Source of the DNA: Symbiodinium sp. CCMP2592
Taxonomy: Eukaryota; Sar; Dinophyceae; Suessiales; Symbiodiniaceae
Length of the DNA stretch: 64,000 bases
Direction: 5' to 3'
Assembly (NCBI GenBank): GCA_905221615.1
Contig: CAJNDT010006010.1
Location: 22,501 to 86,500 of the forward strand
The translations under genes were made by a program, and so were the position numbers. Below, one piece after another: positions 1-64,000 of this stretch (the first letter of the stretch is position 1; every line of letters begins with the position of its first letter). The notes under the pieces are model-generated. The model ran no database searches. It was not told the origin of the DNA and saw nothing but the letters and a program-made list of their open reading frames with translations.

Positions 1-1011
1 TTCAGCCCCTCCAGCCTTCCAGCCCCTCCAGCCTTCCAGCGCCTCCATCCAGCCTTCCAGCCCCGCCAGCTTTCCAACCTTCCAACCTTCTAGCCTTCCA
101 GCCCTCCAGCCATCCAGCCTTCCAGCCCCTCCAGCTCCGCCTCCTCATCCGCCTCCACTTCATTCGCAGCGCTACACTGCGCAAGTGCCCCGTACCTTGC
201 AAAATATGCCTGAAAATGACGGGCTGGAAGGCTGGAAGGCTGGAGGGCTGGAAGGCTGGAAGGCCGGAGGGCTGAAGGCTGGAAGGCTGGAAGGCTGGAA
301 GGCTGGAGGGCTGGACGGCTGGAAGGCTGGAAGGCTGGAGGGCTGGAAGGCTGAAAGGTTGGAAGGCTGAAAGGCTGGAAGGCTGGAAGGCTGGCTGAAG
401 GCTGGAAGGCTGGAAGGCTGGAAGGCTGGAAGGCTGGAAGGCTGGAAGGCTGGACGGCTGGAAGGCTGGAAGGCTGGAGGGCTGGAAGGCTGAAAGGCTG
501 GAAGGCTGGAAGGCTGGAAGGCTGGAAGGCTGGAAGGCTGAAGGCTGGAAGGCTGGAAGGCTGGAAGGCTGGAAGGCTGGAAGGCTGGAAGGCTGGAAGG
601 CTGGAGGGCTGGAGGGCTGGAAGGCTGGAAGCAGGAGGGCTGGAGGGCTGGAAGGCTGGAAGGCTGGAAGGCTGGAAGGCTGGAAGGCTGGAGGGCTGGA
701 AGGCTGGAAGGCTGGAGGGCTGGAAGGCTGCAAGGCTGGAAGGCTGGAAGGCTGGAGGTTGGAAGGCTGGAAGGCTGGAAGGTTGGAAGGCTGGAAGGCT
801 GGAGGCTGGGAAGGCTGGAGGGCTGGAAGGCTGGAAGGCTGGAGGGCTGGAAGGCTGGTAGGCTGGAGGGCTGGAAGGCTGGCTGGAAGGCTGGAAGGCT
901 GGAGGGTTGGAAGGCTGGAGGGCTGGAAGGCTGGAGGGCTGGAAGGCTGGAAGGCTGGAGGGCTGGAAGGCTGGAGGGTTGGCAGGCTGGAAGGCTGGAG
1001 GGCTGGAAGTA
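1..1011. repeat. 8-bp minisatellite (GGCTGGAA)n with an internal strand flip
   Basis: Long array of GGCTGGAA and variants (GGCTGGAG, GGTTGGAA). From 1 to about 145 the array reads as the complement (CCTTCCAGCC). From about 220 to 1011 it reads GGCTGGAAGG. About 75 bp of non-repetitive sequence separates the arms, so the two arms are inverted and could fold on each other. The open frames in it (EGWKAG-type repeats) are repeat translations and are not treated as genes. Confidence 0.95.
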
Positions 1012-1016
1012 AACCC

Positions 1017-2712
1017 CCGGAGCTAAAACATACGGATTAAAACAGGTGTCTCATACTACCTCTGTTTGGATCTTGGGTTGCCCGCCCCCCACATGTTTAA
1101 AATTCTCACCGTATATGAACAAACAACTTATGTCCGTGCTCAAGCGTGCACATCAGACAGCCTTGGGTTTCAGGCTGGATGGATCGATCTACGGCAAGTT
1201 TGACGGTGTTGGGGCCAAGAGTCTTGACAACATGCTCGACTCACCAGAATGCATGTTGCTCCGCGTTCGAATTTGGCGAGGTCGTAGTGCAGCTAGACTC
1301 TGTAAGGTTGCTGGAGCTGTCGGCTTAAGGACACACCGGCAGAGTGTGATCATGCACAAACGGCTGGACATCTCAAGGTGAATGCTCCATCTTGCCAAAC
1401 TTGAATCTGCTGCGCTGACAGCATGCATTCGCAAAGCCAGGAAGCACTTCCTGCATGCGCCGTGTAATTTGCAACATCAGGTCGTCGTCACTTTTGTCTT
1501 TTTTGGACGGCATGTCCGCATGTCACTCGATAGCTGTAGAAACAGTACCTTAGACGATGGCTAGACTTACCTGGATGGCATACCAAGTCAATGCGAAGAA
1601 CTCAGTGAAACATCTTGGTGAAGACTGCATCTTCGAGACATTGGATAGAGTCTACGACAGTATCCACCGAGGAAGTATGCAGCTCGAAACAGCGATCACA
1701 ACATCCTCTGGCGCGAAAGAAGGTCCCCCCCAAGCAATGCAGGGGCTCTGAACTTGTGTCAAGGAGCTGAAAGAGCTGCCACATCTGCACAGCCCTGCAC
1801 CGTGCTTGAAGACCTTTCCAAGAACCTCCGAATGCCTGACTACGCGCATAACCCGGAATATGCAGATTAAACATGTCTTATGGACATGTCTTAACTCTTC
1901 GACTGGCTCGTCCTGGTCATGGTCCTCAGCTGCAGTCAGCTGAGCCAGCTCCTGCGGACGGCGGCCCATCTTCTGGCCAAGTCCGCTCACACGAAACTTC
2001 CAAGCAACACCGGCCCTGTCCTGGTCAACTCTGGGCTTTCGATTGCAAATCCTGCTGCTGCATGAACCTTTGCACGAAACCCTGAGGCCCTGAAGCCTGT
2101 GCAAGTGAAATTCGTGCTGAAACTGCTGAAACCCGCTATGTCAGTCGTCAGGCAGAAGCCGGTTACTCTGGGATAAAATGCAGCCTGCTATGTGGCCGTG
2201 ATTTTTTACAGCCCAGGCCCTAATTTGACGCCGAGTGCATGCTTCAAGCTGAAGTGCTTTAGCGCCCTATGGAGGGTCGAAGGCTTTTATGTTTCGCTGT
2301 TTATCTACTGCTTGTCGTCGTGCTTTACATCTAACCCGGCCTTTCCAGAACCTCCCCCAATGCCAAGAAAGCAACTTGGTTGTTGCGGCTAACTCGGGCT
2401 GCCATCTCTGCTGCCTGCCTGTGCAAGAGTATTCGAGTTGACTCTTGCGAGCCAAAGATGTAAAGCCACAGTCCCTGAGCTTGCACTGCTGGCTTGAGAT
2501 ACACTCGAGCATGCCTTAACGATAGGCTTCCAAGTCTAAGCATTGCTCCGACACGATGGAAGTACAAGATCATCAAGATCAACCCCGCTGACTTGGAAGC
2601 AGTCTGCAGACGTTGCTAAATTCTCAGTACCGGAAAGGCGGCCTGCACCTGGCCCGTGTGCTGATGCAGCATTGTCTCGCTGTCTCTGTCTCGCTCGCTC
2701 GCTCGCTCGCTC

Positions 2713-2790
<78 letters not shown>

Positions 2791-3432
2791 CCTCTCAGAC
2801 TCAAGGCGGCCTACACGTTGCATGGAATGACTTACTCCCAGCATATGCGAACGTTTTGAGCTCAAGGTCAGTACTTGCAGCTGACCTCCTCGACGCTGTG
2901 AGCCCATAGCCAGCCGCTTCAAAGGCAAAAATCCTAACCTCAGCTCAACAACTTATGTCGCGGAAACATCAATGCTAGGTGCATGTGTGTTCCTCAAACT
3001 GACATTGTCGTGACAAGTGTGGCATGTGCATGCAGCAACTCCCGTTGACTCGTCCGAATGCATTACATAAGGTGGCTGGGTGTGCACCTACGACAATTGA
3101 ACTGAACCTGAGCCTTGCCAGCACAGACTGTTGAACAGAAACGTTTCTTTCCAAGGCGCACAACATGCAGGATGCCTGCATCATTCGTCTGCATTGATGA
3201 TGATGTTCTTCTTGCTGAGTTTCTCAATGTCCTGATCGCTAGAGAACAACATCAATCCAAGGCGGGTCTCCAGCATGCTGTTTCTGATTCCGGGTGTATG
3301 TTCCTGCGCAGCCTTGAAATCCAGCTTTCGGGCAGGTTCTATCAAGAAAGACAGCTTGCCCTAGACAAAAGACTCGTCTTGTTCGACCTGGACTTGCCCG
3401 CTTCTCCAAAAACATCCCGACGAGCGTAGTGC
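1017..3432. other. No supported gene; downstream of the enkurin gene
   Basis: I see no recognisable gene here. A minus-strand segment at about 1890-1995 translates to a hydrophilic helical peptide containing GRRPQELAQLTAAEDHDQ and might be an exon of another gene, but nothing anchors it. A long (CT)n run lies at 2700-2787. Confidence 0.4.
2700..2787. repeat. (CT)n microsatellite
   Basis: Nearly pure CT dinucleotide run with a few TG interruptions at its edges. The SLSLSL and ERERER open frames are translations of this repeat. Confidence 0.95.
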
Positions 3433-6400
3433 TCAGGCCAACTGCTGCAACTTGTGATTGTCAAATCCTGGTGAAAGACGGGCCTTCTCAATCTGTGAAA
3501 GCTCGGCCTCATGCCGCTCCTCGCAGGACTCCGGATCGCTGGGCTGAGGTGGGCTGCGAGTGACAAGACCAGACAGCCCAGGACTCCACTGCGGCACTGC
3601 CATCGCCTACCACAACGGAGGCAGCTGAGGCCGTCCTTACGCTTCATCTTGCCCATGGTATCGAGCTTCGTGATGTGCGTTCCGCCCTGCACGCATGCCA
3701 AACTGCTCTCGATTGCAGCTTCTTGCCGATGCATATCTTGAGTGCTTAGAGGTCATCGGATTCTTGGCCGAGATGAATAGTGCCAACAACGACGTTCCCT
3801 GTCTCGTGTCATTCCCAAAACCTGCATCTTCCAATTCCGAATCCCGACAAGACTTGGCCTGGTAGGCAGTGTTGACCTCAATTCTGCGAAGGCTGTTGAG
3901 GCTTGAGATTCCTAGCCGCTAGCCGCTAGCCCTCCTTCGCAGCGCTGCTGCGGTACCAAGGTAGGGTTGCATTGCAAGGAGCAAGCCGCAAAGCTTTCCC
4001 AGTTTCCGGACCATGATTGGTTACTGGATGTCCATAACATCAAGCATCAGCGACATAAGTCAGGGGTGATTGGACAGGCGAGCTGTAACAGAAGCTTTGC
4101 TGCGTGACGAGATTGAGACGGAGGCTTACGAGAACCGAAGGCGTGTAGTTTCGGCCAAGAAGCAGATTCCCATTTCGTCTTCAAGCCTTCGATCAAGTGA
4201 TGTCGTTCGTCTTCCAAGAGGGGCCTGGCAGCTTTACTGGTGCAGTCGAGAACACAGGACGCCATGGCTTGGCAGTTTTTGCATACGTCCATCCATCCAT
4301 CCGTCCGTCCATCCATGCATCCATCCAACAATCCATGCATCCATGCATCCATGCACACGTCCATCCATTCATCCATCCTGAACACGAGTGTGTTTGGAGA
4401 AGACATAAACAAGTCTCACATACATGTAGTGACAGCCTTTCCTCGAATACACACTTAATGCACGAATAGCGGAGATACTGGTATAATACCAGCTATCCAA
4501 GAGTCTAGTCTAACGTAACTACACCTGTTATTGCTTCCCTTCGGGTGAATGTGCAGTCAATAGTAGGTCATTGTTAGTTGAATAATTACCTCACAGTGTT
4601 TGGCTTCATATTTAGATCGGGCTCATTGGGAACTCACATGGCGTAGATAAGATATGTGCGAGCCACTAGATATCAAACAGCAATTACGATACGTGTGCTT
4701 TTGCCTCTGTTCGAATTACAAGAGTTAATACGCAGTTGATATTGGATCAACACTTGTTGCATATTAAAAGTGCTTGGTCTCCTAGAACTTTTTCAAGACA
4801 TCCTGTCTTCAACAAACACTGGAATGGCTTTTTCTTTCCCAGCTACGTCCTTGTTCATGTAGTTTAGGTAGCAACTACCGCTGATTTCATTCATTCATGT
4901 GAGATCAAAAGCAATTCGAACCTGCCAGCCAAGGTTCCACTCGTGACGAAAATGCTGTTTACGCTAACCCCAGTAAGGCCCGTGTACTATTGTTTACATA
5001 CTCGTGAAACATTCATAAGAGAAGAACTAGGCATTTTGTCAAATATCAATCAAAGAAATACGGTATACCTTCAAGATTACTTACTTCAATTTCCTTGTTG
5101 TGGACCACTGCTACAGAGCAGTCATTGTTGTCAGATAGATCTGAAGTTTACAGTAGTGACATGTTGAATAAGAGGATAAGTATAACTTGGAGCTGATTGA
5201 AATCCTTTCCGTTCTGTGAAACAGGGAATTGGACATAGTCCTATCGCCAACAAAGGGAGAACCTAGTACTTAGCGCAGGTGCATGTATATAGGCTTAATT
5301 ACCCATCTGTGATCGTGACGCACGGCCTGCATTTTATGTGAACATTTTTGCTACGCACATATTCTTCCAACACTGGTTGGTCCGTTAAAGACAAACTTCC
5401 CGCCGCATGGTTTTTCGTCGGGGATTTTGTGGTGAAGCAGTGTTCCCACCACAGTTTCAAGCACATTTCAAGCTTGTTTGGGGTCTGACAAAAGTGCTCA
5501 TTATGCTTCAAGGCCAGGAAACGTGAGGAATTCCTCGGTATTTACAGGCTTTGGCGGGCTTAGACCTAGCTGTTTTCGACGGGGGCCGAATTTTACGTTT
5601 TGGGTGCCTCCGAACATGTGTCAGTACGTGTGATGCTTCTGCTAGAGATGTCTCAACCCCAAAAGCCGAGCCTGGCTGCTGCTACGCACGAATTAGATCC
5701 AAAAGAAACCCTCAAGCTCTAACCTCATTGGGGATGATGTGAGTATCGGAACGTAAACGATGACCATGCCGTGATGGTGACGAGGATGACGATGATGATG
5801 ACAATGATGACGATGATCATGATGATGGTGGCAAAAACGGACGTTACCAGCACCCCCCCCCGCCCCGCCCCCCCCCCCAAGACCCAAGACCCCGAAAACA
5901 GCAAAAACGCCAAGACCCCGAGAACAGCAAAAGCGCACGACAGTAATCCACGCGCTAGCACAAACTTGTACGAAAAAGAAACGCACAATAGTCGAACCCC
6001 AGAAGAGCACTCGGAAAAGAATAGGTTGAACAATCAGCAAAGACCATTGAAGTAGTATTGAAAGGATGTCTACATTTTAATTCTCCATGAATGAACTATG
6101 AACCCTAAATAACATCTTGATGAACAAGTTTAAGTATCTGCTACAGTTTCAGATGACTGATTCCGAACACCACCCCGATTACATATAGGTTGCATTGGCA
6201 TTTACTTGTGACCAAACCCCTATCGACACTATGCTCATAGCCACTGCATGACTAATACATGTAAATATGCATGTGAACGCGTAGCATGCTAAACAGTTAC
6301 TAGGCGAATGCTGATCTGTTTTCTGTTTTGGTACACCAGTAACTAGACCGAGCTGTATTATGCTGTAACGCTGTATTAACAGCTCAATGCTGAACATCAC

Positions 6401-7640
6401 GTAAGTATCAACAGCTTCTAGCACGCATCATTTTGCTGGATTGAATGTACATAAATCTTTGAGCTTGAAATGCCGTCTACATGCATATGTTCATATGAGG
6501 AAGTATTTGCTAATCAGATGCTAGCCGGTATCAAGTTTCGAACAACGTACATACTGGTTCAGCGACTTCAGCACCATACGAGCATTCAAACTACTTTCCG
6601 TTCCCAAAAACTAACGATCAATAACTTCAAGATAAGAAACAACAAAGATGCAAACACACACACACACATTTAGAGGCATCTGACCCTTATGGATCCAATT
6701 TTGTTGCCCTCAAGCACGCGCCGTCCAGAACGGCCTGATAGTTTCTGTCTTCAAGTGCCCTGTGGGGGAAACATCTCGAACCTGATCGACACATCCGAAA
6801 AGACGATGGGGGGGTCTGCGAACTGAGAACCGGGATGATATGCACTTATGTGTATATGTATGTATGTTACAATGTTACATACGAACTTCTACAGCCTGAT
6901 TTGTTTCACACAACTAATTAACTTTTGTTTCTCCTGCACGCCAAGGGCTGCGTCGCACCGACCCTGTGCCCGAAAGAGTGAAAAAAGAGTGAACTTCTAC
7001 AGCAGTGTACACATAAGATATACGTAGCTTTATCGGCAAAACTGGCGGGTAAACACGGCCAGCTTCAGACCAGCTTGCCATGGACGGCAAATCAAACTGG
7101 ACGGGATGGCTAGGTCAAAGACAATAACTCGGTCTATACGTATTTTGATACGTCTGGTCCACTCGACACATCTTCGCGAACGAGGCAGGCTTCGCACTTT
7201 AACAAGGAGTGAAGGCCCTCTCTATCTGCGACGTGTGCATGTGACACAGCAACAAATCTGGACCTCATCCTGTCAGCTTCTTCCTGCTCACGCTGCTGCT
7301 GCAACCTTAGGCTTCTCATGTCTATACGATATGCCAAGATGGTATCCAACAAGCACCAGAGCAAGGCAAACTGCGCGCAGGCAGTGCGATCGCGTATATG
7401 GACAAACAGGACATGCTGAGTTGCAAACTGACGGATATATTCATACTCGGCATCGATATCCTGACAGAGTTTCAACAGGTGCAACTACAGCTACCGGGGC
7501 AGATGGAGGACAGTTCACTTCATCATGCACGTGAAACGAAACTGTACAAATTGCTCTGATGTCGATGTCCTTCTTGATGTGTGAGAGGTACTTGGGGATC
7601 TTGCCATAGTCCTGCTTGAATCCGCAGGACGGGCAGCTCT
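3433..7640 (-). CDS. Enkurin-domain protein, C-terminal exons
   Basis: Six short minus-strand exons assemble into an enkurin domain, the C-terminal calmodulin-binding domain of sperm enkurin and of ciliary FAP106-type inner-junction proteins. In order: about 7640-7570 ([14 protein letters not shown]), 7460-7429 ([11 protein letters not shown]), 7304-7270 ([12 protein letters not shown]), 4224-4167 ([19 protein letters not shown]), 3686-3625 ([18 protein letters not shown]) and 3553-3433 ([17 protein letters not shown], ending HKLQQLA and TGA). The DYGKxPxYL, EYxYIRQ and ExERxxLxxGLKxxW signatures follow each other as in the family. A small exon between GLKTKWE and GTHIT may be missing from my model. 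Introns run from about 120 bp to 3 kb. Two fit GA-AG borders and one fits GT-AG. The start is not found. Upstream exons at 8.6-10.1 kb may be the N-terminal part. Assignment is from recalled family motifs, not a search. Confidence 0.8.
4285..4378. repeat. (CATC)n tetranucleotide repeat
   Basis: Imperfect CATC/CGTC/CATG tetranucleotide run inside the large enkurin intron. Confidence 0.9.
5759..5879. repeat. GATGAC-type repeat followed by a C-rich run
   Basis: GATGATGAC trinucleotide-type repeat (about 5759-5830) followed by runs of C (about 5851-5878). The histidine-rich and isoleucine-rich open frames here are repeat translations. Confidence 0.85.
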
Positions 7641-8344
7641 CCCGTCATCTCACCACACGCTGTCGCAGTTCCAAGGCTTCGCTTTCAACTCAGGCCTTGA
7701 CGACATGTTCTGCGAAAGTACGACATGTGCAGCTGCTCTGTTTTCCAAGGCAAAGTGCCTACTGTCGTATGAGATGCAATGACACGTCAGCAAAATGGTC
7801 TCCGGTGAGACTGCTTTGCAAGAAGCAAAGGCAAATGCTCAGCGCAGCAGGCTGGAGGAGACCGACTTGAAGCCGAAGATGTATATCGGCCTGACGCGGC
7901 AGGTACCATCACAAGGTCAGCGTGGCTTCAGAGTGACAGGCCTTATGGCTCTGCACATGAAACTGTCATGCACAACGGCTTCTGCAATCGAACTGGACAA
8001 GAGGCACGAAGAGCATTCTACCTACATACAATTCCGGAATCTAAGTTTGGATCACACCGTCCAAAGACCGAAACCTATCAGAAGGCCAGGGCACTGGGAA
8101 GAGTTTCAGCAGCCTAGAGGCTTGGCAGCTGAGCCTGGATGTTGGACGAGGCACTCTGGGCTTAGAGGGTTTAGGGTTCAAGTTGAGGGCTTAGGGAGTT
8201 CAGACGGGCGAAGGTCCAGGATGCGGGCTTTCAGACACATTGGCGGACGGTAGAATTGCAAGACTCTTGGAAGCGCAGTGGCGCGAAACCGGTCAGACAA
8301 TTATATCAATGCCCTGCTCAGACGCAACTTGAAATCTTTGCCTG

Positions 8345-8428
8345 CTTGTGTTTTGTGTACGTGTGCGTGTGCGCGTGGGTGTGCGTGCGTGTGCGTGCGT
8401 GTGCGTGTGTGTGTTTGTGATTGTGTGT
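8345..8428. repeat. (GT)n-rich microsatellite
   Basis: GTGTGCGTG-type dinucleotide-rich run. The cysteine/valine-rich frame across it is a repeat translation. Confidence 0.85.
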
Positions 8429-8641
8429 CCCATTCCTTCCTGTACGTCGAGTCCTGCAGCAATTAACTGGGATTCGCAAAAAGACTCGTCACGCGAGCTA
8501 TCATTGTGATCTTGTGCACCTCATGAAGCGAACTCCCCCAATCTATGCCACGTCTCCGAAAACAATTGCACCAACAGGCACCTCCCCAACCACCAGACTG
8601 AAGCTTAAAGCAAAAGAAATGCTTCAGAGATCCTTCTGATT

Positions 8642-10076
8642 CTTGCGTGCCTTGTGGTTCACGTCGGTGTGCTTGTGAGGGAAGCTGAAACGTTCCAGCT
8701 TCAGGTCCTCGTGCTTCTTGGGCTCTGGAAATGACCGTGGTACACGACTATGGCATCACGGTTAAAGCCAGACATGTGCACCCAAGCCTAGCATCGAACA
8801 CTTCGAAGTATACTACTACTATGTCAGCGCAAGCACGCGACGCTTATCGGCTTCTCTTCAGTGCATCACAACTATGAGGCCTATCGCCTGCCAAATCCTC
8901 GTCGTCAGGCATGATTGCGCCGATTAGACCCTGGGACCCTGAACCGTTCTGGCGAGGCCAGTGCACAGTCAATTGAGGTTACAGTGTGTAAGAACAAAGT
9001 ACCTTCGGCTGGACCGAACCCTAGCCGGTGCTCCTTCCACATGCCTCTGCCACACTTCTGCTGGTAGATCTCCTTGCCTTCCATCTCGAGCTCCTGCACA
9101 AGTTGTGTTTTGGATTGGGGGATCGCCAGTCTTCAAGGCGCTTGGCGCAAAAGATCGTATTGGACATGCGCTCTGCTCTGAGCAACATAGCAAGACTAGC
9201 AAAGCCGAACCGGGACCGACCCAATGTACACAACTGTATACATAGGTGAGCGACGGAAACACCTGTACATGCTGTGCAGTACAAGTCTACAGTAGCGGCA
9301 GGCTTCCATGATTCTCAGTGCCCGTGTCCAGACTTGCAGAGCTCTGCGCATGGGACGGGCGAAAATACTGGTGCACACATGCAAAGAAAAGCGGCAACAT
9401 CCAAAGCATGTGGGACGTGGCTGGAAGGTTGACCACGCGCGTTTCCACCTTCCGAAGCGAGGGGAACCTCAAACACCTGAGGCCTGAGCTTCCAAATTCA
9501 AAGTACCACCAGGCCGAACCCCCTGAAACCCAGCTCCTCCGTCGGATCACACTGGAGAGCATATGCAGCATTCGCGTTCTCATGAATCTCTTGGATGCTG
9601 CCCTCATGAATTTGCATGTCGGTTCGCAAGTACCATCAAAGGTGTGCAGCCGAAGAGGTTGATCGGACTTAAAATCTGCAAGCAAACGAACAACTTATCG
9701 AAGATACTTGAGGATGACGCTTGCAGTTCAAACATGCTGTTGCTCGCGGGCCGTACGGCAAAAGTAAACCGCTTCCAGCAGGAATCAAATCAGTGAACCT
9801 GCATTACTCGATTCGGGAAGTCAAGGCACGGCCATGAAATCGTAGAATTCCTGCCGGCAGAATACATGCGCTCGCACGCATGGTCCGCTTCGATTGTGGC
9901 TGCTATGGAGGCGCTCAATTACCAAGGCATTTGCCCGTCGCCGACAAGCCAGGTCGCATCTTGACATTCGTCACCCTTTCCTGTGAGTAAACCGCAACAC
10001 AGGATTGGGTTCGCCTTGTTGAAGGAGTGCAGGCGGCGGAAGGCGATGACCATCTCGTTGTACCCCGCCTTACCAC
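8642..10076 (-). CDS. Candidate host exons just upstream of the enkurin domain
   Basis: Three minus-strand segments read as short hydrophilic exons. About 10076-10005 contains GYNEMVIAFRRLHSFNKAN. About 9106-9052 contains VQELEMEGKEIYQQKCG. 8725-8642 contains EPKKHEDLKLERFSFPHK followed by HTDVNHKARK. They share strand and spacing with the enkurin exons and could be its N-terminal part, but I cannot place them in a family. Exon limits are approximate. Each has a plausible AG-type acceptor nearby. Confidence 0.45.
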
Positions 10077-10145
10077 GTGAGCATTTCGCATCACAAGCCT
10101 GTGAGAGTGAGAAGGTGTGCACTTGCGCTCTTAATATAGACTATA

Positions 10146-10283
10146 CTAGGGCCCCAAAAAAAGCACATAAGCAAAATATTAGGATAGGGATATCCCATCT
10201 ACACCGCCTTATAATGAAGCCCATTAAGGCAGGGATATCCCTATAAAATGCTTATGCTTATGTGCTTTTTTGGCCCCTCCTAA
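10146..10283. mobile_element. Short inverted-repeat element (MITE-like), about 137 bp
   Basis: The left end reads AGGGCCCCAAAAAAAGC then ACATAAGCA. The complement of the right end reads AGGGGCCAAAAAAGC then ACATAAGCA. A second inner pair carries GGGATATCCC on both sides. There is no coding capacity. It therefore folds as one long imperfect hairpin. I could not fix a target-site duplication: the flanks read ACTA on the left and CCTAA on the right. Confidence 0.7.
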
Positions 10284-11997
10284 ACTGATGATCATGACAT
10301 AACCCTGGCTGTCACGGCGCGGGCCGATGCACTTACTTTTCACACGTACGAACTATGACATGCAGGGCAGGCGAAGCGGATTTGAACATACCACCAATGA
10401 TGCCGCATGGAAAGCCTGAGAAGACGACATCAGTGCGCTGCTTCCGTTGCTCCCCTGCCCTTCAACCTACGGACTCACCTGTCTTTCTGACTACGTGTGC
10501 TTAGAGACAAGGTACAGGATGTCGTCATATTGAAATAAACTACATCAGTCGCAGGACGCCTGTAGGGCCGTGCAGGTGCATCAGACATGTTTCATGGCTG
10601 TAGCTCATAAACTACTCGCTTATGTGGCTCCAGATTCTAACAGTGCCGCCGCTTAAGAATATGCAGCTCTTCGCTGTAATGAGGTAAGCTGAGACCATAC
10701 TTATATATCAAGGGCCGTGTGTCAATAAAGGCTTAACTTAAATCTACGACTACTACTAGGATGTGAGAACTTGATCAAAGTAAGTCTCTTGTAAGCGAAC
10801 GCTGTTTATAGTTTAAGGATGAATACCACAAAACAACCGACTAATAAACCAAGCACAAGCAATGATAACTTCCTGCATGCTTCAATCAATCATTCTGTGT
10901 ATGCTCGGCTGCTGGATAGACCTTACTTTGAGTATAGTTCGTTTCTGAATGGCGGAAAGGTCAACGGCTATGCATGATCTGGTGTTCTAGATGACACTGG
11001 CGACTTCAAGTCGGCTCTCAATATCAGACCCTTGCAAATGCCACATATAACCTCAGTCATGCAGAAACGTTTCGAAGAGTTTAAAAAACTTGCAACAGCT
11101 TCCCCAGCTCTCCGGAAAAGAGGTTCTTGAACAGTTTGACAACTCGAAACATGCTCGATATGTAGCCTCACGTATTTGTTTGTCATGACCTGTCCAGCGG
11201 GAAAGCGGAAAGTTTTTTGCGCATATGTCATATGTCCGTGGGCTTGAGAATGCGGGCTGGGGGATGCATCAACCATAACGGACTTAAACGGTGCAGCGCA
11301 GCTGGTAGCAATTGAAGAACTGAAACACCTGGAGATGATGTTTTGTCATTCGCATACTATGAACAAACAAGATCACTACTTATCATATATTCGAAACGAA
11401 TGTGCATGAAGGATGTTGCTGACAACAGCCTATGCTGTTTAGCCTTAGGATAAGCATAGCATGCAAACCAGGACACCAAAGCAAACTAAACAAATCACTG
11501 CCACTGAACAATATTGAAACAGTTGATTATGTTTGGCTCTAGAATCAGCATACGTAAATCAAATAGTCTGTGGAAATTGAGTTGAATTGAATCAACTCGA
11601 CTGCTCCTTTGCATCCTTTTTCACCATCTGACCACCTCAGCACTTGACAAGACCAGGAAGGTCCGGAAGGTTCAAACTCATCATTGATCACACAAGCTAC
11701 GGACATATGTCGACTTGACGACGTTCATTTCATAGCCTGTGAGGGCGCGACTGCAAAACCTGCAGCAACAAAAGGACCCAAACCGAAAATAGGCCATCAA
11801 ACAAAACAGCTGCAACTAGGCAAGTGCCCTGTTGTTGTGACGGCCGAAATTACAGCCAGAGAACGATATCATGCTAATGCTATATAACGGGCTAACCGGC
11901 ATGCAACTTTCGAGTTGGGGAAGCCAGACACTGGGTGCGTGCGCGACAGAAACCAAGGCTTCGCAGAAATGTGTATATATGCATATATATATATATA

Positions 11998-12042
<45 letters not shown>

Positions 12043-12239
12043 GCACTAGTCGTAGTAGCAGTAGTTTAACAGTAGCAGTAGGAGTTGGTCCTGCCAGCGT
12101 CCTTCTCGGAGCCCGAAGCCAGAACGGAAAATGCAACCACACCAAACTGAATATCATTGCTGCCAGGTAAACAACACCTACCGAGGAGTTAAGCAGTCCA
12201 TTAGGTCGCTCTTCTAAGGCCAAGCGTCCATGCTTGCTT
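10284..12239. other. Non-coding or unresolved stretch
   Basis: No exon-like segment stands out on either strand. The only clear structure is the AT then CT microsatellite near 11976-12038. This may be an intron or the gap between two host genes. Confidence 0.4.
11976..12038. repeat. (AT)n(CT)n compound microsatellite
   Basis: A TATATA run passes directly into a CTCTCT run. Confidence 0.9.
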
Positions 12240-13900
12240 TGACGTTGGGGTCCTCGCGGACGAGCTCCTTAGGTGAACATTGAGCAATGAGATTCCAAGG
12301 GCAGCCAACGCTGACGTGACATATCCCGACACCTATTGATTGCTTCTGGCGAAACATCTGAACATGTATTCATCTCATTTCATCTCGCAGCGGCCACAAG
12401 CCTCCAGCAAATGCACCAGCTTCGTGCAATGCCACACAAACCAGGTGTTTGAAGCCTTACACTGCCGGAAAGCTACATGTGCCGGCTTCGCACCGTCCGC
12501 GCCACTCTCCTTCTGCTGACGAAGTGTGGCCTCCATGCCTTTGTAACATCTGCTGCTAGATGTTCGCTCTTCTGACTGGGGACACAAGATAACTTCAACT
12601 GGGAGCGGCATTCCAGCGCAGAATGTTAACTTGCACGCCTGCCAGCCCCAAGAATATGAGAAGCAATATGCATTGTGCTCTACCGCTTGGGAATGCACAT
12701 CACTTTTGTCACCAAACTTGCTTTTGACACGACATGAATGTCCGTAAAGATGTACCAGTTCTACATTGAGTCGCACGGATTCAGCAGGCAGGCCTGCTGA
12801 TGCATGTCGAAGGCTGCATGGTACGGGATATGTTCGAGACGCAAGTGCACTCTCTGCCACAAGTAGGAAACGACGTCTTCAGTCTTTCATTGTGTCGGTC
12901 CGGGGTGCTTAACGTCATCTTGTCGAGAGCCTTGTAGAAGTCGTCGGTCTTGTTGCGAACATTCTCTACCTGAAGTTGGGCGAACAGTGTTTTGGATACG
13001 TAGCCCTGTTTTCGACCATCCCGACTATCAGGGGCGGTAGTGCCAACATTTGAAGCCTTTCATCTGTGGGCAGACAGTATTGAACTTAATGTCCTGTGCA
13101 AGCTAGGCCGATCTGGTGGCCAAATTCCTCTGCTACGCCCTATGTCCCTATGTCCCGTAAGTTCGGAGCAATTCGCACTGCAAATAATTTGGGGGGGCTT
13201 TGCTCTTCCTGTGTGGGCCCGAGGTGCCATCTGGTGAAGGTCAGTCTTCTTTTCGAGTTCCTTAACCGCCTGGGAGTGCATCCTGAGTTAGTCGTCAATC
13301 TCTCGAAACACCACCGTCCAACATTGCGCTTTCAGCAGGATGTTGCAGCTGTGTAAGTACACATTGCAGCTGAAACGTGTATCTGTGGGCGCAAGGACGT
13401 GCAAATTCACCTTTCAAAGGCCCAGAATCTGCTCTGCTTGATCCGCCTCGGCCTGGGCAGGGCGAGCTGTCACAGTGACGACAGCGGCTGACATTGGGCA
13501 TATAAAGGCGGCAAGGCGGTACCAACACCGTCACCGCGCGCGACATCCAGAAGGAAGATACGGTGATGAGCAAGTTTCCCAAGCATGCCAAAGTCTCGGT
13601 AGAATGGATACCGTGCCGATCTATAGAATCATGCAATTCCCACATTCTCATCCAAAATCGCTAAACTGTACAGCCCACGACCTAGCCCGACGGCCTTCGC
13701 AATGATGAAATCGTTCTGGGCCTTTTCGGCGACTTCCTGTGCCTTGTTCGATTTGTCTACCTGCAGCAGTGCGATGCAGGTGCCAACCAGCTCGGTCGGA
13801 ATGTGGCACAAGGAAAGAGCACCAGTTGCAGCTAAGCCACGGCTTCTTGCATCTCAGCCTCGGCGGCTTCGGCGTGCTCTGTGGCCTTCTCGGAGATACC
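12240..13900 (-). CDS. Candidate exons of a helical host protein (cluster A)
   Basis: Minus-strand exon-like segments, in transcription order. About 13900-13838 contains EKATEHAEAAEAEMQEA. About 13790-13655 contains DKSNKAQEVAEKAQNDF and AVGLGRGLYSLAILDEN. About 13471-13413 contains ARPAQAEADQAEQILGL. About 13000-12905 contains QVENVRNKTDDFYKALDKM. About 12276-12240 contains KELVREDPNVKAS. All are alanine/lysine/glutamate-rich and predicted helical or coiled coil. I do not recognise the family. Boundaries are approximate, and cluster A may belong to the same gene as clusters B-E. Confidence 0.5.
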
Positions 13901-15041
13901 ACCCTGTCAGAGTTCAGGGATCACATGTCTATGAATTGAATGCTGCGCAAACAAAGGCGGTGTCAGTGAGTGCCGGATGAACGCCTTTCCAGGTTGCGCG
14001 CGTGGGGGCAAAGCAATCGCCACGACCAAGTGAACACAACCGATACGAAAGAATGTTCGTTTGGAGTTCAAACCTGCAAGACGTACAAAAGAAGACTACG
14101 AAGATGCAGCTGGCTTGAACAGACGCATGAGCCCGATTATCTTCCGAGTCCACGTGACACCGGGAAGTCGGATTGCTTATCAGCGGCCCTCCGACAAGCT
14201 GCTTCTACGACGGACAAGAAGACAAAGCGCACCTGGTCCTCCAACAAAACGCAACCGTACATTAGAGTTGAAAAAGCGCCATGCAGAAACAGCCGTGCAC
14301 AAGCTCAAGCCAAGCTCAGTGCACAGAGACAACAGATGCAAAACCACGTTGTCATTACGAGTTACATCGGCTTCAAGCAACCAACATAACAATCCCCTAC
14401 CCAGAACTACGAAAGAGCTTCAGTCTGAGTAATTACACGTACTTAGCCAGAGAACTCAGTTAAAGATAAGAACTCATCATCAACCGTGTCAGAGAAAACA
14501 GACTGACACGCAAGTTCTTGGGAACGAGGACGTCTTGACTGCATGAGCAGACCACCCGTGCAGTCAGTTCATCGCTTGCGGGTTGCTGTAATGTAAAGCA
14601 CATAATCAACCCGTTTCGACTTCTGCATCCATACCGGGAACCACTCAGGTCGGACCTTTCCGTGGGTGCACCGTGCCAAAAGTGACATGATCCAGCTCTC
14701 GCCGCACCCCATGCGATGAACATGGCATTGTCCGAAGCATGACGAGGATGAGGCGAGACGATCCGAGGCCCTGGCTTGAGTCTCTAGAGATATGGAAATA
14801 CTACCTGGCTCCACGCTCCATAACAGCGAGACAAGCGGGATCCTCAAGACAGAAACTGTTGCAATGCAAGAAATGACACACCTTAAGCTCATGCAACCAA
14901 AAATGCAGATCATGGACATGGACCTTGGGAGGTTGTTGGCCTCATGAAAACTGCGCCAGGAGCGGCATTCGACAAAAGTGTGATCATCAAATGATCCGTG
15001 CACCACCAGGAGAAGCAAACACAACACATGACGACCGTGTG
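13901..15041. other. Unresolved, probably intronic
   Basis: Several overlapping open frames exist on both strands, the longest about 150 codons. None has convincing protein character, and the flanking exon clusters are on the minus strand. Read as intron. Confidence 0.35.
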
Positions 15042-17652
15042 GCCGATGTACTGTCCCAACGTTGCCTTCGCTGCTTTCTCGGCAGTCAAGGCTTCGGCCT
15101 GCTACAACGGAAGGATAAATTTGCGAGGCTCTTTAGGCTCGCAGTGGAGCGAAACGGCACATCTTTCGCTGTGGTAAAGAGATCAATCCCCATGTATGCT
15201 CTCGGGTCCCGGGCCGCCACCCCCCCCCCCCCCCCATGGTATCCCCCCCCCCCCCAACCCCCTGCCGCCCTGCTGCTGCACGCCCACCCGCCCTGCCCGC
15301 CCCGCCGCCCCCGGCCCGCACCTTGCCTGCCCCTTGACCTTGTGCGCGGATCGGGAGTGTCGCACTATGCCCTGCCGTGTGCGGAAAGCGGCATCTGACG
15401 TGAATTGCAATGCTGAATTATGAGGGTTGTATTGCGATGGTGATGGTGGCAGATCTTCTTTTGAAGGTATCAATGATGAACATGACGACGACAAGGATGA
15501 TGTTGAGCATGGTATGATCGTCGACTCATGTCCCGGTCTAGAGCAGCACAACATCATGAGCAGTATCACCGGTGCCACAACAAGAGGGAAGACAAGGAGT
15601 AACACATAAGAACGTCGTGGCAAAAAGAGTACCACCACAGGCCCCACACCACAGGGGGGGCGGGGGGGAAGGGGGGAGGATACCATGGGGTGGGGGGGGG
15701 AGGGGGGGTGTGGCAGCCCTGCATCATGTATAGGCATGCAAGCTCGCACTGGTGCAACCGCCCATGCTTCGACGCAACCAACGATCGCAAGCAGCCCGGA
15801 CTTCCGTATCAAACATGGGCTACCGACTAGTTCTTCAGATCCGCTGTCAGGCTCATAGCAGTACTGTGCAATTTCACCTGGAAGCGATTTTTTCTGAATT
15901 CGTTGGAAGATGTAGCGCGATCTCTGAAGCTCTCTGGCGACACTGCCGAGCATATGCCTTGTCCTTCTTTGTTTCCAACTCTTCTCTGAGATTGTCCAAC
16001 CTTTGATCACAAGACATCACAAGGCTCGAAGGTTGGGGCTACGAGCTTGGTACATAAATCATTGATCGAGGCCGAGGATGTACATAGGAATGCAGTTTGT
16101 AGATGGAGCCGTGGCATTACTCGGGTTTTGTTGAAAGGACCGGTAGTGGCATCCGCGCTCTCTTCGCAGCACCATCCAACCGAAGATGATAGCATTCGCA
16201 TGCATTCGCTGAAGTGGAACTCCAAGGCATGTGGCTGGATCAAATCTAAAGGAAAGGCGATCAAGCCCGATCCCAAATCTCATGGCAATTCGGAAGTGAT
16301 TCAAGCGTGTCATGCACCAGCACCCTCCACCCACCACCTACCACCAACGAGCCCATCCTGGACGACATCTGACAGGTTTAACCAACAGGCCAAGGCACGC
16401 TTCGTTAGCTTTAATCTTGTCGTCGACCAGGTCTTGTATTTTCTGAGGCAGGCGGGTCACTTCGTGTGAGCTTACCCAGCAGGTTTCAAGCTTGAGACAC
16501 CCCAGCGAATCCTTGCTGAAGCCGGCGAACTTACGAACACGATTTGAAGGAGTGCGTCTCGAAACACACACGCCCGAAATGCCAGGATTTAGGAGAGCTT
16601 CGACTTCCTGGCGCCAACATAACTTGATGTGTTGTTGGATCCTAAATACCAAGCACAACACCGGCCGCTAGAGCTTTCCACAACATTCCGGGGCCATCTT
16701 CGACCGCTGCAAGCAACTCCCCAGCCGTTACCCGGTACACAGCCGCCAAGTCCTTGTTCACCTCTTTCATGAACTCCCGATACCTCAGCAGTGTTCCGGC
16801 TTGCACAAAGCTCTGTCACGATCGTTGCCCGAGTCCCGAACTGGGCTTCCTTGCTCGTAAGATCCGCCTCTTTGTCCTGGGCGCAGGAATGCTACAACCA
16901 ACGAGCTCGGCCCACAATCATTGTTGTGAATCTGTTTTTGGAGTTTGCGTGGCTTCTTGTTTGCATCCCCGAAACGGCCCCCTCCATTCTTCTCGGATGC
17001 TTGTTTTGTCCATCCTTCTCCAAGCGCCCAAACCCTCGATGGCACGGGTCTCCAACCTCTCCGTAGTCCACTGAATCTGGGCTCGAATCTCTGCCCGCTG
17101 TCAAATCTCTTGCCAGTATTGATGGGCCAATTGCACCTGACATGCCTTGGTGTTAACGTTCCTGTTAAAACCCCAGATTTGCTTGACAATTCTTGTTGCT
17201 GCTGCCATGTGTCAAACAGAGCAGACAAGTCTTTGCACGTGTTCGAATCTCCCCCTTGAGGGGTTGTCCAGTGTCGACCCCTCTTCAGACGCTTCAGACC
17301 GCTACATGCTCCGACATATGCCATTTGTCTGTGTACTGTACGGACGTGCAAGCAGCTATTCGGGTGAACACAGATAGTGAGTGCCAACACCATCACCATC
17401 ACAAGGAGCAGTACCAACAACCGTGTCTCACACTTTAAAGTACTTTAAAGGCGAGGTGATGATCAAAAACTGAAATCACTCCCGCGTTGCCTATGCAAAA
17501 AACAGCAAAAATCTCAAGCTGACATAGACTTGCCCGCAACATTTTACGTCTTGCTTTGCAAGAGCTGCAGCCAAACGGCCTTGACCTCCTGCAGTGCCGC
17601 TGTAAGGGCTTGGTCTGCCTTGCCTTCGTCGAGGACGGCCTGTGAATGCGCA
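15042..17652 (-). CDS. Candidate exons of a helical host protein (cluster B)
   Basis: Minus-strand segments in transcription order. About 17652-17548 contains AVLDEGKADQALTAALQEVK. About 17096-16960 contains QWTTERLETRAIEGLGAW and MDKTSIREEW. About 16890-16818 contains QDKEADLTSKEAQFGTRA. 16801-16663 contains YREFMKEVNKDLAAVYRV and GELLAAVEDGPGMLWKALAA. About 16470-16373 contains PQKIQDLVDDKIKANEACLG. About 16005-15905 contains RLDNLREELETKKDKAYARQ. About 15106-15042 contains QAEALTAEKAAKATLGQY. The peptides are strongly helical with heptad-like spacing. The 16801-16663 segment is the clearest single exon. The family is unknown to me. Confidence 0.55.
15219..15262. repeat. Poly-C tract, left arm of an inverted pair
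   Basis: Two long C runs flank ATGGTAT. The complement of this arrangement recurs at 15650-15712, about 390 bp away. Strong G-quadruplex potential on the minus strand. Confidence 0.85.
15650..15712. repeat. Poly-G tract, right arm of an inverted pair
   Basis: G runs flank GGATACCATGGGG, complementary to the motif in the C tract at 15219-15262. Strong G-quadruplex potential on the plus strand. Confidence 0.85.
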
Positions 17653-18644
17653 GAACGGAAGGGCTCGAGCTAGGGCTAGGCACCAAGCGCCTGTGCGAAA
17701 TCAGGCAGTAGAGAATAGCATAGGCCAGAAGGCGAAGCACTCTCATCAGACGTCGGCGGCGGTGTCTCGGATTCCGCTCCGACGGGGCAGTGCTGCATGA
17801 TGCAGAAAACTGGACACATGTCTGTCTGGGAATGAGCGGATGCCACTTCAAGTTGGACAAGGGAGCAGGCCTGGTCACCCCGAAGGACAGCCAGAACGTC
17901 AACATCAGACATGCAGCGCCGAGATGTTTTCCCACCGGAAGAGGCTACTGAAGTCGAAGTCATGTGCTTCTTAAGTACGTCGTACAACGACTTTCGCAGC
18001 AAAAGCAACCGAGCCGATTCTCCCATTCGGTTCGATATGCACATCAGGTAAGGCAAAAAGACAACGTGTAGGTGCATACAGTGCTTATGGAAGAGTAGTT
18101 GGTGCATGTTTGAAGGGTGTTCAAATCATGTTGCACCTTAATGAAACAAGCCGGGCAACAGTACCAACTGGTGCACTCTAGCCATGGTTTATGACAACAG
18201 AGAAAATGGCAACATGAACTGCAACCATGAAAAGAAATAGTACCAAACAGACGATGAGATCAGCTAGCAGCTGCTTACTCGCTATTCACCCCCTGAGCAG
18301 GTGGCACCGGCACATGCAACTCAACAGCTAGGCAAGCCTGAAATAGCTTCTACAACCGATACGGATACAGCTTCCTCCTCCTACTTGTTCCTTATTCGCG
18401 TTGCCCATAACCAAGTAAGTATGGAATTACATTGGATGTGCCATTGCATTTGCGCGCTTTGCTGTAGGAGTCGGGCCCTGGGTGTGCGCTGACCGCGTGT
18501 GTCGTGACCTCTTTTCTCTCTCCTTCGATGTCTCTCTCGCTCGCTCTTTCTCTCTCTGCTTTCTTTAAGCAAGCTCTGTCTCTCGCGCATAGGGCATGGA
18601 AGTTCTGGGTTCGCTGCACTCCATATAATATATTCGTTGGCTTT

Positions 18645-19172
18645 GAAATTTCTCCCGTCCTGCCTGCTCGGCCTCCGTCTTCTTCTTTTGGGCTTCGTCC
18701 CTTCCAGCACGATCTTGCATCGCTTGAGGCACTGCTTCGATGTCGCGAAGGCTATGTGCTGCATGTCATAAAAGCTGGCAGCCCCGAGCATTACTATGCA
18801 GTACTGCGCAGGAGGAATGCTCCGAACTCTTCTCTTGGCGGGCTGCACCTTCGAACTTCTGACTCCATCACCCCACACACAAACACAAACCATCCTGCCA
18901 CCACTGGCTAAGCCACAGCCACAAGCAGGCGGCACCAGCAGAAGCATCATGCAACACCACTGGAAGCCCATCGCCTTTTCGCTGCAGCTTCCTCCATTGC
19001 CTTGCTGCTGGCGGCCTGGAGCTCCGAAGCCTCAGACGCCTCAAAGGGGCCAAGAGGCTCACGGAGACGGGTCGGTCTGATTGGCCTGCTAGGCATCATT
19101 AGGCATTGAACAATCCTAGAAGAGTCTTGAGACTGACTTGGCTTTGGTGGCCTCAGGAACCTCCTGCACGCT
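18645..19172 (-). CDS. Candidate exons of a helical host protein (cluster C)
   Basis: Minus-strand segments in transcription order. About 19172-19126 contains VQEVPEATKAKSVSR. About 19074-18966 contains EPLGPFEASEASELQAASSK then AMEEAAAKRR. About 18768-18645 contains SLRDIEAVPQAMQDRAGRDE and QKKKTEAEQAGREKF. The composition matches clusters A, B and the split exon at 19250-19317, which supports one long coiled-coil gene. A CT-rich tract follows at about 18505-18585. Confidence 0.5.
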
Positions 19173-19249
19173 TAGTAAATATCTGCACCGCATTCGGTGA
19201 GGATACTGCCTGCGGTCCCTGTTGTTCCCAATTGACATGCTGCTGTCTA

Positions 19250-19317
19250 TTGCTGTCTCAAAAACGTGCCGGTACTCAGCTTTGCAGACTGCTTGCGCAA
19301 CATTGACTTCCGGATTC
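19250..19317 (-). pseudogene. Downstream half of the host exon split by the copia element
   Basis: Translates as NPEVNVAQAVCKAEYRHVFE on the minus strand. It abuts the LTR directly through the target duplication GATTC (19313-19317). Its frame continues exactly from the peptide ending KARNYQN at 47354-47450 once the whole 19318-47353 element and one GATTC are removed. On this chromosome the exon is interrupted by 28 kb. Unless the element is spliced out, the encoded protein is truncated here. Confidence 0.7.
19313..19317. repeat. Left target-site duplication of the copia element (GATTC)
   Basis: GATTC directly precedes the LTR start (TGCAG) and is repeated directly after the other LTR at 47354-47358. 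Five bp is the normal Ty1/copia duplication length. Confidence 0.92.
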
Positions 19318-19583
19318 TGCAGTAGCGGAGGCGCTAGCTGCACTGGCAGATAAGATAGATCACACGAACCGGTCCAGCACAAAGCGTTGAATGGGCTCAG
19401 CAATGGTGTTAGATCTCAAGAGAAGCCCTCTTAGAGCTTGGATGTGCACAAAGACGCGCGGAGGTCTTTTCTCGTGCCTATGGCTGCTCACAGGCGTGAA
19501 GGCTCAAAAGGGGCCCCTAGCTGAAAGCCAAAACGCGGCATCAAGATACAATGCAACAACCACAGGAGGCTACGACTGTTGCA
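19318..19583 (-). repeat. 3' LTR of the copia element (266 bp)
   Basis: Starts TGCAGTAGC and ends CTGTTGCA. Identical to 47096-47353 except for an 8-bp length difference (AGGGGCCCCTAGCTG here, AGGGCTG there) and one C/T change. The pol stop codon lies inside it, at its inner edge (19570). Confidence 0.95.
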
Positions 19584-20199
19584 CCAGTCCAAAAACTTTC
19601 TTGGATCTTGATGCCTTGGATGTGTACTGTTTCAGCTGGCTGACAGCATCTAGGCCCTGTTGCTTAGCTCGCTTGGCAGAAACAACAAACTGAGGGTTGA
19701 ACCTCAACATCCAAATGCCAGTGCGTAGAAACTGTACAAAGCTCTTTCGACACTCTGGCGAACGTTTGGTCAAAGCATCCGACAGGTTGAAGTCACTGGC
19801 CAACCAAATCAGCTTGGTATGAACTCGGTTCATGCCCTCCTTGAGCTGATGACCTTGAATGGCCGCACGAGCATTGGATAACCCAAGGTCAGGTCCTTCG
19901 TGACGCATCACTGCGTCGTAACCTCCCTTGGAGTCGGTGCCCAGGATTCCTGGCACCACTGCTGCAGCTCGTTCTGCAGTCCGAAGAAAATTGTGCCCTC
20001 GATCCACCGTGGCACTGTTGAGCTCTGCCCAAGTGAGTCTGGCCTTGAAGTTCAGATCCTCCGACTCAACCATCGCTTGCACCTCCGCATCGGTTGACCC
20101 GATAGCCACTCGCTGCAGTTTCCAAGTCTTCCAATTCAGGAGGACAAGAGGTCCTGGCTCACCGCGGCCATGGCCTGGTCCTCCGAGGAATGTCAGGAG
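19570..20199 (-). CDS. Copia pol, C-terminal part: remainder of RNase H and tail
   Basis: Continues the polyprotein on the far side of the giant insertion. Visible motifs are STDAEVQAMVESED (conserved acidic residues of the copia RNase H), LGTDSKGGYDAV and ASDFNLSDALTK, the last being the usual copia RNase H ending (DxLTK). It ends FGLVQQS with a stop inside the LTR. Its first residues after the boundary are LTFLGGPGHG, which follow in frame from STGGL at 39945 once the insert and one AG are removed. The first catalytic Asp of RNase H (LGDQAH) is on the other side, so this fragment cannot form an active domain alone. Confidence 0.88.
   Translation of the reverse strand, partial: LLTFLGGPGHGRGEPGPLVLLNWKTWKLQRVAIGSTDAEVQAMVESEDLNFKARLTWAELNSATVDRGHNFLRTAERAAAVVPGILGTDSKGGYDAVMRHEGPDLGLSNARAAIQGHQLKEGMNRVHTKLIWLASDFNLSDALTKRSPECRKSFVQFLRTGIWMLRFNPQFVVSAKRAKQQGLDAVSQLKQYTSKASRSKKVFGLVQQS
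20198..20199. repeat. Left 2-bp target duplication (AG) of the nested DNA transposon
   Basis: AG immediately before CCAAGAAAGG, matched by AG immediately after CCTTTCTTGG at 39943-39944. Deleting one copy with the insert restores the copia reading frame, which supports a true 2-bp duplication. Confidence 0.75.
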
Positions 20200-20222
20200 C
20201 CAAGAAAGGTCAGTCGACGTCA
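20200..20222 (+). repeat. Left terminal inverted repeat of the giant transposon
   Basis: Reads CCAAGAAAGG, then TCAGTCGACGTCA. It differs from the complement of the right end at positions 11, 13 and 20. A subterminal TATAGAGCGCATTTT follows about 48 bp from the tip. Confidence 0.88.
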
Positions 20223-20296
20223 AGGGGCGCACTTAAGGGGCGCCCTTATAGAGCGCATTTTGGCTAAAAGGCGGAACCAATATATATCAATTTCGT

Positions 20297-20425
20297 TTGT
20301 TTCCGTTTCGACAGATGTTTTTTGGCGATCGACTCGTATATTTCCAGACTGCATGCAGGTAGTTCTGTTGTCAACTTCGTTTTTTTCCGTTTCGACAGAT
20401 GTTTTTTGGCGATCGTCTCGGATTT
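20297..20425. repeat. Subterminal direct repeat near the left end
   Basis: A segment with CCGTTTCGACAGATG followed by TTTTTTGGCGATCG occurs twice (about 20306-20335 and 20388-20417). Repeats of this kind near a tip are candidate transposase-binding sites. Confidence 0.75.
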
Positions 20426-20576
20426 CGACGGACTGGCATGCATGCACGTCAGTTTTTCTGCTGCTCGTGAGATGCACAGACGCGACGTACCGTAGAATTT
20501 CGGCTCGAATATAATCGTTTAAACAGCACGCATGAAGCAGCAGCCCGAAACCTGAAACGGTTTTTTTTTTACAGTG

Positions 20577-20658
20577 GCACTCATGACGGCATTCATGTCT
20601 TTTCGCAATGCACTCATGACGGCATTCATGTCTTTTCGCAATGCACTCATGACGGCTC
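20577..20658. repeat. 33-bp tandem repeat, 2.5 copies
   Basis: The unit begins GCACTCATGACGGC, contains ATTCATGTCTTTTCGC, and starts at 20577, 20610 and 20643. It follows a T-rich run. Confidence 0.9.
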
Positions 20659-20797
20659 TGGCCTCAGATGCGTTTTGTTATAATGCATGCATGGACCCGC
20701 TGCAGTTTCACCATGGTTTTGAATCTGTTAATGTCCACGACTGCTATATATAGCCATTTGGCGCCAGGTGCAGCTAGGACCAAAGCCTATAGTTAAA

Positions 20798-21010
20798 ATG
20801 GATGGGACGGATCGGAGCCGCTCGCCCGCAGGATCGTGGGAATGGCGGTGGGCGTGGAAGAAGACAGGCGATGTTTGGTGGTGGAAGTGGTTCAAGGCTA
20901 GCAAAGAATGGCTAGAAGAGAAGGCCAAGACGAAGCAGAATGAAGACCAGCCTGCTGCTACATCCCCGGCATCATCGCCCCGAAAGCGCAAGAGATCCCG
21001 GACTCCATGA
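20798..21010 (+). CDS. Tryptophan-rich 70-aa ORF in the transposon
   Basis: Begins MDGTDRSRSPAGSWEW, has a cluster of tryptophans (WEWRWAWKK and WWWKWFK) in residues 14-35, and ends with a basic SSPRKRKRSRTP tail that looks like a nuclear localisation signal. It is the first plausible gene inside the left end. Family unknown. It could be a complete small protein or a first exon. Confidence 0.4.
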   Translation: MDGTDRSRSPAGSWEWRWAWKKTGDVWWWKWFKASKEWLEEKAKTKQNEDQPAATSPASSPRKRKRSRTP

Positions 21011-21449
21011 GCTAGATGGCTGTCATGAGCCAGGAGCATGCACATTAATTCGATTGCAATGCATTTTGCGGCTGGTGACGTACTGGCTGCCGGTTAAGAG
21101 GCCACCGGCTCCTGATCTTCAACTTAAGATCTCGAGGGCCGCCCTGGATCTATCGGATCATTTGTGCTCGCTCAAAAATGCCTGCGAGTCCAAGTATTCT
21201 AGGCATTTTCACGACCCTGACCGATTTAATTCCAACATGCTGGTCCCAGGTGAGCGATGAAAAGAAGCTACACGAGACGCGAGGATACGGAAGGTGCTCC
21301 CCGCCCCCAGCACGCATGCATGCATGCAGGGTTTGGGATTTGAGGGATCGAGCTGCATGCATGTCGCACGCATGCATCCTGTGTGTTTTTTCGCAGAGTT
21401 TTTTGGCTCGTGCATACATTAGATAATATACTATATACGCATCCATGCA

Positions 21450-21483
<34 letters not shown>

Positions 21484-21496
21484 TGATCCATCGAAG

Positions 21497-22162
21497 ATGG
21501 CTGCCCGGCGAGTTTTTTTAAAGTCTCAGCGACAAGAGCGGAGTGAGTTTGTGTGCGGGAAACTGAAGATGCTCTTTGACGATGAGCACATAGAGCTTGT
21601 GGGCAAAACAGGAGAAATGTTCCCACGCGGCTCTTTTCAGAAGCCTCAGCTTCGTGCGGCTTTTCGTTTCACAGCAGAATGCAGTGGACGATTTTTCACG
21701 ACCCGCCTTTGTAAACTCGTTGTTCGGAAGCTGCTGAATTTGCTGCAGATCGTTCCGATTCTGGCACCTGGGCAATCTTTCGCCAACTGGACCGATTGTC
21801 AGTCGAAACGACTGAAGTACATGGTTGCGAGGGCCAAGAGGAGCATAGCAGTGGACTTTGAATCGCCGCAGCCCGATGCAGCTCGTTTGCCTTCTGCAGC
21901 CATGGATTGCCTTGAGACGCAAGTGTACGATCCGACTCCTGCTGCTTCGTTGCAAAAAATGTATTATATATATATATGTAGTATGTCCATGCAGACACAC
22001 AGTTTTTCACGCATCCATGTTCAGGAACGGACGAGCGACATGTGTCCCGAGGACGCTATTGCTTTCAAAGGAGCTGTGCCGAGTATGATCTTAAATTGCA
22101 GAGGACGAAGAATGGACCCCATTGCAGTGGCGACAGTCATTGATGGACTGCTTCATTTATAA
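21497..22162 (+). CDS. 221-aa ORF of unknown function in the transposon
   Basis: The start ATG (MAARRVFLKSQRQERSEF) follows a TATA-rich run. Residues 1-150 look protein-like, with basic and hydrophobic alternation (for example FFTTRLCKLVVRKLLNLLQ). A TATATA-rich segment at about 21960-22020 translates to low-complexity YYIYIC and is probably an in-frame intron, after which PEDAIAFKGAVPSMILNCRG continues to the stop. I do not recognise a domain. Confidence 0.5.
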   Translation: MAARRVFLKSQRQERSEFVCGKLKMLFDDEHIELVGKTGEMFPRGSFQKPQLRAAFRFTAECSGRFFTTRLCKLVVRKLLNLLQIVPILAPGQSFANWTDCQSKRLKYMVARAKRSIAVDFESPQPDAARLPSAAMDCLETQVYDPTPAASLQKMYYIYICSMSMQTHSFSRIHVQERTSDMCPEDAIAFKGAVPSMILNCRGRRMDPIAVATVIDGLLHL

Positions 22163-22229
22163 ACCGATCGGATCCAAGCATGCATGCACGCATGGTTTAT
22201 AACTATACTTTGCACGCATGCATATTATA

Positions 22230-23370
22230 GGACCATTTGGGATGGACAGCAGAAGAAGCCGAAGAGTGGTTGGAGGCCTTCGAAGACAAAGGGGGCAGAT
22301 TAATTTTTATAAGACATGCATGTGAGCGATGCTCAGGAGTGGCAGCCCCGTGGTTGGGATGCTGACGAAGTAGACACCTTGTTGAAGGTCTTCTGGCCGC
22401 AATGTAGGATGTTTGAGCATTAATAAGCATGAGGGCTATCTATTGAATATATGTGATGCTGAGGAGATGGACGATGAAACCGAGGATTGTGGGCAGTTCG
22501 TATTCTGGTAAGAATGCACATAGAAGCATGCCAGTGGTGGAGGAATTATTGCGACCAAAAAAGAAGGCCTGCCGAAAATTGGGTCGCTTCATGTTTTCTG
22601 TATAGGGCCTGTAGTATCGTCCTGGGCCAGGATCAAAAGTTGGCCAGCAGTCTGTCACAGCCCGAGGTCCAAAAAACTGTGTTTCTTAAGATTCTTTTGG
22701 GATCTTCCAAGGTACGAGGATGTGCCGAAGCCATCTTTGGAAACGAAGCCACGTGTCACCCCCATGGCTCAGAAGCAGCTCAAGTTGGCCAAGAAGCTGG
22801 AGGTTAGAGAACAGTGTACACGCATGGCACGCATGTCATTGGCAGCATTTAAAATGCATTCATGTATCACGCATGCACTCATGCATGCATATACAGGGAC
22901 ATTCATGTATCACGCACTCCTGCATGCATCCCACGCAAGCTAGCCATTCATTCCTGCAGGCCGAGAAAAATCGTGAGTGCTCAAAGAACAAGAAGACTCC
23001 CGCTGCTAAGAGCTCTGCAGCGAAGAAGCCCAAGCCGCCCTCGAAGGCTAAGCCGAGCAAGGCCCCGAGCAAGAAAGGCAAGGTTGAAAAGCCGACGAAG
23101 GGCCAAGAGAAGGCAAAAAGGGGTCAGAGTCACTACGGCCGAGCCTACGATGAGTATAAAGCCCGCTTTAGGCCCGGTGCTTGGAAGGTTTACAGTATAG
23201 ATATTATATATTCACTCGTCCCTTCTAAGGCACGAGTTCGCCTGCGACCCGATGGGCAAGGTCTTCAGGGACGAGTTGTCCAAGAGTTGGCTGCAAAGCC
23301 AGGAAAGGTACGATGTGGTTTCGAAGATGAGTGCCAGCGAGAGATCCAAGAGACGGCTGACTTTGTAAGT
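22230..23370 (+). CDS. Multi-exon lysine/proline-rich gene in the transposon
   Basis: Exon-like pieces on the plus strand: about 22235-22300 (GWTAEEAEEWLEAFEDKGG), about 22330-22405 (EWQPRGWDADEVDTLLKVFW), about 22450-22505 (DAEEMDDETEDCGQFVFW), about 22710-22805 (MAQKQLKLAKKLE) and about 22960-23195 (SSAAKKPKPPSKAKPSKAP then RAYDEYKARFRPGAWK). The first two pieces repeat a pattern of W followed by an acidic helix and LxxF. Between them lie GCATGC-rich, TATA-rich segments read as introns. The basic KPKPPSKAK region resembles disordered nuclear or DNA-binding tails. Function unknown, exon borders approximate. Confidence 0.45.
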
Positions 23371-24497
23371 TTGCTACATGGTAGCTGTTTCCTCAGTTGC
23401 AAAGCACGGGAACAATTCGTTGCAATTCGGTGCATGGGTTTGTGTTGCCTTTAAAACAGCACGCCCATAATTCGATCGTACTTCGTCTGCCCGCATGCAA
23501 CAGGAGAGCAGAAAACATTCTAGTCTTAAGAATCAGACGCATGTCTCCACACATGCACATGCATGGATCGACATGCATGATGGTTTTTACCTTTTTCGCA
23601 GCCTTTGGTCCCGAATGCTGCTTTGGACGAGCTCGCAGCAGGATCGAACTGTGGAGGCAGCACCCTGAGAGATCGAGGTTTTTTTTTGCATGCATGCACG
23701 CATGGGTTACCAGAATATGGTTATATATACTAGCATGCATCGAGGTACTTTGTAGGTTGGAAGTCAGGCACTCATGGGCTCACGCATGCATGCACGCATG
23801 GGTTAGGGTACGTAGCATGCATCGAGGTTTACACCTTGTTCGTTGGAAGTCAGGCACTCATGGGCTCATGCACACATGCACGCATGGGTTAAAGTAGCAT
23901 TTTGTTGTAATTACCCTGGTGAGGTCGCTTTAACGAGAACCTTGTCGCCGACGATTTGTCGTTGCCTTGGCATCCTGATTCTTCGCAGATCGAGGTCTGT
24001 GCACGCATGCAAGTTTGACTCCTGAGTCAACTGCTGCTTTGGCTCTCCAGGTCATGTGCATTGAACCATGCAGTTGCAGGCATATCGTGGGATGTATACC
24101 ATAGACCATAATTTGGCAGGGTTTGAGGCTTTATAGGGCTTTTTTTTGCGGGTCCGGTGCCATGGAGCCGCCGAAGGCAGGACACCAAAGCAAAGTTTGG
24201 GGAAAGCGGGTCATGCATGCATCTGGACCAGGCCGATGAAGAAGCCTCCGCGGGGAAGGCACGGGCACGCACAGGGAGAAAGCTTTTAAACTATCGTGCA
24301 TGCATCGAGAGGAGGACCCCGCCTCGCCATCGGCAAACGTCGCAGCCTTAGCAGGCATTCATATTTGCTGATACATATATAGTGCTCCCCAAACTATATA
24401 TTTGTTGACCTGAAGACATTAAGGACACTTTGGGTTTCACCGTGGTTTCTTCTCCACCTCCGGTCCTGACCTCCAGCTGTATATGCACACTAGAATC

Positions 24498-24660
24498 CTG
24501 ACAGCACTGAAACTAAGGAGCAGCCTGCAAAGAATGATCCGGTCGTCGAGGCCAGTTTGCGACCCTCTGCCCCCCGCCTGACAGCACTGAAATTAAGGAG
24601 GAGCCTGCAAAGGATGATCCGGTCGTCGAGGCCAGTTTGCGACCCTCTGCCCCCCGCCTG
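24498..24660. repeat. 80-bp tandem duplication (two copies)
   Basis: Two nearly identical 80-bp units begin CTGACAGCACTGAAA at 24498 and 24578. They differ at a few positions (ACTAAGGAGCAG versus ATTAAGGAGGAG, AAGAATG versus AAGGATG). Confidence 0.92.
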
Positions 24661-24796
24661 CCCACATGCATGATCACTCATGTTGCACACATATATAAGC
24701 AACGGCATGCATGTGCCCACATGCATGATCACTCATGTTGCACACATACATGACGGCATGCATGTGCCCACATGCATGATCACTCATGTTGCACAC
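24661..24796. repeat. Tandem ACATGCATGATCACTC repeats (three copies)
   Basis: Three copies of a unit containing CACATGCATGATCACTC then ATGTTGCACACA, with variable TATA-containing spacers. This is part of the GCATGC-rich texture of the transposon. Confidence 0.85.
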
Positions 24797-24848
24797 ACTA
24801 AACCCTAAGCCCTAAACTCTAAACCCTAAGCCCTATAATACGCCCTCA
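24797..24848. repeat. Telomere-like CCCTAAA block
   Basis: Degenerate CCCTAAAC/CCCTAAG repeats. Similar short blocks occur near 26215-26290 (as GGGTTTA), 30535-30560 and 36545-36590, mostly inside the transposon. Confidence 0.75.
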
Positions 24849-24879
24849 AGCCTTATATAAGCAATAACTGCATGCATGT

Positions 24880-26664
24880 ATGGATGATGATGATGATTTT
24901 AAACAGCTTGCATGGCAGGATCAACAGGCGGTGATGCGACGACACATTGAGTATTTGGAGACCTTGAAAGTCACAGCATCCAGCCGAAGAAGAGCTTTTA
25001 TAGCAGAGGCCTATTCGCTTCCTGAGTAATTACCTAAATATAGCAAGAAAATTAGAAATAAAACTGGTCAGTTCTAGCAGGCCGCAAAGAAAGCAGAAGA
25101 GACCGAAGAGGTGGAAGAGATAGATCCGGAGCAGGCCGCCACCAGCATTGCAACGGCAGCCATATAATCTTGCATGGACTCTGAGGTTGTCTACTTCCCA
25201 GAGCCAAAGAAGATGCCCAAGGCCAAGGCTGCAGGGCCGAAGCCTCCTGCAAAACCTGCTGCTGCTCCGCCGAAGAAGAGACGAAGCAGAGAGGAGGTCC
25301 GACCGAGAAATTTGTGTGCCACACACGCACACAGATCTTGCCAGGCCGAAAACATACTCTTCAGGATGAAATGTAAGGCCAAGGGACCCCAGGCGGAGGC
25401 AAGCACGCATGCATGATCAGGATCATGTGCACTCATGTTTCATGTCACGCATGTGCATACAAGATCAAGTCACGCATGCATGCATGGCATGTCACGCATG
25501 TGTAAGTCACGCATGCATGCATGCCATGTCACGCATGTGCATACAAGTGCACGCATGCATGCATGCCAGCTCATCGACATGATGGCCCACGACCGTGCCA
25601 ACATTCCGGTTCCGTGCTGAGCTGTTGTATATATATTAAACCCTAAAGCCGGCCTATATAACCGAGGTGCCCGCTTCACCGCCGCCGCTGGCACCAGCGA
25701 TGTGTAAATCACCTTCAGCAGAGGCCATGCATGCATGTTGTCGCACACATGAGAACATTCATCGCTCGAATGATTAGGTTCCCAAAGCCGCCGAGTCTCA
25801 GGCTTCGTGAATTATAAACGCAGACTGCAAGCACGGTAGTTCTCGTATGTTGCAGGGCACAAAGAACCCGGCGGCCGAGTCCACAGATCAGGAGGCCTAT
25901 ATAGAGATCGTAAAATATTATGATAAGCACGCCAGTTTTCAGTTTTCGTGTTGTTGCAGGCCAAGAAGCAGAAAGTTGCCGGCGAGACAAAAAAGGAGGC
26001 CAACTACAGACCAACACGGAGTTCAAGCACGCATGTTCATTGCTGCAGGAGAAAGCCGCCGAGGTTCATGAGGCCAGATTAAAAGAGAGAGAGAGAGAGA
26101 CGGATATAAGCATGCCAGTTCTCGTCTTGTACAGGAGCAGAAGATTAAGGAGAAAGGCAAAGGTGCCGAGTCGTCCCACGGTGATGAGGCCTCGAGGGTC
26201 TACGGTTAAAATTTATAGGGTTTAGGGTTTATAGGGGGCCCCGAGGGTCTAGGGTTTGTAGGGTTTAAGGTTTAGATCGAGTTTAGAGGGTGTATAGGGT
26301 ATAATTTATAAGGGGGTTGAAAGTTGAAGCACGCCAATTGTGCAGGACAAGGAAAGCCCCGCTGCTGGGTCGCCCCGCGATCATGAGGACCGATAGCGAG
26401 AGAGATCGAGAGGGCGAGAGAGAGAGAGGGAGAAGTTCAAGCACGCCATAATTGCATGTGCAGGATAAGGAAGGCCCCGCTGCTGGGTCGTCCCGCGATC
26501 ATGAGGACCGATATAGCGAGAGAGATCGAGAGGGAGATCGAGTCGAGAGAGAGAGAGAGAGAGAGAGCACACCGTCGATCGGGCAGGTGAAGAAATCTGC
26601 TGAAAAGCAGGACGCGGCCGGGGCCTCCGATCGCTCGAAGATACATGTCCCCTGCACGACATGA
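24880..26664 (+). CDS. Multi-exon repetitive gene with KE-rich exons
   Basis: The first piece, 24880-25029, is a clean ORF beginning MDDDDDFKQLAWQDQQAVMR. Further plus-strand pieces follow: about 25081-25165 (AAKKAEETEEVEEIDPEQAA), 25174-25310 (VVYFPEPKKMPKAKAAGPKP), about 25955-26000 (AKKQKVAGETKKEA), about 26050-26090 (EKAAEVHEARLK), and two near-duplicate pieces at about 26345-26390 and 26463-26510 (PAAGSPRDHED and PAAGSSRDHED). The final frame ends after GQVKKSAEKQDAAGASDRSK at about 26664. Pieces are separated by GCATGC or GA-repeat tracts. This may be one or several genes. No domain recognised. Confidence 0.4.
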
Positions 26665-26727
26665 TTCGATCGTTAGGAGAAGATCGATCCAGGGCCGCCG
26701 AAGGACAGGGCAAAGAGCGAGAGACAC

Positions 26728-26781
<54 letters not shown>

Positions 26782-26935
26782 ACATACACGCATGCACGCA
26801 TGGGAGGGACATCGTGCACGCACGGGGGGAAAGGACACGCATGCACGCATGGAGGGTACCGAGCGAGAGACAGAGAGGGAGAGATGGGAGAGAGAGAGAG
26901 AAAAAAAAAAGATCGAGAGAGAGAGTGAGAGAACA
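26530..26935. repeat. (GA)n-rich tracts
   Basis: Several GAGAGA runs (about 26545-26567, 26728-26777, 26865-26935) interleaved with ACGCATGCATG motifs. The ERERER and SLSLSL frames are repeat translations. Confidence 0.85.
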
Positions 26936-26992
26936 CACGCATGCATGCATGCATGCATCATGCATGGGAGGGTCGAGTGCACGCATGCATGC

Positions 26993-27277
26993 ATGGAGCC
27001 GCCGATTCAGGAGCCGCTCACAGCTGAAGACGTTCAGGCCCTCTCATCGGCGGCCCAGCAGCTGTTCGAATTGCTGAATTCGACGGGGCCAAAGACGGAT
27101 CCGACACCGAAGCCGGATCCGATCCCAAAGCAGCCGCTGAACCCGAAGCGGCCACCTGCACCCTTGGCCAAAGTGCAGACGGGGAAGGGGGTGAGATGGG
27201 TGGTGGCCCCTCCCAAATGGGAGGGGCCACCCGTGAAGACGCGGTGGCCTAACCCACCGCCACCGCCGCAGCGGTGA
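26993..27277 (+). CDS. Proline-rich 94-aa ORF in the transposon
   Basis: Starts MEPPIQEPLTAEDVQALSSA, has a short helical stretch (AAQQLFELLNSTG) and then a basic proline-rich tail ending NPPPPPQR. The start region, with its upstream GGGAGGGTCGAGTGC and ACGCATGCATG, recurs at 34360-34430. There a related but divergent frame begins MEPPIEEPLSPPPPPP. Duplicated starts suggest a reused module. Function unknown. Confidence 0.45.
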   Translation: MEPPIQEPLTAEDVQALSSAAQQLFELLNSTGPKTDPTPKPDPIPKQPLNPKRPPAPLAKVQTGKGVRWVVAPPKWEGPPVKTRWPNPPPPPQR

Positions 27278-28069
27278 TCCGGGTTTCTGTGAAAATCGGG
27301 CGATTGCAAGCATGATGCAAGCATGCATGCCACTGCCACGTAACATGCTTGATCCTGTGCATCTAAGGTCGAAGCCTCGAATCTCCTCGCCATGGCGGAG
27401 ACCTTACACGCATAGTGCATGCATGGATCCAGCACGCATGCATATACCACTCATGAAAGCATTCCTGGCACTCATGGTCAAACATGCATGCATGCATGTA
27501 GCACTCATAAAAGCATTCCTGGCACTCATGGTCAAGCATGCATGCATCATACTACTATCTAGCTATATATCGAATATATCTATATTCTGGCATCCACCGT
27601 GTGCCGCGAGCTGCCCCTGAAATTCCGCGAAATCGCAAGTTGCTGCCTTATATATATAAGGGCTTTGGTGAAATTGCTGCTTGGCCACCAACCGCCCAAC
27701 CCAAGTCGAGCCCCCAAACCCCCAACCCACCCCGAACCCACAACCGCCCCCCCTGTCCCCCCCACATCCCCGCGAAATTGCTGCTTACCGCGAACCCTCC
27801 AACCCAACTCCCCGATTCAACCCAAATCCCCAAAACTTTACACTGCACCCAACCTAAACCAAAAACCAGTCCTCCCCCCTCAACGGCCAACCCCCTTGAA
27901 CCCTAAGAATCTATAGGTCTTTTACGAGAACTGCCGGTGCGACGGCGGCCAAGGCCGGCTCGGAACCCCAGCTCGAAACCTGAAACCCTGCAGTGTGGAT
28001 TAAATCCTTAGAAGTGCATGCTTGCTGCTTTTCGAGTTTTGGCGGCTCGAGTTATAAGCATTCGCGGCC

Positions 28070-28348
28070 ATGGAGGGCTTTATGAGACAGAACGACTTCC
28101 AAATCACGGCAGAGCTTGAAGAGCTGTCATGGGAGGAGAAGAATCGTCTTCTACGACTTCTCTGCAACATGCTTCATCCTTCGGTGCCATTACTCCCTCC
28201 TGGAGGTCGGGTACATCGGCCTGCTTGCAGACGAGAGTGCCCAACGTGCGGTGAGGTTTGTGGTCGTCGCTACGAGCATGTGTCTCACGAATGCTGCAAA
28301 TGCCAGGGATATAGAGTTCATGTGCAGCAGCGGCAATCCCACGAGTAG
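28070..28348 (+). CDS. Cysteine-rich 92-aa ORF, possible zinc-binding protein
   Basis: Starts MEGFMRQNDFQITAELEELS. Residues about 58-82 carry CPTCGEVC and HECCKC, a spacing compatible with a zinc-binding knuckle or ribbon. The preceding helix (WEEKNRLLRLLCNML) is amphipathic. The ATG follows a CCATGG context. A frame on the same strand shifted by one overlaps its 3' half, so the true exon end is uncertain. Family not recognised. Confidence 0.45.
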   Translation: MEGFMRQNDFQITAELEELSWEEKNRLLRLLCNMLHPSVPLLPPGGRVHRPACRRECPTCGEVCGRRYEHVSHECCKCQGYRVHVQQRQSHE

Positions 28349-28577
28349 TAGAACCGGCACAGCTGCATTCGAGACGGCTGATGAGTGAAAACAATTGCAT
28401 ATAAATGAGAAGCTTGAACACCCATGCTTGCTGCAGCCATCGCTCGGTGTCCAGTTTGCCAGGCCCCTGGTCGGTCGGTTTGCTAGGCCCCCAGGCTGCA
28501 CGAATGCAGTGTGCCTGCATGCATGCCTATCATGCATGATCCTCTGCATGCATGGAAGCATTCATGGCACTCGATGA

Positions 28578-28898
28578 TTGGAGGCCCTTTCGGCTCGCAG
28601 CGGACCATATGCAGATATGGGGAAGCAAGTTCGGAAACAGCCCAAAGACGTCCGACTACTGGGAGTCCATGGCAGAAGTGGCCCGAGGGCCACGTACACG
28701 CTCCTACTGGGACCAGTTTCGGACATGCTCCGAGCGGAAACAATCAAGATGAAAGACATCCGTGGACTTCTTTGTGGCCCGGAGTCAGGGCTCGTTTTCG
28801 ACACGGCTGCTGCTGCTGCCTCGTCTTCCAGGAGTTCTGGTTCTCCAGTGAAAGCATTACAAGACCTGCCACCTGGGTGTGCTGAAGCAGGAGCCTGA
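28578..28898 (+). CDS. Possible 106-aa ORF
   Basis: Open frame with GKQVRKQPKDVRLLGVHG, then GPVSDMLRAETIKMKDIRG, and a low-complexity alanine/serine stretch near residue 80. An overlapping frame at 28552-28752 is also open, so coding status is doubtful. No domain recognised. Confidence 0.25.
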   Translation: MEALSARSGPYADMGKQVRKQPKDVRLLGVHGRSGPRATYTLLLGPVSDMLRAETIKMKDIRGLLCGPESGLVFDTAAAAASSSRSSGSPVKALQDLPPGCAEAGA

Positions 28899-29159
28899 TC
28901 GCCCGGCCCTATTAATTTGATGCCTCCATATATTCCATCGTGGAGGTTATAATTGGCAGATAGCCGCTGCAAAGAACTATTATTCGCAGTTGCAACCGAG
29001 TGCCGCCTGTCAGGTATATATTAAGACCTTTAAAACCTAATCCCCTATATCACCGGGCCCATCTAATCCTGGCACGACAATCTGTTTCACAGCTGTCGAT
29101 CCCGCAAATATATTGCACGCAAAAGCCAGTCGATCTGCATGCATGCATGCATGTGTTAA

Positions 29160-29630
29160 TAGATCGCCCAAAACCCATATACGTGAAATTGCAGCTCGGC
29201 CTTATCTAGGCCGCGAATTTCCGTGAAATTGCAGCCCGGCTTATAGAAGCTAGCACTTGTAAGGGCCGCGAAATTCCGTGAAATTACAACTCGGCCCGTT
29301 GCAGCTCCGCACGTACAGGGCCGCGAAATTCCGCGAAATTCCGTGAAATTGCAGCTCGGCTACAGGCCGCGAATTTCCGTGAAATTGCAGCTCGGCCCGT
29401 GAAATTCCGTGAAATTGCAGCTCGGCTTATATGCTCGCACTTATACGGGCCGCGAAATTCCGTGAAATTACAACTCGGCCTATATATTGCAGCTCCGCAC
29501 GTACAGGGCCGCGAAATTCCGCGAAATTCCGTGAAATTGCAGCTCGGCTACATAGGCCGTGAAATTCCGTGAAATTGCAGCTCGGCTTATACTTATAAGG
29601 GCCGCGAAATTCCGTGAAATTACAAATCGG

Positions 29631-29673
<43 letters not shown>

Positions 29674-29765
29674 CAGCTCCGCACGTACAGGGCCGCGAAA
29701 TTCCGTGAAATTGCAGCTCGGCTATATTATAAGGGCCGCGAAATTCCGTGAAATTGCACATCGGC
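29160..29765. repeat. Tandem repeat of GAAATTCCGTGAAATTGCAG units
   Basis: About ten diverged units built from GGGCCGCGAAATTCCG, TGAAATTGCAGCTCGGC and short variable spacers (TATA runs, CTCGCACTTATA). The unit length varies between about 35 and 70 bp. No coding function seen. The NFTEFRG frames on the minus strand are repeat translations. Confidence 0.9.
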
Positions 29766-29774
29766 AGCCTTTTG

Positions 29775-29945
29775 GGCGTGAAATTGCGTGAAATTCATGT
29801 GGCCGGCAAGTGCAACCCTGAAAATCACTGGGTTTTTCGAGATCGTCCAAAACCAGTGGGCGTGAAATTGCGTGAAATTGCGTGAAATTCACTACATAGA
29901 GCGCTCTATACGACCGACTGGGCGTGAAATTGCGTGAAGTTCAAA
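29775..29945. repeat. GCGTGAAATT repeats plus an internal copy of the terminal motif
   Basis: Repeats of GGGCGTGAAATTGCGTG continue the preceding array. Two motifs found beside the right tip, ATCGTCCAAAACC (29845) and CTCTATACGACCG (29907), recur here in the same order as at about 39865-39900. An AGAGCGCTCT palindrome (29899-29908) joins them. This looks like an internal or relic transposon end, or an extra transposase-binding cluster. Confidence 0.7.
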
Positions 29946-30241
29946 AACATACATTTTCGTGATTTTTTTCCAAAAAAACCTCAAAAGTCCTGGGTGTGAT
30001 CTTGCCACGTTCATGTTTGCTCTGAGGCCGGGCCGACCTCATGCAAGAATGTCCATGACAGACACAGAAGACCCTGCTCTGAAGCAGAAAATGAAGGAGT
30101 GCACCACTTATGCTGCAATCCTGTCGGACTAGAAGCATTCACCTGCCACAATCCGATGCAGCTTGCAGGCTCCAGTCGCGACTACATGCATGATCGTGCA
30201 TGCAAAAAATACCTGGAAAGGTCATCTCATGCATGTATATA

Positions 30242-30277
<36 letters not shown>

Positions 30278-30303
30278 TATCTAGATCGCACAGCCTAGCA
30301 AGC

Positions 30304-32490
30304 ATGAAGGGCAAAAGCCCTTCGGCGATGGCAGCCTTGCTTCAAGCAGCTAAGGGCAAGGGCAAAGGCCGAATTATTTGTATATTAATAATGTACTATA
30401 TCTATTCAACCTATGCTGGGGGCCCTGCCTGCAGGCGCCGACAAGAACCAGCAGAATATGCTGGCTTTGGCACCCGGCCTGCACGTACATGCAAGACTGC
30501 ATGCATGCATTATGTCTATACATATATATTACCCTTAAACCCCAAACCCTAGACCCTTATAAACCCTACACACTAAAGACTGCATGCATGCATGCATGCA
30601 TTATCTATCTATATATATATATAGATATATTACCCTTAAAACCCAAACCCTAGACCCTTATAAACCCTACACACTAAAGACTGCATGCATGCATGCATGC
30701 ATTATGCATATATATATATATATATATATATATTACCCTTAAACCCCAAACCCTATAGACCCTTATAAACCCTACACCCTAAAGACTGCATGCATGCATG
30801 CATGCATTATGCATATATATATATATATATATATATAATAAACCCCAACCCAAGACCCTTATGGGTAATATACATACATATATATATATATACAATGCAT
30901 GCATACATGCATGCATGACTGCATTCACAAAGCACACTCATGCTGGTACATGCATGTGCATTCACAACGCACACTCACATGCTGTATACATGCATGCACA
31001 TGCATGCTCATGCACACCGATCATGCATGTAGCCACAGTGCATGCATGTCCAGCACGGCCGAACCAAGGAAGGTGACAACACCAGAAGAGCCTTGTTCCC
31101 TGCCCCCGACGACTTTGAGAACCCTAGGCGACGAAAGACCGGGAAACAGCAGCTGTGCTTGGAGGACCAAGTCGAGCAGCCCCGTAAGAAACGAGCGAAG
31201 ACCAACGCAGAAGAGGAGGAAACCAGCTCGCCTAAGGAAGCCAAAGTGACGAGTGAGAAGAAGAAGAAGCTTAGGAAGCCAGCCCTCGAAGAGGAAGCCG
31301 CCCCCAAGTGTAAGAAACCCAAGGGCACGAAGGCAGCAAAGGAAGAGGACGAAGAAGAGGAGGAACAGGAGGAGGAAGAGGAACGCCCGCCTAACAAAGC
31401 AAAGGGACAGGCTAAGAGCAAGCCCAGGAAGGGAGCCACCGAAGAGGAACAAGTGGAAGACGAAGTCCCCGCCAAGTCTACGAAAGCCAAGGGCACGAAG
31501 GCACCAAAGGCAGAGGACGAAGAAGAGGAGGAACAGGAGGAGGAAGAGGAAGCCCCGCCTAAGAAAGCAAAGGACAAGAGCAAACCCAGGAAGGGAGCCC
31601 CGGAAGAGGAGCAAAAGGAAAAGGACGAGGAAGCCCCCGCCAAGTCCAAGAAACCCAAGAAGGCAGAAAAGAAAGAGGAAGAGGAGGAACAGGAGGAGGA
31701 AAGCCTGCCTAAGAAAACAAAGGGAAAGCCCAGGAAGGGAGCCCCCTCAGAGGAGCAAGACAACGCACCGGAGGAAGAGGAGGAGGGAAAGGAAGCCCTG
31801 CTTAAGAAAGGAAAGGGGAAGGGAAAGAGCAAGACGAAGGCAACAGCTCCACAAGAAAAGCAAGGAAAGGGGAAGGGAAAGAGCAAGAAGGTGACAGACC
31901 CGGAAGAGGAGCAAGAGGAAGAGGAGGAGGAAGTCCCGCCTAAGAAAGAAAAGGGGAAGGGAAAGGGAAGGGGAAAGAACAAGAAGCCAGCCCCCGCACA
32001 GGACGAAGAGCCAGAGGAGGAAAAGGGCGAGGAAGCCCCGCCAAAGAAAGGAAAGGGAAGGGGAAGAGGAAGGGGAAGGGGGAGGAACAACAAGCCACCC
32101 CCCGCACAGGAGGAAGACGAAAACGAGGAAGAGGAGGAGGAAGACCCGCCTACGTCCAAGAAAGCCAAGAGCAAGAAGACAAGAAAGCAAGAGGAAGAGG
32201 AGGAACCGGAGGAGGAAGAGGAAAGCCCACCCAGGAAGGCAAAGGGAAAGCCGAAGAGCAAAGAGGCAGGCAGGAAAGAGGAAGAGGAAGAGGAAGAGGA
32301 GGAAGTGGACAACCCGCCTCAGAAGACAAAGCCGAAGAGCAAGGCCACGAAGGCAGTTCCCCAAGAGGAGGAGGAAGAGGAACCCGAGAAGGGCAAGAGG
32401 TCCACAGGTGACGAGTACAAGACGCCGCCGTCGAAAGTCAGGAAGCTCGGAAGTGGTCTGGACAGCAGCAGGCAGTTTGAACCTAAGTAG
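30304..32490 (+). CDS. KEKE-type repetitive nuclear-like protein (cargo gene)
   Basis: The probable first exon, 30304-30369, starts MKGKSPSAMAALLQAAKGKG. A small exon at about 30433-30486 reads ADKNQQNMLALAPGLH. A large exon from about 31050 to the stop at 32488-32490 carries some 470 residues. The large exon starts GRTKEGDNTRRALFPAPDDF, then holds about eight repeats of roughly 40-50 residues alternating glutamate runs (EEEEQEEEEE) with basic PPKKAKGKxKPRKGAP blocks, and ends SRQFEPK. Such charge-patterned sequence is typical of disordered chromatin- or RNA-associated proteins (inference). It is the longest uninterrupted frame in the transposon. Introns contain GCATGC and CCCTAAA repeats. 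Confidence 0.65.
30520..30870. repeat. Tandem about 100-bp repeats of CCCTAAA, GCATGC and TATA blocks
   Basis: Four diverged copies of ATTACCCTTAAACCCC, ACCCTAGACCCTTATAAACC, CACTAAAGACTGCATGCATG and a TATATA run. They lie in the intron between the second and third exons of the KEKE gene. Confidence 0.85.
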
Positions 32491-32940
32491 CCTCTATAGA
32501 TCGTGTGAACTCATATTCGCCAGGCCGACACGGCAGACGAGCACAACGTCGCTTGCAAGTACCCAGAGTAAAGACAGTGTTGCTTGGCTCTTCATGCATG
32601 CTTTAGGTTTCACACATGATTTCAAGAAATTGAATAAACATGCATGCTTTAGGACTCACACATGGTTTCAATAATATGAATAGACATGCATGCATATATA
32701 GGATTAAGTCAGGCCACAAGCTCCACCGGCCTCTCCACGGTGGGTCCCGACGGCAAGCTGCGACGTGCGGCCTGTCACGCATGGTATACCGTTTAGTTAT
32801 AATGCAACCCACGCTCCCGTAATCATGCCCATATTCCTATTATGCAACCAGGCTCCCCTAAAATCATGCATGCAGTAGAGCTACTCCCTTTAGTCCCTCA
32901 TCACGCATATATTCCCCCAATCATGCATGCTCATGCATAG
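32491..32940. other. Spacer between the KEKE gene and the next gene
   Basis: Contains two diverged copies of an ATGCATGCTTTAGG plus CACACATG unit (about 32592-32690) and GCATGC motifs. No exon seen. A first exon of the downstream gene may lie here, since that gene's recognisable part begins with GTG after an AG acceptor. Confidence 0.4.
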
Positions 32941-33926
32941 GTGAAGGACATCACGCCGGAGACGCGACTCCTCCTGGAGTCGATGTCTGATGGGTCGAGT
33001 ATACCGGCCCAAGAGCGGCGGATGCTGTACCGGGCTCTGGACAGGAAGATGGAAGAGCGAGAAACTCCTGCTGCCCTGGTGGAAAAGTTCAAAGCCTGTC
33101 GTGGCAACCACCGCAAGAGGTTCGAGCTGCTAAAGTCGTTCATCCTTGACCCGTCTATGCCGCATGTCTGCATGCTTAAACCATAAATCCCCTCACACAT
33201 GTGCTGCTATAAGTCGTTCATCAAGCATGGACCCCTCGATGCATGCATGTCTGCATGCATCGATATATAGCTAAACCAACTCCCCTCCCTATACCTTCGT
33301 TAAGGAGCTCCGTGCACATCGAAGTCGCCTACGAGGAAGCGGCAAAGAACAAGAATTTCAACAAGTCGGCGGAGCTCCCCCTGTACGAGCTCGAGCGGCT
33401 CTACAGCGGCACCGAAAGTGGGCGGCAGTTCTTGGAAGACTTGAAGACCCAGAAGGGAAAGCCTCACCCGGACCCCCGCCACCGGAAAAACCCTCTCTAC
33501 GCCCTGTACAAAGTCTACTTAGGAACCGAAACCAAGAGCCACGGCCTTATATACATGCTCATGCACTCATGCTCATGCACTCATGCACATGCATATAATG
33601 TTCTTTAACGCATGCATGCACGACGCTTAGGCGGATCGGAGAGGAAGTCCAGCCAGACACTCAGGGCAAGGGCGGAACTGGACCCCAACAACGAGGAAAG
33701 CACGGCTGCCGCCGTCGCCTACGGAAAAGGCCTTCTCTCTGGCTCGAGCAGCTCTAAGAAGAAGAAGGCTAAGAAGAGCAGCGACTGCAGCTCCGATGAT
33801 CCGGAGCCCAGCAAAAAAGAGAAGGCTGCAGGTGCGGAAGGCGAAGAGCCGTCTTCGGACGAGAAGCTCTTGAAGAAAGAGGTGGCCAGGCTGCTTGACT
33901 GTGATATGACGGAAAAAAAGCCTTAA
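32941..33926 (+). CDS. Three-exon accessory protein with FKACRGNHRKRF motif
   Basis: Exon 32941 to about 33165 (ITPETRLLLESMSDGSS, ALVEKFKACRGNHRKRFELL), exon about 33308-33535 (VAYEEAAKNKNFNKSAELPL, GRPHP-like KGKPHPDPRHRKNPLYALYK) and exon about 33632-33926 (AELDPNNEESTAAAVAYGKG, KKKKAKKSS, ending DCDMTEKKP). From memory, proteins with this FKACRG block and a following KxHP block are common uncharacterised proteins in dinoflagellate genomes. This is unverified. Its place directly upstream of the transposase suggests a second mobility protein, comparable in position to TNPA of CACTA elements (inference). No start codon found, so a 5' exon is missing from the model. Confidence 0.55.
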
Positions 33927-34048
33927 AATCCACGGCCCAAACCCCTTAAAGCATTATATCCCTAATTGCATTGAAGCTTTTTTGGGGGCAAACCAATCTG
34001 TGTTGTACCAATCCAAAATCCATTTAGCTTCTTATATAATAATATAGT

Positions 34049-34360
34049 ATAATGGCCCCAAAAACCCTATTCTAATTATTAAGGCCCATATATTAACTTT
34101 TGTCAACCCCTTACGGCTAATTCATCTTCCCACCCTATACGCACGCATGTATAATGGGCCCGAAAACCTTATAATTGTTAAGGCCCTTACATTGACCTGT
34201 AAACCCCTCACGGCTAGAAAAATCCTTTTTCCTATACCGAAACCCTACGCACGCATTTATTAAGGCCCCTATATATATTAACAGTTTTAAACCCCTAAGG
34301 GCTATTCCATCAACCCTTTATGTATATAAGCCTACAAATCCGAAACCCTACGCATGCATG
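34049..34360. repeat. About 105-bp tandem repeat, three diverged copies
   Basis: Each copy carries TTAAGGCCC, then CCCCTTACGGCTA (or CCCCTCACGGCTA, CCCCTAAGGGCTA), then CCTA with ACGCACGCAT. No coding signal. Confidence 0.75.
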
Positions 34361-34741
34361 CATGCATGGGAGGGTCGAGTGCACGCATGCATGCATGGAA
34401 CCGCCGATTGAGGAGCCGCTGTCGCCTCCCCCACCGCCCCCTAAACCAATCCTAAACCCTATGCATGCATGCTATAATCCCACTCATGATTCCAATCCGA
34501 AACCCTACGCATGCATGCTAGGGCACTCATGATTCCACGCATGCATGAACATGCATATAAAGGTTGAACAGGCTGCAGAAGAAAGCACGAGAGACTTCCG
34601 CTGGCCTTGCCGGAGTGCCGAACTTCGAGGTCCGCGGCTTTGTTGCATATCATGTTGGGCCTGCAATGCAGTCAATGCAATGCATTCCTGCACATGCTTG
34701 ACCTATAGAAGTTTTGCTCGAGCATACTATATCCCACCGCC

Positions 34742-35050
34742 ATGGCATCCACCAAGAAGATTGAAGACAATGACAAAGAGGAGGTGGATGACCTTGCAAA
34801 GCAGCTGCTCAAGCTCCAAGTGGGTGGGACGCCGGAACGGAGTGAGGCTGAGCAGTTAAAAGAGCTAGGCAATCTCCTGAACCGCCCGGTGCGAGAGCTG
34901 GCCGGCTGGTGGTCACTGTGCAAACAGACGGGCTACTGTTTGCACTGCTCGAGGTGTTACATTATTGAGTTCCTTTCTTTAAAGGAAATCGCCAAATTTG
35001 ATTCCTTGTGGCATGATGATTTTGAATGCCGCTGCGAGATGGATAATTAG
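34742..35050 (+). CDS. 102-aa cysteine-containing protein upstream of the transposase
   Basis: Clean ORF beginning MASTKKIEDNDKEEVDDLAK, with an acidic helix followed by LLKLQVGGTPERSEAEQLKE. The C-terminal part carries CLHCSRC and CRC, a possible zinc-binding arrangement, and ends ECRCEMDN. The ATG has a CCATGG context. It may be a separate small protein or the 5' end of the transposase gene through an unrecognised splice. Family not recognised. Confidence 0.5.
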   Translation: MASTKKIEDNDKEEVDDLAKQLLKLQVGGTPERSEAEQLKELGNLLNRPVRELAGWWSLCKQTGYCLHCSRCYIIEFLSLKEIAKFDSLWHDDFECRCEMDN

Positions 35051-35188
35051 CTGCACATACATGCACGGGATCCAATTATAAGCTGTGCAGGGAAAAAAGT
35101 TGCTGTGAGCGGGTGCAGTGTGAGTGTGAGCAGTGCGGATGCCTGCGAGGGGCGACTCCTGGTGTCTTATAAAGCTCGATCTTTGCAG

Positions 35189-38100
35189 GAGCAGCATGAG
35201 TTCATCAAAAAGTGGTTCAACTGGCTATCTGATTTCACGCGAAGGCCACGGCATGCATCATTTGTGCGGCCTACTTGAGTCCATATGGAACACAGGTTGG
35301 AAACAGATGAAAGCAATGGCAAGACCGCACGCTTCTTGCTGGACAAGGTCGAAAAGAACGCGAGCAAGTTTCAGGCACTTCCTAAATTAGGAAAGATCGG
35401 CACCTGATTCTTGACATGAATGAGGTTATGGACGATGCTATCAACAATGCAGCTGCTGTCGTCAGGAGTCACAAGAACCGTCACGTGCTGGAATGTTTTT
35501 TGCTTGAGTGTCTGGGTTTCCCAATCCGGTTTGACATGCATGTGCCTTGAGGGTCTATATAGTTTCTAGGAGCATGCATGTATATATCTACCAAAAATAT
35601 ATTTGCTGAGGGTTCGATCGGATTAAGGTGAGAAGAAGAAGCAAGAAGCTGCCTCCGCCTAGGGTACCACGCCAGAGTACTGAAGGGTGCAATAGCTGCA
35701 TGCATTTTGAAAATAAACCGAAGTAAAGTAAGTCGCCTCGGCATGCACATGCACTCTAGGATCTGGCCCGGGTTTTCACAAAGCATTGCTCGTGGCTCAT
35801 GAAACTGAGTTCCCGGCGAATGCATTTCGTTCCGTATAGTTCTGCACCGACAGCCTGTGTTAGGCTACGCGATCACAGGCTCCGAGTGGCACACGATTGA
35901 AAAAGCTCCGAGAACTGCCAGTGCCTTCATGCATGCATTTTGAGGTTGAGGGTTTAGGTTATATATGGTTCAGGGTTTAGGGGTCAAGGTGTAGGGATTA
36001 TAAGTTTGTGACATGAAGATGATCATGTAAGTAGTTTCTCCCGTTGCAGACGAAAGCCTCGGATAAGTGGTCATTGTGCCAAAATGCTATCGTGCCTGCA
36101 AGTTTCAAGCCAGGTCGCCAGCATGCATGAAGTATTATGCTATTGCTATACCCACGCAGGTCACGCCTTGGCATCTACGCGGCACGGCACCGCGATCTCC
36201 AAGCTCGTGACAGACTTCCTGGACATGCTCATGAAGGGCGAGGTATCGAAAATCATGCATGCTTTCTAAAGCTAAACCCCTCAACCCTCGATCATGCATG
36301 TTGAAAAGAACCCAGATCCCTCGATCATGCATGCCTTAAACTCTTAAACCCTCAACTTGCAACCCTCATGCATGAAGCATACATGTTAAACTCTTAAACC
36401 CTCAACTTTCAACCCTCATGCATGAAGCATACATACACGCATGCATGCTTCGAAACCAATCAACCGAAACTATATATATGAAATTCCCTCGACCCGCATG
36501 CATGCCTCGCCTGCATCATCGCAGTCGGAGCGCCGAAAGCCTGAACCCTAAAACCCAAACCCTATAACCCTAGAACCTTAAACCCTATATATATTATATA
36601 TCCTGAACCATAACATGCATGATCGAGGCAAGCATGACGCGGCTGGCTAAGAGCCTTCAGACCCTGAGCGAACTGCCTCGGTTCTTGGTGCCCCGGCGGG
36701 TGCTGCAGCTGGCTGATGCTTTCCACAATTCCCATGGATGGGGTCTGGAGCGGACCTTCAACCGCTGGTGCCTTAAGCTGCCTGCACGGGCATGCCTTCC
36801 GGAACCATACGAGTGCATGGATGCAGATCAACATTTTTATTATGTTCATGATACATGTGCTGATGCTTTCATGCATGGATCGAAGCATTCATTTCGCATC
36901 TGCAGGTTCCAGGTGCCGAGGGTCCGGGTGACATAGATGCATTGGCAATCTTGTGTTTTAAATTATAATCCTGCACGCATTGAATTTGCACGCATGCTTG
37001 AAAATTAGCATGCACGAACTGCAGGTGGGGAATGAGGAAGCAAAGCACAATGTCACCATCGGTGTGCTTCTTCCTCACGAAGTCTTCGCTCGCATGCACG
37101 ACTTCGGAGGGCATCTGTTCAGCGACTTCTTGACCGGAACTCCAGAGGTTGGATCTTGAAACTTAAACACGCATGCAATTGGCCAGCCTCGTAGCATATT
37201 ACATGCTACAGGATCTCGAGAAATTCTGGCAGCAGAATGCCGACCTTTCGGACGAAATTGCTGGAGCATGGGGCCCGCAGGCAAAGTTGTGGCCGCAGAT
37301 TATATGTCTTAAACTCGTATACCTGATAATTCAAAAAGGTCTCCTTCCGTAAGATCATGCCCTGGCGACTCTACGGCGACGGTGCCGAAGCCTGGAGCTG
37401 GAAGCCAAGAGCACTACACCGTCCTGCAAATATATACTTAGATATATATCTAATACAAATTTATGTGTGTGTGTATATATACCTCAGGCAATGGCAGCTT
37501 CGAGCTCATGAGTCTTGTCTCCGTCTGCACCAACAAGACGAGTACATTGGACACTCGCATTCCGTGCCATGGATTATATGCTTTGAAATCAATATGTGCA
37601 TATGCATATACTGCTGCTTGCAAGGATATGTATCCGCAATGCCATTAGCACAAGCGAGGCCGATCGTTAATTGCATGATCCATGGATCCATCCACAACGC
37701 TCTGTGCCAGGAGGTGCGAGACCAGATCCTGGAGATCATTGCATGGTCTTTCCGCTGCCTGGGTGGCACGCACGCATGCTAGTACACGCATCATATATCC
37801 CGCATGCCGTGCACGAAATGGCATGTCATGCATGCATGTATACAGGTCGTGGCCGCTGGCCTCGACGAGACCCTTTCGGTCAAGAGTGGCCAAAAGGATA
37901 TCGGAGAGACAAAGTTGGCCAGCCTTTGGCCGGAGAGTGGCGAGCTGTGATGGCTGGGCTTCAAGGCGACCAAGACTGGTTTCATAAGATATTTCGATTC
38001 CAACGAGACTGGCCACGCAAGAGACATGTGTGTTTTTTTTTTACCATTATATACATATATACATATATACTGACATATACCTCGCCCTTGTTTTTGTTGC

Positions 38101-39613
38101 TCAGGATCTTGGCACAGCACAAGGAAGGAGTGTTGCCAGTACTGTGCGGCAACGCAGATCATGGAGCCCGGTGGGAGCCACGACATGCTGTACACTGAGT
38201 TTGGTCGAAATGCCCGCCATCGTCGCACGCATCTCGCAGCATTATAATATATATGTGTATACACACGCACGATTGCCAAGTAGCACATGTTGATTGTCCA
38301 GGATCCTGCAGACACGGGCAGATTGGGAAGCTGTCCACTGTGCAACATGCATCACGCAATTGGTAGGATTTTCACCCAAGCGAGTCTTGCTTTGCAATTA
38401 TTGTATGACTATAAATTCGAGCCTGTGAGTTTTTAGGTATGTTTCAGCCATGGATCCTTGACATACTTCGATCTTGCAGGAGTTTACCCAGATATTCTGC
38501 ACATTCTGGACTTGCAAATATCTGTGGATTGTATTACTTCGGCCTTGCTGGACTTTTCCGACGCTGGCAAAGCACCAGGTCGTTCGCGAGATGCTAGACT
38601 GCGGGCAATTGGCTATGAGTACGCAGACTGGTGTCGGCAGGAAGGCACTCAAGCACGCATTTATTATGATTATAATATATATATATATAGCTGGTAGCAT
38701 GCATGTGTTCGCTAGATGGATATTCAGCCTGAGGAGTGCAGGATCGTGCCAATCCCAAGCTGTTCCTGTCAAAGACCTTGGGAGAAAGCAAGGATTATCC
38801 TCACGTTTCGCAGAAATATCTCAAGGCAGCTGCTTCTCGATACATGGTTTACTTTATGTACGACTTCTCGAGAAAAAAGGAGGATGAGGTTCGTGCCAGC
38901 CTTTTCGGAGCATTGAGCACCATGCTGACAGTGTTTGCTGAACACCCGTGTCCGGGCTAATCGTCTTTTTTTAATCATGCATGTGTTTGAAAGTTATAAA
39001 CGGTCAAGGGTCCAAGGATGCATGCACGTTAAGACGTTCAGGCGCTACTGGGACCACGATGCCGAGGATTGCGATGGCCACCCAGAGATCGTCCTTGAGC
39101 GGGCATATATGCAGTACAGATCCGTGTACGATGCCCTGGCCCGCGAAGCAATCGAGCAAGGGGTGTACAGGTATAACCTGCGACCCAAAATGCACCAACT
39201 GGAACACGTGCAGCCTAGGTTCGAGAACATCAGATTTTTTGTTGTTTGACTTGCACGCATATATGCACCGGTGGCATGCAAGATCTTCATGCATGCATGC
39301 ATGTCCGAATCCAAGGATCTTGGATTGGGTTCCTGAGGCCGGGAATCCCCGGTACTACAGTTGTTTCCTCGACGAGGATCTCATCGGCAAGGTCAAGCAA
39401 TTCGCCTTCACATGCATGCACATGCATACATGCAATTCGCACACAAGATTTCACGCATGATTTCACGCATATTCGCACACAAGATTTCACGCATGATTTC
39501 ACGATCTGAGGCGGATCGTCGAGCACTCGCATCCTCGCACCATGAGCTTGCGGGCCTTGCAGCATTACTGCCTGCTAGCCGCCCTCCGTTGGGTCGGAAC
39601 CGACATGTCGTGA
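35189..39613 (+). CDS. Intron-rich DDE-type transposase
   Basis: About eighteen short plus-strand exons separated by GCATGC/TATA-rich introns. Best pieces: about 35189-35270 (EQHEFIKKWFNWLSDFTRR), 35296-35380 (TARFLLDKVEKNASKFQAL), 36155-36245 (TAISKLVTDFLDMLMKGE), 37023-37148 (GVLLPHEVFARMHDFGGHLF), 37211-37280 (DLEKFWQQNADLSDEIAGAW), 37340-37405 (MPWRLYGDGAEAWSW), 37489-37570 (SLVSVCTNKTSTLDTR), 37680-37765 (VRDQILEIIAWSFRCL), 37845-38025 (GQPLAGEWRAVMAGLQGDQD), about 38104-38235 (CCQYCAATQ), 38473-38650 (GVYPDILHILDLQISVD), about 38735-38945, about 39035-39235 (RYNLRPKMHQLEHVQPRF), about 39325-39405 (CFLDEDLIGKVKQF) and 39512-39613 (HPRTMSLRALQHYCLLAALR, stop). Proposed catalytic residues: Asp in LYGDGA, Asp in PDILHILDL, Glu in LDEDLIGK. 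The architecture recalls EnSpm/CACTA-like transposases and a large dinoflagellate family known to me only from memory. Confidence 0.72.
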
Positions 39614-39919
39614 CTGCTGCGAGGAAAAGTCTGCAGCCGACGTACTGCTCTGTGAGTGTCGCATGCATATTTGCACGCATGTTCGCGGTTGGTCGCATAT
39701 CGGGCGGAATTTTTGCATCTCGCGAGTCGCTTTATCTGAAATTTCTAAGCCTGCTTGTCTTCAAATCCAGTTTTTCGTGTTTACTGTCAAAACAAATCCA
39801 ACCGACTTTATCTTTATTCGGTTTTCGTCACGTATTTCAACCAACTCGAAAAATCTGTTTATATATCGTCCAAAACCGAAAAATGCTCTATACGGTCGTT
39901 TGACGCAAAGAGCGCTTTA

Positions 39920-39942
39920 TGATGTCGACCGGCCTTTCTTGG
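39920..39942 (-). repeat. Right terminal inverted repeat of the giant transposon
   Basis: Complement reads CCAAGAAAGG, then CCGGTCGACATCA. CTCTATAC lies about 50 bp inside, mirroring TATAGAG near the left tip. Confidence 0.88.
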
Positions 39943-41003
39943 AGACCGCCTGTTGAGCCGCCTCGCGGCCTGTTGTTGTGCGCCTGGTCGCCTAAAGTGA
40001 CCACGTGCATGTCCTGCCAATGTCGCACTTCCGGGAGTCGCTTGAAAGTCAAGCGCTGAGGATCGCTTTTGACTTCGGTAATGAGCTGCTGGATCTCCTT
40101 TGCCAAGGCAAACTTGGGACCATTGGACAGGTCCGACATGATCAAATTGCACCTGGCACAGATCAGTGGCTGAGTCTGGACCGCCACCCATTGGAGAGCG
40201 CCTAGTGCCGCTCTGCATGACGAGACCTCCTTCTCAGTCAGGGGGCTATCCAAGACACGATTGGACTGGGACGCCAGGTCAAAGTCAGCAATAGCCTCGA
40301 TGTACTGATCCTGGTTCACCTCGATGAACATTCCATCGTCATGCGTGTGCCTCGTGATGATGTCGGTGCCCGCATGGCGGTAGCTGCCATGTTTGATGGT
40401 GCCCCATTGGTATGCCTTGTCGATCTGTTCACGAATGGCACACCACCTAGGGTTTTGGCGGTCACCGGCACGATTGAAGTCGTCAACGTGGCCTCCCATC
40501 ATTCCGATGGTACGCCACTGATCCCATTCATTCCTCGGCTTCTCCACTTTTTCGGACCAGATCCACATACATGGGTCCGACATGATCTTCACGGCTCCAA
40601 GTTTGGTGAAGGTACCATGGAGATCCTTCCACAGGCCTCTTGGTGCAGTCGCCGATCCATAGAAATCTTTAAGTACTCGAAGCAGCTGATCGTCCCGAAG
40701 TCCTAGGGCTTGACGTAGTTCAGCTACTCCCTCGGTCCAGATGCGCATCTCTTCCTTCGGAGCCGTCTGAAGGAAAGCAGTCGAGAGGTCGAGGCCCTCA
40801 ACCGCCCAGCCATTGTGGACTGCCATCTGATACGCTAGGTTCCTCGTGAGCACGGACTGCACCGGGGCACTTGAACTGAATCCTTCTCGTAGAAGATCTG
40901 GATGTTGATAGCCGAGTAGCACAATGCGGGCCTTGGCCTTCCGCATTCCCGTCACCTCGGTAGTTGTGGCAGGGTTCGTAGTGGCATCATGTAGTGTAGT
41001 GCT
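39943..41003 (-). CDS. Copia reverse transcriptase and start of RNase H
   Basis: Minus-strand frame continuing pol after a frame change at 40992-41001. Motifs in order: RIVLLGYQHPDL (copia RT entry), AVEGLDLSTAFLQT (first catalytic Asp), MMGGHVDDF (the VDD catalytic pair, in place of the usual YVDDL), SPLTEKEVSSCRAALGALQW (thumb/connection) and VVTLGDQAHNNRPRGGSTGG (start of RNase H with its first Asp). The copia frame is cut after STGGL by the 19.7-kb insert. Beyond that the frame runs only about 17 residues into transposon sequence (to a stop at 39888). Confidence 0.9.
40992..41001 (-). other. 5-bp tandem duplication breaking the pol frame
   Basis: TAGTG occurs twice in a row. Before it the polyprotein reads in the integrase frame, and after it in the reverse transcriptase frame. 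Counting one copy only, the two frames join. This accounts for the integrase-side frame ending near 40952. Confidence 0.8.
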
Positions 41004-43900
41004 TCTTTTCGTTCTTCCTCCGGTATCGGTTTCCATGTCAAAACCCATCTGCACTTCATGATGCGTCCACTGTTGTGCGCCTCTTGTTCCTCCTCGTAGT
41101 TGTGGCACATGCGCACCGCTTCCTGCTTGATGAAACTGCTCACCTCTTTGGTCTTGGCCCTTGTGAAGAGTTCCTTCTGCTGGGGCGTAAGACGATCCCA
41201 GCGAACTTCACAATCTCTCATCTTCCCGACCAAATACGCCGAAGGTGACCGTAGGAACTTCTTCATCTGACGCTGTGACATCAAATTCATGTCAAACTCC
41301 ATGATGTAGGCACACTCACTCTCCTGCAATGCTGTGTGGAGTGTCAGCTCCTCCTCAAACTCATCCACATCCACACGTGCTCTCTTGGACTCTGGAGAAG
41401 GAGTTGCCGTAGATGAAGTCGCACGTTTTTCACCACCAGTGTCACCTCCTTCTCGAAGCATCCGATCAAACTCCTCGTCATCCTCCATGCGAGTCTCATT
41501 GGGAGGAGGGGCTTCTGATGGAGGAAGAGACGGAGAGTACTCGTCGTAGTCGTTGACGGGTTCCGGAACGGGTTGTAGTACAGGAGGTGGCGCGGTTCGT
41601 AGTGGTGGCATCTGTTTGTACCGTAGGCGCTTGGATGGCATCCACGTCTCATAGTCTGGTGCTTGTGGTAGATCAGGATCAAAGTCCCCGGCCACATCTC
41701 CAGGAGGCTCTTGGTTGGAGAGGTCGGTGTACTCCTTGGTCGGGATAATGTCCTGGAGCGAGCGCCACTTTGAGGCATCCTCCTCGGTCTGTAGGTGATG
41801 CCATGCTCGCTCCTGTTCCGTCACCGGTCGCACGGAGTGTGCCGAACATCTGTAGAGCTTGCCGCCGATGACGACCCACACAATGTGCCTCAGATAGTCA
41901 TCCTCCGCTTGGTGAGGCACAGTCTCGTGTAGCACCACTCTCCCAGGACCAATCCAATGGTGACGGCCCGCTTTCTTAGATCCACCATCACGTCCACGAT
42001 GTAGTTCAAGAGGTAGGGCTCGCCGCCATACCTTGACCATCTCAGTGGGCTGAAAGGTCCGAAGGGGTTGTCGACGGATGGTGTTCTTAAGCTTCGACAA
42101 CACACGCTGTGCCCGCACTTCCTTTGCCCGCTGCTCCGCGTCATGTCGTAATGAAAGAAGACGACTGAACTCCGCAAAGGGTGCGTCGGCCTTGACCTGA
42201 GACATCGTGATCTCGTCCTCGTCCGTGAAGGTGAACTGCTTGCCGTAGGCCCACTGGTAGGAAGAGAACCCTTTCACAAAGGAAGTTTGGTTCAGAGCAC
42301 CTGTGGCCAAAGCAAGACAAGTCTCAGGCTGAAGGAAGGCATTGTGCAACTGGATTTTCTCCATGACCTCCTTCAAGTCTTGGACAACAGCTTCTGCAAC
42401 GCCATGGGCCCAGGCCTCAGCCTCAGCTGGCGGTGCGACCCAAATGTTCACACTCGAGCAAAAGTCCTGGAAGTGACGGGACTTGAAGGAGGTAGCGTTG
42501 TCTGGAATGAAGATCTCGGGTTTGGGCTTGTCACTGAGCCACCGTTTCGAGAAAGCTTCCACCACTTGTAGCCCGGTCTCATTCTTCATCTCAGAAATGG
42601 CACACCTGAAAAGGGGCTCGGCCACACGCAGCCGAGTGGCCGCATCCACGAACACAATGAACTTGAGCTTGCACTTGTGGGCCGCGCTTGTCCACTCCCC
42701 AACATCAGAAACCACTTGTTGCCAAGCTTGTGGTAGCGGTCGTGTCGAGAGTGGAGGCACTTGCTTGGAAGATATCCCACCGGGACACACCGAAGCACAG
42801 TGAGGACAATGAAGCTTCTGAGCGGCGTCGATCATCCACTTCGGCTTGCCCGCCTCCTTCACGATGCGGGCCAACTGACTGTTCGAGGGATGTCCCGCCG
42901 CATTGTGGAACCTCCGAAGCTTGCGCTCCCAGTTGGCCTTTTCTTCCTCAGATGGACCGTCCTGGTCTGGATCAGGAGGATCATCATCTCGATCAAGATC
43001 AACTCCATCCTCTTCTGGATTCTCACCATCGAGCTCGTCAGCCGCGTAGTTGTAGGCTTGCGTCGGAATTGCCAAATGCCGTAGAGGAAACAGATGGTCC
43101 GTCCAAGCCTTGGCCACAGAGCTCACAAAGCGCCAAGGATAGTCCAGGCGCCCCTTTTGGTCCATCACCTTGGCTGGAACATGAGCGTGATCTTGAACAC
43201 ACACCTTGGTCTTGAACATGGAGTGGAAGCGAGGGCACGTGGTTCGGATCATCCACCGCTTCTTGATGAAGGCGCCTTTGTCGCCGTCTCGAAGGCCGTA
43301 GCGGCATCCATCCATGCGACATACCAGCCAATCCTTGTTGGCCTTCCATATTTGCTTTTCCAGCACGGTCATCGCTTCCTCCTTCCAGCCCAGGCTCTCC
43401 GATGGCCATTCCCAAAAGATTTCCACCATCGAGTTCTGTGTGAGGATCCAGTCCACGAGGTCCACCAGGCGCCGCAGCATCGTGCGCTCGTGACGCCGAT
43501 GAGCTTCCAAGGACTGCCTCTCCTGCCAAGTTCCATGATTAAGGTGGCCCCATGGCTGCCACCGGTCGCTCCGAGGTGTGATCCAAACTCGCCGTGGGCG
43601 GTGCTGTTTATATAGTTCTCGGAGTTTGTCATAGGTCTCGCGCTTGTAGAGGTCATAGCCGTTGGCGTGATTCACCCGGTAGGCTCGCAGTCCTTCAGAT
43701 TGACAAGCCGTTGTAAGCAAAGAAGTCGGACTACATCCGATTTCCCACACACTGCAGTGGCCGGACTCAGCCAGGAAGTTCTGCATCTCATTCCTGTAGG
43801 TGCCCGCGAGGACGGTGAAGGCTGCCATGATGCATTGGGCCACCCGCTTTGGAACTGTCGCCTTCACTGCTGCTCTGGAGTGGCGGCCACCGCCCAGCTC
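40992..43900 (-). CDS. Copia pol: extra domain, integrase and connection to RT
   Basis: From about 43900 the minus-strand frame codes first for an unusual region (WEIGCSPTSLLTTACQSEGL, NGYDLY, RRVWITPRSDRWQPW) resembling a class I methyltransferase fold. Then comes an integrase: zinc motif H-x4-H and C-x2-C in FHNAAGHP and CPHC, and catalytic Asp in VVSDVGEW, Asp in FIPDNATSF and Glu in GVAEAVV. The last two are 36 residues apart, an exact D,D35E spacing. A basic chromo- or SH3-like tail follows (KAGRHHWIGPGRVVLHE). The C-terminal part leads into the reverse transcriptase entry (IMKCRWVLTWKPIP). The region upstream of about 43900 in this frame is not protein-like, because coding there is in another frame. 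Confidence 0.88.
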
Positions 43901-44442
43901 CCCATTGACGATGTCGGTGATGGCCTCCCGGGTGGTCCGTCCTCCATATCCACCAGGTTCGGATTCAGGAGCTCGTTCTCCACCGTCACCTTGTAGCCGC
44001 TCGTCGTCGTCGCCACCGGTGTCGATGTAGTAGCCGCCGGCTTTGGATGAGTCGCCACCGCCTTCTTCTTGTCGAACTTCTGAATCAACTGGTGGTAGCG
44101 GTTCTTGGCATACTCCATCTCGATCGCGACCTTCACCATCTCCTCGATGACCTGCACATCCCCAATGTCCGCATGTAGTTGTGACAAAGCGCGTCGCACG
44201 GTGACGAAGTTCTCCGTCTTGGTGTCGGATCCTGGCGCGCCTTCTCGAGGAGTGTAAGAAAGTCTGTACGAACAGACTGCGCAATGCTTCCATTGGCCGT
44301 ACTTGTTGTTGCCCACCGACACCTCGGGGTGGTACCCGTAGCAAGGCCATTGCGTCCGCAAGGCCCGGGGGTCGCGCGGGTCGGCTTCGACCAAGCGCTC
44401 CGGATCGAGAGCCGGCATTGCCGATGACTTCTTGGGCGCCAT
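43880..44442 (-). CDS. Copia pol: cysteine-containing linker region
   Basis: Frame reading MAPKKSSAMPALDPERLVEA, then NNKYGQWKHCAVCSYRLSYT and a helical stretch VQVIEEMVKVAIEMEYAKNR. It is the real coding frame between the protease region (frame change near 44450-44520) and the methyltransferase/integrase region (frame change near 43900). The WKHCAVCSYRLSYTP block resembles a conserved zinc-binding-like linker I associate with dinoflagellate copia elements (memory, unverified). An ATG opens it, so it could also be read as a separate small protein. Confidence 0.7.
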
Positions 44443-44449
44443 GGTTCAC

Positions 44450-45755
44450 GAAGGCGTCGTTGTCCAAACGAGGAGGACTTTCCGCTCATCCTCGAGCTTT
44501 CAACAGCTGCCGCATTGCTGGTTTCGGACATGTGGCACTGTAGCATCTTCTTCATGGACAACCGTCGAAACTCAACATCATCATTCTGTTCGGAACTCAT
44601 CAGCATGGGCGTGGCTTCAAACATCTCTAGCGGGTACATGAATTGCAACGGCAAGTCAGCATCAGTTCCCGGCAAAGGTACATGGTCTGAGGTAGGTTCA
44701 TGATCCACTGAGAACGGAGTAGGCGTGGCATGTTTCACAACCACCGAACAGTTCCCTTCCTTGCAGACCTGGCCTCCAGTGAGGTACTCGACGAGATTGA
44801 GGATGTAGTGGCCTTTGGCATTTGAGGACATGTGCCGTGCTTCTTCTGGAGGTAGCTCTCGGTGATTAGCTATGTCAGCTGCATTCAGGAAGGAACCGTC
44901 ATTAAAGTCAATGATCATGCCCGCGCCCGTTGCCCCAATGTGACTCATACCTACCAGGATGGGTACCAGCATGTGATGTCTGAACCAGGGTTCCACATAT
45001 TCTGGAGGATTGGGAAGGGCATACACCTCAAACTGCTTGTTCTTTCCAGAAACCTTGGACCCGATGGTAACATGATACTGTGCACGACCCCAAGCCCCAG
45101 AACCATAGCGAAAATATGGCCGACGAGACTGATCGATGGTGATCGTCGCCTGCGAGTCCTGCTCAATGACTGCTGCAATGAGCCTTTGAACACTGGCTTC
45201 AGGACCCGCCGAGGCTGTTGCTCCGCAGTCCAGGAGCCCGGAATCTGGAGAAATAGCATCCCGTTCTTGAGATGCCTGAAAAAGCGAGGGATCGCCAAGG
45301 GAGCCGAGCATCTCCATGCCATAGGCGTTGACTCCGGGGTGTACACGAATCGGCTTGCCACCCTTGCCCTTGTGCATGGGACCCTTGCTCAGCCCAAAGT
45401 TGCCTTTGGTCTTTCCTTTCTTCTTGCCTTTGCCGCCGCCCACGTAGTACACGGTGTCGTCGTAGTAGTCGTAGTCGTACTCCATGGTGTGAGCACCCTT
45501 GCCCTTGCCCTTCTTGCCACCTCCTTTGCAGTCGCGAGCAAAGTGTCCGAAGCCACCGCAAAGGTGGCACTGGTCCGTTGCTATGGCCGCTCGAAAGGCG
45601 GACCCGGCTCCAAAGCCACGATCCTTGCGCACAGCAGCGGTGGCCTGCTGTGCGCGACGCCATGTCATTGCTGCCTCTGAAGCCATTGCCTCTGCAGCGC
45701 GCTCAGCCTGCAAGGCGTCACGGACCTGAGCATTATTCAGCTCCGCATTCGAGAG
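44450..45755 (-). CDS. Copia zinc knuckle and protease
   Basis: In the same frame as gag but after a TAG at 45756-45758. The first methionine downstream is at 45713. Residues 49-62 from that Met form a retroviral-type zinc knuckle, CHLCGGFGHFARDC (C-x2-C-x4-H-x4-C). A glycine/lysine-rich linker follows. The aspartic protease signature is GLLDCGATASAG at about residues 159-170, with catalytic Asp 162. A cysteine replaces the usual Ser/Thr. The frame stays coding to about 44500, then coding moves to another frame. Confidence 0.88.
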
Positions 45756-46865
45756 CTAGTCTGTCTCCGGCTCCTCAGGCGGAAGGTCCCACTCAGATTG
45801 CCAAACCTCGTCCATCTCACCGGCATACTGCCATTGATCCCAGGACTGTGGCGACCAGTCCTCGGCTTCCCAGTCGTTCTGCTCGACATGGTGTTGCTCC
45901 TCGAGATTGAAGACCTGTGGGCCTCCACCTCCATGGTGAGGAGCTTGTCGGCGAGCACCGGACAACTGCTCGTCCCACAGTACCTGCAGAGCGTTAGAGA
46001 TTGACTCGAAATCCAAGCGGTTGGCTGTTGCCGACAGAACATCCCTTCTCTCCTCGAGAGTGAGGCTGGCTGCTTGGAGCAGCCTCCATCCCCTCAACAC
46101 GTCCAGGATGAAGGAGTCAAAGGTGTCGTCCTCTGTCTGAACACCACGATGCTGAGGAACACGATGGGATCTCCTCGAGGTCTGGGAGCCTGTCTCGGGG
46201 GGAGTTTGGCCCTCTCCACCTTGGTCTTCAGGTGGAGCTCGATTGCTGGGTGTCTGGACTTCTCGTTCCTCGACTGTCTCCTCAGCGTCCGGTCCACCTT
46301 CCATGAACTCGCCCTCGTCCTCGTCGTCCTCATACCAGGATCGGCGCCACCACCAGCTTGAAGACCGGTCCTGCCACCGGTCGTGGCTCTCCTCCTCTTT
46401 CTTCAGGAGGGTCTCCAAACCGAAGAGCTGCTTGTCGATCGTGATCCCCTGGCGTTCTTCACGTAAGCGAACAAGAGCTTCATTAAACTCCTCAAAGCCA
46501 AGGGTCTCCCGAACCAAGAAGTTCGTGATGCTCTCTCCAGGTTGGCGCCGGAACTGGAAGTATTGTGCCATGATCGCCGCTGCGTTCGGCAAAGACCTGC
46601 GCACCAGGGGCGAGGCAGCTAATTTCCTCAGGTAGATCAAGACCCCGAGGTCGCTGTCAAACTCCCCTTGTGGCCACGACATGGCCAACAACCTGGCGCT
46701 ACCAGAAAGGCGCCCGATCAACCGCGTCGCCAGGTACCTTCTCTGGGTGTGCTTGGTGCTCTGAACATACCAGGCAACCTCTCTAGCATAACGTCGCCAC
46801 CCCTTTGGGTGTCCATCCCATACAGGAATGGTACCGCCGCTGTCTCCTCCTTCGGTAAAAGGCAT
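45756..46865 (-). CDS. gag: Copia gag-like protein (369 aa)
   Basis: Starts MPFTEGGDSGGTIPVWDGHP at 46865, about 220 bp inside the primer binding site. The N-terminal half is capsid-like: WDGHPKGWRRYAREVAWYVQ, LIGRLSGSARLLAMSWPQGE, and helices to LGFEEFNEALVRLREERQG. The C-terminal half is acidic, tryptophan-rich and low in complexity. It ends PPEEPETD at TAG 45756-45758. Downstream sequence continues in the same frame into the zinc knuckle, so the TAG is either a readthrough signal or an inactivating change. Confidence 0.88.
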   Translation of the reverse strand: MPFTEGGDSGGTIPVWDGHPKGWRRYAREVAWYVQSTKHTQRRYLATRLIGRLSGSARLLAMSWPQGEFDSDLGVLIYLRKLAASPLVRRSLPNAAAIMAQYFQFRRQPGESITNFLVRETLGFEEFNEALVRLREERQGITIDKQLFGLETLLKKEEESHDRWQDRSSSWWWRRSWYEDDEDEGEFMEGGPDAEETVEEREVQTPSNRAPPEDQGGEGQTPPETGSQTSRRSHRVPQHRGVQTEDDTFDSFILDVLRGWRLLQAASLTLEERRDVLSATANRLDFESISNALQVLWDEQLSGARRQAPHHGGGGPQVFNLEEQHHVEQNDWEAEDWSPQSWDQWQYAGEMDEVWQSEWDLPPEEPETD

Positions 46866-47082
46866 CTCTTCTGCAAGGTCTGATCTCCGGTACAGTCAGA
46901 AGCTCTCCGTGAAAACCGCGAAGAACCGCAAACTCTACCAGATACAACCAAAGACAGTTCAGTTACCACTCGAAGAAGAAGATCACTGGGAAACGACAGC
47001 CTGCCAGTTAAAGGCTTTCCAGGTGGTGCCCCAAAGGGCCAGATAAGCACCTCAGCGAAGCTCCAGGTCCTGGTCCGAAGGT

Positions 47083-47094
47083 GCTCCGCTACCA
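47083..47094 (-). promoter_or_regulatory. Primer binding site of the copia element
   Basis: On the minus strand, one base after the 5' LTR, the sequence reads TGGTAGCGGAGC. It is complementary to a 3' tRNA end GCTCCGCTACCA and close to the initiator-methionine tRNA type used by many copia elements (TGGTATCAGAGC in plants). Which tRNA matches in this organism is not known from the window. Confidence 0.75.
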
Positions 47095-47095
47095 G

Positions 47096-47353
47096 TGCAG
47101 TAGCGGAGGCGCTAGCTGCACTGGCAGATAAGATAGATCACACGAACCGGTCCAGCACAAAGCGTTGAATGGGCTCAGCAATGGTGTTAGATCTCAAGAG
47201 AAGCCCTCTTAGAGCTTGGATGTGCACAAAGACGCGCGGAGGTCTTTTCTCGTGCCTATGGCTGCTCACAGGCGTGAAGGCTCAAAAGGGCTGAAAGCCA
47301 AAACGTGGCATCAAGATACAATGCAACAACCACAGGAGGCTACGACTGTTGCA
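47096..47353 (-). repeat. 5' LTR of the copia element (258 bp)
   Basis: Begins TGCAGTAGC and ends CTGTTGCA. Nearly identical to 19318-19583. Should contain the element promoter, but I see no clear TATA box. Confidence 0.95.
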
Positions 47354-47358
47354 GATTC
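47354..47358. repeat. Right target-site duplication of the copia element (GATTC)
   Basis: Direct repeat of 19313-19317, immediately outside the LTR end. Confidence 0.92.
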
Positions 47359-47450
47359 TGATAGTTTCGCGCCTTTTGGGTCGCCGCAGCCTTGGCCTGC
47401 GTCATGTTGGCCTTCTTCTCTTCGGCAGCCTGCATTGCTTCCTGCAGAGA
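47354..47450 (-). pseudogene. Upstream half of the host exon split by the copia element
   Basis: Minus-strand translation contains SLQEAMQAAEEKKANMTQAK, then AAATQKARNYQN, reaching the LTR at the GATTC duplication (47354-47358). The codon interrupted here is completed by the sequence at 19317 and below, giving NPEVNVAQ. A plausible AG acceptor precedes SLQEA. Composition is strongly helical, like the exon clusters at 12-19 kb. Confidence 0.7.
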
Positions 47451-48499
47451 TCTGTGAGTCTGTGAATCTGGGCCGGAGGGGTGTCCAGGAAGCAGATCGA
47501 GTCGCAAGAACAAAGATGCCCAATGGCTACGCAGGTGGCCCAACCCCACGATATAGCTTCAATAGACGTCGGTGATCCACCGCTTGAAAGTTTCTCAGCA
47601 ACTCTCAGCCGGCATGCCGGGCGCTCGGATGGGCACGGCTCTGGAGCTAGAGTCAGTTAGAGGTTGCACCACTGCGCCAGTCACCAAGGCTCCTGAGCAT
47701 GCCGACCCGCTCGTCGAATGGCCTCACAAAGTGCAAGGGGTGGGCCATCTACATGGTCATTCGACTTGCCACTTCAAAGACATGAGTGCCCAAGGGCAAG
47801 AATTATCTTCCACCTTGCTGATCTTGGCCGGAACCAACTTCATCTCCTGTGAGAGCTGGAGTACGGGAGTTCGTGTGCGACAACCGATTGCGGAGACTCA
47901 ATTACTGTGAGACTCCGCCAGAGATCAGAGAGCGCCGTTCGCCGAGCGCGTCAACTTGGCAGTTGAATTGTCTAAGGCGTAAGCAAATTCCTTTGACAAA
48001 TCAAACATCTCCACGAAGCCGGAAGCCCAAGGACTGGTCGCAGCAAACGCTACTGGCGACTACGGGGCCAAACGAACATCTACACAGGAAGCAACAGGTC
48101 TACTCGATCGGTATAGAGGGAGCAAAGCAAGACAGAGGCAAACAGAGCAGAAGAACGCATTTCTGTGCTAAACGTGTATATGTATATCAAAGGAAGTCAG
48201 CAAGTAGAGAGCGAGAGAGGGTCACAATACAGGCATAGATGCGTAGATGCACATGTGCGTGCCGTGCATGCTGGGATGCTTGCATGTTTGTCACGGTTTT
48301 CATGTCGACAGGGTGCCCGACGTTCTGTGGAAAAACTATCAGCTGTCCTGGTCAAGGCCCTCTTCCAGGAAGGCTTCTTGGTGGGTCCTGAGCAAGCCCA
48401 GACAGCTTGATGGATCGTGCTGGCTTATACGGGTCCATTCCACAGGGTTCTCAATGTATCTCGTGTGCGTTGGCCGCGTTGGGGCATTCAGCGAAGCCT

Positions 48500-50590
48500 G
48501 TGCCCAGAACATTGCACTGCCATTCCTCGAGATATTGCTTCGCTTGCATCTGCAACCATCGGCCTTGCACAGGTTCCTTCCACTGGGCATTTGAGCGAGG
48601 CTTTTGGGGAGGATCCAGGAGAGTCAGCTTCCAAAGCACTGAGACAAGTTAGACTTGTGCCTGAGGCTTTCCTGATCATGCGAAGCTAGCGAACTACCGA
48701 GAGCGCATCACATCCAACGTCGGCCTTCTGAGATAGCCCGAGAAAGCTCCTTTGCACCCGACGTATGCTCTTGACTCTTGGATCCCTGGCGGTGTGGGAG
48801 GACGCTAAAGTAGTCCTGACAAGTTCTCAACGTATCATGATTTGCTGGGCGAAATCCCAATCAAGGTAGCCGTCAAACCTTAGACCATGCACTCCAGCTG
48901 CCTTGCTGCCGGAATGAAAAAGCCACGCTGTGGATATGAACTCCGAATGAGCCCTTTGCCCCCCATTGTGACTTCGGACTCCTTATCAACACAGTTGCCC
49001 AATGCGGTTTGCAGTGCTAGTCGCTGGTCAGTCAGGTACTAGGTAGGATGATATTGGATTGTCGGCTGTCTAGGGTCTGTCAACACCGCCAAACACACCT
49101 GCATGTGGACAGCCCCTGATCTGCATATGCTAGGACGGCGACTCTTCACGCACTGCTGCTGCGAGGCCAACGAGCAAAGCGATCACCGAAAAATAACGTG
49201 CCATGTCTCCTTAGTCGTCTTCGTGTTGAAAGCTGCTACTCACATTCGACGCATAGCACCACATTCACACCTTGCGTCGCATGTTGCTTCACTGCAGGAA
49301 AGCCCCTTCGACGGCCCATAAAATCATCATCATCATCATCAACATCATCATCATGGTGACAAGCCACCTTCGTAGTGGTTCTCTTCCTCCACTCTTTGTG
49401 GCGGTCAGCGTCACAATTACCATCGTCATCCCAATAAGAATTCCTCATCTGCCTCTTCGTTCTTCATCGTCATCGCGAACGGCGCTACTTAATTATCATC
49501 AACATCGAAACCGTAATCGTCGCTATCATCATCGTCATCGTCGTCACCATTGAAACAATACTCATCTTCTTCTTACTCATCCTGATCCTCAATACATTCG
49601 TCTTCCACCTCACCCGCGCCCCCCACTAGCTTGGGGGAAGCTGCCTTGGCAGAACGGGAACCTGTCTCTTAGAGTTACTTCGAATTTGGATATCACCTTT
49701 TGGCGTTTGGCTGATCTTGCAGGACAGGTGAGCTGGAGGAAGACGTCTGACAAACAGCCAAGTCGCGACAGAGTGGATGTGAATGAAATGCGCAGAAACA
49801 GGGCACAACAACTCTAGAGACAAGCTTGAGGCTTCAAGTGCTGCGGTGGCAAAGCAATCTGAAAGTGCCTACAGGCAGCGTGCCTAAACCACGAGCCAGA
49901 AACACAGGCCCCGGAAACAAAGGTGAACCAAGTCCGGCGTTGCCATCTCGAGCCCCTTCCCAAGTCCTCCTTCTTGAGATAGTCGCGAGAGCCCTCGGGA
50001 AGCCTCTCGGATGAAAAAGCACCCTAGTTCTGGTCATTCTTCACAAGACAGGACGAGACACAGTCCGCTCCAGCTGCTATGCTTGCGAAGACGATTAGTG
50101 CTTAAATTAACAACTTTCGCGAGCAAATCCAAGGCCCCATCTCGAGGAGCAAGAACTTGCTCTCAGGACTCCTAGATTGGTCCTACATCAATACGTTTTG
50201 ATTCAGCGATCCTTTTAGCATATAGTTTGCGTGCGCAAACTAAAGACTTGTTTTCCGAGATGCTTTTTGGGAGCGGCCAGAATGACTTCGACCGCGTTAG
50301 CGACGATGAAGTTCCTGAGCATCGATATTGAGTAAATCGACATGGGCAGCATAGGAACGAAAGACAACGGCAGTGCGGTGGACACTCGCGGGTGAAAAAG
50401 ATGGAGACCACAAACGGCTCCATCTTTGTGCGAGCCTGCGGAGTCTGCCGAAGCCTCGACATCCGGCCTGTACCCGACGCACATACGAGTTTAGAACCAT
50501 AGGCATGAATCTGCTGTCAGGCTGCTTGGAAGTCACCAGGTTCATGACGGGACGCTCAGCCTGTGAAACAGCCGGCTGGGTTTCATCCAT
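48500..50590 (-). CDS. Candidate exons of the split host gene (cluster D)
   Basis: Minus-strand segments in transcription order. 50590 to about 50474 contains ETQPAVSQAERPVMNLVTSK, then QPDSRFMPMVLNSYVRR. About 50410-50250 contains ALPLSFVPMLPMSIYSISML and RNFIVANAVEVILAAPKKHL, a hydrophobic, possibly membrane-associated stretch. About 50010-49939 contains RLPEGSRDYLKKEDLGRGSR. About 48620-48500 contains AQWKEPVQGRWLQMQAKQYL, then EEWQCNVLG. They share strand and style with the split exon. Family unknown and borders approximate. Confidence 0.45.
49319..49352. repeat. (ATC)n trinucleotide repeat
   Basis: ATCATCATC run. Further ATC/GTC-rich sequence follows to about 49560. Confidence 0.85.
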
Positions 50591-50825
50591 TTGGGAGGTT
50601 CTCCATCACATTGGACCCAATAATACTGTTCGCGGTGCGCAGGTTTCCAGATTTCTCGAGTATACTCAAGGCCCTCTTGTATCGGGCAGGGCCCGAGTCA
50701 GCAAACAGAGTCAAAAACAGCGGGGCGAGGCCAGGGTCAGCAAACAAGCCGGACGGCAAACATCAAGATCGAAGCCAGTCTTTTTCCTCGAAACAAGCGG
50801 GACGTGTTCTTGCCGAGCGCCGGTT

Positions 50826-51285
50826 GGAATCGCCGAATGAGGGGGCGTGTTTAAGATGTGTGATGAATCGGAATGGCCACATGAGCGTGTTCAATATAAA
50901 TATATATATATATATATATATAATATATATATATATATATACACATGCTAAGCCGGAATCGCCAAATGACGGGGCATGTTTCAATCAAACATATGATGAA
51001 CCGGAATTGCCATGTGAGGGGGCGTGCTTAAGATATAGGATGAACCGGAATCGCCAAAGAAGGGGGCATGTTTCAGACATATGATGAACCGGTATCGTCA
51101 AATGAGGGGGCGTGTGCAAGATATATGATAAGCCGGAATCGCCAAATGAGGGGCATGTTTAAGATATATGGTGAACCGGAAGCGCCATATAAGGGAGCGT
51201 GTTCAAAAATATTATGAGCCGGAATCGCCACATGAGGGGCCGTTCTTAAGATACATGATGAATCCGAATCGCCAAATCTGCTTTC
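50826..51285. repeat. Tandem repeat array with CCGGAATCGCCAAATGAGGG unit
   Basis: Nine to ten diverged units of roughly 45-60 bp. Each contains AACCGGAATCGCCAAATGAG (or a variant), GGGGCGTGTT and AAGATATATGATG. An AT microsatellite (about 50896-50941) interrupts the second unit. There are no open frames of note, so this looks like a local satellite. Confidence 0.88.
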
Positions 51286-51464
51286 CTATCCGGTCCATGC
51301 CGGACGCTTTTGCGACAGGTGGCCGTCTGCTTCCTGACTCGTTTTGCCGAAAGGGCCCGGAATTGCTGACATGCCAGCTGCTCTGCTCTTGTATCAGGAT
51401 GGGAAGATTGGCAACAACAGAAACTCGTACCACTTCTGCCCCAAATTCTGCTACTGGAACGACG

Positions 51465-51586
51465 GCCGCCGCCGCCGCTGCTGCTGCTGCTCATGCTGCT
51501 GCTACTGCTGCTGGCGGCTATGGCTACTGCTACTCCTACTCCTGCTGCCGCTGCTGCTCCAACGACGACGACTGCTACCACTACTG

Positions 51587-51618
<32 letters not shown>

Positions 51619-51708
51619 GCTACTACTACTACTGCTACTACTACTACTACTACTACTACTAAAACTACTAAAACTACTCAAACTACTAAAACTACTAAAA
51701 CTACTAAA

Positions 51709-51762
<54 letters not shown>

Positions 51763-51763
51763 G

Positions 51764-51800
<37 letters not shown>

Positions 51801-51848
51801 TACTACTGCTACTACTACTACTACTACTCCTCCTACTACTACGTTACT
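51465..51848. repeat. (CTA)n / (CTG)n trinucleotide tract
   Basis: Long ACT/TAC trinucleotide run with CTG and AAACT interruptions. Long poly-threonine and poly-leucine frames are repeat translations. Confidence 0.95.
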
Positions 51849-54554
51849 GAATCCTCGACCCTCATGTGCCTTGGATGGGGGGCCGTGGCGCGTCTGCGGC
51901 TTGAGCTCCTTGGGGGCCAAAGCCTCCAAGAGATAGATGGGCAAAGATGGCATGAGGGTTTCAGTCGAAGCCGAAGCTTGCACAGAACTGAAACAAATCA
52001 GTACAGCGTCAGCAGTTCAACAAGCTCGATTTCGGCCGAATGCGCGAGCGAAACTCATCGCCTGGGCCTTGCGACCTTTCTATCGGGATGCAGGATCACA
52101 GCAAGACAGCCGACTCCGGAATCTGTTCTTTGAAACCTCCCCGTTTGTCGGGGCTTTTGAATCGCAAAGATACCACGTTCCCATGGGCATGACAGACGAG
52201 TTTTCTCATGCTTGTGTTATACTGCTTGCTTGTCTTGGCCGCATAGGCTCTCCGTTTCTGCATGTCGCTAGATTCCTGTCACGTGCCGCTGACTGGCCAC
52301 AGTGCAGACGGTCAACTGCAGAACACACCCACACAGTGCGACTACAGATTGTCCTCTCGTTGTGGAATGGACGTCAGCTTTTGGGCTGCTCACAGGTGAA
52401 AGCCGTACATCTTCATCGCATGCGACCTTCCAACCCCCGCCCCACCACCCCCACCTGAGAAAAAAAGAGAGGCAACTTCCGACACTGATCCAAGCCTATA
52501 TATATTCGCACGCTGCAACGCATGAGACCTGTCGAACTATCTAAATCGTCCTCGCCAGTCTTGCCAGATCGGGCATTCTGCCTCGGGGTGTTCGCGCTTC
52601 ATCTCAGAGAGTGTCAACACCTTCCGGGAGAAAGCTTTCTGGATGTTGCACTACAGCAAACCAAGACAGCGCTCTTCCGCGACGTTCTGTGCCTTCCCTC
52701 CGCTCTTGGTGCACTTCTTCAGGTAACCCGCGGGCTCGCTGGCATAGTGGCCACGCGGCTTTCCCAAGGTGGAGTGAGACCTGGGGCTCTCAAACAGCCA
52801 GGATTCCAAGTGGCTGCTGGCATGGTGGGTCGGGCCCTCCAGAACAAGGTATCATGCCCTTGGCTAGTTGCATATCTAGGTTCCTGCTGCACTTCGTGTT
52901 CAGAACTCCGGCGCAAAAAGCCGCAGTCATGGACACAGCATCCTGTCCCGGAAAAGGGCTCCTTGCCTGCATGTACAATCTTTTGAATACTGGCATGTTT
53001 GGCTTCTTGGACCGGAGTATCAGTTTTGCCAAACGGCTTACTGCTTTTGCAGAGCAGGTTTAATTGATGTAGATACCACTTGGTGCATCAGAGCCGAGTT
53101 CTTTCATCGTCAGCTTGTTCACTGGTGTCGTGCCAAACCTAAGGCTAGCAAGCCGGGGCCGGCTTCGACGAGGAACCAGGCACGATGAGCTTGATGGCTC
53201 GGCAACCACACCACATGTACATCTCAAGCTGGCAAAAGGACCTGCCCTGAAGCCTCCGGTAAGCAACGCAACGCACCAAGAGCTTCTGAATTTCACCGCG
53301 GTTCTGGTTCTGGGGTGCGAATGTCGGGGTTGCGGACCCCAAAGTCATGATTCAGGCAGTGACGAAGTTCTCTTTTCTGTTCCGCCGGTCGTGCTGCCGT
53401 CCTTCTTGTCCCTGTGTAACACATCAATAAATGGCCTCTGGCTCCAGCCTCTTCGCTTCTACAGCCACTCGCTGTTGGGAATGAGAAAGCATTATCCGCC
53501 CGAAGTGACCAATCTAGCATTGCTTGCAGCCGTCGGCCATGCGAAACCCTCGCGGCAGTGCTTGCTTCACAAGCACAGAAGGCTACAACGACGGGAAATT
53601 GCGCAAACCATGTCCGTGAGGCAAAAAGTGTTAGATTCAGCGATCTGTTCCCTTCCAGATTGCACTTAGATAAAGTCTGGACCGATGCACTTCTGACTTC
53701 TGTACAACTATGGCCACTATCTACAGGTCCTCGTCGTAGAGTGTCTGACGTCTGATCTGCCGCCGGTTTGCGCAGCCTGCACTCCCTCCCGAACCTACAC
53801 GCTTGCTGCCACACTGCTTTCATGATTTCTTGTCGGACCTTCGACTTCTGCCCACGGTCAAGGAACTGCATACCGTCTTTTCGCGCGGTGTGCTTTCTGC
53901 TCTCCGCGCTCAGCGTGCGAACTTCGATGTCGATGTGCTCAGCAAACAGGGCATGCATCATGCCATGTTGATTGTTATTGTCGCTTCAGAAGCTGAGCTC
54001 CTAAGAGCTGAGCCCAAGCGCAGCACGTCGATTCGAAGGCTGCTGGTACATGAGCATAAAGAACCATTCGAAGATTGCTTTGGGTCACCAATCTCCTCTG
54101 GAATAAGAAAAATCGCCAGCATCTCGGGAGCAAACTGCTGCTCCCGGCATGCGTTTCAAATTTGGTTGAGGACCCACGTGCTCTCGCTGCAGTTGGAGAC
54201 AGCAACAGGCCAAGATCCAAAACCCCCAAGCCCTAAATCCTAAGTTTCCACAGCTCCATCCCCCGTCCCTCAAGCCCTGCCCTACCATTGTGGGCAAGCG
54301 TTCTGGACCAGAGGTTGACAACTCCGGGTTTCTGAGGTGTACATTTTGCCGCAGGTATGATTCCTGGAGGGTAGGTACAGTGAAGCTTGCACAATTCTCA
54401 ATGTCAAGCTTCATGAAGAATGATGGCTTACGTGCGGCACCATACAAAGACCAAGAGCATCAGCAACTCCTCAGGTTTGGTACAACTCCACAGGCACAGG
54501 CTCGCCGACCGTACTGTTCATGATGACAAAATTACTAAGGACAAGAAAGAGACT

Positions 54555-54580
54555 GTGATGATGATGATGATGATGAAGAC
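54555..54580. repeat. (GAT)n trinucleotide repeat
   Basis: Short GATGATGAT run. Confidence 0.85.
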
Positions 54581-55807
54581 GATAATGATGGTGCCGATAG
54601 TTGTGCCTGCGCTGCTGTTTTCTACGGCTGTTGCTGCCCTCGCTTCTGCTCACAGGACTACGGCCACTACTGCCGCCTTTGTTTCCCCGCGGCCGATCAC
54701 AATTACTGGCGACGACGATGACGATCGTGTTTATACTTTTCCTGCCTTCGCACAGGCTCCGCGGTGGGGCCGGTACCGATCGGACAACCGACTGGAGCAA
54801 CCATGAACCTCGTTTAACAACAGGACCATAACCATTTGTGGTTTCTGCTATCGTTTCTGCTACCTTTTCCTTCATACTAGCAGAAGGGATAGAAGCCTGC
54901 CGGCCATCGGAAATATCATCGTATTGCCAATGTGATGTTTTACCATCTCTGCAGCACCAGGAGTAGTAGAACAAGAGAGTGGTGACCACGCTGCCTGAGG
55001 CCCTCGTGTCTCTGGCGATGCCGGCTGAGTGTATTTCAAGGCAGCTTGCTGATTCCACTCTGCGGCTGCGGCATCAGCTAGTAATTAAGGCTGGTGCAGC
55101 GTGCAGTCCCCTTCACGATAACGCGGTGGGGAAAGACAACGTTTGACTCATGAGCCGATGCAAAAGAAACAGCAGCATCAGAGGGGCTTCTTGTCGGCCA
55201 AGAAGCGGCCATTGAACTCGAAGCATTCCTGCTAGCAACATTAGCCCCCAGGAACTGTACACGGGGTTCCTGATCTGCAAGAAGACTATATTAACCTTTA
55301 AGCCGCGATGGACCAGACAAACTCAGGAGTACAGCAATGCGACATGTGTCACCGGAGCATGTGGCTCAAGGTTGATGATTCAGACAAGTGAAGATGAGGT
55401 TTGGCAACTTTGGAGTGGGAGATTGAGAGCCTGGGGCCGGGCACAAACTGCTCCCAGGGCGAGGCCATATCATCGTCTTGATGAAGTCCTATTCTGTTCG
55501 AGTCAGCATTAACAATTAACAGTCCGAGTCTTCTCCTTCCAGTAATATGATGTGGCAGTCTGTGTAGTCGAGAGACCCTCAGTGATGTGTTTTGGCCGGG
55601 GCTCACACAGGAGCCAGGCCAGGATTCCTCCAGATTGTGCTCTGCCATGCTCGGAGTTGCAAGGGTTTTGCAAAGCCTGTTCATCATCTTCTCAGGACTT
55701 TACAAAGTCTGAAGCTTTCAAGGCATTCTTTAATTTTCTCAGGATTCAAAGAGGTCTGAGGCCGGATCTCCATGACTTTGGGCGGCTGTTCTCCTCTACC
55801 CCCACCT

Positions 55808-56066
55808 CACTACTAACTCCTACTCCTACTCCTACTCCTACTGCTACTGCTACTGCTACTGCTACTGCTACTGCTACTGCTGCTGCTGCTGCTGCTCCTG
55901 CTGCTGCTCCTGCTGCTGCTGCTGCTGCTACTGCTACTACTGCTACTGCTACTACTACTACTACTACTACAACAACTAGTACTGCTACTACGACGACGAC
56001 GACGACGACGACGACTACTACTACTACTACTACTACTACCACTACCATTACAATAACAACTACTAC
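55808..56066. repeat. (CTA/CTG/CTC)n trinucleotide tract
   Basis: ACTCCT, ACTGCT, GCTGCT and ACGACG trinucleotide blocks in series, much like the tract at 51465-51848. Alanine/threonine and serine frames are repeat translations. Confidence 0.95.
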
Positions 56067-58242
56067 TACCCACCACGCACAGTGACACTACACCACACCA
56101 ACACTACTGCACCAGCTGAAGCAAGATCAAGCTCAGTTCTTGGCGCTTGCTTCCACTGTTCGTGGCAATACTTCTCGCATTGCTTCCCTCTTGCGTCGGC
56201 TCGTTGCGCTAGAGGGATACTTGGCATGCGAGCATGCATAGTCTTTCAACAAATAACATAGAGGATGGATCGAGCAGAAGGTTGGCAAATGCTCCAACTT
56301 GCAGGCGAATGTTGCGGAAGATCATTAGAGTCCTTAGAGCTGGTAAAAAGTCGAGCCGACACGTTCGATTTCGATTTGCACATGCATTCAGTCTCTGAGA
56401 AGCTGCTGCTGCCACCAAGCACACCGCTGAAGAACTAAAGCTCAAAGAATCCAAGCGAACCTGAGAGCTGAGGATCCTGGCCCTACGATGTCCTACGAGT
56501 ATAACATGGCCTCCACCAGCGATGCACTTAAAACACGGCCCTCATCGAGTCCAAGCACTCTCCACCATCCCCAGGCCTCTCAGGTAATCCTTCCCCACGG
56601 AAGCTTTGGCAGTGCTGGCTCGGAACGCGTTTTCGATAGGCTGGGCAGGCAAATGCCGTCCGAGATTGGTCGGATACCTGAGAAATGCTTGCAGGCGCGA
56701 GAAAGTTGAAACTAGGAAAGTATATTCATCGTACAGCCCTTCTAATTCCAATCGGTTTGAGGTCATAGCCCAGACCTAGGACTTGCTTCTTCATCCGTGA
56801 ACGGTTATATAATTAAGTATCCGAAAATGTCTTCCTTTGTAGCCTTGCTGACCGGCTGTTGTCTGAGTTAAACCGCGCGAACACAGGTTAGAGGAGCGAG
56901 GCTACGTTGAATATCGCCTGTCGGCAACCGAAGCTTTCCCGGAATACAGGTCGCCACCTGCCGTTCGAAACAAGTGGCGTCAAATCCTAAATGCCACGCC
57001 AGCAAGGAGGACCGCTATTGCTGAATTCAGAACCGTTTGGAAGCAGTACCGGTACAAGGGTCGGTGTCAACAGGATGTGATCGGGAGTAGAAGTCGCGTC
57101 AACAGGACCGCACGAGGGTACGCACGTGGTGTCGGAGCAAATAATTAACGGCTCAACACTGAAGAATTCTGGGTGCGGCTGGTGCGAGGGTTTTGACCAA
57201 CGCGGTTACACCGACGGAACGGTTCGTGCTTCTCCCGACAGGGAGGCCCTGTGAATACCTGTGGGTGCGGCTCAGTTTAAAATGCTGATGGGCTCACAAC
57301 AGTCGAAAAGTGGCTTTCTACTCTCCCTGACGTCAAACCTTTTCGACCGCTAGATACGCTTAAGACCTAAACCCAACGAGCCCTTCCACCATCACCGTCA
57401 GTTAAACATCTCGGCATCCACCCTGCTGAACCCAAATCCCCTAATGAAGCTCCTGTGGATCATTGGACGTTTCGGAAACATGATGTAAATCTACACGTCC
57501 AATAACTTTGAACTGCTTTGGCCTGCAAAGAGCGAGGGCTCGAATACAGGGTCTAGGCCTAGGCTTTGGGTTGAGCCTTTTCTCTGTGCAGGCCAGAGCA
57601 GGGCCAAGGCGCCCGCCGGGTTCTCGTGACGTTTCGTTTCGGCTTTCGCCTTTTCCATATACTATTCGACTTCTCATTCCAACTGTTCGCTGTCTGGGGG
57701 GGGGTTGGTGGATTTTGGTCGTTTGTCGATGTTTGTCGAGACTCTTCGGGGTGTTCCGATTCTCGATGTCGAAGTGTCAAGCTGTTAAGCCCCGCAACAC
57801 TCCTTCAACACCCTCACTCTCACTTATGCAACAAAAGATGTGCTCACCCTTGTTCAAACCAAGTCGCTCCGAGCAAATTGGGGCGATTGCATGGGCGACT
57901 GTGCGAAGATGGACGGGAGATTCGGTGCGGCTCCCACGCTCATGGGCGACTGCACCTGGGAGTCCGGCCTTCGAATAGAGGACGGACCGAGAAGACCTCA
58001 GACAATCGAAGCGACTCGCCTCAAATCCTAAGCCGGTCTGCATATCCGTCGGCACACCCACCGAAGCAACCCGAGCAAAGCCGCAAAGCCTGCTCCAACA
58101 AGTAGACTGCTCCCGCCGAACATCTCAGATCAGACTGACTGCCCAAAAAACTCCTGTGCTGAAATCTCGAAACTCCGACGCTGCGGGCTCGTCGGCTCCT
58201 GCCCGTCGTGCAGTACACCACGGTCCCCCGCCCCATTCAAGA

Positions 58243-58277
58243 TGTGGCGGTGGTGGCGGTGGTGGTGGTGGTGGTCC
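58243..58277. repeat. (GGT)n trinucleotide repeat
   Basis: GGTGGTGGC run. Proline-rich and glycine-rich frames here are repeat translations. Confidence 0.85.
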
Positions 58278-58429
58278 GGTGCGGCGGGTGGGAGTCCTAA
58301 GGGGTAGTTTTGGTATCGTTTCCCAGGGCGGTGGATGTGGTGGTGGTTGCATCGTCGCTCTCTTGCCCCGGACTTAGCAAGGCGGTATGTGGATGCCAGT
58401 TAGCGAGGGTATGAAGGTTCGCGTCGAAA

Positions 58430-58925
58430 AAGGAAGCGAAACGAATGTCAGGCCAGCAGCTCAAGTCCAAGGTGGGGCGGATCTTCCTCGGAGGGCGCAC
58501 CGTTTGCTCTGCAGCGAGCAGCTGCCGCTCTCGAGCCAGCATTCGCAAGATGAGCGTCCCCTGCCTGTCAAGCTCAGAAAAGAAGGCTTCGTGTATAACT
58601 CCCAAAGCTTTCCAATCTTGTAGAAGCCATGTCCATTTCTGCGTCCACTAAGACGGTGCAATGAAATGCAATCCCTGGGCTCGGCTTGACTCGCACATCA
58701 GCCAGAGGAAGCCCTCACTATGCCACGACATCTACATCAGTGCCAGGCGAACCTGAGGATGTCGGGGTGGAGCTTTTTCTCCGTGGCATGTGCCTCGACC
58801 AGTGTCCACGTGTCCTGCACTCTGATGGTTGCAAGTAACTGGTGTGCAAGAGTTCGCCGTGTCGTCTGCAGCTAATGTGGCATGGACAGCATTCGCTTCC
58901 TCTTCTGGCCGACCGAAGACACTCG
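58430..58925 (-). CDS. Candidate exons of a host gene (cluster E)
   Basis: Minus-strand segments in transcription order. About 58925-58860 contains PEEEANAVHATLAADDTANS. 58832-58752 contains ATIRVQDTWTLVEAHATEKK, then LHPDILR followed by a GT. About 58625-58430 contains LLQDWKALGVIHEAFFSELD, QGTLILRMLARERQLLAAEQ and KIRPTLDLSCWPDIRFASF. The last is the longest and most convincing single exon in the right flank. No domain recognised. It may be the 5' part of the gene whose exon is split at 47354, but the 8-kb gap to cluster D leaves this open. Confidence 0.5.
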
Positions 58926-61900
58926 AAAGTGCCGTTCCATGTAGGCATCTCTTAAGTCAAGCAGAAGCATGCTACAATCCAAGCTGTCACTCTTCAGCTC
59001 ACATGCATATCCTATACTCCTTCGCTTCGCTCCAGGCAAGCAGTGCCTGAAATGGACAAGAACCTCACGTGTCCTCTCTAGGACTCTAGGGGTTCGGGGT
59101 CATTGGCTAGGACAGCGCGTTCGCATCGGCACGATCACTATCGGATGTCTCGACTCCTTCTCTCTTCATCTCCCTCTGTCCACTGATCAGGTCTGCTTGC
59201 AATCTTAACTCACTACTTGTGGAGTCTCCACCGCGACGGCTTTGAGCACTGAACAGATAGGCATCGTACGTCGTACATGATGCCATGCGGCTCCTCCTTG
59301 TAGCTTCCGGATTGGGTCATATAAATTATTGTTTCCGTAGTTGTTCATATGATATAATCAACTACGGAAACAAGACAAAACCTGCATGGGACCAAGCAGT
59401 CCTCCGCAAGAATCTCCATGTGGGCTGGCCTTTGACAGCCGTAGTGCTTTCGGCTTGAGTTGCGAGGACTGAGGACACCCCCCATCTGCCTTCCTCAACC
59501 AGTAACGCAGTCACGAAGGGCCTGAAGCTTGTGCCCCAAACCCACAGACAAGTAAAAAAAAGCAAAGGTAGTAACAGTGGCAGAATAATGATATGACACA
59601 TACGCATATGACTGGTGACTAGTTCGTACTCGGGTCAGAAACTGACAGTAGAGTGCTAACCTGCTACAAGTGGGGGGGGCGATGTCAGCCGAACCCGGAA
59701 ATCCGTGATGCCCGGTAAAGGCGCTTGCCTGCGGAAGCGTAAGGAAAGCGGAAAACACTTCGGACATGTACCCGTCTGCAGCGCCCGGACAACGTCCTTA
59801 GGCTGGCTGCGTGCTGGGCTTGGGCATGAGTCGTCCAAGCGATGTTTACCTCCATACGCTGCTTCACGGGAACATTCGTTGAACTCTTTATCTGGGCTTC
59901 TGAACCGAAGCTAATCGAAAGAAGCGGATGGAGCACAAATTGTGTCATTCTATCGGCTGTTATCGAGTGCGAACTTGAGTCCCGAGGAATTGATGGACAA
60001 GGTTCTTCGACCTTCGGATCCGGCTGCACTCGTACAAACTCGTCCCGCCGGCCACGGCTGAACTCGAGTTCGCTGGTTGCGGCCTGCAGAAAGCCACAAA
60101 ACACACTCTGCAAAAGACAAGCACGAGCTTGCACGGGCGGTGTACTGATGCATCCTTTACTCGAGCAATTTGTATCCAGCCACTGCCAGTCGTGCATGAT
60201 GCATGAGAACTCCCATCTTGGAGCAACGGAGATGCCTCGAGACCATCGCCGATGCGGATGCCGACTTTCGCCGCCAGACCCTGAAAACGAAGGGCTGCAA
60301 AGGCTTACGCTGACAGACACACACGCGTGCTCAAATGTGTGCAGGGGTTTGAGGGCTTTATCACGGGGAGTTTATAGCCACTTAGATTGCATTGTTAGAC
60401 GATGGATGACTATGGCAACTTTGTTGCCACCTGCTTGCCTGGGCCCTTTGCGGTCGCCGTCCCTTTTGTATTCGTGATCTCTTAGCGAGCTACTTGATCA
60501 GCATAAGACATATGCAGGCGTGCATGCACTGGTGATGACTGCGTGCGCTCGGAGCATGGCCAGGCATGGCCAGGGCAGCTCCGTCTGTACTTATCTAAGG
60601 CCAGACATTCTTGCCTTTGACACCTACAGTGGTTATGCAGTCTGCCTTCGCAGACCCCCGCGCTAAGCTCGGGACCTGTGGGGAAATTCGGGCAACCACA
60701 AAGTCCCAAGCCGAACAAGCGCCCCCAGAGCACAAGGCCAAGCCATCTCCCAACAGTGACTCCGGGGACTCGTATCTAGCCTCAGCTCTTCGTGCAGGTT
60801 GGCCGAGTCTCAATGTGATGCGACAGAACCGTCCAAGGAGCAGTGATGGCCAAGAAGTTCCTGGGCTCACGGTAGACGTCCAGAACGAAGGCCACAAACT
60901 CAGAATCGAGGGACATAGCCTGTCAGGCGTGTACCGCAGGATAACATTGTCTCGGCTGTGTTCAGACTTGAGCATACGGGGCAAGCTCGGAGGATTTGGC
61001 CAGCAGACCGCATGGCCAGACTGAGTGAACCAAGGGGCAGCATAGTGCAGCGCCGTGTTCCCAATCACATCCGCGACGCGGAACAAATGCGGATAGTGGA
61101 CCTGGGCTTGGGTGAGTCGCCACGCAGCACAATGAAGCTAACCTGCCATGTTCTTCGCGGGAGAATAAACCTAGCAACTCAAACAACAAGCAGTCAATCA
61201 AGTTCAAGAGTTCGCTTAGCTTGCTTCAAGATATGAATTGCTCGATATCCGCGGTATCGGTTTCCAGAACCGCCGGGTATGCGCTCTGAAGATTTCCATT
61301 CTCCACCAAAGGGAACCAGAGGTTGAACCGATTGTTCAGCCTGAGTTGATACAACTACAATCCTTATCTACACTCAGGGTAATTATGCTGGCTCTCTTCT
61401 TCTTCTGTGGAAACAAAAAGGACAAACACTACTCAACTGCAAACTTCTATAGCTAAAAAGTCTCGCAACGGGAGGTCTTCGATGCCAGAACTATGTAAAC
61501 AGTTGGGGTCTCTTGCTTCTTTGGGACAGGAAGACAAGCAACTAAGATAGGTAGCTGGTTATATAAGCATTGTGGAACGCCAGGGCTCACGAACGACTAC
61601 ATATTGAGATTAATCTTTACCTTCATGCCTTCCGGTGGAAGTCAACTCCTGCCACTTGCGCAGTCTATGCGTCCAGAAGTGCTTTGGCTCTGTTTACAAG
61701 CCGCATCGGCGCAATAGCACAATGCACCAGTATGAAGAAATAATCAATGAGACCACCCCCGCCACTCCCACCGTCATCACCAGCATTTTGTCACCGTCAT
61801 CATCATCCTCCTCATCGTCACTATCATCAGGCGAACGTAGTAATCGAATCAGATCATGAAGCATACGCTGCGGTAAGGTGAAGAAGATCAGAAGATCTGT

Positions 61901-64000
61901 GTCTGTGAAAGTGCAAGCTACAAGTCATGTCTGAAGCCAATACCACAGCAAAGAACTCCGCGCACACACACACACACCATTTATTTGCCGTTCTAGCCGT
62001 TTTGAAACTCCTGAACGGTAGATGCATCGTGCAGAGCAGATGGTGGACAATTTAAATGCAGTTGTGCTACCCGGCGATCTGGGAGGCGAAGAGTGGGGTA
62101 TGACCGTGATAGTTACCCCTGGCCACCGCCAAACTGGACACCAACTACCGACCTCAACACGAGACCCAGTCGCTGAAACACATGAACGACATCACGCATC
62201 TTGCCAAATATGTGAATGAATATGTGTGATGTGTCCTTTCAGTCTCAGCCCAGGAAGATGAGTACAGGATCTAAACAATCCGGCTTACTGATTCCGTGGC
62301 CACCTGAACCGAATAAACACGACTTACAAGTATAGACTATACCAGTACTATACCATTTGGGTTCTTGTTATGCGAAGCACACTGCTTTGGATACACTGCG
62401 ACTGACTCAACAAGCTGCCAAGCACACGGTAGCTAGACTACGTTGGCATCGTTGCAGTTGTCTGAAGTCTAACAATCTAATTTGGAGTCTAGAATTTAAA
62501 TGGCTTCAGCAAATTGTGGCTGATCCCCGGTAATTAAAAGTTCCGCAACGTTCTTCTTTGCAGTCGAATAATGAAAAGCCATTTCAGTTGATGATGTTCC
62601 AATCGAATCATATGTGCGCTGGACCGGCACGCGATACAACACATTTGTCGCCTTCATCGCTCCAGGAATGCAGTGGGTATGCTTCACGTGTATTGGTAAC
62701 TCATCTGAAAACAGGAACATACTTCTTTGACGCTTGGAGTCAACATTAAGGGTCCGTCGATAGTTGAAACTACTTAGACGGCTACGAAGTCATTGAGACC
62801 TACTGACTTCAGGGGCAGAATAAAGAGAAGTAGGATCATAACAAAACTTGAGTCCAGAGCTGAACCGCTTAAACTTTTAAACTCATGATCGCCATGAGCA
62901 GGCTCTGTGTGAGCCGATGATGAAAATCATTGTCGCATATCATACAGCAGCATCACGATCACCAACCAAGAAGCAGCGTACTTCTTCACCTCTCGGAGGT
63001 TTGCCTCGCGGCAGTTGACGTGAAGATCTTTGAGCCTCGCTGAGAGGAGCGATGTCGTAGTGCGAATTTCCAAGGGCACACCACAGGCAACAGCAAGAAC
63101 ACAACAAAGTAACATTAGCACGGAGGAGATGGTGGAGGTAGTACCAGTCGAAGCAGTATAGTTCTAAAGTCGTCGTCGTGTTTGTCATGACGAGCCTCCC
63201 GGGCAACAGGGCCCCCCTTTTTTCCCTCTCGCGCTGCTGGAAGCTATGTCCACAGACGAGGTTGATAAAGGGCTTTGTGGGGCGTGAAATCTTTGCGGGT
63301 TCAAGATCATTTAGAAAGGAACATTGCTTGCAAACAATCTAACAGCTGAAGCGAGTGAACTTTCCACCAAACAGCCAAACAACAGACACTTGCACGCACT
63401 TGTTGAATTTCCGCCTGGCAGATCGTACATCTTCTTCGAACCAGCAAGAATATTCTATCGAGAACTTTCAATCCGTTTCCCTAGCATCCGGCAAGGCAGG
63501 TCAGAACTTCTTAATCCGAAGCCTATCCTTCTTGTCTTTCTTGGCGCCTATCTCCAAAGCTTTCGCCCCTCAGCTGCTAGCAATGTCCGTACAATGCAAC
63601 CGCCCTTATTAGCCCGAAACCCAAGAACCCTCGAAACCTGAACCCTCTTCGGCTGCTCAGTCTCAGCTGCTAGTCGCTCTATATGGAACTTTAAATTTAG
63701 GCCGCCCTCCAAGAATCCGATTACAAAGCTGGATTCCTCGGTCCGAACAATAGGCAAAAGCAACACGTAGCCCAAAGAATTCGCCTCGCCCGATCGGAGC
63801 GGTTCAGAGGCTCCGGATCATCGCCCACGCGACTGACAACCATGCGATAACACAAGTTCAAACTCAAAAGCAACGTGTGCATGAGGATGAGACCGGCTAC
63901 ACATATCACGTCTGTCGTCAATCCAGGTAGTTGTTTTTTCCCATCTGCTTTGCCTAAGTGTCGTGATATGGAACATGTGACATGTGCCGCAGCACTTCAG
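58926..64000. other. Right end of the window: no supported gene
   Basis: Apart from the hairpin at 59329-59373 and short simple repeats (ATC-type at about 61790-61835, CA at 61964-61977), I see no exon cluster or recognisable domain. Several frames of 130-210 codons exist on both strands (for example 59842-60477 plus and 60595-61086 minus), but they overlap each other and look accidental. Confidence 0.35.
59329..59373. repeat. Perfect 15-bp inverted repeat with 15-base loop
   Basis: TTGTTTCCGTAGTTG at 59329-59343 is exactly complementary to CAACTACGGAAACAA at 59359-59373. The loop is AT-rich. No T-run follows. Confidence 0.9.

Follow-up and report, generated by a model that had tools for sequence, protein, structure and literature searches.

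The window, a 64,000-nucleotide stretch of a Symbiodinium sp. CCMP2592 contig, contains a 19,743-bp insert (20200-39942) with boundaries fixed to single-base precision, nested in a copia-like host element. Position 20200 is the start of the left tip, CCAAGAAAGG, and position 39942 is the end of the right tip, CCTTTCTTGG; the two tips agree at 20 of their 23 positions. The features that delimit the insert and its host are the following.

20200..39942, plus strand: whole transposon (strand set from the direction of the transposase gene)
20200..20222, plus strand: left terminal inverted repeat, CCAAGAAAGGTCAGTCGACGTCA, recurring across the genome
39920..39942, minus strand: right terminal inverted repeat, pairing with the left tip
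20198..20199, no strand: target-site duplication AG, left copy
39943..39944, no strand: target-site duplication AG, right copy
19318..19583, minus strand: presumed 3' LTR of the copia-like host, 96.6% identical to 47096-47353
47096..47353, minus strand: presumed 5' LTR of the copia-like host, 96.6% identical to 19318-19583

When the window is scanned for 23-mers in inverted orientation that share an exact 10-base seed, agree at 20 or more of the 23 positions and lie over 1 kb apart, 31 pairs result, only two of which are not low-complexity, and the one of these two with equal 2-bp flanks consists of the tips of the insert. Moreover, when the flanks are joined (300 bp per side, one AG removed), a copia-like open frame of 200 codons runs through the join (...GGSTGGL-LTFLGGPG...). 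The coordinates, tip comparison and inverted-repeat scan thus bear out the insert with AG/AG flanks that the earlier note had delimited, and the restored frame that it had described on removal of the insert and one AG is found. The copia-like character of the host rests on RVT_2 (E 1.9e-4), rve (E 3.9e-6) and zf-CCHC (E 9e-4), all three below the Pfam curated cut-offs, and no Pfam family is detected in three frames of 18000-20199, the host part on the left side of the insert. In the window, Rfam gives no match at gathering scores, and the dinoflagellate spliced-leader core has no match at up to two mismatches.

Shared tips, duplications and copies in the genome

A 22-bp tip pattern, searched with up to 2 mismatches, has 58 matches in 1.098 Gb, of which 43 are exact, 12 have one mismatch and three have two, compared with two for the reversed pattern used as a control. 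The tips form 19 inward-facing pairs, and an exact 2-bp flank duplication is present in 18 of them (P 1.2e-12), a count that excludes 17 unpaired tips and the three 2-mismatch tips. Between different pairs, the left 2-mer equals the right one in 64 of 342 comparisons, offset controls give 0-3 of 19, and a flank match over 3 bp is present in 0 of 19. The duplicated dinucleotide is TA in six of the 18, with AG, TT, GA, AA, AC, and TC also represented. The CCAAG tip (CC..GG) is flush with the duplication in 18 of the 19 pairs, which were obtained with a pattern that itself begins with CC. The genome search for further copies with the same terminal repeats and 2-bp duplications, suggested in the earlier note, therefore agrees with its reading of a nested element of the cut-and-paste type. 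Conversely, the bare tip decamer is not diagnostic, with 5,581 genome matches vs 2,435 for its control, and the use of CCAAGAAAGG as a marker of thousands of small relatives was dropped, as only one of the first eight loci is a true tip.

Four full-size copies lie at unrelated sites and are 99.90-99.95% identical in gap-free columns, a comparison that excludes a partial second C5381 copy; their 500-bp flanks have no match among themselves in BLAST at E 1e-5. Copies of 23-39 kb (C4445, C57, C902 and C2291) exist beside the full-size ones, and their additional 3-19 kb may be nested insertion or cargo. Eight deletion derivatives of about 2.16 kb have the same ends as the full element and retain 29331-30158 as their only large internal segment, and the one that was read retains parts of the last two transposase exons, with 4 of 45 amino acids different. 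C3580 is not counted as a ninth short element, since both of its tips point in the same direction.

A probable multi-exon transposase gene and the rest of the interior

At least 13 short exons at 36640-39610 (plus strand) match two uncharacterised metagenomic proteins, P0001 and P0002. The composite of the 13 exon cores has P0001 as its single match (E 6.8e-7) among 8,000 scored candidates; P0001 as a query leads to P0002 (615 aa), and the composite matches P0002 with E 4.7e-22 in a 3-sequence comparison, with the order along the protein kept.

36640..36822, plus strand: transposase exon core 1
37025..37147, plus strand: transposase exon core 2
37212..37280, plus strand: transposase exon core 3
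37351..37407, plus strand: transposase exon core 4, in which LYGDGAE holds the candidate first catalytic Asp (37378-37380)
37487..37591, plus strand: transposase exon core 5; 146 gap columns in C1079, an insertion
37681..37767, plus strand: transposase exon core 6, start uncertain, with a 1-bp copy difference just before it, near 37669
37845..38024, plus strand: transposase exon core 7, in which LQGDQDW holds the candidate second catalytic Asp (37968-37970)
38107..38220, plus strand: transposase exon core 8, where CCQYC carries the C(2)C (38134, 38143)
38479..38640, plus strand: transposase exon core 9 (YPDILH..)
38742..38948, plus strand: transposase exon core 10
39058..39240, plus strand: transposase exon core 11, where KMHQLEH carries the H(3)H (39193, 39205)
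39335..39406, plus strand: transposase exon core 12, in which FLDEDLIG holds the candidate catalytic Glu (39374-39376)
39527..39613, plus strand: last transposase exon, with a TGA end at 39611-39613 (..HYCLLAALRWVGTDMS*), also retained by the one 2.16-kb derivative read

The motif order D-D-C(2)C-H(3)H-E, read from the alignment and not from a structure, is a CACTA/Transib/RAG1-type signature, and D, D, C(2)C, H, E is the criterion for the CMCT clade in PMC12730594. Specifically, the positions in P0002 are D194, D294, C313, C316, H547, H551, and E572, and those given for mouse RAG1 in PMC4914335 are D600, D708, C727, C730, H937, H942, and E962. The distance from the Asp to the first Cys is 19 in P0002, P0001 and mouse RAG1, and the distance from the last His to the Glu is 21 in both metagenomic proteins vs 20 in mouse RAG1; in the element itself the Asp-to-Cys spacing is not measurable, because its exon ends and several frame joins are provisional. 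All four sequences of the alignment also share another Asp, D371 of P0002, and the assignment of the catalytic residues could therefore be different. A profile search with a second transposase alignment again has P0002 as the sole match among 8,000 scored candidates, and the structure prediction for P0002 from the three-sequence alignment (mean pLDDT 35) is useless.

Between the window copy and C3402, the one-change codons of the 13 transposase exons are 13 silent and 5 altering (dN/dS 0.11, P 1e-5); three multi-change codons, all amino-acid altering, stand outside the dN/dS and bring the count to 13 to 8 when included. These exons form a multi-exon gene under protein-level constraint. No amino-acid constraint is visible in the seven candidate exons further upstream, where comparison with C3402 yields 5 silent codon changes and 13 that alter the residue. 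When all 20 cores are taken together, the altering codons number 14 in C1524, with no silent one, and 11 in C2502, with one silent, and the cores change at the rate found elsewhere (0.31% vs 0.32% and 0.26% vs 0.26%, respectively).

The remainder of the interior contains the following candidates.

21497..21958, plus strand: candidate exon of 154 codons, belonging either to an upstream gene or to the transposase N-terminus, with no stop in six other copies
22960..23187, plus strand: candidate Lys-rich exon, 76 codons
29182..29951, no strand: array of GGCCGCGAAATTCCGTGAAATTGCAGCTCGGC-type repeats
31051..32421, plus strand: Lys/Glu-rich repetitive open frame, 457 codons, with no stop in six other copies
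32941-33150, 33312-33536, 33672-33920 and 34745-34906, plus strand: four candidate exons with no sign of constraint

The candidate exon at 21497..21958 has 4-5 amino-acid changes and 0-1 silent changes in C1524, C3402 and C2502; as altering changes exceed silent ones, it gives no sign of constraint. Aligned with the other copies, the frame at 31051..32421 shows 0, 12 or 24 gap columns. When the whole insert is translated in six frames, with X in place of stops, and scanned against Pfam, the only match is DUF6628 (E 0.085), below the cut-off. Neither the assembled protein nor P0002 matches a Pfam model at E values as high as 10, and P0001 gives two matches at chance level. NCBIfam has no match for P0001, P0002 and two open frames, and none for the exon at 21497..21958; of the PDB sequence searches one gives three chance-level matches and the other none. 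The passenger cargo that the earlier note had envisaged is not borne out, since the six-frame scans are at noise level and the readable part is the many-exon transposase.

Classification, rival explanations and significance

The CACTA/Transib (CMCT) signature in the transposase indicates that the element is not a kind of its own; thus, of the earlier proposal of an undescribed family with tips other than CACTA, the part on the tips stands and the separate kind does not. The usual tips in the CMCT clade are CA..TG, whereas those of the insert are CCAAG..CTTGG. Transib and RAG1 resemble the insert family through the Asp-to-Cys and His-to-Glu spacings of P0002, but the PDB search detects no sequence similarity to them, and their duplications are of 5 bp. 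ISL2EU/PHIS elements have similarly short duplications, of 2 bp, but their Pfam transposase domains are not found in the insert. For Tc1/mariner only TA duplications are known, in contrast to the insert family. ESTA/PHISTA, likewise described with TA duplications only (PMC12730594), differs in the same way. The introners of Symbiodinium microadriaticum combine terminal inverted repeats and short duplications in a dinoflagellate, but the duplications are of 4 bp and the example given is of 115 bp (PMC9860276). No description of such a family was found among the matches listed from the openly accessible literature, Repbase apart.

It is likely that the insert is a young, probably autonomous cut-and-paste DNA transposon that carries its own CMCT-type DDE transposase, of at least 13 exons, near its right end, and that its recently active family forms a lineage apart. 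The tips, the dispersed 2-bp duplications, the near-identical copies at unrelated sites, the deletion derivatives, and the constrained multi-exon gene with conserved acidic and zinc-ligand positions all point to this explanation. Binding of the enzyme to the CCAAGAAAGG tips and adjoining ends would be followed by cuts beside the tips, so that the element would be excised, and by its joining to a 2-bp staggered target cut, giving the 2-bp duplication. The transposase would be active and supplied by its own family, and the 2.16-kb elements would be mobilised in trans. Autonomy is probable, the observation behind it being open transposase exons under constraint.

The element may instead be large and non-autonomous, with a dead or captured transposase gene, and be moved in trans by another family. 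The 2.16-kb derivatives, which lack most of the gene, need transposase in trans, the upstream candidate exons show no constraint, and C1079 carries an insertion inside an exon despite an identity of 99.95% with the window copy over gap-free columns; yet the 20 exon cores are free of stop codons in six other copies (gapped codons skipped), the transposase exons have fewer amino-acid changes than expected, and the gene sits within the element next to one end, as in an autonomous element, which makes this reading unlikely. It is quite unlikely that the insert belongs to an EnSpm/CACTA or Plavaka family that is already catalogued and that its tips have merely degenerated. Like the insert, the EnSpm/CACTA elements combine D-D-E, C(2)C and H(3-4)H motifs with short terminal inverted repeats, and they can be large, the enlarged En/Spm families of a red alga reaching 16-20 kb (PMC6431247), and the fungal PlavakaA and PlavakaB share the CMCT motifs and duplications of 2 bp and 2-3 bp, respectively (PMC12730594). 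The same source gives CAC..GTG tips with 3-bp duplications for EnSpm/CACTA, TGT..ACA for PlavakaA and CATCA..TGATG for PlavakaB, against the flush CCAAG and 2-bp duplications of the insert family, which agree with PlavakaA in the duplication only; the at least 13 short exons and the lack of a Pfam model also set it apart.

Polinton/Maverick elements, with their genes for DNA polymerase, integrase and capsid, or a virus-like integrated element would be compatible with the size of the insert, and Maverick-annotated repeats have been reported from a dinoflagellate (PMC11071213), but this origin is strongly disfavoured: polymerase, integrase, ATPase, and capsid domains are absent from the six-frame Pfam scans, the duplication is of 2 bp, and none of the 22 pattern matches obtained from viral contigs with the transposase alignment was confirmed as a relative. 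Lastly, the copies could be assembly duplicates or segmental duplications, as the identical left flanks of C1524 and C2502 (500 of 500 bases), the 100-N gaps within the C2502 element and at the end of the partial second C5381 copy, the nine of 17 unpaired tips that point towards a contig end closer than the length of one element, and the 15 flank letters common across contigs in three pairs of tips would suggest. For the family as a whole this is refuted by the unrelated flanks of the other full-size copies and by the 2-bp duplications in 18 of 19 pairs.

Returning to the transposon explanation, it is an even prospect that the family represents a superfamily-level RAG1/Transib-like (CMCT) lineage with CCAAG..CTTGG tips, 2-bp duplications and distant metagenomic relatives, presently active as 20-kb elements with deletion derivatives, and with an intron-split gene missed by profile annotation of raw genomic sequence. 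A large cut-and-paste family with 99.9% identical copies and a Pfam-invisible transposase would, if true, be a directly testable, recently live dinoflagellate transposon and a candidate tool for dinoflagellates, in which gene delivery is hard. About half or more of the predicted dinoflagellate genes are without functional annotation, and the mobile elements treated in the same source are mainly retrotransposons and introners (PMC11453091). Repeat catalogues based on known domains may miss such families, and the RAG1-like spacing would give the history of the CMCT enzymes a distant branch.

The insert and its copia-like host

The copia-like element lies on the minus strand, and its frame is interrupted by the insert.

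20200-39942: insert (transposon), 19,743 bp, with inverted-repeat ends and an AG dinucleotide on each side
19318-19583 and 47096-47353: presumed LTRs of the copia-like host, 96.6% identical to each other

The earlier note had placed the element between these bounds, with AG/AG flanks and tips matching as inverted repeats at 20 of 23 positions, and all of this was borne out in the window sequence; likewise, the clean join that it proposed was reproduced, as joining 300 bp of each flank and dropping one AG yields a 200-codon open frame spanning the join. The host matches RVT_2, rve, and zf-CCHC, all under curated cut-offs, while the domain search matched no family in the host portion left of the insert. 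Full-size copies of the insert are up to 99.95% identical, compared with 96.6% for the host LTRs, which fits an insert younger than the element that it interrupts.

Other repeats are present in the window. Positions 222-1009 hold a long array built of one 8-bp unit, GGCTGGAA; the array has minus-strand open frames of about 300 codons, which probably represent no gene. Outside the element, a 44/87-bp tandem array adjoins a long ACT trinucleotide array (50945-51277 and 51571-51842). Telomere-like AAACCCT repeat fragments occur in non-coding parts of the element (30537-30859, 36336-36589). The dinoflagellate spliced-leader core was not found within the 64-kb window, with up to 2 mismatches allowed.

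Copies in the genome and their target sites

The tip pattern CCAAGAAAGGYCRGTCGACRTC, with at most two mismatches, has 58 matches in the 1.098-Gb assembly that contains the window (43 exact, 12 with one mismatch, and 3 with two), against 2 for the reversed control. Pairing by hand gave 19 inward-facing pairs, in agreement with the earlier proposal of further copies with the same tips, and left outside the pairs 17 single tips and three two-mismatch tips. For nine of the 17 unpaired tips, the contig ends within one element length in the direction that the tip faces, and in three pairs of tips 15 flank letters are common across contigs, as expected where the assembler breaks at a repeat. Seven pairs span 19.2-20.5 kb and eight span 2,159-2,194 bp; the other four, known from tip pairs alone, span 23.1, 28.8, 32.1, and 39.1 kb. 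On C3580, at 47327-49784, a left tip and a right tip face the same way with 2.4 kb between them, such as nested or rearranged copies would give.

The 2-bp duplication anticipated at other copies was found as equal flanking 2-mers in 18 of the 19 pairs (six with TA, five with AA, three with TT, and one each with AG, GA, AC, and TC), and equality over 3 bp in none of the 19. As controls, left and right 2-mers of unlike pairs agree in 64 of 342 combinations, and left 2-mers shifted outward by 1-4 bases agree in 0-3 of 19. The sole exception is the copy on contig C1524, whose left flank is identical to that of C2502 over 500 of 500 bases and whose right flank differs; one of the two contigs is therefore probably mis-joined, and the mis-join would probably fall inside the transposon. 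C2502 contains a 100-N gap within the element, so that only scaffolding connects one end of that copy with the other.

Over gap-free columns, the copies of the window, C1079, C5234, and C5381 (C5381b) are 99.90-99.95% identical. Against these four, C1524 and C2502 show 99.65-99.76% identity, and C3402 shows 98.1-98.3% against all six. C3402 shares a right-tip variant with C4445. A partial second copy on C5381, with the same 12 left-flank letters, stops at a 100-N gap and looks like a duplicate made by scaffolding.

Among themselves, the eight short elements show 99.6-99.9% identity. The one on C502 can be aligned with the window copy at either end, at 85-92% in the main stretches, and in one internal stretch, 29331-30158. 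The one on C4979 retains portions of the final two transposase exons, differing at 4 of 45 residues. The short elements thus look like internal-deletion products of a larger, diverged parent. The repeat array GGCCGCGAAATTCCGTGAAATTGCAGCTCGGC (29182-30158) lies within the sole large internal stretch retained by the 2.16-kb derivatives and may be a cis-acting site or merely a deletion end-point.

A candidate transposase gene under constraint

Six-frame Pfam scans of the insert gave nothing above noise. A codon-bias scan, together with inspection by eye, located exon cores in short plus-strand open stretches near its right end, with 64-258 bp between cores. The exon boundaries are approximate and the frame is unsettled at several joins; near 37669, where core 6 may begin, copies differ by 1 bp. 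Placed end to end, 13 cores (36640-39610) have one match among 8,000 scored candidates, the uncharacterised metagenomic protein P0001 (417 aa, E 6.8e-7), which as a query finds P0002 (615 aa, 57% identical) and P0003. In a three-sequence comparison, the composite aligns collinearly with P0002 (E 4.7e-22).

None of six copies has a stop codon in the 20 exon cores. Between the window copy and C3402, 39 codons changed in 4,551 bp of these cores (0.86 per 100 bp), versus 320 changes in 14,778 positions outside them (2.17%). In the 13 transposase exons, single-change codons are 13 silent and 5 altering, giving a dN/dS of 0.11 (P 1e-5) that omits three multi-change codons, all altering, so that all changed codons number 13 silent versus 8 altering. 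No such constraint was found in the seven upstream candidate cores against C3402 (5 silent and 13 altering codons). Counted over the full set of 20 cores, silent and altering codons number 0 and 14 in C1524 and 1 and 11 in C2502, a rate equal to that found elsewhere; within the 13 transposase exons, the altering codons of these two copies are 1 and 2, respectively. The transposase gene of C1079 is probably broken by an insertion in core 5 (146 gap columns). C1079 is otherwise near-identical, and some 150 bp of its transposase region, matching 37551-37702, seem tandemly duplicated.

Candidate catalytic motifs and proposed class of the element

The alignment with P0002 gives the following candidate motif order:

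37378: GD
37968: GD
38134 and 38143: C(2)C
39193 and 39205: H(3)H
39374: E

The second Asp lies 19 residues ahead of the first zinc Cys in both P0002 and P0001, and the last His lies 21 ahead of the Glu; the corresponding distances in mouse RAG1 are 19 and 20, from residue numbers in PMC4914335. The Asp-Cys distance is therefore 19 in all three, whereas His-Glu is 20 in RAG1 and 21 in the relatives; the comparison covers these relatives, as exon ends in the element itself are approximate. By motif order and spacing, we describe the element as being of the type of the CACTA/Mirage/Chapaev/Transib (CMCT) group of DDE transposases, with no sequence match found to any CMCT protein. All four aligned sequences also share an additional invariant Asp (D371 in P0002), which could alter the catalytic assignment.

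The element thus has the motifs and 2-bp duplications of CMCT elements and lacks CA..TG tips, which are usual in the group without being universal, according to PMC12730594. The literature matches listed, seen in part, contained no prior description of such a family. The claim that the tips are other than CACTA was upheld. The element departs from the EnSpm rules for tips (CAC) and for duplications (3 bp), and its tips also differ from the TGT of PlavakaA. With motifs and 2-bp duplications present and tips unlike those of either family, we describe the element, from its sequence features, as a separate CMCT-type lineage, neither EnSpm nor Plavaka.
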